Below the pieces are notes generated by a model. The model saw only the letters and a list, made by a program, of their open reading frames with translations. It had not been told where the DNA came from and did not search any database. DNA of 60,000 bases from Strigamia acuminata (lineage: Eukaryota; Arthropoda; Chilopoda; Geophilomorpha; Linotaeniidae): NCBI GenBank assembly GCA_949358305.1, contig OX442320.1, positions 3,366,259 through 3,426,258 on the forward strand, written 5' to 3'. Shown here one piece after another: positions 1 through 60,000 of the stretch; the stretch's first letter is position 1, and each line of letters begins with the position of its first letter. Both the position numbers and the translations under genes were made by a program.

Positions 1-3000
1 ATTTTAAAAAATCGAATTTTGGAACAGAACTAAAATGTCCAAGGTCATGTAACTGGGTCATTAAAGTAGATATATGTTCATCATTAATTCCAAATACATT
101 TGCAAATATTTTCTTAAAACTTTCTTCAATGTGTTTAATCCCGGTAACTCTAGTATTAATATCATCGGTGGTAACGGTTTTATTATGTGTCTTCAAAAGA
201 TCAGTTACTTTGAGAAGAATTTTTTTCAGCTTCTGTTGTGAATATTCTGATGGCTCTTTGACCGTAACTTCTGCCGTGCTGCTATCGACGATTTCTTTTG
301 CTTTAGCGACTAACACTCGGACCATCAATTTTGCATTGACAAGGACCAGGTTGAGATATTCAGTCACTTGGGTGGCGTTAGAAGTGTGGACGACGTGTGC
401 ATTTGAAAAATGTCTGAAACCCTTCAGTAACTCCTGCAGGAGGCCAGTACTCTGTTGTGTGGTCAAGCCCATGATTCCATTCAATTTTTCAGTCAGTTTT
501 TCTTTGTATTCATTGACCAAGTCGTTAAGTCCGGGCACCAGGATGCCTTCGGCTGGCTTCGGATAAATGTTAGTGACCACAGCAGCTTTAGCTTTAACAA
601 ATAAAAACCTCGTCACTCTTTCTGCGTAGCGGCGAACCTGATTCAGGTAGACAGGAGTTTGAGTGATATTCAGTCTGTAGTGGCCATCTGCATTTGGAAA
701 AGTGGTTAAAGTCTGCACAAATTCTGCTACAATTTGGCTTTTGTTTTGGTTGGTTAAACCGGTGACTCCGGACAAATCTTTGTTAAGCATTTGTTTGTGC
801 TCATCAATTACTTGGCTCAGTCCAGGCACAGGAGAAGCAGTAGGTTGTTTTGGAATTTTGGTGATGAACGCAAATGCTTCGGCTTTGGTAGCAATGGATT
901 CTGCAAGCAATTTATCAAATTGACGTACATCTTCGAGATATTCTGCACGCCTGCGTTGTTCCAGCAGCTCCCAGCTGTCTGCTGACGGGAAATGTTTTGT
1001 CTGATTTACAAATTCTTTGTCCAATTCCTGACGTCGCAGTTTGGTAAGATTGGTAACTGTGAGCAAAACTTCTTCCACTTTCTTGTGAGAATATTCTTGT
1101 TGCTGTTTGACCGTCTCTTTTGTCATGGTGCTTTCAACCAATTTTTTGGCTTCAGCCACAAGCGCTTGGACCATCATTACTGCTTTGACACGGACCTGGT
1201 TGAGATGTTCAGTCACTTGTGTGACGTTGGAAGTGTGGACGACGTGTGCATTTGAAAAATGTCTGAAACCCTTCAGTAACTCCTGCACGAGGCCAGTTCT
1301 CCATTGCATGGTCAAACCCATAATTCCATTCAATTTTTCAGTCAGTTTTTCTTTGTATTCATTGACCAAGTCGTTAAGTCCGGGCACCAGGATGCCTTCG
1401 GCTGGCTTCGGATAAATGTTAGTGACCACAGCAGCTTTAGCTTTAACAAATAAAAACCTCGTCACTCTTTCTGCGTAGCGGCGAACCTGAGTCAGGTAGA
1501 CAGGAGTTTGAGTGATATTCAGTCTGTAGTGGCCATCTGCATTTGGAAAAGTGGTTAAAGTCTGCACAAATTCTGCTACAATTTGGCTTTTGTTTTGGTT
1601 AGTTAAACCGGTGACTCCGGACAAATCTTTGTTAAGCATTTGTTTGTGCTCATCAATTACTTGGCTCAGTCCAGGCACAGGAGAAGCAGTAGGTTGTTTT
1701 GGAATTTTGGTGATGAACGCAAATGCTTCGGCTTTGGTAGCAATGGATTCTGCAAGCAATTTATCAAATTGACGTACATCTTCGAGATATTCTGCACGCC
1801 TGCGTTGTTCCAGCAGCTCCCAGCTGTCTGCTGACGGGAAATGTTTTGTCTGATTTACAAATTCTTTGTCCAATTCCTGACGTCGCAGTTTGGTAAGATT
1901 GGTAACTGTGAGCAAAACTTCTTCCACTTTCTTGTGAGAATATTCTTGTTGCTGTTTGACCGTCTCTTTTTTCATGGTGCTTTCGACCAATTTTTTGGCC
2001 TCAGCAACAAGCGCTTGGACCATCATTACTGCTTTGACACGGACCTGGTTGAGATGTTCAGTCACTTGTGTGGCGTTGGAAGTGTGGACGACGTGTGCAT
2101 TTGAAAAATGTCTGAAACCCTTCAGTAACTCCTGCACGAGGCCAGTTCTCCATTGCATGGTCAAACCCATAATTCCATTCAATTTTTCAGTCAGTTTTTC
2201 TTTGTATTCATTGACCAAGTCGTTAAGTCCGGGCACCAGGATGCCTTCGGCTGGCTTCGGATAAATGTTAGTGACCACAGCAGCTTTAGCTTTAACAAAT
2301 AAAAACCTCGTCACTCTTTCTGCGTAGCGGCGAACCTGATTCAGGTAGACAGCAGTTTGAGTGATATTCAGTCTGTAATGGCCATCTGCATTTGGAAAAG
2401 TGGTTAAAGTCTGCACAAATTCTGCTACAATTTGGCTTTTGTTTTGGTTGGTTAAACCGGTGACTCCGGACAAATCTTTGTTAAGCATTTGTTTGTGCTC
2501 ATCAATTACTTGGCTCAGTCCAGGCACAGGAGAAGCAGTAGGTTGTTTTGGAATTTTGGTGATGAACGCAAATGCTTCGGCTTTGGTAGCAATGGATTCT
2601 GCAAGCAATTTATCAAATTGACGTACATCTTCGAGATATTCTGCACGCCTGCGTTGTTCCAGCAGCTCCCAGCTGTCTGCTGACGGGAAATGTTTTGTCT
2701 GATTTACAAATTCTTTGTCCAATTCCTGACGTCGCAGTTTGGTAAGATTGGTAACTGTGAGCAAAACTTCTTCCACTTTCTTGTGAGAATATTCTTGTTG
2801 CTGTTTGACCGTCTCTTTTGTCATGGTGCTTTCGACCAATTTTTTGGCCTCAGCCACAAGCGCTTGGACCATCATTACTGCTTTGACACGGACCTGGTTG
2901 AGATGTTCAGTCACTTGTGTGGCGTTGGAAGTGTGGACGAGTAGTGCATTTGAAAAATGTCTGAAACCCTTCAGTAACTCCTGCACGAGGCCAGTTCTCC

Positions 3001-6000
3001 ATTGCATGGTCAAGCCCATAATTCCATTCAATTTTTCAGTCAGTTTTTCTTTGTATTCATTGACCAAGTCGTGAAGTCCGGGCACCAGGATGCCTTCGGC
3101 TGGCTTCGGATAAATGTTAGTGACCACAGCAGCTTTAGCTTTAACAAATAAAAACCTCGTCACTCTTTCTGCGTAGCGGCGAACCTGATTCAGGTAGACA
3201 GGAGTTTGAGTGATATTCAGTCTGTAGTGGCCATCTGCATTTGGAAAAGTGGTTAAAGTCTGCACAAATTCTGCTACAATTTGGCTTTTGTTTTGGTTGG
3301 TTAAACCGGTGACTCCGGACAAATCTTTGTTAAGCATTTGTTTGTGCTCATCAATTACTTGGCTCAGTCCAGGCACAGGAGAAGCAGTAGGTTGTTTTGG
3401 AATTTTAGTGATGAACGCAAATGCTTCGGCTTTGGTAGCAATGGATTCGGCAAGCAATTTATCAAATTGACGTACATCTTCGAGATATTCTGCACGCCTG
3501 CGTTGTTCCAGCAGCTCCCAGCTGTCTGCTGACGGGAAATGTTTTGTCTGATTTACAAATTCTTTGTCCAATTCCTGACGTCGCAGTTTGGTAAGATTGG
3601 TAACTGTGAGCAAAACTTCTTCCACTTTCTTGTGAGAATATTCTTGTTGCTGTTTGACCGTCTCTTTTGTCATGGTGCTTTCGACCAATTTTTTGGCCTC
3701 AGCCACAAGCGCTTGGACCATCATTACTGCTTTGACACGGACCTGGTTGAGATGTTCAGTCACTTGTGTGGCGTTGGAAGTGTGGACGAGTAGTGCATTT
3801 GAAAAATGTCTGAAACCCTTCAGTAACTCCTGCACGAGGCCAGTTCTCCATTGCATGGTCAAGCCCATAATTCCATTCAATTTTTCAGTCAGTTTTTCTT
3901 TGTATTCATTGACCAAGTCGTGAAGTCCGGGCACCAGGATGCCTTCGGCTGGCTTCGGATAAATGTTAGTGACCACAGCAGCTTTAGCTTTAACAAATAA
4001 AAACCTCGTCACTCTTTCTGCGTAGCGGCGAACCTGATTCAGGTAGACAGGAGTTTGAGTGATATTCAGTCTGTAGTGGCCATCTGCATTTGGAAAAGTG
4101 GTTAAAGTCTGCACAAATTCTGCTACAATTTGGCTTTTGTTTTGGTTGGTTAAACCGGTGACTCCGGACAAATCTTTGTTAAGCATTTGTTTGTGCTCAT
4201 CAATTACTTGGCTCAGTCCAGGCACAGGAGAAGCAGTAGGTTGTTTTGGAATTTTAGTGATGAACGCAAATGCTTCGGCTTTGGTAGCAATGGATTCGGC
4301 AAGCAATTTATCAAATTGACGTACATCTTCGAGATATTCTGCACGCCTGCGTTGTTCCAGCAGCTCCCAGCTGTCTGCTGACGGGAAATGTTTTGTCTGA
4401 TTTACAAATTCTTTGTCCAATTCCTGACGTCGCAGTTTGGTAAGATTGGTAACTGTGAGCAAAACTTCTTCCACTTTCTTGTGAGAATATTCTTGTTGCT
4501 GTTTGACCGTCTCTTTTGTCATGGTGCTTTCGACCAATTTTTTGGCCTCAGCAACAAGCGCTTGGACCATCATTACTGCTTTGACACGGACCTGGTTGAG
4601 ATGTTCAGTCACTTGTGTGGCGTTGGAAGTGTGGACGACGTGTGCATTTGAAAAATGTCTGAAACCCTTCAGTAACTCCTGCACGAGGCCAGTTCTCCAT
4701 TGCATGGTCAAGCCCATAATTCCATTCAATTTTTCAGTCAGTTTTTCTTTGTATTCATTGACCAAGTCGTTAAGTCCGGGCACCAGGATGCCTTCGGCTG
4801 GCTTCGGATAAATGTTAGTGACCACAGCAGCTTTAGCTTTAACAAATAAAAACCTCGTCACTCTTTCTGCGTAGCGGCGAACCTGATTCAGGTAGACAGG
4901 AGTTTGAGTGATATTCAGTCTGTAGTGGCCATCTGCATTTGGAAAAGTGGTTAAAGTCTGCACAAATTCTGCTACAATTTGGCTTTTGTTTTGGTTGGTT
5001 AAACCGGTGACTCCGGACAAATCTTTGTTAAGCATTTGTTTGTGCTCATCAATTACTTGGCTCAGTCCAGGCACAGGAGAAGCAGTAGGTTGTTTTGGAA
5101 TTTTGGTGATGAACGCAAATGCTTCGGCTTTGGTAGCAATGGATTCGGCAAGCAATTTATCAAATTGACGTACATCTTCGAGATATTCTGCATGCCTGCG
5201 TTGTTCCAGCAGCTCCCAGCTGTCTGCTGACGGGAAATGTTTTGTCTGATTTACAAATTCTTTGTCCAATTCCTGACGTCGCAGTTTGGTAAGATTGGTA
5301 ACTGTGAGCAAAACTTCTTCCACTTTCTTGTGAGAATATTCTTGTTGCTGTTTGATCGTCTCTTTTGTCATGGTGCTTTCGACCAATTTTTTGGCCTCAG
5401 CAACAAGCGCTTGGACCATCATTACTGCTTTGACACGGACCTGGTTGAGATGTTCAGTCACTTGTTTTGCGTTGGAAGTGTGGACGACGTGTGCATTTGA
5501 AAAATGTCTGAAACCCTTCAGTAACTCCTGCACGAGGCCAGTTCTCCATTGCATGGTCAAGCCCATAATTCCATTCAATTTTTCAGTCAGTTTTTCTTTG
5601 TATTCATTGACCAAGTCGTTAAGTCCGGGCACCAGGATGCCTTCGGCTGGCTTCGGATAAATGTTAGTGACCACAGCAGCTTTAGCTTTAACAAATAAAA
5701 ACCTCGTCACTCTTTCTGCGTAGCGGCGAACCTGATTCAGGTAGACAGGAGTTTGAGTGATATTCAGTCTGTAGTGGCCATCTGCATTTGGAAAAGTGGT
5801 TAAAGTCTGCACAAATTCTGCTACAATTTGGCTTTTGTTTTGGTTGGTTAAACCGGTGACTCCGGACAAATCTTTGTTAAGCATTTGTTTGTGCTCATCA
5901 ATTACTTGGCTCAGTCCAGGCACAGGAGAAGCAGTAGGTTGTTTTGGAATTTTGGTGATGAACGCAAATGCTTCGGCTTTGGTAGCAATGGATTCGGCAA

Positions 6001-9000
6001 GCAATTTATCAAATTGACGTACATCTTCGAGATATTCTGCACGCCTGCGTTGTTCCAGCAGCTCCCAGCTGTCTGCTGACGGGAAATGTTTTGTCTGATT
6101 TACAAATTCTTTGTCCAATTCCTGACGTCGCAGTTTGGTAAGATTGGTAACTGTGAGCAAAACTTCTTCCACTTTCTTGTGAGAATATTCTTGTTGCTGT
6201 TTGACCGTCTCTTTTGTCATGGTGCTTTCGACCAATTTTTTGGCCTCAGCAACAAGCGCTTGGACCATCATTACTGCTTTGACACGGACCTGGTTGAGAT
6301 GTTCAGTCACTTGTGTGGCGTTGGAAGTGTGGACGACGTGTGCATTTGAAAAATGTCTGAAACCCTTCAGTAACTCCTGCACGAGGCCAGTTCTCCATTG
6401 CATGGTCAAACCCATAATTCCATTCAATTTTTCAGTCAGTTTTTCTTTGTATTCATTGACCAAGTCGTTAAGTCCGGGCACCAGGATGCCTTCGGCTGGC
6501 TTCGGATAAATGTTAGTGACCACAGCAGCTTTAGCTTTAACAAATAAAAACCTCGTCACTCTTTCTGCGTAGCGGCGAACCTGATTCAGGTAGACAGGAG
6601 TTTGAGTGATATTCAGTCTGTAATGGCCATCTGCATTTGGAAAAGTGGTTAAAGTCTGCACAAATTCTGCTACAATTTGGCTTTTGTTTTGGTTGGTTAA
6701 ACCGGTGACTCCGGACAAATCTTTGTTAAGCATTTGTTTGTGCTCATCAATTACTTGGCTCAGTCCAGGCACAGGAGAAGCAGTAGGTTGTTTTGGAATT
6801 TTGGTGATGAACGCAAATGCTTCGGCTTTGGTAGCAATGGATTCTGCAAGCAATTTATCAAATTGACGTACATCTTCGAGATATTCTGCACGCCTGCGTT
6901 GTTCCAGCAGCTCCCAGCTGTCTGCTGACGGGAAATGTTTTGTCTGATTTACAAATTCTTTGTCCAATTCCTGACGTCGCAGTTTGGTAAGATTGGTAAC
7001 TGTGAGCAAAACTTCTTCCACTTTCTTGTGAGAATATTCTTGTTGCTGTTTGACCGTCTCTTTTGACATGGTGCTTTCGACCAATTTTTTGGCCTCAGCC
7101 ACAAGCGCTTGGACCATCATTACTGCTTTGACACGGACCTGGTTGAGATGTTCAGTCACTTGTGTGGCGTTGGAAGTGTGGACGACGTGTGCATTTGAAA
7201 AATGTCTGAAACCCTTCAGTAACTCCTGCACGAGGCCAGTTCTCCATTGCATGGTCAAGCCCATAATTCCATTCAATTTTTCAGTCAGTTTTTCTTTGTA
7301 TTCATTGACCAAGTCGTTAAGTCCGGGCACCAGGATGCCTTCGGCTGGCTTCGGATAAATGTTAGTGACCACAGCAGCTTTAGCTTTAACAAATAAAAAC
7401 CTCGTCACTCTTTCTGCGTAGCGGCGAACCTGATTCAGGTAGACAGGAGTTTGAGTGATATTCAGTCTGTAGTGGCCATCTGCATTTGGAAAAGTGGTTA
7501 AAGTCTGCACAAATTCTGCTACAATTTGGCTTTTGTTTTGGTTGGTTAAACCGGTGACTCCGGACAAATCTTTGTTAAGCATTTGTTTGTGCTCATCAAT
7601 TACTTGGCTCAGTCCAGGCACAGGAGAAGCAGTAGGTTGTTTTGGAATTTTTGTGATGAACGCAAATGCTTCGGCTTTGGTAGCAATGGATTCTGCAAGC
7701 AATTTATCAAATTGACGTACATCTTCGAGATATTCTGCACGCCTGCGTTGTTCGAGCAGCTCCCAGCTGTCTGCTGACGGGAAATGTTTTGTCTGATTTA
7801 CAAATTCTTTGTCCAATTCCTGACGTCGCAGTTTGTTAAGATTGGTAACTGTGAGCAAAACTTCTTCCACTTTCTTGTGAGAATATTCTTGTTGCTGTTT
7901 GACCGTCTCTTTTGTCATGGTGCTTTCGACCAATTTTTTGGCCTCAGCAACAAGCGCTTGGACCATCATTACTGCTTTGACACGGACCTGGTTGAGATGT
8001 TCAGTCACTTGTGTGGCGTTGGAAGTGTGGACGATGTGTGCATTTGAAAAATGTCTGAAACCCTTCAGTAACTCCTGCACGAGGCCAGTTCTCCATTGCA
8101 TGGTCAAACCCATAATTCCATTCAATTTTTCAGTCAGTTTTTCTTTGTATTCATTGACCAAGTCGTTAAGTCCGGGCACCAGGATGCCTTCGGCTGGCTT
8201 CGGATAAATGTTAGTGACCACAGCAGCTTTAGCTTTAACAAATAAAAACCTCGTCACTCTTTCTGCGTAGCGGCGAACCTGATTCAGGTAGACAGGAGTT
8301 TGAGTGATATTCAGTCTGTAATGGCCATCTGCATTTGGAAAAGTGGTTAAAGTCTGCACAAATTCTGCTACAATTTGGCTTTTGTTTTGGTTGGTTAAAC
8401 CGGTGACTCCGGACAAATCTTTGTTAAGCATTTGTTTGTGCTCATCAATTACTTGGCTCAGTCCAGGCACAGGAGAAGCAGTAGGTTGTTTTGGAATTTT
8501 GGTGATGAACGCAAATGCTTCGGCTTTGGTAGCAATGGATTCTGCAAGCAATTTATCAAATTGACGTACATCTTCGAGATATTCTGCACGCCTGCGTTGT
8601 TCCAGCAGCTCCCAGCTGTCTGCTGACGGGAAATGTTTTGTCTGATTTACAAATTCTTTGTCCAATTCCTGACGTCGCAGTTTGGTAAGATTGGTAACTG
8701 TGAGCAAAACTTCTTCCACTTTCTTGTGAGAATATTCTTGTTGCTGTTTGACCGTCTCTTTTGACATGGTGCTTTCGACCAATTTTTTGGCCTCAGCCAC
8801 AAGCGCTTGGACCATCATTACTGCTTTGACACGGACCTGGTTGAGATGTTCAGTCACTTGTGTGGCGTTGGAAGTGTGGACGACGTGTGCATTTGAAAAA
8901 TGTCTGAAACCCTTCAGTAACTCCTGCACGAGGCCAGTTCTCCATTGCATGGTCAAGCCCATAATTCCATTCAATTTTTCAGTCAGTTTTTCTTTGTATT

Positions 9001-12000
9001 CATTGACCAAGTCGTTAAGTCCGGGCACCAGGATGCCTTCGGCTGGCTTCGGATAAATGTTAGTGACCACAGCAGCTTTAGCTTTAACAAATAAAAACCT
9101 CGTCACTCTTTCTGCGTAGCGGCGAACCTGATTCAGGTAGACAGGAGTTTGAGTGATATTCAGTCTGTAGTGGCCATCTGCATTTGGAAAAGTGGTTAAA
9201 GTCTGCACAAATTCTGCTACAATTTGGCTTTTGTTTTGGTTGGTTAAACCGGTGACTCCGGACAAATCTTTGTTAAGCATTTGTTTGTGCTCATCAATTA
9301 CTTGGCTCAGTCCAGGCACAGGAGAAGCAGTAGGTTGTTTTGGAATTTTTGTGATGAACGCAAATGCTTCGGCTTTGGTAGCAATGGATTCTGCAAGCAA
9401 TTTATCAAATTGACGTACATCTTCGAGATATTCTGCACGCCTGCGTTGTTCGAGCAGCTCCCAGCTGTCTGCTGACGGGAAATGTTTTGTCTGATTTACA
9501 AATTCTTTGTCCAATTCCTGACGTCGCAGTTTGTTAAGATTGGTAACTGTGAGCAAAACTTCTTCCACTTTCTTGTGAGAATATTCTTGTTGCTGTTTGA
9601 CCGTCTCTTTTGTCATGGTGCTTTCGACCAATTTTTTGGCCTCAGCAACAAGCGCTTGGACCATCATTACTGCTTTGACACGGACCTGGTTGAGATGTTC
9701 AGTCACTTGTTTTGCGTTGGAAGTGTGGACGACGTGTGCATTTGAAAAATGTCTGAAACCCTTCAGTAACTCCTGCACGAGGCCAGTTCTCCATTGCATG
9801 GTCAAGCCCATAATTCCATTCAATTTTTCAGTCAGTTTTTCTTTGTATTCATTGACCAAGTCGTTAAGTCCGGGCACCAGGATGCCTTCGGCTGGCTTCG
9901 GATAAATGTTAGTGACCACAGCAGCTTTAGCTTTAACAAATAAAAACCTCGTCACTCTTTCTGCGTAGCGGCGAACCTGATTCAGGTAGACAGGAGTTTG
10001 AGTGATATTCAGTCTGTAGTGGCCATCTGCATTTGGAAAAGTGGTTAAAGTCTGCACAAATTCTGCTACAATTTGGCTTTTGTTTTGGTTGGTTAAACCG
10101 GTGACTCCGGACAAATCTTTGTTAAGCATTTGTTTGTGCTCATCAATTACTTGGCTCAGTCCAGGCACAGGAGAAGCAGTAGGTTGTTTTGGAATTTTGG
10201 TGATGAACGCAAATGCTTCGGCTTTGGTAGCAATGGATTCTGCAAGCAATTTATCAAATTGACGTACATCTTCGAGATATTCTGCACGCCTGCGTTGTTC
10301 CAGCAGCTCCCAGCTGTCTGCTGAGGGGAAATGTTTTGTCTGATTTACAAATTCTTTGTCCAATTCCTGACGTCGCAGTTTGGTAAGATTGGTAACTGTG
10401 AGCAAAACTTCTTCCACTTTCTTGTGAGAATATTCTTGTTGCTGTTTGACCGTCTCTTTTGTCATGGTGCTTTCGACCAATTTTTTGGCCTCAGCCACAA
10501 GCGCTTGGACCATCATTACTGCTTTGACACGGACCTGGTTGAGATGTTCAGTCACTTGTGTGGCGTTGGAAGTGTGGACGACGTGTGCATTTGAAAAATG
10601 TCTGAAACCCTTCAGTAACTCCTGCACGAGGCCAGTTCTCCATTGCATGGTCAAGCCCATAATTCCATTCAATTTTTCAGTCAGTTTTTCTTTGTATTCA
10701 TTGACCAAGTCGTTAAGTCCGGGCACCAGGATGCCTTCGGCTGGCTTCGGATAAATGTTAGTGACCACAGCAGCTTTAGCTTTAACAAATAAAAACCTCG
10801 TCACTCTTTCTGCGTAGCGGCGAACCTGATTCAGGTAGACAGGAGTTTGAGTGATATTCAGTCTGTAGTGGCCATCTGCATTTGGAAAAGTGGTTAAAGT
10901 CTGCACAAATTCTGCTACAATTTGGCTTTTGTTTTGGTTGGTTAAACCGGTGACTCCGGACAAATCTTTGTTAAGCATTTGTTTGTGCTCATCAATTACT
11001 TGGCTCAGTCCAGGCACAGGAGAAGCAGTAGGTTGTTTTGGAATTTTGGTGATGAACGCAAATGCTTCGGCTTTGGTAGCAATGGATTCGGCAAGCAATT
11101 TATCAAATTGACGTACATCTTCGAGATATTCTGCACGCCTGCGTTGTTCCAGCAGCTCCCAGCTGTCTGCTGACGGGAAATGTTTTGTCTGATTTACAAA
11201 TTCTTTGTCCAATTCCTGACGTCGCAGTTTGGTAAGATTGGTAACTGTGAGCAAAACTTCTTCCACTTTCTTGTGAGAATATTCTTGTTGCTGTTTGACC
11301 GTCTCTTTTGTCATGGTGCTTTCGACCAATTTTTTGGCCTCAGCAACAAGCGCTTGGACCATCATTACTGCTTTGACACGGACCTGGTTGAGATGTTCAG
11401 TCACTTGTTTTGCGTTGGAAGTGTGGACGACGTGTGCATTTGAAAAATGTCTGAAACCCTTCAGTAACTCCTGCACGAGGCCAGTTCTCCATTGCATGGT
11501 CAAGCCCATAATTCCATTCAATTTTTCAGTCAGTTTTTCTTTGTATTCATTGACCAAGTCGTTAAGTCCGGGCACCAGGATGCCTTCGGCTGGCTTCGGA
11601 TAAATGTTAGTGACCACAGCAGCTTTAGCTTTAACAAATAAAAACCTCGTCACTCTTTCTGCGTAGCGGCGAACCTGATTCAGGTAGACAGGAGTTTGAG
11701 TGATATTCAGTCTGTAGTGGCCATCTGCATTTGGAAAAGTGGTTAAAGTCTGCACAAATTCTGCTACAATTTGGCTTTTGTTTTGGTTGGTTAAACCGGT
11801 GACTCCGGACAAATCTTTGTTAAGCATTTGTTTGTGCTCATCAATTACTTGGCTCAGTCCAGGCACAGGAGAAGCAGTAGGTTGTTTTGGAATTTTGGTG
11901 ATGAACGCAAATGCTTCGGCTTTGGTAGCAATGGATTCGGCAAGCAATTTATCAAATTGACGTACATCTTCGAGATATTCTGCACGCCTGCGTTGTTCCA

Positions 12001-15000
12001 GCAGCTCCCAGCTGTCTGCTGACGGGAAATGTTTTGTCTGATTTACAAATTCTTTGTCCAATTCCTGACGTCGCAGTTTGGTAAGATTGGTAACTGTGAG
12101 CAAAACTTCTTCCACTTTCTTGTGAGAATATTCTTGTTGCTGTTTGACCGTCTCTTTTGTCATGGTGCTTTCGACCAATTTTTTGGCCTCAGCAACAAGC
12201 GCTTGGACCATCATTACTGCTTTGACACGGACCTGGTTGAGATGTTCAGTCACTTGTGTGGCGTTGGAAGTGTGGACGACGTGTGCATTTGAAAAATGTC
12301 TGAAACCCTTCAGTAACTCCTGCACGAGGCCAGTTCTCCATTGCATGGTCAAACCCATAATTCCATTCAATTTTTCAGTCAGTTTTTCTTTGTATTCATT
12401 GACCAAGTCGTTAAGTCCGGGCACCAGGATGCCTTCGGCTGGCTTCGGATAAATGTTAGTGACCACAGCAGCTTTAGCTTTAACAAATAAAAACCTCGTC
12501 ACTCTTTCTGCGTAGCGGCGAACCTGATTCAGGTAGACAGGAGTTTGAGTGATATTCAGTCTGTAATGGCCATCTGCATTTGGAAAAGTGGTTAAAGTCT
12601 GCACAAATTCTGCTACAATTTGGCTTTTGTTTTGGTTGGTTAAACCGGTGACTCCGGACAAATCTTTGTTAAGCATTTGTTTGTGCTCATCAATTACTTG
12701 GCTCAGTCCAGGCACAGGAGAAGCAGTAGGTTGTTTTGGAATTTTGGTGATGAACGCAAATGCTTCGGCTTTGGTAGCAATGGATTCTGCAAGCAATTTA
12801 TCAAATTGACGTACATCTTCGAGATATTCTGCACGCCTGCGTTGTTCCAGCAGCTCCCAGCTGTCTGCTGACGGGAAATGTTTTGTCTGATTTACAAATT
12901 CTTTGTCCAATTCCTGACGTCGCAGTTTGGTAAGATTGGTAACTGTGAGCAAAACTTCTTCCACTTTCTTGTGAGAATATTCTTGTTGCTGTTTGACCGT
13001 CTCTTTTGACATGGTGCTTTCGACCAATTTTTTGGCCTCAGCCACAAGCGCTTGGACCATCATTACTGCTTTGACACGGACCTGGTTGAGATGTTCAGTC
13101 ACTTGTGTGGCGTTGGAAGTGTGGACGACGTGTGCATTTGAAAAATGTCTGAAACCCTTCAGTAACTCCTGCACGAGGCCAGTTCTCCATTGCATGGTCA
13201 AGCCCATAATTCCATTCAATTTTTCAGTCAGTTTTTCTTTGTATTCATTGACCAAGTCGTTAAGTCCGGGCACCAGGATGCCTTCGGCTGGCTTCGGATA
13301 AATGTTAGTGACCACAGCAGCTTTAGCTTTAACAAATAAAAACCTCGTCACTCTTTCTGCGTAGCGGCGAACCTGATTCAGGTAGACAGGAGTTTGAGTG
13401 ATATTCAGTCTGTAGTGGCCATCTGCATTTGGAAAAGTGGTTAAAGTCTGCACAAATTCTGCTACAATTTGGCTTTTGTTTTGGTTGGTTAAACCGGTGA
13501 CTCCGGACAAATCTTTGTTAAGCATTTGTTTGTGCTCATCAATTACTTGGCTCAGTCCAGGCACAGGAGAAGCAGTAGGTTGTTTTGGAATTTTTGTGAT
13601 GAACGCAAATGCTTCGGCTTTGGTAGCAATGGATTCTGCAAGCAATTTATCAAATTGACGTACATCTTCGAGATATTCTGCACGCCTGCGTTGTTCGAGC
13701 AGCTCCCAGCTGTCTGCTGACGGGAAATGTTTTGTCTGATTTACAAATTCTTTGTCCAATTCCTGACGTCGCAGTTTGTTAAGATTGGTAACTGTGAGCA
13801 AAACTTCTTCCACTTTCTTGTGAGAATATTCTTGTTGCTGTTTGACCGTCTCTTTTGTCATGGTGCTTTCGACCAATTTTTTGGCCTCAGCAACAAGCGC
13901 TTGGACCATCATTACTGCTTTGACACGGACCTGGTTGAGATGTTCAGTCACTTGTTTTGCGTTGGAAGTGTGGACGACGTGTGCATTTGAAAAATGTCTG
14001 AAACCCTTCAGTAACTCCTGCACGAGGCCAGTTCTCCATTGCATGGTCAAGCCCATAATTTTATTCAATTTTTCAGTCAGTTTTTCTTTGTATTCATTGA
14101 CCAAGTCGTTAAGTCCGGGCACCAGGATGCCTTCGGCTGGCTTCGGATAAATGTTAGTGACCACAGCAGCTTTAGCTTTAACAAATAAAAACCTCGTCAC
14201 TCTTTCTGCGTAGCGGCGAACCTGATTCAGGTAGACAGGAGTTTGAGTGATATTCAGTCTGTAGTGGCCATCTGCATTTGAAAAAGTGGTTAAAGTCTGC
14301 ACAAATTCTGCTACAATTTGGCTTTTGTTTTGGTTGGTTAAACCGGTGACTCCGGACAAATCTTTGTTAAGCATTTGTTTGTGCTCATCAATTACTTGGC
14401 TCAGTCCAGGCACAGGAGAAGCAGTAGGTTGTTTTGGAATTTTGGTGATGAACGCAAATGCTTCGGCTTTGGTAGCAATGGATTCTGCAAGCAATTTATC
14501 AAATTGACGTACATCTTCGAGATATTCTGCACGCCTGCGTTGTTCCAGCAGCTCCCAGCTGTCTGCTGAGGGGAAATGTTTTGTCTGATTTACAAATTCT
14601 TTGTCCAATTCCTGACGTCGCAGTTTGGTAAGATTGGTAACTGTGAGCAAAACTTCTTCCACTTTCTTGTGAGAATATTCTTGTTGCTGTTTGACCGTCT
14701 CTTTTGTCATGGTGCTTTCGACCAATTTTTTGGCCTCAGCAACAAGCGCTTGGACCATCATTACTGCTTTGACACGGACCTGGTTGAGATGTTCAGTCAC
14801 TTGTTTTGCGTTGGAAGTGTGGACGACGTGTGCATTTGAAAAATGTCTGAAACCCTTCAGTAACTCCTGCACGAGGCCAGTTCTCCATTGCATGGTCAAG
14901 CCCATAATTCCATTCAATTTTTCAGTCAGTTTTTCTTTGTATTCATTGACCAAGTCGTTAAGTCCGGGCACCAGGATGCCTTCGGCTGGCTTCGGATAAA

Positions 15001-18000
15001 TGTTAGTGACCACAGCAGCTTTAGCTTTAACAAATAAAAACCTCGTCACTCTTTCTGCGTAGCGGCGAACCTGATTCAGGTAGACAGGAGTTTGAGTGAT
15101 ATTCAGTCTGTAGTGGCCATCTGCATTTGGAAAAGTGGTTAAAGTCTGCACAAATTCTGCTACAATTTGGCTTTTGTTTTGGTTGGTTAAACCGGTGACT
15201 CCGGACAAATCTTTGTTAAGCATTTGTTTGTGCTCATCAATTACTTGGCTCAGTCCAGGCACAGGAGAAGCAGTAGGTTGTTTTGGAATTTTGGTGATGA
15301 ACGCAAATGCTTCGGCTTTGGTAGCAATGGATTCGGCAAGCAATTTATCAAATTGACGTACATCTTCGAGATATTCTGCACGCCTGCGTTGTTCCAGCAG
15401 CTCCCAGCTGTCTGCTGACGGGAAATGTTTTGTCTGATTTACAAATTCTTTGTCCAATTCCTGACGTCGCAGTTTGGTAAGATTGGTAACTGTGAGCAAA
15501 ACTTCTTCCACTTTCTTGTGAGAATATTCTTGTTGCTGTTTGACCGTCTCTTTTGTCATGGTGCTTTCGACCAATTTTTTGGCCTCAGCAACAAGCGCTT
15601 GGACCATCATTACTGCTTTGACACGGACCTGGTTGAGATGTTCAGTCACTTGTGTGGCGTTGGAAGTGTGGACGACGTGTGAATTTGAAAAATGTCTGAA
15701 ACCCTTCAGTAACTCCTGCACGAGGCCAGTTCTCCATTGCATGGTCAAACCCATAATTCCATTCAATTTTTCAGTCAGTTTTTCTTTGTATTCATTGACC
15801 AAGTCGTTAAGTCCGGGCACCAGGATGCCTTCGGCTGGCTTCGGATAAATGTTAGTGACCACAGCAGCTTTAGCTTTAACAAATAAAAACCTCGTCACTC
15901 TTTCTGCGTAGCGGCGAACCTGATTCAGGTAGACAGGAGTTTGAGTGATATTCAGTCTGTAATGGCCATCTGCATTTGGAAAAGTGGTTAAAGTCTGCAC
16001 AAATTCTGCTACAATTTGGCTTTTGTTTTGGTTGGTTAAACCGGTGACTCCGGACAAATCTTTGTTAAGCATTTGTTTGTGCTCATCAATTACTTGGCTC
16101 AGTCCAGGCACAGGAGAAGCAGTAGGTTGTTTTGGAATTTTGGTGATGAACGCAAATGCTTCGGCTTTGGTAGCAATGGATTCTGCAAGCAATTTATCAA
16201 ATTGACGTACATCTTCGAGATATTCTGCACGCCTGCGTTGTTCCAGCAGCTCCCAGCTGTCTGCTGACGGGAAATGTTTTGTCTGATTTACAAATTCTTT
16301 GTCCAATTCCTGACGTCGCAGTTTGGTAAGATTGGTAACTGTGAGCAAAACTTCTTCCACTTTCTTGTGAGAATATTCTTGTTGCTGTTTGACCGTCTCT
16401 TTTGACATGGTGCTTTCGACCAATTTTTTGGCCTCAGCCACAAGCGCTTGGACCATCATTACTGCTTTGACACGGACCTGGTTGAGATGTTCAGTCACTT
16501 GTGTGGCGTTGGAAGTGTGGACGACGTGTGCATTTGAAAAATGTCTGAAACCCTTCAGTAACTCCTGCACGAGGCCAGTTCTCCATTGCATGGTCAAGCC
16601 CATAATTCCATTCAATTTTTCAGTCAGTTTTTCTTTGTATTCATTGACCAAGTCGTTAAGTCCGGGCACCAGGATGCCTTCGGCTGGCTTCGGATAAATG
16701 TTAGTGACCACAGCAGCTTTAGCTTTAACAAATAAAAACCTCGTCACTCTTTCTGCGTAGCGGCGAACCTGATTCAGGTAGACAGGAGTTTGAGTGATAT
16801 TCAGTCTGTAGTGGCCATCTGCATTTGGAAAAGTGGTTAAAGTCTGCACAAATTCTGCTACAATTTGGCTTTTGTTTTGGTTGGTTAAACCGGTGACTCC
16901 GGACAAATCTTTGTTAAGCATTTGTTTGTGCTCATCAATTACTTGGCTCAGTCCAGGCACAGGAGAAGCAGTAGGTTGTTTTGGAATTTTTGTGATGAAC
17001 GCAAATGCTTCGGCTTTGGTAGCAATGGATTCTGCAAGCAATTTATCAAATTGACGTACATCTTCGAGATATTCTGCACGCCTGCGTTGTTCGAGCAGCT
17101 CCCAGCTGTCTGCTGACGGGAAATGTTTTGTCTGATTTACAAATTCTTTGTCCAATTCCTGACGTCGCAGTTTGTTAAGATTGGTAACTGTGAGCAAAAC
17201 TTCTTCCACTTTCTTGTGAGAATATTCTTGTTGCTGTTTGACCGTCTCTTTTGTCATGGTGCTTTCGACCAATTTTTTGGCCTCAGCAACAAGCGCTTGG
17301 ACCATCATTACTGCTTTGACACGGACCTGGTTGAGATGTTCAGTCACTTGTTTTGCGTTGGAAGTGTGGACGACGTGTGCATTTGAAAAATGTCTGAAAC
17401 CCTTCAGTAACTCCTGCACGAGGCCAGTTCTCCATTGCATGGTCAAGCCCATAATTCCATTCAATTTTTCAGTCAGTTTTTCTTTGTATTCATTGACCAA
17501 GTCGTTAAGTCCGGGCACCAGGATGCCTTCGGCTGGCTTCGGATAAATGTTAGTGACCACAGCAGCTTTAGCTTTAACAAATAAAAACCTCGTCACTCTT
17601 TCTGCGTAGCGGCGAACCTGATTCAGGTAGACAGGAGTTTGAGTGATATTCAGTCTGTAGTGGCCATCTGCATTTGGAAAAGTGGTTAAAGTCTGCACAA
17701 ATTCTGCTACAATTTGGCTTTTGTTTTGGTTGGTTAAACCGGTGACTCCGGACAAATCTTTGTTAAGCATTTGTTTGTGCTCATCAATTACTTGGCTCAG
17801 TCCAGGCACAGGAGAAGCAGTAGGTTGTTTTGGAATTTTGGTGATGAACGCAAATGCTTCGGCTTTGGTAGCAATGGATTCTGCAAGCAATTTATCAAAT
17901 TGACGTACATCTTCGAGATATTCTGCACGCCTGCGTTGTTCCAGCAGCTCCCAGCTGTCTGCTGAGGGGAAATGTTTTGTCTGATTTACAAATTCTTTGT

Positions 18001-21000
18001 CCAATTCCTGACGTCGCAGTTTGGTAAGATTGGTAACTGTGAGCAAAACTTCTTCCACTTTCTTGTGAGAATATTCTTGTTGCTGTTTGACCGTCTCTTT
18101 TGTCATGGTGCTTTCGACCAATTTTTTGGCCTCAGCCACAAGCGCTTGGACCATCATTACTGCTTTGACACGGACCTGGTTGAGATGTTCAGTCACTTGT
18201 GTGGCGTTGGAAGTGTGGACGACGTGTGCATTTGAAAAATGTCTGAAACCCTTCAGTAACTCCTGCACGAGGCCAGTTCTCCATTGCATGGTCAAGCCCA
18301 TAATTCCATTCAATTTTTCAGTCAGTTTTTCTTTGTATTCATTGACCAAGTCGTTAAGTCCGGGCACCAGGATGCCTTCGGCTGGCTTCGGATAAATGTT
18401 AGTGACCACAGCAGCTTTAGCTTTAACAAATAAAAACCTCGTCACTCTTTCTGCGTAGCGGCGAACCTGATTCAGGTAGACAGGAGTTTGAGTGATATTC
18501 AGTCTGTAGTGGCCATCTGCATTTGGAAAAGTGGTTAAAGTCTGCACAAATTCTGCTACAATTTGGCTTTTGTTTTGGTTGGTTAAACCGGTGACTCCGG
18601 ACAAATCTTTGTTAAGCATTTGTTTGTGCTCATCAATTACTTGGCTCAGTCCAGGCACAGGAGAAGCAGTAGGTTGTTTTGGAATTTTTGTGATGAACGC
18701 AAATGCTTCGGCTTTGGTAGCAATGGATTCTGCAAGCAATTTATCAAATTGACGTACATCTTCGAGATATTCTGCACGCCTGCGTTGTTCGAGCAGCTCC
18801 CAGCTGTCTGCTGACGGGAAATGTTTTGTCTGATTTACAAATTCTTTGTCCAATTCCTGACGTCGCAGTTTGTTAAGATTGGTAACTGTGAGCAAAACTT
18901 CTTCCACTTTCTTGTGAGAATATTCTTGTTGCTGTTTGACCGTCTCTTTTGTCATGGTGCTTTCGACCAATTTTTTGGCCTCAGCAACAAGCGCTTGGAC
19001 CATCATTACTGCTTTGACACGGACCTGGTTGAGATGTTCAGTCACTTGTTTTGCGTTGGAAGTGTGGACGACGTGTGCATTTGAAAAATGTCTGAAACCC
19101 TTCAGTAACTCCTGCACGAGGCCAGTTCTCCATTGCATGGTCAAGCCCATAATTCCATTCAATTTTTCAGTCAGTTTTTCTTTGTATTCATTGACCAAGT
19201 CGTTAAGTCCGGGCACCAGGATGCCTTCGGCTGGCTTCGGATAAATGTTAGTGACCACAGCAGCTTTAGCTTTAACAAATAAAAACCTCGTCACTCTTTC
19301 TGCGTAGCGGCGAACCTGATTCAGGTAGACAGGAGTTTGAGTGATATTCAGTCTGTAGTGGCCATCTGCATTTGGAAAAGTGGTTAAAGTCTGCACAAAT
19401 TCTGCTACAATTTGGCTTTTGTTTTGGTTGGTTAAACCGGTGACTCCGGACAAATCTTTGTTAAGCATTTGTTTGTGCTCATCAATTACTTGGCTCAGTC
19501 CAGGCACAGGAGAAGCAGTAGGTTGTTTTGGAATTTTGGTGATGAACGCAAATGCTTCGGCTTTGGTAGCAATGGATTCTGCAAGCAATTTATCAAATTG
19601 ACGTACATCTTCGAGATATTCTGCACGCCTGCGTTGTTCCAGCAGCTCCCAGCTGTCTGCTGAGGGGAAATGTTTTGTCTGATTTACAAATTCTTTGTCC
19701 AATTCCTGACGTCGCAGTTTGGTAAGATTGGTAACTGTGAGCAAAACTTCTTCCACTTTCTTGTGAGAATATTCTTGTTGCTGTTTGACCGTCTCTTTTG
19801 TCATGGTGCTTTCGACCAATTTTTTGGCCTCAGCCACAAGCGCTTGGACCATCATTACTGCTTTGACACGGACCTGGTTGAGATGTTCAGTCACTTGTGT
19901 GGCGTTGGAAGTGTGGACGACGTGTGCATTTGAAAAATGTCTGAAACCCTTCAGTAACTCCTGCACGAGGCCAGTTCTCCATTGCATGGTCAAGCCCATA
20001 ATTCCATTCAATTTTTCAGTCAGTTTTTCTTTGTATTCATTGACCAAGTCGTTAAGTCCGGGCACCAGGATGCCTTCGGCTGGCTTCGGATAAATGTTAG
20101 TGACCACAGCAGCTTTAGCTTTAACAAATAAAAACCTCGTCACTCTTTCTGCGTAGCGGCGAACCTGATTCAGGTAGACAGGAGTTTGAGTGATATTCAG
20201 TCTGTAGTGGCCATCTGCATTTGGAAAAGTGGTTAAAGTCTGCACAAATTCTGCTACAATTTGGCTTTTGTTTTGGTTGGTTAAACCGGTGACTCCGGAC
20301 AAATCTTTGTTAAGCATTTGTTTGTGCTCATCAATTACTTGGCTCAGTCCAGGCACAGGAGAAGCAGTAGGTTGTTTTGGAATTTTGGTGATGAACGCAA
20401 ATGCTTCGGCTTTGGTAGCAATGGATTCGGCAAGCAATTTATCAAATTGACGTACATCTTCGAGATATTCTGCACGCCTGCGTTGTTCGAGCAGCTCCCA
20501 GCTGTCTGCTGGCGGGAAATGTTTTGTCTGATTTACAAATTCTTTGTCCAATTCCTGACGTCGCAGTTTGGTAAGATTGGTAACTGTGAGCAAAACTTCT
20601 TCCACTTTCTTGTGAGAATATTCTTGTTGCTGTTTGACCGTCTCTTTTGTCATGGTGCTTTCGACCAATTTTTTGGCCTCAGCCACAAGCGCTTGGACCA
20701 TCATTACTGCTTTGACACGGACCTGGTTGAGATGTTCAGTCACTTGTGTGGCGTTGGAAGTGTGGACGACGTGTGCATTTGAAAAATGTCTGAAACCCTT
20801 CAGTAACTCCTGCACGAGGCCAGTTCTCCATTGCATGGTCAAGCCCATAATTCCATTCAATTTTTCAGTCAGTTTTTCTTTGTATTCATTGACCAAGTCG
20901 TTAAGTCCGGGCACCAGGATGCCTTCGGCTGGCTTCGGATAAATGTTAATGACCACAGCAGCTTTAGCTTTAACAAATAAAAACCTCGTCACTCTTTCTG

Positions 21001-24000
21001 CGTAGCGGCGAACCTGATTCAGGTAGACAGGAGTTTGAGTGATATTCAGTCTGTAGTGGCCATCTGCATTTGGAAAAGTGGTTAAAGTCTGCACAAATTC
21101 TGCTACAATTTGGCTTTTGTTTTGGTTGGTTAAACCGGTGACTCCGGACAAATCTTTGTTAAGCATTTGTTTGTGCTCATCAATTACTTGGCTCAGTCCA
21201 GGCACAGGAGAAGCAGTAGGTTGTTTTGGAATTTTGGTGATGAACGCAAATGCTTCGGCTTTGGTAGCAATGGATTCGGCAAGCAATTTATCAAATTGAC
21301 GTACATCTTCGAGATATTCTGCACGCCTGCGTTGTTCCAGCAGCTCCCAGCTGTCTGCTGACGGGAAATGTTTTGTCTGATTTACAAATTCTTTGTCCAA
21401 TTCCTGACGTCGCAGTTTGGTAAGATTGGTAACTGTGAGCAAAACTTCTTCCACTTTCTTGTGAGAATATTCTTGTTGCTGTTTGACCGTCTCTTTTGTC
21501 ATGGTGCTTTCGACCAATTTTTTGGCCTCAGCAACAAGCGCTTGGACCATCATTACTGCTTTGACACGGACCTGGTTGAGATGTTCAGTCACTTGTGTGG
21601 CGTTGGAAGTGTGGACGACGTGTGCATTTGAAAAATGTCTGAAACCCTTCAGTAACTCCTGCACGAGGCCAGTTCTCCATTGCATGGTCAAGCCCATAAT
21701 TCCATTCAATTTTTCAGTCAGTTTTTCTTTGTATTCATTGACCAAGTCGTTAAGTCCGGGCACCAGGATGCCTTCGGCTGGCTTCGGATAAATGTTAGTG
21801 ACCACAGCAGCTTTAGCTTTAACAAATAAAAACCTCGTCACTCTTTCTGCGTAGCGGCGAACCTGATTCAGGTAGACAGGAGTTTGAGTGATATTCAGTC
21901 TGTAGTGGCCATCTGCATTTGGAAAAGTGGTTAAAGTCTGCACAAATTCTGCTACAATTTGGCTTTTGTTTTGGTTGGTTAAACCGGTGACTCCGGACAA
22001 ATCTTTGTTAAGCATTTGTTTGTGCTCATCAATTACTTGGCTCAGTCCAGGCACAGGAGAAGCAGTAGGTTGTTTTGGAATTTTAGTGATGAACGCAAAT
22101 GCTTCGGCTTTGGTAGCAATGGATTCGGCAAGCAATTTATCAAATTGACGTACATCTTCGAGATATTCTGCACGCCTGCGTTGTTCCAGCAGCTCCCAGC
22201 TGTCTGCTGACGGGAAATGTTTTGTCTGATTTACAAATTCTTTGTCCAATTCCTGACGTCGCAGTTTGGTAAGATTGGTAACTGTGAGCAAAACTTCTTC
22301 CACTTTCTTGTGAGAATATTCTTGTTGCTGTTTGACCGTCTCTTTTGTCATGGTGCTTTCGACCAATTTTTTGGCCTCAGCAACAAGCGCTTGGACCATC
22401 ATTACTGCTTTGACACGGACCTGGTTGAGATGTTCAGTCACTTGTGTGGCGTTGGAAGTGTGGACGACGTGTGCATTTGAAAAATGTCTGAAACCCTTCA
22501 GTAACTCCTGCACGAGGCCAGTTCTCCATTGCATGGTCAAGCCCATAATTCCATTCAATTTTTCAGTCAGTTTTTCTTTGTATTCATTGACCAAGTCGTT
22601 AAGTCCGGGCACCAGGATGCCTTCGGCTGGCTTCGGATAAATGTTAGTGACCACAGCAGCTTTAGCTTTAACAAATAAAAACCTCGTCACTCTTTCTGCG
22701 TAGCGGCGAACCTGATTCAGGTAGACAGGAGTTTGAGTGATATTCAGTCTGTAGTGGCCATCTGCATTTGGAAAAGTGGTTAAAGTCTGCACAAATTCTG
22801 CTACAATTTGGCTTTTGTTTTGGTTGGTTAAACCGGTGACTCCGGACAAATCTTTGTTAAGCATTTGTTTGTGCTCATCAATTACTTGGCTCAGTCCAGG
22901 CACAGGAGAAGCAGTAGGTTGTTTTGGAATTTTGGTGATGAACGCAAATGCTTCGGCTTTGGTAGCAATGGATTCGGCAAGCAATTTATCAAATTGACGT
23001 ACATCTTCGAGATATTCTGCACGCCTGCGTTGTTCCAGCAGCTCCCAGCTGTCTGCTGACGGGAAATGTTTTGTCTGATTTACAAATTCTTTGTCCAATT
23101 CCTGACGTCGCAGTTTGGTAAGATTGGTAACTGTGAGCAAAACTTCTTCCACTTTCTTGTGAGAATATTCTTGTTGCTGTTTGACCGTCTCTTTTGTCAT
23201 GGTGCTTTCGACCAATTTTTTGGCCTCAGCAACAAGCGCTTGGACCATCATTACTGCTTTGACACGGACCTGGTTGAGATGTTCAGTCACTTGTGTGGCG
23301 TTGGAAGTGTGGACGACGTGTGCATTTGAAAAATGTCTGAAACCCTTCAGTAACTCCTGCACGAGGCCAGTTCTCCATTGCATGGTCAAGCCCATAATTC
23401 CATTCAATTTTTCAGTCAGTTTTTCTTTGTATTCATTGACCAAGTCGTTAAGTCCGGGCACCAGGATGCCTTCGGCTGGCTTCGGATAAATGTTAGTGAC
23501 CACAGCAGCTTTAGCTTTAACAAATAAAAACCTCGTCACTCTTTCTGCGTAGCGGCGAACCTGATTCAGGTAGACAGGAGTTTGAGTGATATTCAGTCTG
23601 TAGTGGCCATCTGCATTTGGAAAAGTGGTTAAAGTCTGCACAAATTCTGCTACAATTTGGCTTTTGTTTTGGTTGGTTAAACCGGTGACTCCGGACAAAT
23701 CTTTGTTAAGCATTTGTTTGTGCTCATCAATTACTTGGCTCAGTCCAGGCACAGGAGAAGCAGTAGGTTGTTTTGGAATTTTAGTGATGAACGCAAATGC
23801 TTCGGCTTTGGTAGCAATGGATTCGGCAAGCAATTTATCAAATTGACGTACATCTTCGAGATATTCTGCACGCCTGCGTTGTTCCAGCAGCTCCCAGCTG
23901 TCTGCTGACGGGAAATGTTTTGTCTGATTTACAAATTCTTTGTCCAATTCCTGACGTCGCAGTTTGGTAAGATTGGTAACTGTGAGCAAAACTTCTTCCA

Positions 24001-27000
24001 CTTTCTTGTGAGAATATTCTTGTTGCTGTTTGACCGTCTCTTTTGTCATGGTGCTTTCGACCAATTTTTTGGCCTCAGCAACAAGCGCTTGGACCATCAT
24101 TACTGCTTTGACACGGACCTGGTTGAGATGTTCAGTCACTTGTGTGGCGTTGGAAGTGTGGACGACGTGTGCATTTGAAAAATGTCTGAAACCCTTCAGT
24201 AACTCCTGCACGAGGCCAGTTCTCCATTGCATGGTCAAGCCCATAATTCCATTCAATTTTTCAGTCAGTTTTTCTTTGTATTCATTGACCAAGTCGTTAA
24301 GTCCGGGCACCAGGATGCCTTCGGCTGGCTTCGGATAAATGTTAGTGACCACAGCAGCTTTAGCTTTAACAAATAAAAACCTCGTCACTCTTTCTGCGTA
24401 GCGGCGAACCTGATTCAGGTAGACAGGAGTTTGAGTGATATTCAGTCTGTAGTGGCCATCTGCATTTGGAAAAGTGGTTAAAGTCTGCACAAATTCTGCT
24501 ACAATTTGGCTTTTGTTTTGGTTGGTTAAACCGGTGACTCCGGACAAATCTTTGTTAAGCATTTGTTTGTGCTCATCAATTACTTGGCTCAGTCCAGGCA
24601 CAGGAGAAGCAGTAGGTTGTTTTGGAATTTTGGTGATGAACGCAAATGCTTCGGCTTTGGTAGCAATGGATTCGGCAAGCAATTTATCAAATTGACGTAC
24701 ATCTTCGAGATATTCTGCACGCCTGCGTTGTTCCAGCAGCTCCCAGCTGTCTGCTGACGGGAAATGTTTTGTCTGATTTACAAATTCTTTGTCCAATTCC
24801 TGACGTCGCAGTTTGGTAAGATTGGTAACTGTGAGCAAAACTTCTTCCACTTTCTTGTGAGAATATTCTTGTTGCTGTTTGACCGTCTCTTTTGTCATGG
24901 TGCTTTCGACCAATTTTTTGGCCTCAGCAACAAGCGCTTGGACCATCATTACTGCTTTGACACGGACCTGGTTGAGATGTTCAGTCACTTGTGTGGCGTT
25001 GGAAGTGTGGACGACGTGTGCATTTGAAAAATGTCTGAAACCCTTCAGTAACTCCTGCACGAGGCCAGTTCTCCATTGCATGGTCAAGCCCATAATTCCA
25101 TTCAATTTTTCAGTCAGTTTTTCTTTGTATTCATTGACCAAGTCGTTAAGTCCGGGCACCAGGATGCCTTCGGCTGGCTTCGGATAAATGTTAGTGACCA
25201 CAGCAGCTTTAGCTTTAACAAATAAAAACCTCGTCACTCTTTCTGCGTAGCGGCGAACCTGATTCAGGTAGACAGGAGTTTGAGTAATATTCAGTCTGTA
25301 GTGGCCATCTGCATTTGGAAAAGTGGTTAAAGTTTGCACAAATTCTGCTACAATTTGGCTTTTGTTTTGGTTGGTTAAACCGGTGACTCCGGACAAATCC
25401 TTGTTAAGCATTTGTTTGTGCTCATCAATTACTTGGCTCAGTCCAGGCACAGGAGAAGCAGTAGGTTGTTTTGGAATTTTGGTGATGAACGCAAATGCTT
25501 CGGCTTTGGTAGCAATGGATTCGGCAAGCAATTTATCAAATTGACGTACATCTTCGAGATATTCTGCACGCCTGCGTTGTTCGAGCAGCTCCCAGCTGTC
25601 TGCTGACGGGAAATGTTTTGTCTGATTTACAAATTCTTTGTCCAATTCCTGACGTCGCAGTTTGGTAAGATTGGTAACTGTGAGCAAAACTTCTTCCACT
25701 TTCTTGTGAGAATATTCTTGTTGCTGTTTGACCGTCTCTTTTGTCATGGTGCTTTCGACCAATTTTTTGGCCTCAGCAACAAGCGCTTGGACCATCATTA
25801 CTGCTTTGACACGGACCTGGTTGAGATGTTCAGTCACTTGTTTTGCGTTGGAAGTGTGGACGACGTGTGCATTTGAAAAATGTCTGAAACCCTTCAGTAA
25901 CTCCTGCACGAGGCCAGTTCTCCATTGCATGGTCAAGCCCATAATTCCATTCAATTTTTCAGTCAGTTTTTCTTTGTATTCATTGACCAAGTCGTTAAGT
26001 CCGGGCACCAGGATGCCTTCGGCTGGCTTCGGATAAATGTTAGTGACCACAGCAGCTTTAGCTTTAACAAATAAAAACCTCGTCACTCTTTCTGCGTAGC
26101 GGCGAACCTGATTCAAGTAGACAGGAGTTTGAGTGATATTCAGTCTGTAGTGGCCATCTGCATTTGGAAAAGTGGTTAAAGTCTGCACAAATTCTGCTAC
26201 AATTTGGCTTTTGTTTTGGTTGGTTAAACCGGTGACTCCGGACAAATCTTTGTTAAGCATTTGTTTGTGCTCATCAATTACTTGGCTCAGTCTAGGCACA
26301 GGAGAAGCAGTAGGTTGTTTTGGAATTTTGGTGATGAACGCAAATGCTTCGGCTTTGGTAGCAATGGATTCGGCAAGCAATTTATCAAATTGACGTACAT
26401 CTTCGAGATATTCTGCACGCCTGCGTTGTTCCAGCAGCTCCCAGCTGTCTGCTGACGGAAAATGTTTTGTCTGATTTACAAATTCTTTGTCCAATTCCTG
26501 ACGTCGCAGTTTGGTAAGATTGGTAACTGTGAGCAAAACTTCTTCCACTTTCTTGTGAGAATATTCTTGTTGCTGTTTGACCGTCTCTTTTGTCATGGTG
26601 CTTTCGACCAATTTTTTGGCCTCAGCAACAAGCGCTTGGACCATCATTACTGCTTTGACACGGACCTGGTTGAGATGTTCAGTCACTTGTTTTGCGTTGG
26701 AAGTGTGGACGACGTGTGCATTTGAAAAATGTCTGAAACCCTTCAGTAACTCCTGCACGAGGCCAGTTCTCCATTGCATGGTCAAGCCCATAATTCCATT
26801 CAATTTTTCAGTCAGTTTTTCTTTGTATTCATTGACCAAGTCGTTAAGTCCGGGCACCAGGATGCCTTCGGCTGGCTTCGGATAAATGTTAGTGACCACA
26901 GCAGCTTTAGCTTTAACAAATAAAAACCTCATCACTCTTTCTACGTAGCGGCGAACCTGATTCAGGTAGACAGGAGTTTGAGTGATATTCAGTCTGTAGT

Positions 27001-30000
27001 GGCCATCTGCATTTGGAAAAGTGGTTAAAGTCTGCAGAAATTCTGCTACAATTTGGCTTTTGTTTTGGTTGGTTAAACCGGTGACTCCGGACAAATCTTT
27101 GTTAAGCATTTGTTTGTGCTCATCAATTACTTGGCTCAGTCCAGGCACAGGAGAAGCAGTAGGTTGTTTTGGAATTTTGGTGATGAACGCAAATGCTTCG
27201 GCTTTGGTAGCAATGGATTCGGCAAGCAATTTATCAAATTGACGTACATCTTCGAGATATTCTGCACGCCTGCGTTGTTCGAGCAGCTCCCAGCTGTCTG
27301 CTGACGGGAAATGTTTTGTCTGATTTACAAATTCTTTGTCCAATTCCTGACGTCGCAGTTTGGTAAGATTGGTAACTGTGAGCAAAACTTCTTCCACTTT
27401 CTTGTGAGAATATTCTTGTTGCTGTTTGACCGTCTCTTTTGTCATGGTGCTTTCGACCAATTTTTTGGCCTCAGCAACAAGCGCTTGGACCATCATTACT
27501 GCTTTGACACGGACCTGGTTGAGATGTTCAGTCACTTGTTTTGCGTTGGAAGTGTGGACGACGTGTGCATTTGAAAAATGTCTGAAACCCTTCAGTAACT
27601 CCTGCACGAGGCCAGTTCTCCATTGCATGGTCAAGCCCATAATTCCATTCAATTTTTCAGTCAGTTTTTCTTTGTATTCATTGACCAAGTCGTTAAATCC
27701 GGGCACCAGGATGCCTTCGGCTGGCTTCGGATAAATGTTAGTGACCACAGCAGCTTTAGCTTTAACAAATAAAAACCTCGTCACTCTTTCTGCGTAGCGG
27801 CGAACCTGATTCAGGTAGACAGGAGTTTGAGTAATATTCAGTCTGTAGTGGCCATCTGCATTTGGAAAAGTGGTTAAAGTCTGCACAAATTCTGCTACAA
27901 TTTGGCTTTTGTTTTGGTTGGTTAAACCGGTGACTCCGGACAAATCTTTGTTAAGCATTTGTTTGTGCTCATCAATTACTTGGCTCAGTCCAGGCACAGG
28001 AGAAGCAGTAGGTTGTTTTGGAATTTTGGTGATGAACGCAAATGCTTCGGCTTTGGTAGCAATGGATTCGGCAAGCAATTTATCAAATTGACGTACATCT
28101 TCGAGATATTCTGCACGCCTGCGTTGTTCCAGCAGCTCCCAGTTGTCTGCTGACGGGAAATGTTTTGTCTGATTTACAAATTCTTTGTCCAATTCCTGAC
28201 GTCGCAGTTTGGTAAGATTGGTAACTGTGAGCAAAACTTCTTCCACTTTCTTGTGAGAATATTCTTGTTGCTGTTTGACCGTCTCTTTTGTCATGGTGCT
28301 TTCGACCAATTTTTTGGCCTCAGCAACAAGCGCTTGGACCATCATTACTGCTTTGACACGGACCTGGTTGAGATGTTCAGTCACTTGTTTTGCGTTGGAA
28401 GTGTGGACGACGTGTGCATTTGAAAAATGTCTGAAACCCTTCAGTAACTCCTGCACGAGGCCAGTTCTCCATTGCATGGTCAAGCCCATAATTCCATTCA
28501 ATTTTTCAGTCAGTTTTTCTTTGTATTCATTGACCAAGTCGTTAAGTCCGGGCACCAGGATGCCTTCGGCTGGCTTCGGATAAATGTTAGTGACCACAGC
28601 AGCTTTAGCTTTAACAAATAAAAACCTCGTCACTCTTTCTGCGTAGCGGCGAACCTGATTCAGGTAGACAGGAGTTTGAGTGATATTCAGTCTGTAGTGG
28701 CCATCTGCATTTGGAAAAGTGGTTAAAGTCTGCACAAATTCTGCTACAATTTGGCTTTTGTTTTGGTTGGTTAAACCGGTGACTCCGGACAAATCTTTGT
28801 TAAGCATTTGTTTGTGCTCATCAATTACTTGGCTCAGTCCAGGCACAGGAGAAGCAGTAGGTTGTTTTGGAATTTTGGTGATGAACGCAAATGCTTCGGC
28901 TTTGGTAGCAATGGATTCTGCAAGCAATTTATCAAATTGACGTACATCTTCGAGATATTCTGCACGCCTGCGTTGTTCCAGCAGCTCCCAGCTGTCTGCT
29001 GAGGGGAAATGTTTTGTCTGATTTACAAATTCTTTGTCCAATTCCTGACGTCGCAGTTTGGTAAGATTGGTAACTGTGAGCAAAACTTCTTCCACTTTCT
29101 TGTGAGAATATTCTTGTTGCTGTTTGACCGTCTCTTTTGTCATGGTGTTTTCGACCAATTTTTTGGCCTCAGCCACAAGCGCTTGGACCATCATTACTGC
29201 TTTGACACGGACCTGGTTGAGATGTTCAGTCACTTGTGTGGCGTTGGAAGTGTGGACGACGTGTGCATTTGAAAAATGTCTGAAACCCTTCAGTAACTCC
29301 TGCACGAGGCCAGTTCTCCATTGCATGGTCAAGCCCATAATTCCATTCAATTTTTCAGTCAGTTTTTCTTTGTATTCATTGACCAAGTCGTTAAGTCCGG
29401 GCACCAGGATGCCTTCGGCTGGCTTCGGATAAATGTTAGTGACCACAGCAGCTTTAGCTTTAACAAATAAAAACCTCGTCACTCTTTCTGCGTAGCGGCG
29501 AACCTGATTCAGGTAGACAGGAGTTTGAGTAATATTCAGTCTGTAGTGGCCATCTGCATTTGGAAAAGTGGTTAAAGTCTGCACAAATTCTGCTACAATT
29601 TGGCTTTTGTTTTGGTTGGTTAAACCGGTGACTCCGGACAAATCTTTGTTAAGCATTTGTTTGTGCTCATCAATTACTTGGCTCAGTCCAGGCACAGGAG
29701 AAGCAGTAGGTTGTTTTGGAATTTTGGTGATGAACGCAAATGCTTCGGCTTTGGTAGCAATGGATTCGGCAAGCAATTTATCAAATTGACGTACATCTTC
29801 GAGATATTCTGCACGCCTGCGTTGTTCCAGCAGCTCCCAGCTGTCTGCTGACGGGAAATGTTTTGTCTGATTTACAAATTCTTTGTCCAATTCCTGACGT
29901 CGCAGTTTGGTAAGATTGGTAACTGTGAGCAAAACTTCTTCCACTTTCTTGTGAGAATATTCTTGTTGCTGTTTGACCGTCTCTTTTGTCATGGTGCTTT

Positions 30001-33000
30001 CGACCAATTTTTTGGCCTCAGCAACAAGCGCTTGGACCATCATTACTGCTTTGACACGGACCTGGTTGAGATGTTCAGTCACTTGTTTTGCGTTGGAAGT
30101 GTGGACGACGTGTGCATTTGAAAAATGTCTGAAACCCTTCAGTAACTCCTGCACAAGGCCAGTTCTCCATTGCATGGTCAAGCCCATAATTCCATTCAAT
30201 TTTTCAGTCAGTTTTTCTTTGTATTCATTGACCAAGTCGTTAAGTCCGGGCACCAGGATGCCTTCGGCTGGCTTCGGATAAATGTTAGTGACCACAGCAG
30301 CTTTAGCTTTAACAAATAAAAACCTCGTCACTCTTTCTGCGTAGCGGCGAACCTGATTCAAGTAGACAGGAGTTTGAGTAATATTCAGTCTGTAGTGGCC
30401 ATCTGCATTTGGAAAAGTGGTTAAAGTCTGCACAAATTCTGCTACAATTTGGCTTTTGTTTTGGTTGGTTAAACCGGTGACTCCGGACAAATCTTTGTTA
30501 AGCATTTGTTTGTGCTCATCAATTACTTGGCTCAGTCCAGGCACAGGAGAAGCAGTAGGTTGTTTTGGAATTTTGGTGATGAACGCAAATGCTTCGGCTT
30601 TGGTAGCAATGGATTCTGCAAGCAATTTATCAAATTGACGTACATCTTCGAGATATTCTGCACGCCTGCGTTGTTCCAGCAGCTCCCAGCTGTCTGCTGA
30701 CGGGAAATGTTTTGTCTGATTTACAAATTCTTTGTCCAATTCCTGACGTCGCAGTTTGGTAAGATTGGTAACTGTGAGCAAAACTGCTTCCACTTTCTTG
30801 TGAGAATATTCTTGTTGCTGTTTGACCGTCTCTTTTGTCATGGTGCTTTCGACCAATTGTTTGGCCTCAGCCACAAGCACTTGGACCATCATTACAGCTT
30901 TGGCACTGACCTGATTGAGATGTTCAGTCACTTGTGTGGCGTTGGAAGTGTGGACGACGTGTGCATTTGAAAAATGTCTGAAACTCTTCAGTAACTCCTG
31001 CACGAGGCCAGTTCTCCATTGCATGGTCAAGCCCATAATTCCATTCAATTTTTCAGTCAGTTTTTCTTTGTATTCATTGACCAAGTCGTTAAGTCCGGGC
31101 ACCAGGATGCCTTCGGCTGGCTTCGGATAAATGTTAGTGACCACAGCAGCTTTAGCTTTAACAAATAAAAACCTCGTCACTCTTTCTGCGTAGCGGCGAA
31201 CCTGATTCAGGTAGACAGGAGTTTGAGTAATATTCAGTCTGTAGTGGCCATCTGCATTTGGAAAAGTGGTTAAAGTCTGCACAAATTCTGCTACAATTTG
31301 GCTTTTGTTTTGGTTGGTTAAACCGGTGACTCCGGACAAATCTTTGTTAAGCATTTGTTTGTGCTCATCAATTACTTGGCTCAGTCCAGGCACAGGAGAA
31401 GCAGTAATTTGTTTTGGAATTTTTGTGATGAACGCAAATGCTTCGGCTTTGGTAGCAATGGATTCTGCAAGCAATTTATCAAATTGACGTACATCTTCGA
31501 GATATTCTGCACGCCTGCGTTGTTCCAGCAGCTCCCAGCTGTCTGCTGACGGGAAATGTTTTGTCTGATTTACAAATTCTTTGTCCAATTCCTGACGTCG
31601 CAGTTTGGTAAGATTGGTAACTGTGAGCAAAACTTCTTCCACTTTCTTGTGAGAATATTCTTGTTGCTGTTTGACCGTCTCTTTTGTCATGGTGCTTTCG
31701 ACCAATTTTTTGGCCTCAGCCACAAGCACTTGGACCAACATTACAGCTTTGGCACGGACCTGATTGAGATGTTCAGTCACTTGTGTGGCGTTGGAAGTGT
31801 GGACGACGTGTGCATTTGAAAAATGTCTGAAACCCTTCAGTAACTCCTGCACGAGGCCAGTTCTCCATTGCATGGTCAAGCCCATAATTCCATTCAATTT
31901 TTCAGTCAGTTTTTCTTTGTATTCATTGACCAAGTCGTTAAGTCCGGGCACCAGGATGCCTTCGGCTGGCTTCGGATAAATGTTAGTGACCACAGCAGCT
32001 TTAGCTTTAACAAATAAAAACCTCGTCACTCTTTCTGCGTAGCGGCGAACCTGATTCAGGTAGACAGGAGTTTGAGTAATATTCAGTCTGTAGTGGCCAT
32101 CTGCATTTGGAAAAGTGGTTAAAGTCTGCACAAATTCTGCTACAATTTGGCTTTTGTTTTGGTTGGTTAAACCGGTGACTCCGGACAAATCTTTGTTAAG
32201 CATTTGTTTGTGCTCATCAATTACTTGGCTCAGTCCAGGCACAGGAGAAGCAGTAGGTTGTTTTGGAATTTTGGTGATGAACGCAAATGCTTCGGCTTTG
32301 GTAGCAATGGATTCTGCAAGCAATTTATCAAATTGACGTACATCTTCGAGATATTCTGCACGCCTGCGTTGTTCCAGCAGCTCCCAGCTGTCTGCTGACG
32401 GGAAATGTTTTGTCTGATTTACAAATTCTTTGTCCAATTCCTGACGTTGCAGTTTGGTAAGATTGGTAACTGTGAGCAAAACTTCTTCCACTTTCTTGTG
32501 AGAATATTCTTGTTGCTGTTTGACCGTCTCTTTTGTCATGGTGCTTTCGACCAATTTTTTGGCCTCAGCCACAAGCGCTTCTTCCATCAATATTGCTTTG
32601 ACACGGACCTGGTTGAGATATTCAGTCACTTGTGTGGTGTTGGAAGTGTGGACAACGTGTGCATTTATAAAATGGCTTAAACCTTTCAGTAACTCCTGCA
32701 CGAGGCCAGTTCTCTGTTCCATGGTCAAGCCCATTATTCCATTCAATTTTTCAATGAGTTTTTCTTTGTATTTATTAATTAAGTCGCTAAGTCCATCAGC
32801 TGGCTTCGGATGTACGTTATTGAGTACAATTGCTTTAGCTTTAACAATTAAAGCCTTTTTTACTTTTTCTGCACAAGAGCAAAGGTGTTTGAGATATACA
32901 GAAGTTTGAGAGGCACTCATTCTGTAGAGGCCATTTGCATTTGGAAAAGTGGTCAAACACTGCACAAGTTCTGCTAAAAGTTGGCTTCTGTTTTGGCTGT

Positions 33001-35050
33001 TTAAATCAGTGACTTCAGACAAATCTTCGTTAAGCATTTGTTTGTACTCGTCAATTACTTGCTTGAGTCCAGGCACAGGAGAACCCGTTGGTTTTTCCGG
33101 GTTTTTGGTGGTTTCCACAATTGCTATTGCTTTGGTAATAATGGCCTCTGCAATTAGTTTGTCAAATGTGTGGACAGTTTTGAGATAGTCTACACGCTTG
33201 TTTTCTTCCAGAAGCTCCCATCTTTCTGGCATTGGAAAGTCTTTTGTCTGACTGACAAATTCAAGGTCCAATTTCTGACGTTGTTGGTGGGTTAGTTGGG
33301 TCAGTTTGAACAAAATCTCTACTAATTTCTCGTGGGAATATTCCCTATGCTGTTTGATCGTTTCTATGCCATCAGATAAATCTTTAGTTTTATCCATTAT
33401 TTGATCTATTTTAACTGCACTGTTGATTGTAGCAGCAGCATATTCAGCTATTGTCACTAATGCTTTGGTCATATTTTTGGCATACATCTGAGCTAGCTCT
33501 AAATATTTATTAAGTTGATTTTGTTCCAGTGATAGACTCTTTCTTGCATTAGGAAAATCTTTAAAAACTTGGACTAAATCTTTGAGAAGTTGATTTCTTA
33601 TGTCATTACTCACATATGAATAGTTATTCAACACATCTATTAGCATATTGTTGATGTTTTGGTCAGTCAATAGTTCATCAACATGACTTCCTCTATTTAT
33701 CCCAACTGTATGTAAAGTTTGTTTCAAAATTTCTTGCACAGCCACAGATGCTTTTCCCTTAATTTGAAGTGCACCTACAATATTTATACCAAAATTACTA
33801 AAACCTTTTACATATTGTCTAATTTTGTTATTCTTTAAAAATTCTCTGTTTCCGCTCATTATAAACTCATAAATATTCCCCACAAATTCACTTAATATTT
33901 GCAAATGTATTTCATTAGAGAGATACTGGATCCTCTTTAGTTCTGTCTCTAGCGTGCTTTGATGTCGCTTAATCACATCACTAAAATCTTCTGTTATTAC
34001 AACCGGGGTTTGCGTAATTTCTGTTGGGCTAACGGTGCTTGCAAATGCTACAGCTTTAGCCACCAAGGCTAAAGTCATCCTTCTACCAAAGCTACCTATC
34101 TGTCTTAGATATTCAACTTCTTGTTCGTTCTTCCCATGTATATATGGTAAACTCATCAAACTCTGCACCAATTCAAAGTCTAAGTTACTTATCTGCTCAC
34201 GGGTAACACCGGTCACGTTTTTCAACACCCTAGTCATATTTTCTTTTAAATTTTCAATCAAAGTCTTTCGATTAAGGTTCGCCTCACCTACGGATCCCAC
34301 AGGGTATTCGCTAGTGTATGCTAGTGCTTCCGCTTTCACAATTAACGCACTTACAATATTTTTAACGTAGTCCTCGAGATAATTGAGATTCTGACTAACA
34401 CCGCTGTCTTGCAATATCTCCCAATTAATTTGTGTTGGAAACTGCCCGGTCCACTTTGAAAATTCATTCAACAATTCGCGATGAGTTTTCATGGCGAGAC
34501 CTTTGACTCTGTGTAGAGCTTTATCAAGTATTTGTTTCAAAAATATAACTATGTTGTCAAACCCTGGTAAAGATTGCAATTGGTTGCCGTATTCTTCGTT
34601 TGAGTTTGAGTGGCCAATAAATCGGTTGCGAGCCTTTTTCACGTGATGATGGGAAAATGAGTGGCCATTAAATCTGCTGTAAGCTTTTTTTCCGTGATTG
34701 GAATGACCGACAAAGCGTTTTGACCATTTAAGTGGAGATTTTTTTACTTGCTCGAGTTGATTTTTCGGTTTATGGGCCAGACCGGTAACATTATTCAACA
34801 TGAAAGTGATTCTCTCATTGTTTTGGGGGTTCATCCATTGATCTAAGAACTCGAGCTTTTGTTGTTCCTTCTGTTCTTCACTGAGGTCATATAATTGGTC
34901 AATTGCTGTCAATTGCTTTAGCAGTTGATCAATATGATCAACTCTTGACACTGGTGTTTCAATGAGGACTTCTTGTTCGGTAAGAGGTTCAGAATTGATA
35001 GGTAAGATCACGAAAAATACTAAAAAGTACTTTACCAAATCCAACTTCAT
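1..35050 (-). CDS. Giant secreted tandem-repeat protein, 3' end beyond window
   Basis: A single minus-strand frame is open from the ATG at 35050-35048 to the left edge (11,683 full codons, no stop). I checked the frame at the start, at 32720, at 1307 and at 1-190, and all are in phase. Residues 1-20 form a signal peptide: charged start MKLDLVK, hydrophobic core YFLVFFVILP, likely cut after PINS. Residues 21-183 are unique, Q/E/K-rich, with three RFxGHS motifs at 112-148. Residues 184-584 hold four divergent modules of about 95 residues, 585-773 a divergent two-module stretch, then 38 near-identical 283-residue units. The units lack cysteine, carry about five N-glycosylation sequons each and look helical. 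The estimated mass exceeds 1.2 MDa. The frame still reads module-like sequence at the left edge, so the stop lies outside. No family is recognised. Secretion is inferred from the signal peptide; structural, salivary, venom or silk-like roles are all only possible. No intron is needed inside the window. Confidence 0.88.
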   Translation of the reverse strand, partial: MKLDLVKYFLVFFVILPINSEPLTEQEVLIETPVSRVDHIDQLLKQLTAIDQLYDLSEEQKEQQKLEFLDQWMNPQNNERITFMLNNVTGLAHKPKNQLEQVKKSPLKWSKRFVGHSNHGKKAYSRFNGHSFSHHHVKKARNRFIGHSNSNEEYGNQLQSLPGFDNIVIFLKQILDKALHRVKGLAMKTHRELLNEFSKWTGQFPTQINWEILQDSGVSQNLNYLEDYVKNIVSALIVKAEALAYTSEYPVGSVGEANLNRKTLIENLKENMTRVLKNVTGVTREQISNLDFELVQSLMSLPYIHGKNEQEVEYLRQIGSFGRRMTLALVAKAVAFASTVSPTEITQTPVVITEDFSDVIKRHQSTLETELKRIQYLSNEIHLQILSEFVGNIYEFIMSGNREFLKNNKIRQYVKGFSNFGINIVGALQIKGKASVAVQEILKQTLHTVGINRGSHVDELLTDQNINNMLIDVLNNYSYVSNDIRNQLLKDLVQVFKDFPNARKSLSLEQNQLNKYLELAQMYAKNMTKALVTIAEYAAATINSAVKIDQIMDKTKDLSDGIETIKQHREYSHEKLVEILFKLTQLTHQQRQKLDLEFVSQTKDFPMPERWELLEENKRVDYLKTVHTFDKLIAEAIITKAIAIVETTKNPEKPTGSPVPGLKQVIDEYKQMLNEDLSEVTDLNSQNRSQLLAELVQCLTTFPNANGLYRMSASQTSVYLKHLCSCAEKVKKALIVKAKAIVLNNVHPKPADGLSDLINKYKEKLIEKLNGIMGLTMEQRTGLVQELLKGLSHFINAHVVHTSNTTQVTEYLNQVRVKAILMEEALVAEAKKLVESTMTKETVKQQQEYSHKKVEEVLLTVTNLTKLQRQELDKEFVNQTKHFPSADSWELLEQRRRAEYLEDVRQFDKLLAESIATKAEAFAFITKIPKQPTASPVPGLSQVIDEHKQMLNKDLSGVTGLTNQNKSQIVAEFVQTLTTFPNADGHYRLNITQTPVYLNQVRRYAERVTRFLFVKAKAAVVTNIYPKPAEGILVPGLNDLVNEYKEKLTEKLNGIMGLTMQWRTGLVQELLKGFRHFSNAHVVHTSNATQVTEHLNQVRAKAVMLVQVLVAEAKKLVESTMTKETVKQQQEYSHKKVEEVLLTVTNLTKLRRQELDKEFVNQTKHFPSADSWELLEQRRRAEYLEDVRQFDKLLAESIATKAEAFAFITKIPKQITASPVPGLSQVIDEHKQMLNKDLSGVTGLTNQNKSQIVAEFVQTLTTFPNADGHYRLNITQTPVYLNQVRRYAERVTRFLFVKAKAAVVTNIYPKPAEGILVPGLNDLVNEYKEKLTEKLNGIMGLTMQWRTGLVQELLKSFRHFSNAHVVHTSNATQVTEHLNQVSAKAVMMVQVLVAEAKQLVESTMTKETVKQQQEYSHKKVEAVLLTVTNLTKLRRQELDKEFVNQTKHFPSADSWELLEQRRRAEYLEDVRQFDKLLAESIATKAEAFAFITKIPKQPTASPVPGLSQVIDEHKQMLNKDLSGVTGLTNQNKSQIVAEFVQTLTTFPNADGHYRLNITQTPVYLNQVRRYAERVTRFLFVKAKAAVVTNIYPKPAEGILVPGLNDLVNEYKEKLTEKLNGIMGLTMQWRTGLVQELLKGFRHFSNAHVVHTSNAKQVTEHLNQVRVKAVMMVQALVAEAKKLVESTMTKETVKQQQEYSHKKVEEVLLTVTNLTKLRRQELDKEFVNQTKHFPSADSWELLEQRRRAEYLEDVRQFDKLLAESIATKAEAFAFITKIPKQPTASPVPGLSQVIDEHKQMLNKDLSGVTGLTNQNKSQIVAEFVQTLTTFPNADGHYRLNITQTPVYLNQVRRYAERVTRFLFVKAKAAVVTNIYPKPAEGILVPGLNDLVNEYKEKLTEKLNGIMGLTMQWRTGLVQELLKGFRHFSNAHVVHTSNATQVTEHLNQVRVKAVMMVQALVAEAKKLVENTMTKETVKQQQEYSHKKVEEVLLTVTNLTKLRRQELDKEFVNQTKHFPSADSWELLEQRRRAEYLEDVRQFDKLLAESIATKAEAFAFITKIPKQPTASPVPGLSQVIDEHKQMLNKDLSGVTGLTNQNKSQIVAEFVQTLTTFPNADGHYRLNITQTPVYLNQVRRYAERVTRFLFVKAKAAVVTNIYPKPAEGILVPGLNDLVNEYKEKLTEKLNGIMGLTMQWRTGLVQELLKGFRHFSNAHVVHTSNAKQVTEHLNQVRVKAVMMVQALVAEAKKLVESTMTKETVKQQQEYSHKKVEEVLLTVTNLTKLRRQELDKEFVNQTKHFPSADNWELLEQRRRAEYLEDVRQFDKLLAESIATKAEAFAFITKIPKQPTASPVPGLSQVIDEHKQMLNKDLSGVTGLTNQNKSQIVAEFVQTLTTFPNADGHYRLNITQTPVYLNQVRRYAERVTRFLFVKAKAAVVTNIYPKPAEGILVPGFNDLVNEYKEKLTEKLNGIMGLTMQWRTGLVQELLKGFRHFSNAHVVHTSNAKQVTEHLNQVRVKAVMMVQALVAEAKKLVESTMTKETVKQQQEYSHKKVEEVLLTVTNLTKLRRQELDKEFVNQTKHFPSADSWELLEQRRRAEYLEDVRQFDKLLAESIATKAEAFAFITKIPKQPTASPVPGLSQVIDEHKQMLNKDLSGVTGLTNQNKSQIVAEFLQTLTTFPNADGHYRLNITQTPVYLNQVRRYVERVMRFLFVKAKAAVVTNIYPKPAEGILVPGLNDLVNEYKEKLTEKLNGIMGLTMQWRTGLVQELLKGFRHFSNAHVVHTSNAKQVTEHLNQVRVKAVMMVQALVAEAKKLVESTMTKETVKQQQEYSHKKVEEVLLTVTNLTKLRRQELDKEFVNQTKHFPSADSWELLEQRRRAEYLEDVRQFDKLLAESIATKAEAFAFITKIPKQPTASPVPRLSQVIDEHKQMLNKDLSGVTGLTNQNKSQIVAEFVQTLTTFPNADGHYRLNITQTPVYLNQVRRYAERVTRFLFVKAKAAVVTNIYPKPAEGILVPGLNDLVNEYKEKLTEKLNGIMGLTMQWRTGLVQELLKGFRHFSNAHVVHTSNAKQVTEHLNQVRVKAVMMVQALVAEAKKLVESTMTKETVKQQQEYSHKKVEEVLLTVTNLTKLRRQELDKEFVNQTKHFPSADSWELLEQRRRAEYLEDVRQFDKLLAESIATKAEAFAFITKIPKQPTASPVPGLSQVIDEHKQMLNKDLSGVTGLTNQNKSQIVAEFVQTLTTFPNADGHYRLNITQTPVYLNQVRRYAERVTRFLFVKAKAAVVTNIYPKPAEGILVPGLNDLVNEYKEKLTEKLNGIMGLTMQWRTGLVQELLKGFRHFSNAHVVHTSNATQVTEHLNQVRVKAVMMVQALVAEAKKLVESTMTKETVKQQQEYSHKKVEEVLLTVTNLTKLRRQELDKEFVNQTKHFPSADSWELLEQRRRAEYLEDVRQFDKLLAESIATKAEAFAFITKIPKQPTASPVPGLSQVIDEHKQMLNKDLSGVTGLTNQNKSQIVAEFVQTLTTFPNADGHYRLNITQTPVYLNQVRRYAERVTRFLFVKAKAAVVTNIYPKPAEGILVPGLNDLVNEYKEKLTEKLNGIMGLTMQWRTGLVQELLKGFRHFSNAHVVHTSNATQVTEHLNQVRVKAVMMVQALVAEAKKLVESTMTKETVKQQQEYSHKKVEEVLLTVTNLTKLRRQELDKEFVNQTKHFPSADSWELLEQRRRAEYLEDVRQFDKLLAESIATKAEAFAFITKIPKQPTASPVPGLSQVIDEHKQMLNKDLSGVTGLTNQNKSQIVAEFVQTLTTFPNADGHYRLNITQTPVYLNQVRRYAERVTRFLFVKAKAAVVTNIYPKPAEGILVPGLNDLVNEYKEKLTEKLNGIMGLTMQWRTGLVQELLKGFRHFSNAHVVHTSNATQVTEHLNQVRVKAVMMVQALVAEAKKLVESTMTKETVKQQQEYSHKKVEEVLLTVTNLTKLRRQELDKEFVNQTKHFPSADSWELLEQRRRAEYLEDVRQFDKLLAESIATKAEAFAFITKIPKQPTASPVPGLSQVIDEHKQMLNKDLSGVTGLTNQNKSQIVAEFVQTLTTFPNADGHYRLNITQTPVYLNQVRRYAERVTRFLFVKAKAAVVTNIYPKPAEGILVPGLNDLVNEYKEKLTEKLNGIMGLTMQWRTGLVQELLKGFRHFSNAHVVHTSNATQVTEHLNQVRVKAVMMVQALVAEAKKLVESTMTKETVKQQQEYSHKKVEEVLLTVTNLTKLRRQELDKEFVNQTKHFPSADSWELLEQRRRAEYLEDVRQFDKLLAESIATKAEAFAFITKIPKQPTASPVPGLSQVIDEHKQMLNKDLSGVTGLTNQNKSQIVAEFVQTLTTFPNADGHYRLNITQTPVYLNQVRRYAERVTRFLFVKAKAAVVTNIYPKPAEGILVPGLNDLVNEYKEKLTEKLNGIMGLTMQWRTGLVQELLKGFRHFSNAHVVHTSNATQVTEHLNQVRVKAVMMVQALVAEAKKLVESTMTKETVKQQQEYSHKKVEEVLLTVTNLTKLRRQELDKEFVNQTKHFPSADSWELLEQRRRAEYLEDVRQFDKLLAESIATKAEAFAFITKIPKQPTASPVPGLSQVIDEHKQMLNKDLSGVTGLTNQNKSQIVAEFVQTLTTFPNADGHYRLNITQTPVYLNQVRRYAERVTRFLFVKAKAAVVINIYPKPAEGILVPGLNDLVNEYKEKLTEKLNGIMGLTMQWRTGLVQELLKGFRHFSNAHVVHTSNATQVTEHLNQVRVKAVMMVQALVAEAKKLVESTMTKETVKQQQEYSHKKVEEVLLTVTNLTKLRRQELDKEFVNQTKHFPPADSWELLEQRRRAEYLEDVRQFDKLLAESIATKAEAFAFITKIPKQPTASPVPGLSQVIDEHKQMLNKDLSGVTGLTNQNKSQIVAEFVQTLTTFPNADGHYRLNITQTPVYLNQVRRYAERVTRFLFVKAKAAVVTNIYPKPAEGILVPGLNDLVNEYKEKLTEKLNGIMGLTMQWRTGLVQELLKGFRHFSNAHVVHTSNATQVTEHLNQVRVKAVMMVQALVAEAKKLVESTMTKETVKQQQEYSHKKVEEVLLTVTNLTKLRRQELDKEFVNQTKHFPSADSWELLEQRRRAEYLEDVRQFDKLLAESIATKAEAFAFITKIPKQPTASPVPGLSQVIDEHKQMLNKDLSGVTGLTNQNKSQIVAEFVQTLTTFPNADGHYRLNITQTPVYLNQVRRYAERVTRFLFVKAKAAVVTNIYPKPAEGILVPGLNDLVNEYKEKLTEKLNGIMGLTMQWRTGLVQELLKGFRHFSNAHVVHTSNAKQVTEHLNQVRVKAVMMVQALVAEAKKLVESTMTKETVKQQQEYSHKKVEEVLLTVTNLNKLRRQELDKEFVNQTKHFPSADSWELLEQRRRAEYLEDVRQFDKLLAESIATKAEAFAFITKIPKQPTASPVPGLSQVIDEHKQMLNKDLSGVTGLTNQNKSQIVAEFVQTLTTFPNADGHYRLNITQTPVYLNQVRRYAERVTRFLFVKAKAAVVTNIYPKPAEGILVPGLNDLVNEYKEKLTEKLNGIMGLTMQWRTGLVQELLKGFRHFSNAHVVHTSNATQVTEHLNQVRVKAVMMVQALVAEAKKLVESTMTKETVKQQQEYSHKKVEEVLLTVTNLTKLRRQELDKEFVNQTKHFPSADSWELLEQRRRAEYLEDVRQFDKLLAESIATKAEAFAFITKIPKQPTASPVPGLSQVIDEHKQMLNKDLSGVTGLTNQNKSQIVAEFVQTLTTFPNADGHYRLNITQTPVYLNQVRRYAERVTRFLFVKAKAAVVTNIYPKPAEGILVPGLNDLVNEYKEKLTEKLNGIMGLTMQWRTGLVQELLKGFRHFSNAHVVHTSNAKQVTEHLNQVRVKAVMMVQALVAEAKKLVESTMTKETVKQQQEYSHKKVEEVLLTVTNLNKLRRQELDKEFVNQTKHFPSADSWELLEQRRRAEYLEDVRQFDKLLAESIATKAEAFAFITKIPKQPTASPVPGLSQVIDEHKQMLNKDLSGVTGLTNQNKSQIVAEFVQTLTTFPNADGHYRLNITQTPVYLNQVRRYAERVTRFLFVKAKAAVVTNIYPKPAEGILVPGLNDLVNEYKEKLTEKLNGIMGLTMQWRTGLVQELLKGFRHFSNAHVVHTSNATQVTEHLNQVRVKAVMMVQALVAEAKKLVESTMSKETVKQQQEYSHKKVEEVLLTVTNLTKLRRQELDKEFVNQTKHFPSADSWELLEQRRRAEYLEDVRQFDKLLAESIATKAEAFAFITKIPKQPTASPVPGLSQVIDEHKQMLNKDLSGVTGLTNQNKSQIVAEFVQTLTTFPNADGHYRLNITQTPVYLNQVRRYAERVTRFLFVKAKAAVVTNIYPKPAEGILVPGLNDLVNEYKEKLTEKLNGIMGLTMQWRTGLVQELLKGFRHFSNSHVVHTSNATQVTEHLNQVRVKAVMMVQALVAEAKKLVESTMTKETVKQQQEYSHKKVEEVLLTVTNLTKLRRQELDKEFVNQTKHFPSADSWELLEQRRRAEYLEDVRQFDKLLAESIATKAEAFAFITKIPKQPTASPVPGLSQVIDEHKQMLNKDLSGVTGLTNQNKSQIVAEFVQTLTTFPNADGHYRLNITQTPVYLNQVRRYAERVTRFLFVKAKAAVVTNIYPKPAEGILVPGLNDLVNEYKEKLTEKLNGIMGLTMQWRTGLVQELLKGFRHFSNAHVVHTSNAKQVTEHLNQVRVKAVMMVQALVAEAKKLVESTMTKETVKQQQEYSHKKVEEVLLTVTNLTKLRRQELDKEFVNQTKHFPSADSWELLEQRRRAEYLEDVRQFDKLLAESIATKAEAFAFITKIPKQPTASPVPGLSQVIDEHKQMLNKDLSGVTGLTNQNKSQIVAEFVQTLTTFSNADGHYRLNITQTPVYLNQVRRYAERVTRFLFVKAKAAVVTNIYPKPAEGILVPGLNDLVNEYKEKLTEKLNKIMGLTMQWRTGLVQELLKGFRHFSNAHVVHTSNAKQVTEHLNQVRVKAVMMVQALVAEAKKLVESTMTKETVKQQQEYSHKKVEEVLLTVTNLNKLRRQELDKEFVNQTKHFPSADSWELLEQRRRAEYLEDVRQFDKLLAESIATKAEAFAFITKIPKQPTASPVPGLSQVIDEHKQMLNKDLSGVTGLTNQNKSQIVAEFVQTLTTFPNADGHYRLNITQTPVYLNQVRRYAERVTRFLFVKAKAAVVTNIYPKPAEGILVPGLNDLVNEYKEKLTEKLNGIMGLTMQWRTGLVQELLKGFRHFSNAHVVHTSNATQVTEHLNQVRVKAVMMVQALVAEAKKLVESTMSKETVKQQQEYSHKKVEEVLLTVTNLTKLRRQELDKEFVNQTKHFPSADSWELLEQRRRAEYLEDVRQFDKLLAESIATKAEAFAFITKIPKQPTASPVPGLSQVIDEHKQMLNKDLSGVTGLTNQNKSQIVAEFVQTLTTFPNADGHYRLNITQTPVYLNQVRRYAERVTRFLFVKAKAAVVTNIYPKPAEGILVPGLNDLVNEYKEKLTEKLNGIMGLTMQWRTGLVQELLKGFRHFSNAHVVHTSNATQVTEHLNQVRVKAVMMVQALVAEAKKLVESTMTKETVKQQQEYSHKKVEEVLLTVTNLTKLRRQELDKEFVNQTKHFPSADSWELLEQRRRAEYLEDVRQFDKLLAESIATKAEAFAFITKIPKQPTASPVPGLSQVIDEHKQMLNKDLSGVTGLTNQNKSQIVAEFVQTLTTFPNADGHYRLNITQTPVYLNQVRRYAERVTRFLFVKAKAAVVTNIYPKPAEGILVPGLNDLVNEYKEKLTEKLNGIMGLTMQWRTGLVQELLKGFRHFSNAHVVHTSNAKQVTEHLNQVRVKAVMMVQALVAEAKKLVESTMTKETVKQQQEYSHKKVEEVLLTVTNLTKLRRQELDKEFVNQTKHFPSADSWELLEQRRRAEYLEDVRQFDKLLAESIATKAEAFAFITKIPKQPTASPVPGLSQVIDEHKQMLNKDLSGVTGLTNQNKSQIVAEFVQTLTTFPNADGHYRLNITQTPVYLNQVRRYAERVTRFLFVKAKAAVVTNIYPKPAEGILVPGLNDLVNEYKEKLTEKLNGIMGLTMQWRTGLVQELLKGFRHFSNAHVVHTSNATQVTEHLNQVRVKAVMMVQALVAEAKKLVESTMTKETVKQQQEYSHKKVEEVLLTVTNLTKLRRQELDKEFVNQTKHFPSADSWELLEQRRRAEYLEDVRQFDKLLAESIATKAEAFAFITKIPKQPTASPVPGLSQVIDEHKQMLNKDLSGVTGLTNQNKSQIVAEFVQTLTTFPNADGHYRLNITQTPVYLNQVRRYAERVTRFLFVKAKAAVVTNIYPKPAEGILVPGLNDLVNEYKEKLTEKLNGIMGLTMQWRTGLVQELLKGFRHFSNAHVVHTSNAKQVTEHLNQVRVKAVMMVQALVAEAKKLVESTMTKETVKQQQEYSHKKVEEVLLTVTNLNKLRRQELDKEFVNQTKHFPSADSWELLEQRRRAEYLEDVRQFDKLLAESIATKAEAFAFITKIPKQPTASPVPGLSQVIDEHKQMLNKDLSGVTGLTNQNKSQIVAEFVQTLTTFPNADGHYRLNITQTPVYLNQVRRYAERVTRFLFVKAKAAVVTNIYPKPAEGILVPGLNDLVNEYKEKLTEKLNGIMGLTMQWRTGLVQELLKGFRHFSNAHVVHTSNATQVTEHLNQVRVKAVMMVQALVAEAKKLVESTMSKETVKQQQEYSHKKVEEVLLTVTNLTKLRRQELDKEFVNQTKHFPSADSWELLEQRRRAEYLEDVRQFDKLLAESIATKAEAFAFITKIPKQPTASPVPGLSQVIDEHKQMLNKDLSGVTGLTNQNKSQIVAEFVQTLTTFPNADGHYRLNITQTPVYLNQVRRYAERVTRFLFVKAKAAVVTNIYPKPAEGILVPGLNDLVNEYKEKLTEKLNGIMGLTMQWRTGLVQELLKGFRHFSNAHIVHTSNATQVTEHLNQVRVKAVMMVQALVAEAKKLVESTMTKETVKQQQEYSHKKVEEVLLTVTNLNKLRRQELDKEFVNQTKHFPSADSWELLEQRRRAEYLEDVRQFDKLLAESIATKAEAFAFITKIPKQPTASPVPGLSQVIDEHKQMLNKDLSGVTGLTNQNKSQIVAEFVQTLTTFPNADGHYRLNITQTPVYLNQVRRYAERVTRFLFVKAKAAVVTNIYPKPAEGILVPGLNDLVNEYKEKLTEKLNGIMGLTMQWRTGLVQELLKGFRHFSNAHVVHTSNATQVTEHLNQVRVKAVMMVQALVAEAKKLVESTMSKETVKQQQEYSHKKVEEVLLTVTNLTKLRRQELDKEFVNQTKHFPSADSWELLEQRRRAEYLEDVRQFDKLLAESIATKAEAFAFITKIPKQPTASPVPGLSQVIDEHKQMLNKDLSGVTGLTNQNKSQIVAEFVQTLTTFPNADGHYRLNITQTPVYLNQVRRYAERVTRFLFVKAKAAVVTNIYPKPAEGILVPGLNDLVNEYKEKLTEKLNGIMGLTMQWRTGLVQELLKGFRHFSNAHVVHTSNATQVTEHLNQVRVKAVMMVQALVAEAKKLVESTMTKETVKQQQEYSHKKVEEVLLTVTNLTKLRRQELDKEFVNQTKHFPSADSWELLEQRRRAEYLEDVRQFDKLLAESIATKAEAFAFITKIPKQPTASPVPGLSQVIDEHKQMLNKDLSGVTGLTNQNKSQIVAEFVQTLTTFPNADGHYRLNITQTPVYLNQVRRYAERVTRFLFVKAKAAVVTNIYPKPAEGILVPGLNDLVNEYKEKLTEKLNGIMGLTMQWRTGLVQELLKGFRHFSNAHVVHTSNAKQVTEHLNQVRVKAVMMVQALVAEAKKLVESTMTKETIKQQQEYSHKKVEEVLLTVTNLTKLRRQELDKEFVNQTKHFPSADSWELLEQRRHAEYLEDVRQFDKLLAESIATKAEAFAFITKIPKQPTASPVPGLSQVIDEHKQMLNKDLSGVTGLTNQNKSQIVAEFVQTLTTFPNADGHYRLNITQTPVYLNQVRRYAERVTRFLFVKAKAAVVTNIYPKPAEGILVPGLNDLVNEYKEKLTEKLNGIMGLTMQWRTGLVQELLKGFRHFSNAHVVHTSNATQVTEHLNQVRVKAVMMVQALVAEAKKLVESTMTKETVKQQQEYSHKKVEEVLLTVTNLTKLRRQELDKEFVNQTKHFPSADSWELLEQRRRAEYLEDVRQFDKLLAESIATKAEAFAFITKIPKQPTASPVPGLSQVIDEHKQMLNKDLSGVTGLTNQNKSQIVAEFVQTLTTFPNADGHYRLNITQTPVYLNQVRRYAERVTRFLFVKAKAAVVTNIYPKPAEGILVPGLHDLVNEYKEKLTEKLNGIMGLTMQWRTGLVQELLKGFRHFSNALLVHTSNATQVTEHLNQVRVKAVMMVQALVAEAKKLVESTMTKETVKQQQEYSHKKVEEVLLTVTNLTKLRRQELDKEFVNQTKHFPSADSWELLEQRRRAEYLEDVRQFDKLLAESIATKAEAFAFITKIPKQPTASPVPGLSQVIDEHKQMLNKDLSGVTGLTNQNKSQIVAEFVQTLTTFPNADGHYRLNITQTPVYLNQVRRYAERVTRFLFVKAKAAVVTNIYPKPAEGILVPGLHDLVNEYKEKLTEKLNGIMGLTMQWRTGLVQELLKGFRHFSNALLVHTSNATQVTEHLNQVRVKAVMMVQALVAEAKKLVESTMTKETVKQQQEYSHKKVEEVLLTVTNLTKLRRQELDKEFVNQTKHFPSADSWELLEQRRRAEYLEDVRQFDKLLAESIATKAEAFAFITKIPKQPTASPVPGLSQVIDEHKQMLNKDLSGVTGLTNQNKSQIVAEFVQTLTTFPNADGHYRLNITQTAVYLNQVRRYAERVTRFLFVKAKAAVVTNIYPKPAEGILVPGLNDLVNEYKEKLTEKLNGIMGLTMQWRTGLVQELLKGFRHFSNAHVVHTSNATQVTEHLNQVRVKAVMMVQALVAEAKKLVESTMKKETVKQQQEYSHKKVEEVLLTVTNLTKLRRQELDKEFVNQTKHFPSADSWELLEQRRRAEYLEDVRQFDKLLAESIATKAEAFAFITKIPKQPTASPVPGLSQVIDEHKQMLNKDLSGVTGLTNQNKSQIVAEFVQTLTTFPNADGHYRLNITQTPVYLTQVRRYAERVTRFLFVKAKAAVVTNIYPKPAEGILVPGLNDLVNEYKEKLTEKLNGIMGLTMQWRTGLVQELLKGFRHFSNAHVVHTSNVTQVTEHLNQVRVKAVMMVQALVAEAKKLVESTMTKETVKQQQEYSHKKVEEVLLTVTNLTKLRRQELDKEFVNQTKHFPSADSWELLEQRRRAEYLEDVRQFDKLLAESIATKAEAFAFITKIPKQPTASPVPGLSQVIDEHKQMLNKDLSGVTGLTNQNKSQIVAEFVQTLTTFPNADGHYRLNITQTPVYLNQVRRYAERVTRFLFVKAKAAVVTNIYPKPAEGILVPGLNDLVNEYKEKLTEKLNGIMGLTTQQSTGLLQELLKGFRHFSNAHVVHTSNATQVTEYLNLVLVNAKLMVRVLVAKAKEIVDSSTAEVTVKEPSEYSQQKLKKILLKVTDLLKTHNKTVTTDDINTRVTGIKHIEESFKKIFANVFGINDEHISTLMTQLHDLGHFSSVPKFDFLK
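370..32640 (-). repeat. 849-bp coding tandem array, 38 near-identical units
   Basis: Any fixed landmark recurs every 849 bp: for example a landmark at 702 returns at 1551, 2400 and so on to 32115, which is exactly 37 periods with no indel. 849 is 3 x 283, so the minus-strand frame is kept. Units differ by scattered single-base changes only. Variant markers travel in multi-unit blocks, so the array has higher-order structure. Similarity decays at both ends: at 1-370 (C-terminal side) and right of 32640 (N-terminal side). This pattern is expected for unequal crossing-over or gene conversion with purifying selection on the frame. Small plus-strand open frames recur in every unit but are antisense shadows. 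Confidence 0.97.
32732..33298 (-). repeat. Divergent edge unit (modules C' and A') of the giant protein
   Basis: Residues 585-773 of the giant protein are a decayed copy of the array unit, the first modules before the homogeneous array. Module C' (585-681) starts QLTHQQRQKLDLEF and keeps the WELLE, YL and FDKL positions. Module A' (682-773) is five codons shorter than its array counterparts around the PGL segment. That explains why the last landmark spacing is 834 rather than 849 bp. A' also has cysteines (VQCL, HLCSC) that the array units lack. It appears to have escaped homogenisation. Confidence 0.85.
33299..34501 (-). repeat. Four unamplified, highly diverged modules (N1-N4)
   Basis: Residues 184-584 of the giant protein can be lined up by eye with the array module. 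Each begins with a short motif followed by a helix like Q-x3-L-x2-EF-x5-F, then YL-x2-V, then AL-(V/I)-x-KA-x-A. Starts are roughly at residue 184 (GLAMKTHRELLNEF), 281 (GVTREQISNLDFEL), 377 (YLSNEIHLQILSEF) and 479 (VSNDIRNQLLKDL). They share the pattern but little sequence, so they are older duplicates outside the amplified array. Module borders are approximate and were set by eye. Confidence 0.7.
34607..34717 (-). other. Triple RFxGHS motif in the N-terminal unique region
   Basis: Residues 112-117 (RFVGHS), 126-131 (RFNGHS) and 143-148 (RFIGHS) of the giant protein repeat the same hexapeptide pattern, separated by basic linkers (HGKKAYS, then an HHH-VKKARN linker). This is a separate small repeat, unrelated to the 95-residue module. 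The basic residues before each copy could be processing sites, but no canonical furin site is evident. Function unknown. Confidence 0.75.
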
Positions 35051-35110
35051 AATGGTCAACAAACTATAAAACAATAAAAAATATATGTATTTAAAATTAG
35101 ATTTTTTTAA
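35051..35110 (-). promoter_or_regulatory. Possible 5' leader or splice acceptor upstream of the giant gene
   Basis: Immediately upstream of the ATG the minus strand reads a T-rich tract ending TTTTATAG, then about 13 bases, then the ATG. This could be the acceptor of a 5'-UTR intron, common for secreted-protein genes, or an AT-rich core promoter with TATAT elements. Neither can be proved. The stretch 35111-35370 shows nothing recognisable. Confidence 0.25.
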
Positions 35111-35370
35111 CAGAGCAAATATGTGTAACATTAAGTAGTATGCCAATTGTGAAAAATTTTTAAGATTGTTGAAAACCTTTCACCGATTTGAGAAATTTTT
35201 TAAGAATTCTAAGTTGAGAAATTAAAATAAAATTTTCTAAATCAGACTAATTTTATGGTGTATTACACACCTCAAAGTGGGAACAATTCTTTTCTTCCAT
35301 TGAGTTTATTACAACTTTTATTATTGGTGCTTCAACCAAAGAAGCGCATTTTGGTAGGTAGGGGATTATA

Positions 35371-35599
35371 TTATTTGTACACTATTTTCCCTTATTTTTA
35401 CACTAAAAATCCCTGACTTTTACACTAAATTTTTGAATATCACCATTATTTTCCCTTATTTCTACACAACATAAATTCATACACATCAAGGACTGGTTTA
35501 GGTTAGGTTAGGTTAGGTTAGGTAGAAAAAAGAAGGCGGGGTCGTAAAAAAATTATTTTTTTTTTAGTGTAAAAATAAGGGAAAATAGTGTACAAATAA
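35371..35599. mobile_element. Small inverted-repeat element carrying TTAGG repeats
   Basis: Perfect 39-bp terminal inverted repeats at 35371-35409 and 35561-35599 (outer end TTATTTGTACACTATTTTCC) enclose about 150 bp. The interior has five consecutive TTAGG units at 35498-35522, the telomeric motif of most arthropods. No coding capacity, so it is a MITE-like element. A target duplication is not clear. Superfamily not assigned. Confidence 0.7.
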
Positions 35600-36780
35600 A
35601 TGGAACCCATTTTGTAGTTTGTACTTTTCTAAATTAAAGATTGTTTGTGCTTTTTTAGATGTGATTATTACCAGAGTTTTCAGATGATAGTCAATAGCAA
35701 CTGTTCTTAATAGAGGATGCTTTTAACCTGTTGCAGACAAATTGCTGATGTAATTTCAAAATGCACAGAAACAGTTTAAGGTGACGTAAACTAAATGAGA
35801 TTTTTATATTTTCTGAAATCCGTGCCAAAAAACCAAGTGGCTATGTTCATGTCCGACGTGAACGTATTATTTTCATGATGCGCTGTGATTGGCTGAGAGA
35901 CGTTAGGTTTACCTTGCGCCAATTTGAAACCCGGCGTTTATTCGGGCCTGACGCGTATTGAATTGTTTGGTAATACAATATTTATTTTATTTGCTAAAAT
36001 AAGCTTATTCCCCTTTTAAGCAATCAAACAATGTTAGAATAGTTTGTTGATTTCTTTTGGCAGGTATACAAAGGTTTAGATTTTTATTGGTTGTTTTGCC
36101 TAGTTAGATTACAATTCTGAGGTTGTGGGCTACTTTTTTGTGCCACTACACCCGTGATAAGGCTGAAATTAGGATAACGTTGTATCAGAACAGAGTATAA
36201 GTGAAATTTACTTCAGTAAAAATTAAAGAAATAGGAAAAAAATTCAGATTCAAGAAAGTGGTTGTACCTAAACAGGGATAGACTTTTTCCTCCAAGGTTT
36301 AGGGAAAAATATTTTCAGTAACTATAATTTTCAACAAAATATATAGAGAATTCTCCTTGTTTCTTGATAAAATTTATTTCAGTCTGATATTTAGTTTCAA
36401 TAAAATTGGAAGTGATTAAGATCTGGAACCAATCATCTAGGTTTTTTTTTAAACATTTTATCTGCTACGAATCCCTGCGGTGTAAAAATTGAATTGAGTG
36501 TGCAGCAATTACCATATTTTACCGATTAAAAGTCGTCGTCGAATTGTAGCAGCCCTCAAATAATAGCCTCCCTCGAATACTAGCCACACTAAGACACCAA
36601 GAATACCATATTTTTGTAAAAGTATGGTATTGTTTCAGTATTTAACCTCCCAAACGATGAACGTACCCTTCGTTCGAGACGTTCAGACTTCGTTTGTTAC
36701 AATAAACAAATGTAACAAACACATTGCGGCAGGATTTGTTTTATGAAAATGAAGAAAGTATTTTTAACATGAAAACCTTA
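35600..36780. other. Intergenic spacer, no gene recognised
   Basis: About 1.2 kb of AT-rich DNA without a convincing coding frame. Around 36510-36605 a stretch beginning ACCATATTTTACCGATTAAA, with repeated AATA-x-TAGCC words, looks like the end of an old interspersed repeat, but I cannot define its borders. Confidence 0.5.
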
Positions 36781-36789
36781 TTCCAGAAA

Positions 36790-36899
36790 TTAATGAATAA
36801 ATAAATTCTACTTTGTGTTAGTGTATTTTATGTGTGGCCCAAGACAATTCCTATTCTTCCAATGTGATCCAAGGAAGCCAAAAGAGTTGAACACCCCTG
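36790..36899 (-). mobile_element. Terminal fragment of a hAT-type element
   Basis: Read on the minus strand from 36899, the sequence starts CAGGGGTGTTCAACTC and continues with TTTTGGCTTCC, ACATTGGAAGAA, AATTGTCTTGGGCCACACAT and AAAATACACTAACAC. From memory this is the terminal sequence type of a hAT (Charlie-like) non-autonomous family described in mammals, and CAGGGGTG ends are typical of hAT. The matching opposite end is not visible, so this is a one-ended fragment. Naming the family needs a repeat-library search. Confidence 0.5.
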
Positions 36900-37465
36900 T
36901 TTTAAACAAATTCAAATTGGCCTATTCGCACAACTAAAATGTCCTAAGAACTAAATTTCGGCACCATTTTTCCTGACCTGAAGGTGAACAGCTGACTCTC
37001 CAGACCAAGAAGACATTTTTCAATTTTAGTAATCCCAAAGTGGCTTTTAAAATTATTTTTGACTGCATGTGAGAAACAAAAAAGGTGAATATATTCAATT
37101 TTTTGGTTAAAAATTTTCCTTAATAATAGTTGAATCCCAATCAACTGTATGAACAACCCATATTCTGATTTACAAAATTTACCAACTGTTCAAATACCTG
37201 AAACTGAAAAATCTAGGCCTTACCACTTTTGATATGTCTGTGGATGTAGAATCTGCTTCTTAACCAGATGAACAACCAATTATGAGAGTGGCAGGAAATG
37301 TTGAATTCAACTTGTTTTTCGTCTAAACAAGTTGTAAATTTTTTTTCCAACATTCAGTTGCTTATATAGTGTTAGATCAAATTAACTTAAAAGTACCATG
37401 TGCTTAACACATGTAGAAATTTCATTATAATTTGTTTGTGTAAATGTTTTATACAAAAAATGGTA
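36900..37465. other. Spacer with an unassigned small minus-strand frame
   Basis: Holds a 70-codon minus-strand open frame at 37156-36944 with no motif I recognise. Composition is like the flanks, so it is probably chance or old repeat. Nothing else stands out. Confidence 0.4.
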
Positions 37466-37473
37466 CTAATGAC

Positions 37474-37847
37474 TACACTTTGACCGATACCGGTATCGGA
37501 ATCGGCTATCGGCCGATATTTCGGTATTTGCCGATATCGGATCCAATATTTTTTGGTGTCGCCGATACCGATATTGCCACGTTTCTAAAACGTATCGTTT
37601 TAGACTAAAACGATACATTTTATTAATGTCTTTGAAGCAGTATATAGAAGGTTACATTTAAATTTTAAATTTGTTTTTAATTTTAATAATAAATAAACGC
37701 AATTTTCATTTTCTTTTTTTTTTTGAGGGGGGGGGGAATCGGACATTTTTATTTTAATATCGGCGCAGGTATCGGTATCAGCCATTACTCGGTTGCCGAT
37801 TATCGGTATCGGTAATATTGCAAAATATCGATGTCGGTGAAAGTCTA
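37474..37847. mobile_element. hAT-like non-autonomous element with 8-bp target duplication
   Basis: The element is bounded by CTAATGAC at 37466-37473 and again at 37848-37855, a perfect 8-bp duplication typical of hAT insertion. Ends are inverted: TACACTTTGACCGA on the left and the complement of TAGACTTTCACCGA on the right. Subterminal zones are dense in ACCGATA/TATCGG words in both orientations (about 37485-37580 and 37755-37840), as seen in transposase-binding regions. The interior is AT-rich with poly-T and poly-G tracts and does not code. Confidence 0.8.
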
Positions 37848-37855
37848 CTAATGAC

Positions 37856-38830
37856 TAGAAATAAATGACAATTTTTTTTAAAAAAAATGTATCATGTTTG
37901 TGAAAGATTATATAATATATTCATTTTTAATTCAGTACAAATATTTCAAAATATTCTAACAATAATGATACTGCCCTTTTCATTGAGATGAATAATTTAA
38001 ATATTTTTTTAGGTGATTAGGCAGCTGTTTCTGTACAGTGGCAGATCCAAGCATTTTATCAAGAGGGGTGATGCACAAATTATCCAATAAATAAAATAAA
38101 AATAAGTGTTTTAAGTAATCAAAAGACATCAAAATATCACATTGCAAAATATAAAAAAAAATTAAATTGGTTAAAAAAACCTCTTCAAATCAAACTTATA
38201 ATACAAAATCCAACTTTCGAAGACTACTATTTCAAAATAACAAATCACTTTGTTAATATCTACATTTACAATGTTTAAATGTACAGTTATCTTGATAAAT
38301 AAAAATTTGGATTTACTTTTCTGGAAAACTGATCAAATAAACAAATCAGTTTTCCAGAAAAGACAGACTAATTCAGAAAACTAAATTCTACTTTCTTTGA
38401 GGTAGATTTTGCGTGTTTTGCAGATTGCCATGTAAACACCCACTCATCAGTTTTCAGAGAAGATGACGTCACAGTGCTGCTGTGATGCATCTGTTAGAAA
38501 ACATGGCATCAAAACATATCAATAGTGTTAGGACAAATCTGTGAAGTGTGTCATATGATATCTTCGAGATTAATCTGTCAGACTGCTTAAATAGGATGGA
38601 TTCTTTTAATATCAAAGCATCATTTGCACATTCAGCCATTTTACAACCAATATCTCGAAACCTGGAGTTGTTTTCAATACTTAATTGATAAATCGAATCG
38701 AATACAAATACATACCACCATATCGGATCGAGAACCGTTAAATAACCAAAATAAAATATTAAGACGTGTCATTAAACAACAAAAAGATGTAATTAAAAAA
38801 AATTATATTATTGAAATTAATTACTTGACA
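37856..38830. other. AT-rich spacer with one strong hairpin
   Basis: No gene recognised. A perfect 17-bp inverted repeat with an 11-nt loop lies at 38317-38361 (stem TTTTCTGGAAAACTGAT). A short word CAGTGGCAGATCCAAGC near 38036 resembles hAT ends but has no partner. A 107-codon plus-strand frame from 38624 is antisense to the adjoining transposase relic and is not a gene. Confidence 0.5.
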
Positions 38831-38832
38831 AC

Positions 38833-39820
38833 AAGTAATCCATTCGGGAAGAATCTGGTGTCAGATCCGATGTGGCCAACTATGAGCCTCCCTCCTTTTG
38901 ATGTGGGATGTTTAAACCGCTCAGAAAGGCATCTCTGTGTGACTTGACTGTCGTGTCAGACCACTCCTTGGTAACATGTTCACCTGTAATAATTGACATT
39001 GAGGTTTTTTTTTAAATTAATTTTTTAATTAAAATAAAATTTAATTTAATTACTTGCATTTACCCATGTTTCGTCTGTGTAGTAAACTTTTCTTCCTTCT
39101 CGACGATACACTCTAATCTGACGCAGATATTTCCTCTGCCATGCCACAATGTCATCGCGCTCAATAAGAGCAGCATTGCGTTTATGTTTTATATACAGTA
39201 CTTAAAGCCAATATCGTGTAAAAGTAATCACAATGAGTTTGTACTTAAATTTGGAAGTGTCTCATCATCCTGAATTACCGTAGCAACCTTATGCAGCGTC
39301 GGAACTTCCCCTATTCGAAAGAATTCGTGCACTTTTGAACGAATAGCAGATTGTTTGAACGAATCATATCTTTTTATAAGCTTTTTATGACCATTTTGTC
39401 TCTTTTTGTCAGGTGTCTTCAGTTGCCTTAAACAAAAAATGTTTTGGAATTAATGTATAAGCCTTTTATTTTGATTTGTAAATATTTCTACTCACCCTTA
39501 TCATGCATCTCCCTTCTAATTTTTCTTATGGATTTCATCCCCACACCAGAAACACATGACACGAGCTTAATCAGCTCAGTACAACCAATCTTAGGGTGCT
39601 TATTAGGATGCTTATTAATAAGTTTATTAAATAGGTTTAAAACAATTTGTTTTGCTTGCCTGTTTATCGGTTGACCATTTTTGAATTTTTGAAATTCAGA
39701 CACTGGAATTATAGGAGCACGGCCAGCTTTTTTACCTACTCGCTTACTGAATCCAGGAAATTCTAAGTAATTCAGAAGATCGGGAGATGAGCAGCAACTG
39801 CTCAAGTTACGTGTTGACAT
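38833..39820 (-). pseudogene. IS630/Tc1-like DDE transposase relic with intron
   Basis: Read from right to left: a basic, helix-turn-helix-like N-terminus from an ATG at 39820 (QAKQIVLNLF ... SIRKIRREM) ends near 39488 at a GTGAGT donor-like site. A second block near 39420-39240 (KTPDKKRQNGHKKL, then HEFFRIGEVPTLHKV) stops prematurely at NSL*. A third block at about 39180-39060 carries RREGRKVYYTDETWVNA with the catalytic D of the DDE family. After an intron-like gap (ATTACAG acceptor near 38985) comes EHVTKEWSDTTVKSH, and out of frame GGRLIVGHIGS with the second catalytic region. The order matches insect IS630-like transposases. A stop and a frameshift show that it is dead. Confidence 0.75.
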
Positions 39821-39984
39821 TTTGGCTGCCTTCTGGACAAAGTAACGATAAATATAAATCAAAACTACTTCTCCTAGCAGTAGTATACAGTCTGGAATTA
39901 GTAGTAAACTGGCTCGACTAATGGGACTACAGAGTCTAATTTGCCTTTTTGACTGCAACTAGAGTATAGAATAATTGGGCAAAA

Positions 39985-40804
39985 CTTGTTTAGCATGTTG
40001 CCTTGTACGTTCAATGGTGTTGGTGTGGGCACCAGTTTCTGGATATAGTTTAATGAATGGTTTACAGTTAAATGTTGTAAACCTTTGTCTTCCAGACAAT
40101 TGTATGCTTTTCAGCAATTGGATATGATGGTCGTTTTAGGCAATATATATTGTTGTATAATTTTTAAAAGGGTGTCGGTGTCCTTTTTTTCCACAGGGAC
40201 TAAAAATATTTTTCCTATTCCTCATTCAATCTCACCAAACACTCATTGGCCTTCGACTCTGTGTGCTAAAGGATTAGCAGAAATTAGGTGGGTGTATCAT
40301 GAATAAACAGATATATCTGAAACCTCTGCAGTATTTTCTTCTGCCAAATTTCGATTCATCAATTTCCACGATCAATCCTTCTCCGCCAATTTTTTACAAC
40401 TTGTTTAGCAACGCATCGAAGACAACTTCTCTGCTGAAACTGGACTAGTCGACAGCTGTTTTTGAACTAATCCATAATTGTTTTATAATAAAATTTAACA
40501 GAAAGTTATCCATCCATTAATTTGCAAACGCCACAATTTCAAAAAGCGATAAGTTTGATTTTGCAAAGAAAGTTGACTTCCTTAACGAACAACTATAAAT
40601 TTAAAATAAATCTTACGTCGTTTTAGGGGGGTATGTTTTATAATTACACTTATATAAACATTTGATCCGTTTTTTTTTAGATTTGTTTGCACTGCAGCAG
40701 CATTTGTATCCGTCAATCCGAGTTGAACCCCTCCGCAAATGCATCACATGACCATTTGTACATTTGTGTACCCCTTCTTTTGGTAGTAACTTCCATTCCA
40801 TCAA
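39985..40804 (-). pseudogene. ISXO2-like (IS1595-type) transposase relic
   Basis: An N-terminal zinc-ribbon-like block with CTNGHVMHLRR and GYKCCC lies at 40804-40613. Next comes a decayed middle, then GGEGLIVEIDESKFGRRKY near 40390-40340, the first catalytic motif of ISXO2-like transposases. Then FLVPVEKKDTDTLLKII and LEDKGLQHLTVNHSLNY at about 40220-40050. Several stops and frameshifts interrupt it (for example after VFGEIE and after IISNC), so it is a pseudogene. It lies just upstream of the IS630-like relic in the same orientation, but the families differ and the adjacency looks accidental. Confidence 0.78.
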
Positions 40805-40852
40805 GATTTTGATTTAGTCCATTTAGACTTCTCCGTTTTCGTCTTCAGTTTG

Positions 40853-41646
40853 TGACAATTACGCACCTTTATTAAATAAATGATAAATTTTGTCAATAGA
40901 TGGCGCTGTTTGTAAATAGCGCCAAATTCAAGTCATGACGAGAAAATATATAAATAAAAGTATTTATATACAGTAATTCCTAGACACGAAATAACAATGT
41001 ATTTGCTATAAACTATGGTTTATATGTAAATTATGAATGAATAACTTGGCCAAAGGATTAACATAGGGATTATGTCATCCCTCAGAAATGCAGAGTTCAG
41101 CTTAAAACAATGACTTGATCCTGAATGTGCTCTGTGCATCCAGTTCCTGTACTGACTTAATAGAAAAACATGTTCTTGAGTATCCAGTTCCTGTGTTCAG
41201 TGATTGGAAGGATTCTGCTGACCAATGTTCCTATTGGAGCAATGGTCAATCCATTATCCCAACCTAGTATATATTTCTCTTCAACCGGAAATATAACTGC
41301 TCTTGTCATGATATCTGTTTTGAACTGTACTTACTTGAGCCCATTCTACTACTTCTGTTTTCAGCTGGCTGTGTAATATTTCACACAGACCAGCGCCCCT
41401 ACTATCTACGGGCCTATGAAAACCTGCATCGGCAGTATTCTGGGCGGGTTGATGGAGCAATACCTTCTCCCGGCTGGGTGCACCGCTGACAGCCGTGCAC
41501 TGCTGACGGTCGAGTGACCGTGAGGAGAGAATATAGCCGGAGTTGTGGGTATGGACCTCGGGTATGGTAAAACTCATCATGTGTTCAGCAACTCGTGCCA
41601 GATATCGTAAACCAAGGCAGTCGATAAGCTTGGTGAAAAGGTATCA
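40853..41646 (+). mobile_element. Diverged solo LTR related to the gypsy LTR
   Basis: Collinear along its length, in the opposite orientation, with the 3' LTR of the gypsy element at 46329-45471. Shared landmarks include CAATAGATGGCGCTG near the start, a GACCATTGCTCCAAT block seen as ATTGGAGCAATGGTC here, CATAGGCCC, an AGCCCATTCTACTAC block, and TGCCAG...CGTAAACCA near the end. It starts TGACAATTACG and ends GGTATCA. There is no internal element beside it, so it is a solo LTR. Target duplication unclear. Identity seems moderate, so it is old or from a sister family. Confidence 0.65.
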
Positions 41647-41667
41647 CGACTTGTTAACTTTTGTATA

Positions 41668-42433
41668 CAGGGTGGTGCAGAAAGTCTGGTTCACAGTAAA
41701 TAATTTCCATACCGTTTTAGATGATGATTTAGCAAAATGATTGTAAGGGTAGTATGTCGGGGGAAATCCAATTATGACATCCAATTTGACCTCTGAGATC
41801 ATCTTCAAGGTCATCCATATTGTAACTCGAGAACCGTGACAGTTAGAGCAAAAAGGTGAATTAGAAAGTTGTAGAGCATCATCTAATTAGTCTAGAACTG
41901 TTCTTAAAAAAATTATTTCTTAAGGAAAAGTTTTGAGAAAAAAAGGTTTGAAATGTTAGTCTGCTCAGCTTTGTAACCTAAAACTATCATGTGGAATGTA
42001 TTTCCAAAATAAATTATTTCCTTTCTTTTGTGTTTCCTCTCTTCTACTTACAAGTATGACCCAATAAAGTGTCCTAATTGAGGATTAGCTTGGTTGCCTC
42101 AATAGTTTTAGGTTACAAAGCTGAGTTCCAATGCTGAGTAGGCCAATGTTTCAGACCTTTTTTCTCAAAACTTTTTCCTAAGAAATAATTTTTTTAAGAA
42201 CAGTTCTAGACTAATTGAATGATGTTCTACAACTTTCTAATTCACTTTTTTGCCCTAACTGTCACGGTTCTCGAGTTACAATATGGATGACCTTGAAGAT
42301 GACCTCAGAAGTCAAATTGGATGTCATAATTGGATTTCCCCCGACATACTACCCTTACAATCATTTTGCTAAATCATCATCTAAAACGGTTTGGAAATTA
42401 TTTACTGTGAACCAGACTTTCTGCACCACCCTG
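41668..42433. mobile_element. Foldback/MITE element with ~300-bp inverted arms
   Basis: The two ends are long inverted repeats of roughly 300 bp each (41668 to about 41990 and about 42100 to 42433) around a loop of about 110 bp. Outer ends are CAGGGTGGTGCAGAAAGTC and its complement. The element is flanked by TA at 41666-41667 and 42434-42435, as expected for Tc1/mariner-type insertion. The arms differ by only a few percent. Open frames inside are arm sequence and non-coding. It sits about 20 bp downstream of the solo LTR. Confidence 0.85.
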
Positions 42434-42435
42434 TA

Positions 42436-42923
42436 TTACAGATTTAAACAGAGTTGAATTTATTATTAATTTTACTAGTAATTTCACTCAATGATGCTAT
42501 TACAAGGAAAATTAAAAGTTATTTTGTTTGAATAAATTACATGAAATTTATTCACAAACAACCAGAACATGGAGTACTATTTTTTCTGTTGAATTACTAG
42601 TGTATAACAAACCAACAATTTCAACCAACTCGAGTTATAAATTCCACGGAATTTATACACGGTCAATTGTTTGGATAACTACATGTAATTATTTAAATCA
42701 TGACCAAATGCATTTGTGGCGATGCAGAAAAGCGTACTGTACGCCTTGGATGATAATTAATAACCATTACACCTTTTAGAACCACAGAACCAGAACCAAG
42801 ATAGCAATCAGACCGATTTAGATAACATCTTTTATTGGCTAGAAATAAGAAAGTCATGACCCCTTATTTCTGGATGGAAGAAACGAAATTATATTATTTT
42901 AGGGCTTCCAGCAGCCAAAATAT
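42436..42923. other. AT-rich spacer, nothing recognised
   Basis: About 490 bp with no convincing gene, repeat or RNA. An 83-codon plus-strand frame from 42528 has no recognisable motif. Confidence 0.5.
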
Positions 42924-42931
42924 GTTTAAAT

Positions 42932-43280
42932 CAGAAGTTCCCAAACCTTTTGGCATCGCGACCCATTTTTAAGCAATGCGATCTTCCGCGCCCTCCTTCA
43001 TCTACCGGTATTCCGTTCAAAATGACCAGTCTGGCCGTTCAAAAATGAACTACTAAATATCCATAACAGAATTGATTCTAAGTACAAAACAGAAATGATT
43101 TTAATTTGGCAGTTATGTATTATCTAGATAGACTAGACTCTTCTAGGTGACAAGACAAGTGCACTATTCTATGAGAGGGAAAGTGTCATGTTTACAAGTT
43201 ACCAGTAGTTAGATTGTTACAATTTTGCTGTTGCGCCCCACCAAAAATCAGCTCGCTCCCCACCAGCTTGGGAAACGCTG
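42932..43280. mobile_element. hAT MITE with perfect 8-bp target duplication
   Basis: Flanked by GTTTAAAT at 42924-42931 and 43281-43288. The ends are imperfect inverted repeats: CAGAAGTTCCCAAACCTT on the left and the complement of CAGCGTTTCCCAAGCTGG on the right. CAG-x-G...TTCCCAA is typical of hAT non-autonomous elements. The interior is non-coding. Confidence 0.85.
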
Positions 43281-43418
43281 GTTTAAATGGTTACAGTAAT
43301 TGGCCATTTGTCGGCTTAGTCCTTGTATAAGTTTAACCATTTGTATTAAATGTCATATGATTTGAGAAATCTCAAACTCCTTCATTTTTAGGTTCACTTG
43401 ATTTTAGCTAGCAAACTA

Positions 43419-43649
43419 TACTCTGGCCATGTGTAAGTTTGGCCTAACTCTGAGCCTTTTCTCTGGTGTAGTGATACAAAAAAATAAATCCAAACACCAG
43501 GATTGCAACCGATCTACTGAAAATAGTAAGCAAACGTTCTAAGATCTCTGGAAGAAGCAAGCAATAAACTATGAACTATTTTTCCTGGTGGCAGCACAAA
43601 GTGAGTTATGAGGCTCGGAGTTAGGCCAAACTTACACATGGCCAGAGTA
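43419..43649. mobile_element. 231-bp MITE with ~38-bp inverted repeats
   Basis: The ends TACTCTGGCCATGTGTAAG... and the complementary ...CTTACACATGGCCAGAGTA match over about 38 bp with one mismatch. TA dinucleotides flank both ends, consistent with a Tc1/mariner-like TA duplication, though the palindromic ends make the exact border ambiguous by 2 bp. Non-coding. It lies only about 15 bp from the next element. Confidence 0.78.
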
Positions 43650-43664
43650 TATCTGGTGTGCAAT

Positions 43665-44362
43665 TAGGGTTTCTCAAAATCGGGACTTTTGGAAAAACCG
43701 GTATTTCGGTATTCAATATTCAAAAAACCGGTAGACTGATATTTTTCAGTAATAAAAATAAAATAGCTACAATGTAAAATATTTTTATTTTAATCATAAT
43801 GTTTTAATTGTCATTTTTTATAAATATTATTTTCAATGGGTTGTAAAAATTTGAGGAATGTGGGATTGTTTTGTTATCAGGTTTTGGTTTTATTAGTTGA
43901 AATTAAGAATTCTTTTTTTTTAAATTGGTAAATTGAGTTTATAAGATTTTTAAGTTAAGAAATTCAATAAATTCTATTTTTTAAGTTAAAATAATCGATA
44001 ATTTCTCCTGTTTAAGTTAAAAAAAATCGATAAATTCTCATTTGGAAGTAAAAAAAATCAATAAATTTTCATTTTTAAGTTAAAAAATCGATAAATTTTT
44101 GTTTTAATGTGAAAAAAAATCAATTAATTTCTAATTTTTTCGTATAAAAATCAACTAATTCACATTTTTAAGCTAAAAAATCAATAACCTTGCATTTTTA
44201 TGTTTAAAAAAATTCCCATTTAACGTGCGTTATTAATGACACTATTGCAGTGACACCCAACAGAAAAAACCGGTACCAATACCGAATTATAGACGGTATT
44301 CGGTATTTTCTTGACAATTACCGGTTTTTGATACCGGTATTTACCGGTAGAGAAACCATAGC
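43665..44362. mobile_element. hAT-like element with internal A/T minisatellite
   Basis: Ends are inverted (TAGGGTTTCTC on the left, complement of TATGGTTTCTC on the right). Near-matching 8-bp words flank it (TGTGCAAT and GGTGCAAT), suggesting a hAT-type duplication with one mismatch. Subterminal regions are rich in ACCGGTA words, as in the 37474 element. From about 43900 to 44215 there is a degenerate tandem repeat of about 40 bp whose core is TTTTTAAGTTAAAAAATC followed by a GATAAATT-like word. No coding capacity. Confidence 0.6.
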
Positions 44363-45470
44363 GGTGCAATATGATAGGTGACATTTTAGCTGCAGGTACG
44401 ACATCATCACAAGATGTTTTCAATTTTTGGACTAAATCAAAGAAATTTGGAGAAAATCTGAGAGGCGGCCGGGAAAGTAAAATTGTTCCGTTCAAATAAC
44501 CACCGAGACTCGTTTAAACGCCAGGGTTCGGCGACGTTTACTGCACAGCGCGCCGCCCCGAACCGACCGAACAAGGGGTGGGGGGATCTGGTCGGGAAAA
44601 TTATAAACGTGGGAAAAAATTCATGCAATTTAATTTTTTAAACATGTGACGATGACCTTTCGATGACGCTATCCGCTCAAAATGTGTATTTTGGCATAAC
44701 AAGCAAGTCTATCAATTCTAGTAGTTGAGAGATAAGTTAACAAACCTAAAGTGTGAACTGGGTAAAATAATGAAACCGGTGGTTATCAAGACATAACATA
44801 TTTATTGATATCTAAATATAATCACCGAAAAGTGATTATATTAATCAATTTTGCATCAAATATAATTATACAATAATTATGCCGACAAATGGCCAAATTA
44901 CTATCGATTAAACTATACATATAGTTGCCTGTGCGGCGCTATAATAGTATCAATCGGCTTCGTCCTGGTAAGATGTCGTCTGAATCGGTTGATTATTTGG
45001 TCCTGGTTCGAATCTGTAATGAAAAGGTTAGTATCCGAGGACTTCCGGTTGACTGTATCTGCATCGCCACAACCTTGGGGCGGTTATTGGTTTAAATGGC
45101 CTGTGAGAGCCATTTACCAATTGACCTCTTATAGATGTTTTAAGACATCTATAATTGGTGTGATACGTCAAATGGTTCTTCATACGAGAGTAAACTGTTG
45201 CAAGTTTACAATCATAACTTCTGGTTCCGTGCAATGGATGCATTTATTAGAGTATTACTTTTCAGTAAATACTCGTAATAATTCTGCTTACATAAAGTTG
45301 GCAATTTAGCTACACATTTACTGGCAAGTAAATGCTAATGTAGCTAGTCTTCAGTTTTGTACAGTTCTGGAAGAAGTATCCATGTTTATGCACAATGCTG
45401 AGTTGTGACATAAACTAGCTGGGGATTTAATCTAACTAAACTTTTCCGAGTTTAGTTATTTCAACCCTAA
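44363..45470. other. Spacer with GC-rich patch and hairpins, no gene recognised
   Basis: A GC/CpG-rich patch at about 44460-44600 contrasts with the AT-rich surroundings. Two clean hairpins occur: 44815-44842 (stem AATATAATCAC, loop CGAAAA) and 45307-45346 (TAGCTACA...TGTAGCTA with a small bulge), plus a short palindrome around ATAGATGTTTTAAGACATCT near 45132. Small open frames here lack motifs. A diverged word shared in inverted orientation with 43303-43340 occurs at 44860-44902. Confidence 0.45.
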
Positions 45471-46329
45471 TGTTACATTTTCGACACGCTGTTCGGCAGC
45501 CGTGGTTTACTGTAACTGGCAGGCCTTGTGGAACACTTGTTGAATTATATCCGGCCCGACGGGATTCTTACTACTCATCGCCGCGACCTGATCTCCTCAC
45601 GGCCACACAGCCGTCATCGGGCACCCGGACATGGAGGCATCATATCACCCATCTCCACGTCAAGTGTACGCCGTATGTAGGTTGTCATAGGCCCGCAGTA
45701 TAAGGGGCATTGACTGCGCAATCAACAGACAAGCAAGTGTCTGCGCAATCAACATGACAACCGGAGTAGTAGAATGGGCTCAAGAAAACATATAGTCAAA
45801 TATCTGGTCAAGAGCGAGCTACTTCCTGTTGCGAGGAAGTATATACTCGGGGAAAACAATAGCTTGGCCATTGCTCCAATGAGAGCAATGGTCCTGCAAA
45901 TCCCCCCAATCACTGGTCCAGGTGATGGGATACTCAGGACACATTTTCAGTCCAGGTGGTCAGCTAGACAGACCATAGCTCTCTGCTAGGTCGGGACAGG
46001 AACTGGATAGCGAGGAACACTTTTGGATTAAGTCTTTCAACTTGATCCGCGGGGGTCCACGCTTGGAGCAGGTGCGAGGGGGAGATTTAATCCCCTAGGC
46101 CTAGTTTTGGGGTAACTTTGCAGAGTTACCACAAAACAACCTAATATCTATATTTATTGCCATAAACATAAGATAACGTTGATTTTCTGCCTTAAAATCA
46201 CATAAAAGTTGTATTTTATGTGGTTTTACGTCAAGTGACAAATTCTATTCGAATTTGCCGCTTTTGGTCGTCAGCGCCATCTATTGGCGTAATTTGTCGC
46301 TATATCGATGAGCGACTGCATGATCGTCA
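45471..46329 (-). mobile_element. 3' LTR of the Ty3/gypsy element
   Basis: On the minus strand the LTR would start TGACGATCATGC just after the polypurine tract (46329) and end ...GAAAATGTAACA at 45471, giving TG...CA borders and about 859 bp. The limits are supported by collinearity with the diverged solo LTR at 40853-41646. The matching 5' LTR would lie right of 59502 and is not visible, because another element interrupts the leader, so borders remain inferred. Confidence 0.6.
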
Positions 46330-46330
46330 T

Positions 46331-46342
46331 ACGTCCCCCTTA
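46331..46342 (-). other. Polypurine tract of the gypsy element
   Basis: Minus strand reads TTAAGGGGGACG directly before the inferred LTR start. A purine run in this place is the expected plus-strand priming site of an LTR retrotransposon. The interval 46343-46844, between it and the pol stop, is non-coding 3' sequence of the element. Confidence 0.55.
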
Positions 46343-46844
46343 ATCACTGAAATTATGTAAATAATTACACGTGATTCTGCCTATAATCGTCTCGATATAC
46401 GACACTGTTCATCGTGGATCAGCAAACATCATTTATCTTTATACAAGATGCCTAACATTTGCAAATATAATAATGAGCGAGGTTTTATTCGTCTCAGATT
46501 ATATTTTTGGAGGTCCGGTTACTTAATAATCTGTAAGGATTATTAAACACCCATATAATTTTAAAGATTAATTGATTTTTCTGACTTTATACAAATTCAG
46601 AAAAATCCTCAATCGTGAAAACTCACAACGGAATTTAACTAATAATATACTTTTTACAAAATGTACTATTAGTTCTTGATTTTCTTAATAATTTTTTACA
46701 ATCATTAATAAAATCGTCGGTAAATGCGATGTGTCAACTGTAGTGAAACTACGAGAGTGAGGTCGAAGTTCAACCTCAAAGCAGGTGTCTATTTTTTAGA
46801 CCGAGCTCTGTGATTGGTTGATGACTCATTTACACTATCTTGTT

Positions 46845-49800
46845 TTAAAAATAGCATGGATGAGTCGTCTCTTCAAAGTAGAGGTGTGCATGCTTTGTGA
46901 AATAAATATTCTTTTCAGAAATATTTAATTCCTGCATTTTTTGCACGAAATCATCGCTAAATCGTCGATTAGGCTTAGGGGTTCTTTTAGAACGTCTTTC
47001 AGCCCGTAATAATTTTTTATTTCTTCGTTTTATATGTTCAAGTTCGTTATTTTCGATAACTCCCTCAACGACTTCGTCCGGGGGTTGGAGAATATCGTTT
47101 TCGACGGTATCCTCCGTTTCCATGGGGACAACCTCTTCTTCTGTCTGTTGCGAGACAGGGAAGTGTTCGTCCATCCAACTTGGGGTTGGATGAATCCCTT
47201 CACTGCCTTCAGTTTGGTTTTCCGACCAAGCTTCAACCGGAAATGACGGGATATAAGGTGACAAATCCTGGATATTAATTGATTTCTCAATTGATCCGTC
47301 AGCAACTTTTCGTAATGAATACGAGCCTCCTTTTAATACTGCTGTGATTTCCCAGGGGCCGTCTCGCTTTTCGGCGAAACCAGCGGTGATTCCCTTTTCT
47401 TTATTTGACAGTATATGTGTAGCTTTCCAGACTAGATCGCCAACAGCATACTGACAAATATGATATTTGTTGCGGTGAATCTTGTCATGTCGGACATAAT
47501 TCTCCTGGATTTTCCGGTGCATTTCTTGATGTGCTCTTCTAAGCACATCCAGAATGCCATGTACGTATTCTTCGGGTTTGTTCTTATCGAACTTTACCCC
47601 GTGTTCCACCATACGTGGATCGAATGGTAGTGGTACCGTTCTTCCCGTGTTCAGCATCATCGGGCTGAATCCGGTTGCATCCGAGATGGCCGTTCTCGTG
47701 GCAAACGCGAATTCGTTCAAGAATCGTGGCCAGTGAGAGTGCACATCAGAATAAATTGCCAGCATCATCTTCAAGTCACGGTTAGCCCTTTCTGTCGGGT
47801 TAGCCGAGGCATGATAGGGGCTGACATGTGCCATGTCTATATGATGTTTTTTACAAAAATCACTATAGACAGTAGACACGAATTGTCTTCCATTATCTGA
47901 CAATATCTTTTTGGGGTAACCCCAACGATGAAAAACGTCACTCATCTTGTTGACAATGCTCTCGCTAGAGGCCTTTGTCAACGCGAATACTTCAACCCAT
48001 TTGGTGCAATGGTCTATTATCACTAATATCCATTGTAACTTCGATCGACCAGCGGGCTTGGGGCCCATCAAGTCGATACTCACGGTTTCCCATGGATTCG
48101 TCATATTGTGCGGAGTGTAAGCCGCTCGATGTTTTCTGTGTTGGCTCGGCTTGTACTGCTGGCAATGCGGGCAACCACGGACATAGTTGCGCGTATCTCT
48201 AGTCATCTTTGGCCAATAATAAATGAGCTTCGCTCTTTCCAGAGTCTTGCTCATACCTGCATGTCCACAAAGGGGGTGGCCGTGACAGGCAAATAAAGCT
48301 CTTCTTACAAGAGATTTAGGAATCACGGCCTTAAATCCATTTCCGGAGTCGTTCAACTCCTCTTCAAAGGTGGGACGGAAGAAAATGAGCATTTTACTGC
48401 CGTCCTCCCCACTTTCATCCAAACAGTATCCAGCTATGGTATTTAGCCAGTCTAGATCTGTCTCTAATTCTTGGTCTTCCTCACTTAACTTCAAGTGGGC
48501 CATAATCTTTTTACAATCATCATCCAACAATTGTTCTGCGATTATTTCGGCTCGGGTTGGGGGAACTTGATTTAGTACATCGGTTAATGCACTAAATACT
48601 GTTGTTTGATGTTTCGTTTTGCCTTTCTCATTCACTTCCCCCTTTTCTCCAGAATTATTTGAATTTTCTTCATTTAATTCGGAGAAATCGTTAAAACGAA
48701 CATTCACATTTGTTAGAAAGTGACGTCGTCCTTCTACTGGAATGACTTGAGTCTTCTTATTACCGGTCCATAGAGGATAGAATTGGTTAATTTCTACCGG
48801 CTCAATGTAATCGGTAATAGGCGTATCCATTGCAGATAACGGCGCTCTTGATAGAGCGTCGGCTACCTGGTTCAGGGCGCCTTTTCTGAACACAATCTTG
48901 AATGCTCCGCACTGGATTTTCACTGCCCAGCGACCAAATCGGCCGGATGGTTCTGGCGTTCTCATCAGCCAACCTAACGCTTGCGCATCCGACTCCAGCG
49001 TGAACGTCGTGTATTCCAAGTATGGGCGGAAGCGATCAACTGCCCACACAACTGCCAAACATTCCAGTTCGGGAGTGGAATAACGTTCTTCAGCCCCTCG
49101 TAAAACTCGGCTCGCATAAGCAACGGGTTTTGGGACCATCATCATTTTCTGTGTTTTTTCGTTAAACACTTCGACATCCTGGCAGAGGACTGCACCGAGC
49201 CCTGTATGGGACGCGTCAGTCATTACTACCATAGGTTTTGACATATCAGGCATATGTAAAACTTGGTTTTTATCGCACAAAATCTCTTTGATTTTTGCAA
49301 ATGCCTCTTTCTGTTCTTTGCCCCACACAAAAGCAGCATTTTTATGCATGATTGAGGTGAGTGGTCTAGCGATATCCGCATGATTAGGAATAAACTTCCT
49401 AAAGAAATTGGACAGACCATGAAACCTCTGTATATCCTTTGAACAGGTGGGTTCGGGGAATTCCTTGACTGACTTGATTTTGTCGGGGTCAGCATTCAAA
49501 CCTTCCGGTGTGATATAATGACCCAAGAACTTTAGTGAAGTTCTTCCAAATTTTGATTTGGCCTTGTTGATAGTTAAATTAGCTTTTTGGAGCTTTTCTA
49601 ACACGTCCTTTATGTGGTCCAAATGTTCTTTCCAGGAGTGGGAGAAGATGATCAAATCGTCCAAGTAGACGAGGACATGCTTATGCAGCGAGTCACCCAT
49701 CACTCGGCTCATCAAGTTCTGGAAAGAACAAGGAGCATTGCAAAGACCAAAGGGCATCCTTTTAAATTGATAGTTTCCCTTTGGTGTGTAGAAGGCAGTT

Positions 49801-50957
49801 TTACAACGATCCTCCTCTTGCATCTCCATTTGATGATATCCCTGTGTTAGATCTAATGATGTGAAATACTTGGCCTTATTCGTACTGTGGATTAACAGGT
49901 CGATACTAGGCATTTGTATTGTGTCGAGTACTGAAATGGCGTTAAGCCAACGGTAGTCAATACACAAACGGTATTTGCCGTTTGGTTTGGCTACTATCAC
50001 AGGATGACTGATGTACGGGCCAGTTGCAGGCTCGATTAGATCATCGGCCTCCAACTCCTCGACTAACTCCGTCATTATGGCCTTCTTGGCCGGGTTGTAC
50101 ATTCGAAAAGGTTGGACTCGCCATTTCGCATCTTTTTTCAAAGTGATTTTATGCTTGGCTAAGTTGGTGCAACCTACTTTGTCCCTAAAAACGTCTTTTA
50201 TTGCTAAAATGACAGCTTTTAGTTGGTCCTTACGTTCGTCCGTACTATCACAGTCTGCGACAAGCTTTTCAGCCCAATCAGCAGGCGTGTGAGTCTCGGC
50301 GCCATTAGCATCGAGTGTACGGATACGTGCCAATTCACAGTCTGACTCTCTAGTTTCGTAGGGAGCCGACCATCCAGGCATGGAATCGCATGTGAACGAT
50401 CCTCTTTTCGCTCTTAGGTCAATTCCGGCGCGTCGCATGAAGTTGTGACCAATGATAAGATCACATACTCCAGGTTTCAGGATAATAAAGTTGATTGGTG
50501 TATATTTTAGTCCGCCTGCCCACTTGACACAAAGTGTAATTTGTCCAAGTGGTACGTGACTAATTCCTACTGCACAAACTCGCATTCCCCGAGGACATTC
50601 TTGGATATAATCGGGTTCTGCGTTGGTTTGAGATAGAAGTTGCATTCCAATGAAACACTGGGTTGCACCAGAGTCCATTAGAGCATTGAACTTCAAACCT
50701 CCAATCTGAACTCTCATACGAGGGTCGTCAGAATGTCGGTCAGTCAGTGTTTTCACGAATGCCGTAACTCCGCGTTGATCTAAACGTCGGAGGTTACTGA
50801 ATTTCTTCACATTCCACTTTCCACCGTGGTTGAAGATGCTGAGTCCCTCCAATTGTTTCGTCATTGCGTCGAATCCTTCCATCACGCCGCCAGTGTTACT
50901 GTTGGCGTGCTCTGCTGTAGGAATTAAATCAAGGTTCAAGTCGTCCCACTTGAATAG
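46845..50957 (-). pseudogene. pol: Ty3/gypsy pol, main part, split by copia insertion
   Basis: Encodes protease, reverse transcriptase, RNase H and integrase. Numbering from a TTG codon at 50939: protease active site FNALMDSGATQCF near 89; RT with YLDD at 425-428; RNase H starting near MTDASHTGLGAVL; integrase zinc finger HGHPLCGH...CPHC; then a D,D(35)E core (SIDLMGP, LSDNGRQF, NPTERANRD). It ends in a basic tail at 46845. No stop or frameshift lies inside this part. There is no ATG at the left border because the frame continues upstream into 56757-56914, beyond the inserted copia element. No env gene follows. As it stands it cannot give full Pol, but only the insertion breaks it. Confidence 0.93.
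50953..50957 (+). repeat. Left target-site duplication AATAG of copia element
   Basis: AATAG at 50953-50957 directly precedes the TGTTGG start of the copia LTR and recurs at 56757-56761 right after the element's terminal CA. Five bases is the usual duplication length for Ty1/copia integrase. Confidence 0.88.
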
Positions 50958-51475
50958 TGTTGGTTTTTAGAAACCCAAATGTTTTATGTCGATGTGATAT
51001 AGAATCACATTTTGATTGTTTAGTTTAATTATCTCGATGTATTAATTCACATGTTTGTTTACTCTTGTATTATGTTTGCTTTATGTATTTAAGCATGAAG
51101 CATCATGCATTCCCTAGTTTTATATTTATGTAATGCATAATTCCGACACAAGGTGTCGTTGCTTATGTTTTCATCATCCAAGATGGCCGCGCACAGTGAT
51201 GTGTGCTCTCCTTTTGATTTTCCCTTTGAAAAGGATCCCATATGTAAGCTTTTTCTTGTTTATATTAAATGCCTATTATTTTAGAGTCTTTAGTATTGAT
51301 TTACAGCACCTTCTGTGCTATTTAAGCGCAGATAAGCGGCATTTTGCCGCGCGCTTTGTTTGGAATCGGTCACGTCGCTTTTACGTTCGTGTCAGAGACA
51401 CGACGCCGCCATTTTCGCTTCCACACACTCGGTTTATACCGAATTCGCGCCGCTCGCCTCTGCTACTAACGTTCA
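50958..51475 (+). mobile_element. 5' LTR of the copia element
   Basis: Begins TGTTGGTTTTTAG after the duplicated AATAG and ends ...AACGTTCA before the primer binding site, so 518 bp with TG...CA ends. A TATTTAAG box near 51085 is a plausible core promoter. Only the last 21 bases of this LTR recur at the element's right end (56736-56756). Confidence 0.85.
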
Positions 51476-51477
51476 AT

Positions 51478-51489
51478 TGGTAGCAGAGG
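51478..51489 (+). other. Primer binding site, copia element
   Basis: TGGTAGCAGAGG two bases after the LTR. TGG followed by a tRNA 3'-end complement is the standard minus-strand priming site, and TGGTAGCAGAG is complementary to a tRNA ending CTCTGCTACCA, of the initiator-methionine type. The same word stands after the second copia-like LTR at 59714. Confidence 0.75.
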
Positions 51490-52505
51490 ATGGTTGGCTA
51501 CTGTGCATAACATTTTTCCCTTTTATCGCCGAAAAATTTCGCGAATTTCGCGAATTTTCGCGGCGATTTGTGTTTTTGCAGAATCCATCGACGCTCGGGC
51601 CTATTTTCGTATCGACGACGTATCACCGACGTTTGGACACGACCAGTGTTGTCCACTACACGATTCTACGTTTAATTTCGCCAAAAATTGCACGGTCTCG
51701 CGAATTTTTAGGCGAATTTTCTTCTTTTTCAGTTTTTCGTCGATTTTTCGAATTGACGACGTGTTACCGGCGTTTGGAGACAGCCAGGGTTGTCCACCAT
51801 ACGATTCCACGTCTAATTTCGTCCGAATTCGCGCGGTCTCGCGGTTTTCGAGGCGAATTTTCTTTATATTTTCAGATTTTCGCGTCGATTTTTATTTTTC
51901 GACGATTTTTCGACGGAAACGAGACGTTTCTCGCTATATACACCCCGGCGTGTATATAGTATCGACGATTTGTTTATTTTCAACGCATTTTTGTGAAGAG
52001 CCTCATTTAATGAGACGAATTTGGATTTTCGAATCCAAATTGCGCTTTTTGTCCGATTTTTTCGAGAAAAATCGAGCCGTGTTTTCTTATTGCACGAGGT
52101 TGCAACCGCAACAGATTCACCAATTTCTCCTTCCAGTCGCAATTACCTTTGTTAGTTATTTAAGTGGGATATTTTGGTTGGGTCAATTAGAATCCACTTT
52201 GCCCTTTTGTCCAGTCGGGCAAGCGAAGTGTGTATTCTCAGTTAAGGCTTTCTCAGGGCCACCTAACGTTTCCGTGACCCCAGGCGGTTTGCAAAGGGCG
52301 TTAGGGAGATACTTAACTGAGGTTATTTGTGCCAATTGTAGCATTGGCATCCCCGTCTCGGTTTCCGCTTTGACAGTGCTTCAGTTAGTGTTTGTGACAG
52401 TGCAGTGCTTCGATTCTTCACCGACGACGCCTATATCACTCTCAAAGCCTTCGTATTTGCGTGGTGTGCGGAATCTTCTTTTTCCACGCCATTTTCCGCG
52501 CCGAG
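51490..52505 (+). other. Long copia leader with imperfect internal repeat
   Basis: About 1 kb separates the primer binding site from the gag start. Two similar segments of about 120 bp (from about 51606 and about 51750, period about 140 bp) share CGACGACGTxTxACCGxCGTTTGG, TTGTCCAC and GGCGAATTTTC words. The leader is open in one frame (51494-52573), but with no ATG at the start and a repetitive translation, so I do not call it a gene. Confidence 0.6.
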
Positions 52506-55500
52506 ATGCAGAAATCACCTTACGTGGAGCCAACGGTTGGAAAATGCCCGATGTTGGGCATAAACAATTATGAATCATGGCGTCGTGCGATGTGCATGCT
52601 TCTAAAGTCCGAAGGGCTTTGGAGGCATGTAACGGAAGAAAAAGAAGCCGAGTATTTGTTGACATTAACCCCGAAAGAGACGGAAAAGTACATGATGAAG
52701 AAGGATAAGGCTTTAGGGCACATATATTGTCATGTGAGCGAGGCAAAACGCTCGACGTTGGACAATGCCAACACTCCGAAACAGGCGTGGGACATCCTCA
52801 CCAAGATTTTCGCTCCTAGTTCCCTGGCTCGTCAAGCAGCCATGAGATGGCAATTTTTAGGCCTACATCTTCAACCGAATGAAGACATGGTCGATTTCGT
52901 CAGTCGCGTCGATCTCCACGTACGCCAACTCAGGGACATGAAAGAGGAAGTATCGGATAAGCATCATGCTTACCAATACTTGAATCGACTGCCTCCGGAG
53001 TATGCTCAGGCCACATTTGCCATCTATAACTGGCCTGAAGCCAACTTTACGCCGACGAAAGTGTCCGAACAATTGGTCTCTGAATACCTTCGCCTTAAAT
53101 CAGTGGGTCTACATAATGTTTCATCATCGGCTCACGCATCTGCCCAGAGTCAACAGCAATCTCGTCAAGGGTCACGTCCACGTCGTCCGTTATCGCAAGT
53201 CAGATGTTTCAACTGTCAAGAGATGGGCCACTACGCTAACAAGTGCCCATATCCTAAACGTGATGACCGAAATCAGCCGCCGACAGCTTCCTTTCAACGT
53301 TCTCGCAGCAAAAGCAAGAAGCGTGGCAAGAACTCGGCATCCAACCCCGAGGACAATCGCCCGAGAGGAAGTTCTCACCCAGTCCGCAGAGCTGTATTTT
53401 TCGCCAGTGCACCGCAAATGGTTGAACGTCCAGTGGCTCACCTGATGCAATCCAACGAATGGATAGTTGATTGCGGCGCCACAGACCATGTTTCCCATGT
53501 GCGATCGTGGTTTTCCGAATTTACAAACATCGTCCCATTTGATATAGAACTTGGTCAAGGAAAATCACAAGTGACCGGTAAAGGAACTATTCCATTACAA
53601 ACGCGCATGGACGGTGTTCATTGTGACGTGACATTGACTAATGTACTCTATGCGCCCAATTTTGAGGCCAACCTTATCTCAGTATCGAGAATTGATAAGA
53701 CTCGACATCACATCCATGTCTTTAATGGCGAAATACATGTCTATCAAACGAATATTACGGATGCTATTTTGAGAGCGAAGGAAAAAGGAGGACTCTACTA
53801 TGTGGACGGGTTGTGCACTAATCCGACAGTTGCTACTGTGACTTCACCAATTATTCAACAATCACCCGTACAGACATTTGTCACGACGGAAGAGGACTTC
53901 GTGAAAATTCCGAAGCCGAAGAAACAGAAGTCACAGCAACAGTACATTACGGATTTTAGGATTCAAATGCCGCCATTACCTGCGACGGAGGCTCCGACGT
54001 CAATTCCGGTTGCCACCAATCCAGTCCCACAATCCTTGCCTGTCCTCAATAACTCTCCAACCCCATCCTATGCTGATGTTATCCAATACATCCCAAGTAG
54101 TCCTTTGCCTATTACACCTCCTCCTGTTGTCCAATCCCCTAGCAACTCTTCTCAATCACAAAAGAAGATTGTTGCTAACCCTACCCAATTACCAAAGAAA
54201 GTCCATGCCAATCCCGCTTCTGTCAAGGATGCAACCGGTTTATGGCATAGTCGCCTTGGACATCTCCATACTAACGCGATGCGGTTATTAGCCAATAATG
54301 ACCATGTTTATGGACTTGAACCGGCGGAAGTGTCGCAGGAATTAGCGTGCAATGACTGCCGTATTGCGAAGTCCACTAGGGCTTCTCATAAGCCGGATCT
54401 TCATCCTTCCACCAGCAAGCCCCTTGACCTCTTACACATGGATGTCTGGGGGCCGTATCCGGTTCCTTCATTTGGCGGCGCTCGTTTTGTTCTCACCGTC
54501 ATTGACGATGCAACCAGATATACCTGGATCACCCCCTTAGCACAAAAATCTCAAGTCTTCTCGTGCTTCAAAGAAATCGTCGCCAGAGTTGAGCGTGTCG
54601 CCAACACACGTGTCAAAGCCATACGCACTGATAGAGGCGGCGAATTCTTATCGAATGAATTTCAACAGTATTTAAAGGACAAAGGGATCCAGGGTCAGCG
54701 AACAAATCCTTCGAGCCCCCAGATGAACGGCACAGCTGAGAGAATCAACCGGACAATGGCTGACCACATTAGAGCTGTACAAGAAGAGACAAAACTTCCA
54801 GCCGCTCTATGGGCAGAGATCGCTGTCAACTTGGCCTATATCAAAAATCGAAGTCCACATTCCCGTCTGAATAATCAGGTGCCATATATTCTTTGGCGAC
54901 AGCGTGCTCTTTCCTTGCGTCATCTGAGAAAAATTGGATCTAAGTGCTGGGTGCACTTCACTGCACCGGGACGCAGGAAACTCGACCCAAGAGCCTGGGA
55001 GGGATTTCTCGTGGGTTACGCCACCGGTACACGTGGTTACCGCGTATGGAATCCTGTGGACAATAGCGTAACAGAATCAATTCACGTACGCATTGATGAG
55101 CATCACTCTTACAAAAAGACACTGCGGAACCAAAACGGCAATCGCTATCCCATTTACGAGGAACCCGACGTTGGTCAACAACCTCGAGTCACTTTTGACG
55201 ACAGTGTCCAATATCTGGACTGGCCCAAGAATGATTCTGATGAAGACTCATCGAATGCATCGGACGATGATAATAACGACGATGATGATGATGATGAGAA
55301 TGGAGATGGAAATGTTTCTAGATCAATTTCTATCCCACTAGTACATCTTTCGCCACTTGGGACTCCCGAACGTCAATTACTAGAAGCGTGTGCACTAGCA
55401 TTACCGGGTTCTGCAACATTGAGACATTCAGCATCGTACCCAACCCTTTATCAAGAAGAACAGGACACTGACGAGGACATCGATCAACTCGATGATGATG

Positions 55501-56750
55501 CTATTCAATCCTTCGCAGCCGTATCACAACAATTTGACTCTCCGAATATTTCATCAGCCCCTGCCAGTTCTCCTGAGCTTTCCCAGCTTTCCCCACCTGG
55601 CTCACCGAATCGTTTTATTACATTGCGTCGAAGACACGGTGGGGACATTCTTCAACACACGATGCCCATACTTGGCCAGGGAGCAATGTCACCTTTACCA
55701 ACTGGTTCGACGTCCGTTCCGGCTCATGGAAACAAGACATCTTTTATGTGGCGTTATGTGGGTGGAGACACAGTCTTCAGGAGATGGGTTCGCGAAGAAC
55801 ACTTAAGGAAAGATCAACGACCAGGATCGATTGATGCGGATGTCTATTATTTTCCGCAACCTGGCCTGCGACTTCGATCACGTAACGAAATTCAGGCATA
55901 CTGTACCGTGAACGATCTCCCTTATGATCCTGAATTATTCTTCTTTGGCGTTATGGAACATTCGTTACCGCTGATTCCTCCAGCCCGTCATGCAGCTCAT
56001 CTTTGCCGTACGGAGCCATCATCCTATTCTGATATACCGACATTCCCAGATGCCCCGAAATGGCGCGAAGCCGTTAATGAAGAATTGGACATTTTCAAAG
56101 AGAGGCAGATTTATCAAGAAGTTCCGAGGCCGCCCAATACTACAGTCTTAGGCTGTAAATGGATCTTCAAGCTGAAAACGGATCTAAGCGGCGAAATAAC
56201 TCGTTATCGTGCCCGGCTTGTCGCGCAAGGCTTCCGCCAAACCATCGGGGTAGATTACGACGAAGTCTTTAGCCCAGTCGTGAACTTTGTTTTAATCCGG
56301 CTATTCTTCTGTCTTCTAGTCGTCCTCAGAGGATGGAAGGATGCTCACCTCGACGTCAAAAGTGCATACCTGTATGGGGACCTGAAGCACAAGGTGTACA
56401 TGCGCATCCCCGCAGGTGCAACTTGTTCGAATCCCGGAAACGTCTGGCTGCTTGTTAAATCCCTCTACGGACTTCACCAATCAGGGAGGGAGTGGTACGA
56501 AAAGTTGGATGGAACGCTTCGAGCCCTCGGTTTTCGGAAGATGCCCGCGTGCAATTGTGTGTATATTTACGGCAATTGTGCCGTCATGTTAGTTTACGTG
56601 GACGACATCGTTCTCTTTTACGCTTCCGACACCGTGTTGACCCGGATTATCCGACTTATTTCGTCCAAATTCGACATCGTTAATCTTGGTCCCATCACGA
56701 AATTATTGGGAGTCGAATTTATTCGCGACGCCGGACGCCTCTGCTACTAA
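52506..56750 (+). pseudogene. gag-pol: Ty1/copia gag-pol polyprotein, C-terminally truncated
   Basis: The ATG at 52506 (MQKSPYVEP) is chosen because upstream in-frame starts are non-ATG. Order: copia-type gag (residues about 1-215), zinc knuckle CFNCQEMGHYANKCP at about 234-248, protease with DCGATDH (Cys where Ser or Thr is usual), pre-integrase LWHSRLGHLH, integrase with D,D(35)E (HMDVWGP, RTDRGGEF, NGTAERINR), an acidic Asp-rich spacer, and RT (WREAVNEEL, CKWIFKLK, DVKSAYLYGDL, YVDDIVLF). The frame stops at 56750 just after GVEFIRDAGRL, so the end of RT and all of RNase H are missing. 1,414 residues remain. The element is defective by itself, although the frame is otherwise intact. Confidence 0.92.
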
Positions 56751-56756
56751 CGTTCA

Positions 56757-56761
56757 AATAG
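56757..56761 (+). repeat. Right target-site duplication AATAG of copia element
   Basis: Second copy of the 5-bp duplication, directly after the terminal TTCA of the residual 3' LTR end. Confidence 0.88.
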
Positions 56762-56901
56762 TTCCTTATTTAATTTGGTTGCAAGTACAATTGGTGGGGG
56801 TTTCTGATCCTTTCCAGATAATTCAAATAAATCATCTGAAAATTCCGAGAAATCGAATGGGTCTGTTTTAATGGGGGCTGAAATGGTTGGTTCAACCCCC
56901 T

Positions 56902-59193
56902 CTAACCGTTTTTTGACTCCTCTGTTTTTTCTGTCGAGCTTGTAGGAGCTTTCAAGAATTTTGTAAGCAGATCGGTAACTGAGCTGTGAAGGGACTTTTG
57001 AAGAGACGACTGCAATGTTGATTGTAAATCGCCTAGTTTCTTGTCTAGAAGTTCGGTCGTAACCCAGTTAGGTCTAGGCCGTTTTACATCGTCGGGCGTA
57101 GCTTGTGAGCTCGCCGGACGTTTATTCGCGGGATCTGCTTTATTTTTATTTAGCCATTTCGGGCATTCCCGTTTGAAGTGCCCTGTTTCATGACAGTAAA
57201 AACACTTCCCGGACTTGGTCTCCATGTGGTTAATATAGATGGTCTCCATCGATTCTTCGTCTCCGCTTTCAACTTCAATGTCACTTTCCACTTGGGTAAT
57301 TGGTTCATAACCGACAGTGGAACTCTTGAGTGATGGTCTAGATGCGAATTTGTTATCTTTTGCCTTTGTCGAGGCATTGGATGCTGGGAATTCGCTGTTG
57401 TCAAACTCGAGACGCGCAGAATGTTGCTTTTTGTTTTCAAACATACAGCGATGTTTTCCCACGAAATAAATGATTTCTTCGACTGTACTTTCACCGTACA
57501 GGTCCTTGTTCATTAATAACATAAAGCTTTCATCAGTTACATTATCGAACAGGTGGTCTATACCTTCTCTACTTCCGGGTGCAATTTTCCCTTGCGCTTT
57601 GGAAAAACGCAACAGAAAATCATATAAGCTTTCGTCAGCTCTCTGGATTACGTTTTTCAGTCGTCTTGCTCGCGTGAGCGGGACGAGATCGAAACGTCTT
57701 AGAAAAGCGTCCTCGAAAATTTCCCAACTTGTGAAACGTCGTTTCTCTTGCCTGAACCATGTTTGCGCATGGCCCAGTAAATAACCCGGAATGATTTCAT
57801 GTACCATGTTGTCTAATGTTATTTCTCGTAACATTGAAACTGATTTCACGACTTCCAAAAATCTTGACACGTCTTCCTGCTTTCCTTCAAAAGCTGGAAT
57901 TTCTATTCCTTTACAGATGAATTTCCTATTTGGTTGCGGTTGCGATTGGGTATTTCGCACATTTCCCGACAATCTCTGAACTAGTAAGTTCATGTCGTCT
58001 TGCGACAGAGTGGGGGCAGTGCTACTCGCACTGTTTCCCCTCCGTGGCGGTGGAGAATCTGAACGTTGAAAATAACTGGGAGGGAGCAAGTTAGGATTAT
58101 CGGTGTGATGTCCCCCTTGCCCTCCTTGTCCCCCTTGTCCCCCTGGCTGGGGTGGACGGGGCTCATTTCTTCGACTCCCCCTTGCAGGAGGTGGCGAATA
58201 AGAGCGTTGAAACTCATCTGGACGCGGTGGCGAGGAACGACGGAATCTCCCCTGGCTGGGGGAGTTATACCCGTGATTCGTCCGATAATCTTCGTAATTT
58301 GGCCGAAATTCCTCATACCCTATTTGAGCACGGGAAATAATTGGCGACGGCGACTTCTCCCGACGCAAGGCAGGCAAGTTCGGCCTTCCTCGCGTTGACT
58401 CGAAATGCGTACGAGGTTGAATTGGATTTGGGTCCAAATCTCGTACTTCGTCGCGAACTCGTTGTTGGAAGCGTTCAATCGGATCGGCCGGAAAATTTCT
58501 AGTCGGAAATTCCTGCCGGGCCCCGTAATCAACAGGGGTTTTCAACGTTGAGGCTTGATCCCTTATTTCTTGTTGGAAACGTCGTATGGCTTCGGAGGGA
58601 TGCTTAGGTGGATAAGCAACTCTCCTCGGCGGAATTTCCTGTTCCAACACTAGCGGAAGTGCAGGAATAGGTGGTTGATTACGTCGTTCAGGAACGGTGG
58701 TCTGCGACTCGCTCGCGACTTTGTCCACTACAGACGGTCGTTGTACGTTATCCGTACGTTCAACCAGTAAAAGTTCATCTGACTTTGGAGTCGATGCACG
58801 TGGTTCTGTCGTTTGTTCCTTACTTGGAGAAGTAGGGTTAGCGACTCGTAATGGAGGTGGAGCGGGTGGCGGGTCACGCGACTTCTCGTAAGTTGCCGGC
58901 GGCCCTCCGTTGATGCCTCCGCGGTTCAGTTCCAACTCGTCCGCTGATCGGCCGGAACGGTCGGACGAACCTCCCGGCTGTTGATTGCGAGCCATATACT
59001 GTTTGGCTTCGGTCAGCGAACCGAAGAAACGTACATCTAAATTGAAGTGGCGACAATACGCCCGCAAATCCTCGTCGGCGTCGTACTGCGTGCTTTCCTC
59101 CGTTATTGGAGTGAGCTGGTTCCGCGATTGATTCTCGTCCTCCTGATCTCTCGTTTGATTCAGGGTGTCGAATAAATTACGATGATGGGTCAT
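56902..59193 (-). CDS. gag: Ty3/gypsy Gag
   Basis: The ATG at 59193 (MTHHRNLFDTL) is preferred over a longer frame that opens with a non-ATG codon and an implausible hydrophobic leader. 763 codons. The N-terminal half is proline, arginine and glutamine rich and disordered-looking, with a GGQGGQGGQGG run. A capsid-like domain follows (IPAFEGKQEDVSRFLE, AQTWFRQEKRRF, FLLRFSKAQGKI). A zinc knuckle CFYCHETGHFKRECP (CX2CX4HX4C) near the C-terminus binds genomic RNA in this family. The stop TAG at 56904-56902 comes two codons after a slippery heptamer. The frame appears intact. Confidence 0.9.
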   Translation of the reverse strand: MTHHRNLFDTLNQTRDQEDENQSRNQLTPITEESTQYDADEDLRAYCRHFNLDVRFFGSLTEAKQYMARNQQPGGSSDRSGRSADELELNRGGINGGPPATYEKSRDPPPAPPPLRVANPTSPSKEQTTEPRASTPKSDELLLVERTDNVQRPSVVDKVASESQTTVPERRNQPPIPALPLVLEQEIPPRRVAYPPKHPSEAIRRFQQEIRDQASTLKTPVDYGARQEFPTRNFPADPIERFQQRVRDEVRDLDPNPIQPRTHFESTRGRPNLPALRREKSPSPIISRAQIGYEEFRPNYEDYRTNHGYNSPSQGRFRRSSPPRPDEFQRSYSPPPARGSRRNEPRPPQPGGQGGQGGQGGHHTDNPNLLPPSYFQRSDSPPPRRGNSASSTAPTLSQDDMNLLVQRLSGNVRNTQSQPQPNRKFICKGIEIPAFEGKQEDVSRFLEVVKSVSMLREITLDNMVHEIIPGYLLGHAQTWFRQEKRRFTSWEIFEDAFLRRFDLVPLTRARRLKNVIQRADESLYDFLLRFSKAQGKIAPGSREGIDHLFDNVTDESFMLLMNKDLYGESTVEEIIYFVGKHRCMFENKKQHSARLEFDNSEFPASNASTKAKDNKFASRPSLKSSTVGYEPITQVESDIEVESGDEESMETIYINHMETKSGKCFYCHETGHFKRECPKWLNKNKADPANKRPASSQATPDDVKRPRPNWVTTELLDKKLGDLQSTLQSSLQKSLHSSVTDLLTKFLKAPTSSTEKTEESKNG
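56908..56914 (-). promoter_or_regulatory. -1 ribosomal frameshift heptamer A_AAA_AAC
   Basis: In the gag frame the codons TCA AAA AAC GGT TAG contain the heptamer A AAA AAC in the correct X XXY YYZ phase. Pol is in the -1 frame and overlaps here. This is the standard signal for making Gag-Pol in many retroelements. I did not model a downstream stem or pseudoknot. Confidence 0.75.
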
Positions 59194-59502
59194 GATATTT
59201 TTGTTCAAAAATATGAAAACACAAAGTGAAAAGTTGAAAAATTGGCGATAGATTCGGTGTGAGATTACGTACCGTTTAGTACGTAACCGACAAAATCGAA
59301 CAACAACAAAAATTGGCGATAGGTTTGGTGTTAAAACGTGTACTGTGGGGTACACGAAAAACAACAAGAAAATAACGCCCAAAAAATAGATTGGAGTACT
59401 GAGGATTTTAATACAACACTAGCGCGGAGAAACAGTCACGCCTAAATTAAAACTAGAGAAAGAAAAGTACAACTGATTCTTTAAACTTGGTGTGGGCAAA
59501 AC
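59194..59502 (-). other. Gypsy 5' leader, interrupted
   Basis: Non-coding sequence upstream of gag on the minus strand. A ATCGCCAATTTTT word occurs twice (about 59240 and 59310) with similar flanks, a small direct repeat. The leader ends abruptly where the copia-like LTR begins at 59503, so the gypsy primer site and 5' LTR are not visible. Confidence 0.6.
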
Positions 59503-59711
59503 TGTTGGGATATTTGATGTGGAAAATCACCACTTGATGTCATTGTGCAATTAGTGTAGTTTGAGTTTTTTATATCCTGTGGTGACACTCCTACCATATA
59601 TGGAGTGAACATCCTTCCTGTGTTTTTTCCCCACTCTTTCACTTGATGTAGAACAGTGAGGTTGCTCTAACCTTGTATTAAACTTCAACCGTTATTTCCA
59701 TATTCATAACA
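59503..59711 (+). mobile_element. Second copia-like 5' LTR (short)
   Basis: Starts TGTTGGGATATTTG, ends ...TTCATAACA, about 209 bp, with a TTTTTATAT box near 59567. It is followed two bases later by a primer binding site. It shares the TGTTGG start with the other copia element but otherwise looks different, so it is another family. The other LTR lies beyond the window and the left flank (AAAAC) cannot be tested as a duplication, so the call rests on layout. Confidence 0.6.
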
Positions 59712-59713
59712 AA

Positions 59714-60000
59714 TGGTAGCAGAGAGGAAGGTTGAACAATCATCAGCCACATTGAATTGATGAAAAACGGTATTGAGACCGAAAAACAAGAAGTTTTGAG
59801 TGGATTTGAAGCAACGGTTGAGAGCAACCACGAGGCGAAAACCGAGAGTAACGACGCGCCATCTTGAAGAGCACGATACGAGACGACGAGAAACAACTTT
59901 AACAAAGACTGTGAGCAACAATTCGATTCGAGGTGAATTAAACAATATTGAGATTGTGCCACAGAACCGAGACGGAAGAAAAAGTTGAACAATACGTGCA
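59714..60000 (+). mobile_element. Internal start of second copia-like element, partial
   Basis: TGGTAGCAGAGAGG at 59714 is the same type of primer binding site as at 51478. What follows is leader sequence with a short 35-codon frame from the ATG at 59760, ending at 59867. No protein motif is visible before the window ends. Confidence 0.55.

Follow-up and report, generated by a model that had tools for sequence, protein, structure and literature searches.

The window analysed here is a 60,000-base stretch of the Strigamia acuminata genome, taken from a contig of 12,254,865 bases (C9) in an assembly of 237,517,015 bases and 157 contigs. Its left part is occupied by one reading frame on the minus strand, which begins with an ATG at window position 35050. 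As a preliminary description of this DNA had noted, the frame is still open where it leaves the window, at the left edge. In the flanking contig sequence it closes with a TAA that ends at C9:3366005, 254 bases beyond the window. The window thus holds residues 1-11683 of the coding exon (1..35050, minus strand), and the remainder and the stop lie beyond it. With the flank added, the coding sequence measures 35,304 nt including the stop, and what had been given as more than 11,680 residues becomes a protein of 11,767 residues, with a mass of 1.34 MDa and a pI of 9.4. No stop or indel interrupts the frame anywhere in the gene. At 35.3 kb it would, to our knowledge, rank with the longest unbroken coding exons of any secreted protein.

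Secretion is probable from the N-terminus, a hydrophobic, signal-peptide-like leader (MKLDLVKYFLVFFVILPINSEP) in which approximately residues 1-20 (MKLDLVKYFLVFFVILPINS; 34991..35050, minus strand) were assigned to the signal peptide by eye. Further along lie three short RF[V/N/I]GHS repeats (34604..34714, minus strand), with their F at residues 113, 127 and 144 and flanked by basic residues; this stretch (residues ~113-150) is a candidate for a small processed-peptide region near the N-terminus of the giant protein.

The giant gene has company on the same contig. A genome search with its 283-residue repeat unit, described below, returned at least 54 matches, all on C9 and all within the giant gene and three plus-strand paralogues 80-100 kb away from it. 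We call these PA (1,349 residues, 14 modules), PB (872 residues, 8 modules) and PC (1,267 residues, 12 modules); each has a signal-peptide-like leader and one open coding exon. Across 230 kb around the locus, the HMM built from the modules recovered the four genes and one weak match (E 0.056).

The promoter block of PA, PB and PC is conserved, and all three have a TATAAAAG box and a short leader exon ending in CAG, followed by a GT donor. Much of this layout can tentatively be traced in the giant gene too. In all four genes an AG acceptor stands 13 nt upstream of the ATG, and the 13 nt in between are similar (TTTGTTGACCATT in the giant, CTCGTTGACCATA in PB and PC, CTCGTTGACAACT in PA). Because the giant has this 3' splice site in common with the three paralogues, we argue that it too has a short non-coding leader exon. 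The putative GT..AG leader intron would span 35064..35727 (minus strand), its acceptor (TTTTATAG) and the adjoining 13 nt resembling those of 3/3 paralogues. The putative non-coding exon 1, placed from the layout at 35728..35780 (minus strand) with an approximate start, would end in GCAACAG before a GT donor that is plausible, if weaker. A TATA-like box (TATAAAAA; 35801..35808, minus strand) is proposed from its distance to this putative donor, which resembles that of the conserved TATA box of the paralogues. The gene is therefore probably composed of a leader exon and one giant coding exon; its earlier designation as single-exon stands for the coding part, and would have to yield to the short non-coding exon argued for by the shared splice site.

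Modules, linkers and selection

The modules of ~95 residues that had been proposed from the sequence are real: an HMM built from them finds 122 in the giant protein, comprising seven divergent modules at residues 163-841 (32528..34564, minus strand), 114 that make up a homogenised array, and, close to the C-terminus, a single degenerate one. From its N-terminus, the protein consists of the signal peptide, the seven divergent modules, 38 copies of a 283-residue (849-bp) unit and a short tail. The array (1..32527 in the window, minus strand) has its 38 unit starts between residues 844 and 11315 of the whole gene product, spaced by exactly 283 residues, and each unit is built from three related modules in the order B-C-A, with A 33% and B 26% identical to C. 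All 37 full units that we compared are 849 bp long, with no indel, frameshift or stop among them; they fall into 25 distinct DNA types, and the mean pairwise difference is 7.0 of 849 nt. The four cysteines of the protein (residues 698, 724, 726 and 11684) are all outside the homogenised array, which bears out the earlier statement that the array has none.

Considering that no exact repeat within the coding exon is longer than 3,006 bp, and that the assembly was made at 98-fold HiFi coverage with a QV of 59.6 (PMC10556566), the copy number as assembled is probably correct. There are no N bases in the 150 kb surrounding the giant gene.

A single module is predicted to fold as a three-helix bundle (three helices, mean pLDDT 84), and a model of the three-module unit has nine helices. 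In this unit model, the ten-residue mean pLDDT is 66-68 and 45-60 in the blocks containing the two module linkers; low pLDDT does not single the linkers out, since two loops within modules (46-50 and 238-245) are also among the low-confidence stretches.

It is in the linkers that the giant and its paralogues part ways. An RxxR or [KR]R site is present in 20/31 inter-module linkers of PA, PB and PC taken together and in 0/121 of the giant, and any arginine at all in 29/31 against 5/121; four of the latter five linkers are at the divergent ends and one is in a single array unit. The paralogue sites are basic and partly furin-like (RQAR, RQSR, SKR), as in ITRQAR/FIPG and SKR/AAEDRG. The giant protein has no R-x-[KR]-R in its whole length, and the claim that it lacks furin-type RxxR linkers holds for the linkers themselves. 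It does not extend to the modules: there are 38 bare RxxR motifs (mostly RVTR), roughly one to each array unit and situated in what is predicted to be the third helix of module C, and RR pairs are present in module B. From this contrast in linker sites, the paralogues look like polyproteins cut between their modules, whilst the giant looks like the same kind of chain left uncut at the linkers.

The module family is clearly protein-coding. Segments of the paralogues are under purifying selection, with a dN/dS of 0.22-0.29 in 5/5 pairs, one of these pairs lying within PA. In the giant, dN/dS is 0.59 between the first, diverged unit and an array unit, and 0.61 between the last unit and an early one. 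Among 57 array variants, 20 are synonymous, with P 0.019 against an unweighted expectation and 0.11 against one weighted for transitions and transversions, and on the latter value strong purifying selection within the array finds no support; the lack of any stop among these variants (P 0.07 if unconstrained) is weak by itself. Because the units differ so little, the evidence for constraint within the array is weak. That the frame is not open by chance follows instead from its 11,767 open codons, from 37 units without frameshift or stop, and from the conservation of the paralogues. Codon usage was rejected as a discriminator, the array unit being about equally close to the paralogues (correlation 0.70-0.73) and to the retrotransposon frames of the window (0.73-0.76).

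The array unit carries five N-glycosylation motifs, where shuffled sequence gives 1.9 (P 0.03), and these are kept in 33, 38, 38, 38 and 26 of the 38 units. The excess is modest, and we take it as a hint that the units may be glycosylated. Outside the array the giant has 7 motifs N-terminally against 7.2 expected and 1 C-terminally against 2.1, and the pooled paralogues have few (12 observed, 18.9 expected, P 0.05); with no excess outside the array, a family-wide gain of N-glycosylation finds no support.

Relatives and parallels in form

The preliminary description had found no recognised family, and neither Pfam nor PDB searches supplied one. It had also proposed a profile search with a single module as a test of this; 24 single modules and the array unit, run against Pfam at E up to 1, gave no credible match among the families inspected (the best 25 of 36 for the modules). 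Within that same scope, neither the nematode polyprotein allergen family nor the insect allergen repeat of the Bla g 1 type was among the matches, remote kinship with the former being possible. For residues 1-683 of the giant, Pfam at E up to 1 yielded only SPATA9 (0.0066) and PSD3 (0.17), both under the cut-off; Spidroin_N was not matched, nor was any other spidroin model. Neither the unit nor residues 1-683 nor PC showed a credible domain of the yolk, cuticle, chitin-binding or toxin kind.

Several apparent matches were discarded. Those of PC to Arg_decarbox_C (1.3e-12), FliG_N (2e-12) and V-SNARE (6.9e-6), and those of PA to Arg_decarbox_C, FliG_N and Ham1p_like, are whole-protein sums of weak stretches of which none passes singly. 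The match of PC to Cmr7A (4.2e-6; 27.1 bits at a cut-off of 27, two stretches) and that of one module to ATG17_like (0.00069) were judged to be chance in helical repeats.

The best E value against PDB sequences was 0.024, and no credible fold relative of the module was found, a likeness to spectrin-like three-helix repeats being possible; chains of the ABA-1 and Bla g 1 types were absent from the PDB sequence matches, an absence that carries no weight. PC had no match at E<=0.001 among 7,996 scored candidates of a protein collection whose myriapod share is uncertain. No such protein is named in the literature searched, a 2013 paper on sternal-gland chemistry (PubMed 23907296) lying outside its reach, and by a search for words the S. 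maritima genome paper (PMC4244043) mentions neither silk, tandem repeat, intronless, giant, glue nor lipid-binding. Within these Pfam, PDB, protein-collection and literature searches, the sequence family appears to be undescribed. Its kind is already known, namely the giant homogenised repeat protein made from one coding exon, met here in another animal group.

The closest parallels in form that can be checked in print are the aciniform and aggregate spidroins of spiders, which are absent from the preliminary description. The gene of AcSp1, a long secreted protein, is listed as lacking introns (PMC6553539, Table 1), the AcSp1 repeats in Argiope argentata are reported as >98% identical (PMC3933166), and the 200-residue aciniform repeats of A. 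trifasciata are described as five-helix bundles that behave as beads-on-a-string (PMC4481645). The giant resembles AcSp1 in its long single-exon gene, its homogenised repeats and its helical beads-on-a-string, the giant's helices being predicted; indeed, homogenised long tandem repeats within one large coding exon are a spidroin-like feature. It differs in having ~95-residue, predicted three-helix modules arranged in triplets, and in matching no spidroin model. Its coding sequence is nearly twice the longest intronless spidroin of a 2019 table (35,304 against 18,999 bp; PMC6553539). According to the same source, the AgSp1 coding sequence reaches 42,270 bp over two exons (PMC6553539). The AgSp1 repeats are rich in Gly, Pro and Thr and likely O-glycosylated. 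The giant shares with the glue proteins AgSp1 and AgSp2 the form of an extremely long secreted repeat protein, but its coding sequence is a single exon and its repeats are predicted to be helical and are rich in Leu, Val, Lys and Glu. The Glue1-18 families are unidentified proteins of the sticky telopodal secretion of the centipede Lithobius, 14/18 of them with a signal peptide (PMC11170834); a relation to the giant is conceivable.

Two further parallels had been raised, and set aside, in the preliminary description. That the modules are unlike Balbiani ring silk proteins is upheld. These proteins of Chironomus are also giant, secreted and built as a homogenised tandem array, but their repeats contain cysteines and short subrepeats, and the array of the giant contains no cysteine. 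The case of nematode polyprotein allergens is less simple. These consist of tandem helical units of ~130 residues with basic sites between them. The giant is unlike them in its units of ~95 residues, its linkers without sites and its lack of a Pfam match, and to that extent the earlier judgement stands. It does not stand for the module family as a whole, which has tandem helical units and basic, partly furin-like sites in most paralogue linkers, and for which the polyprotein parallel therefore holds.

Possible products of the giant gene

We posit that a lineage of secreted polyproteins of helical modules arose in a geophilomorph centipede and that it gave rise to one gene without basic sites in its linkers, the direction presumably being loss of these sites and not their gain. 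That gene would then have expanded through repeated duplication and homogenisation of its three-module, 849-bp unit. Its product, exported via the signal peptide as a single uncut chain, would carry ~122 small helical bundles on flexible linkers, a very long and soluble bead-string polymer that could be kept highly concentrated in a gland and turn viscous, sticky or fibrous upon discharge. The likeliest such product would be the defensive glue of the sternal (ventral) glands or, alternatively, the silk of the male's sperm web. By analogy with the systems above, we hold it to be nearly an even call that this is an expanded polyprotein gene, free of cleavage sites, whose product is a structural or adhesive polymer made in a gland. 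A more specific version is rather doubtful: that the giant is the chief polymer in the defensive glue or sperm-web silk of geophilomorphs, and represents a new megadalton bead-string class of material protein, independent of spiders, derived from a cleaved polyprotein gene that lost its linker sites and homogenised a unit rich in N-glycosylation motifs. We infer the absence of processing, the site of expression and the glue or silk function alike.

What is reported of these animals fits into this setting. Certain geophilomorphs release a sticky secretion of protein nature, which hardens on the ants that attack them, the reference given in a review being to Geophilus vittatus, and cyanogenic secretions also occur in Linotaeniidae (PMC6023451), the family in which Strigamia maritima is placed (PMC8056527). 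The sternal defence glands of geophilomorphs are described as aggregated (PMC8056527, PMC11170834), and threads for sperm transfer are reported from males of Geophilus flavus (PMC8056527).

Some features of the protein speak against glue or silk. If the RxxR of module C or the RR of module B were cut, the chain would not be intact; little Gly, Ser or Pro is found in the giant (3.5%, 4.1% and 3.4% of the part within the window), unlike in the repeats of spider glue; and much the same sequence could belong to a polyprotein of carriers, or to a bulk protein from egg, gut or haemolymph. The carrier alternative is that the product, as in nematode polyprotein allergens, is cleaved to yield numerous small helical carriers for lipid or other small molecules, with the giant as an extreme of copy number cut at sites other than linkers, such as the RVTR of module C. 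The small, amphipathic modules with their predicted helices would suit such carriers, as would the arginines and cutting sites in the linkers of the paralogues and the one RxxR in about every array unit; however, the RxxR of the unit lies inside a predicted helix, none of the 121 giant linkers has a site, and neither the unit nor 24 modules has a credible Pfam model, and we consider this reading unlikely.

Perhaps, instead, the giant is a bulk structural or storage protein made elsewhere, as an egg coat, a brood secretion, a haemolymph store, a gut lining or a venom-gland matrix, its length serving yield or viscosity. A signal peptide, many repeats and the TATA-type promoters of the paralogues would fit any bulk secretory product, and females are reported to use defensive substances when guarding eggs (PMC6023451); against this stands the lack of credible yolk, cuticle, chitin-binding and toxin domains in the sequences searched, and on balance we give it a low likelihood. 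An artefact of assembly or annotation, or a decayed gene open by chance, is very improbable: assemblers can mis-size tandem arrays, and selection within this one is weakly shown, but HiFi data with no exact repeat beyond 3,006 bp, the 25 kinds of unit in the 37 compared, gap-free sequence around the gene, 11,767 open codons and a splice acceptor common to the paralogues all argue otherwise. Should the polymer reading be true, myriapods would have a material-protein family of their own, linkers with and without cutting sites could be compared naturally in arrays of one module, and the protein basis of geophilomorph glue would become directly testable through peptide sequencing.

Other features of the window, contig and genome

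Right of the giant gene, Pfam recognises three LTR retrotransposon frames in the window: a Gypsy-like pol (46848-50939, minus strand), a copia-type gag-pol (52461-56747, plus strand) and a gag with a zinc knuckle (56905-59382, minus strand). Positions 43946-44213 hold a tandem repeat of 8.6 copies of 31 bp with 72% matches. There is no tRNA and no Rfam match at gathering score anywhere in the window.

Some 13 kb right of the window (C9:3439259-3441751, plus strand) is an open frame of 831 residues with ~33 copies of a 14-residue repeat, 26 of them exactly DPKSPNNIHGSTVT. Its N-terminal part, before these repeats, has cysteine motifs that we take to be WAP-like, and the frame matched nothing in Pfam at E up to 0.01; from its sequence it seems to encode a further secreted repeat protein prone to glycosylation, close to the giant. 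At C9:3250955-3259144 there are satellite-like arrays with several open frames that repeat SSTNFALLQREIVFDSFSSRMRILPFFNAKSYSTRF.

The published genome note gives 237,534,282 bp in 158 scaffolds, a chromosome 7 of 12.25 Mb and a mitochondrial genome of 15.07 kb (PMC10556566). In the assembly analysed here, the mitochondrial genome is a contig of 15,068 bases (C157), with AGA at serine positions of cox1. We judged its gene order to be unusual, with cox1-cox2-cox3-nad6-nad2 on one strand and atp6 elsewhere, and a stretch with trnY recurs near 8.5 and 11.6 kb.
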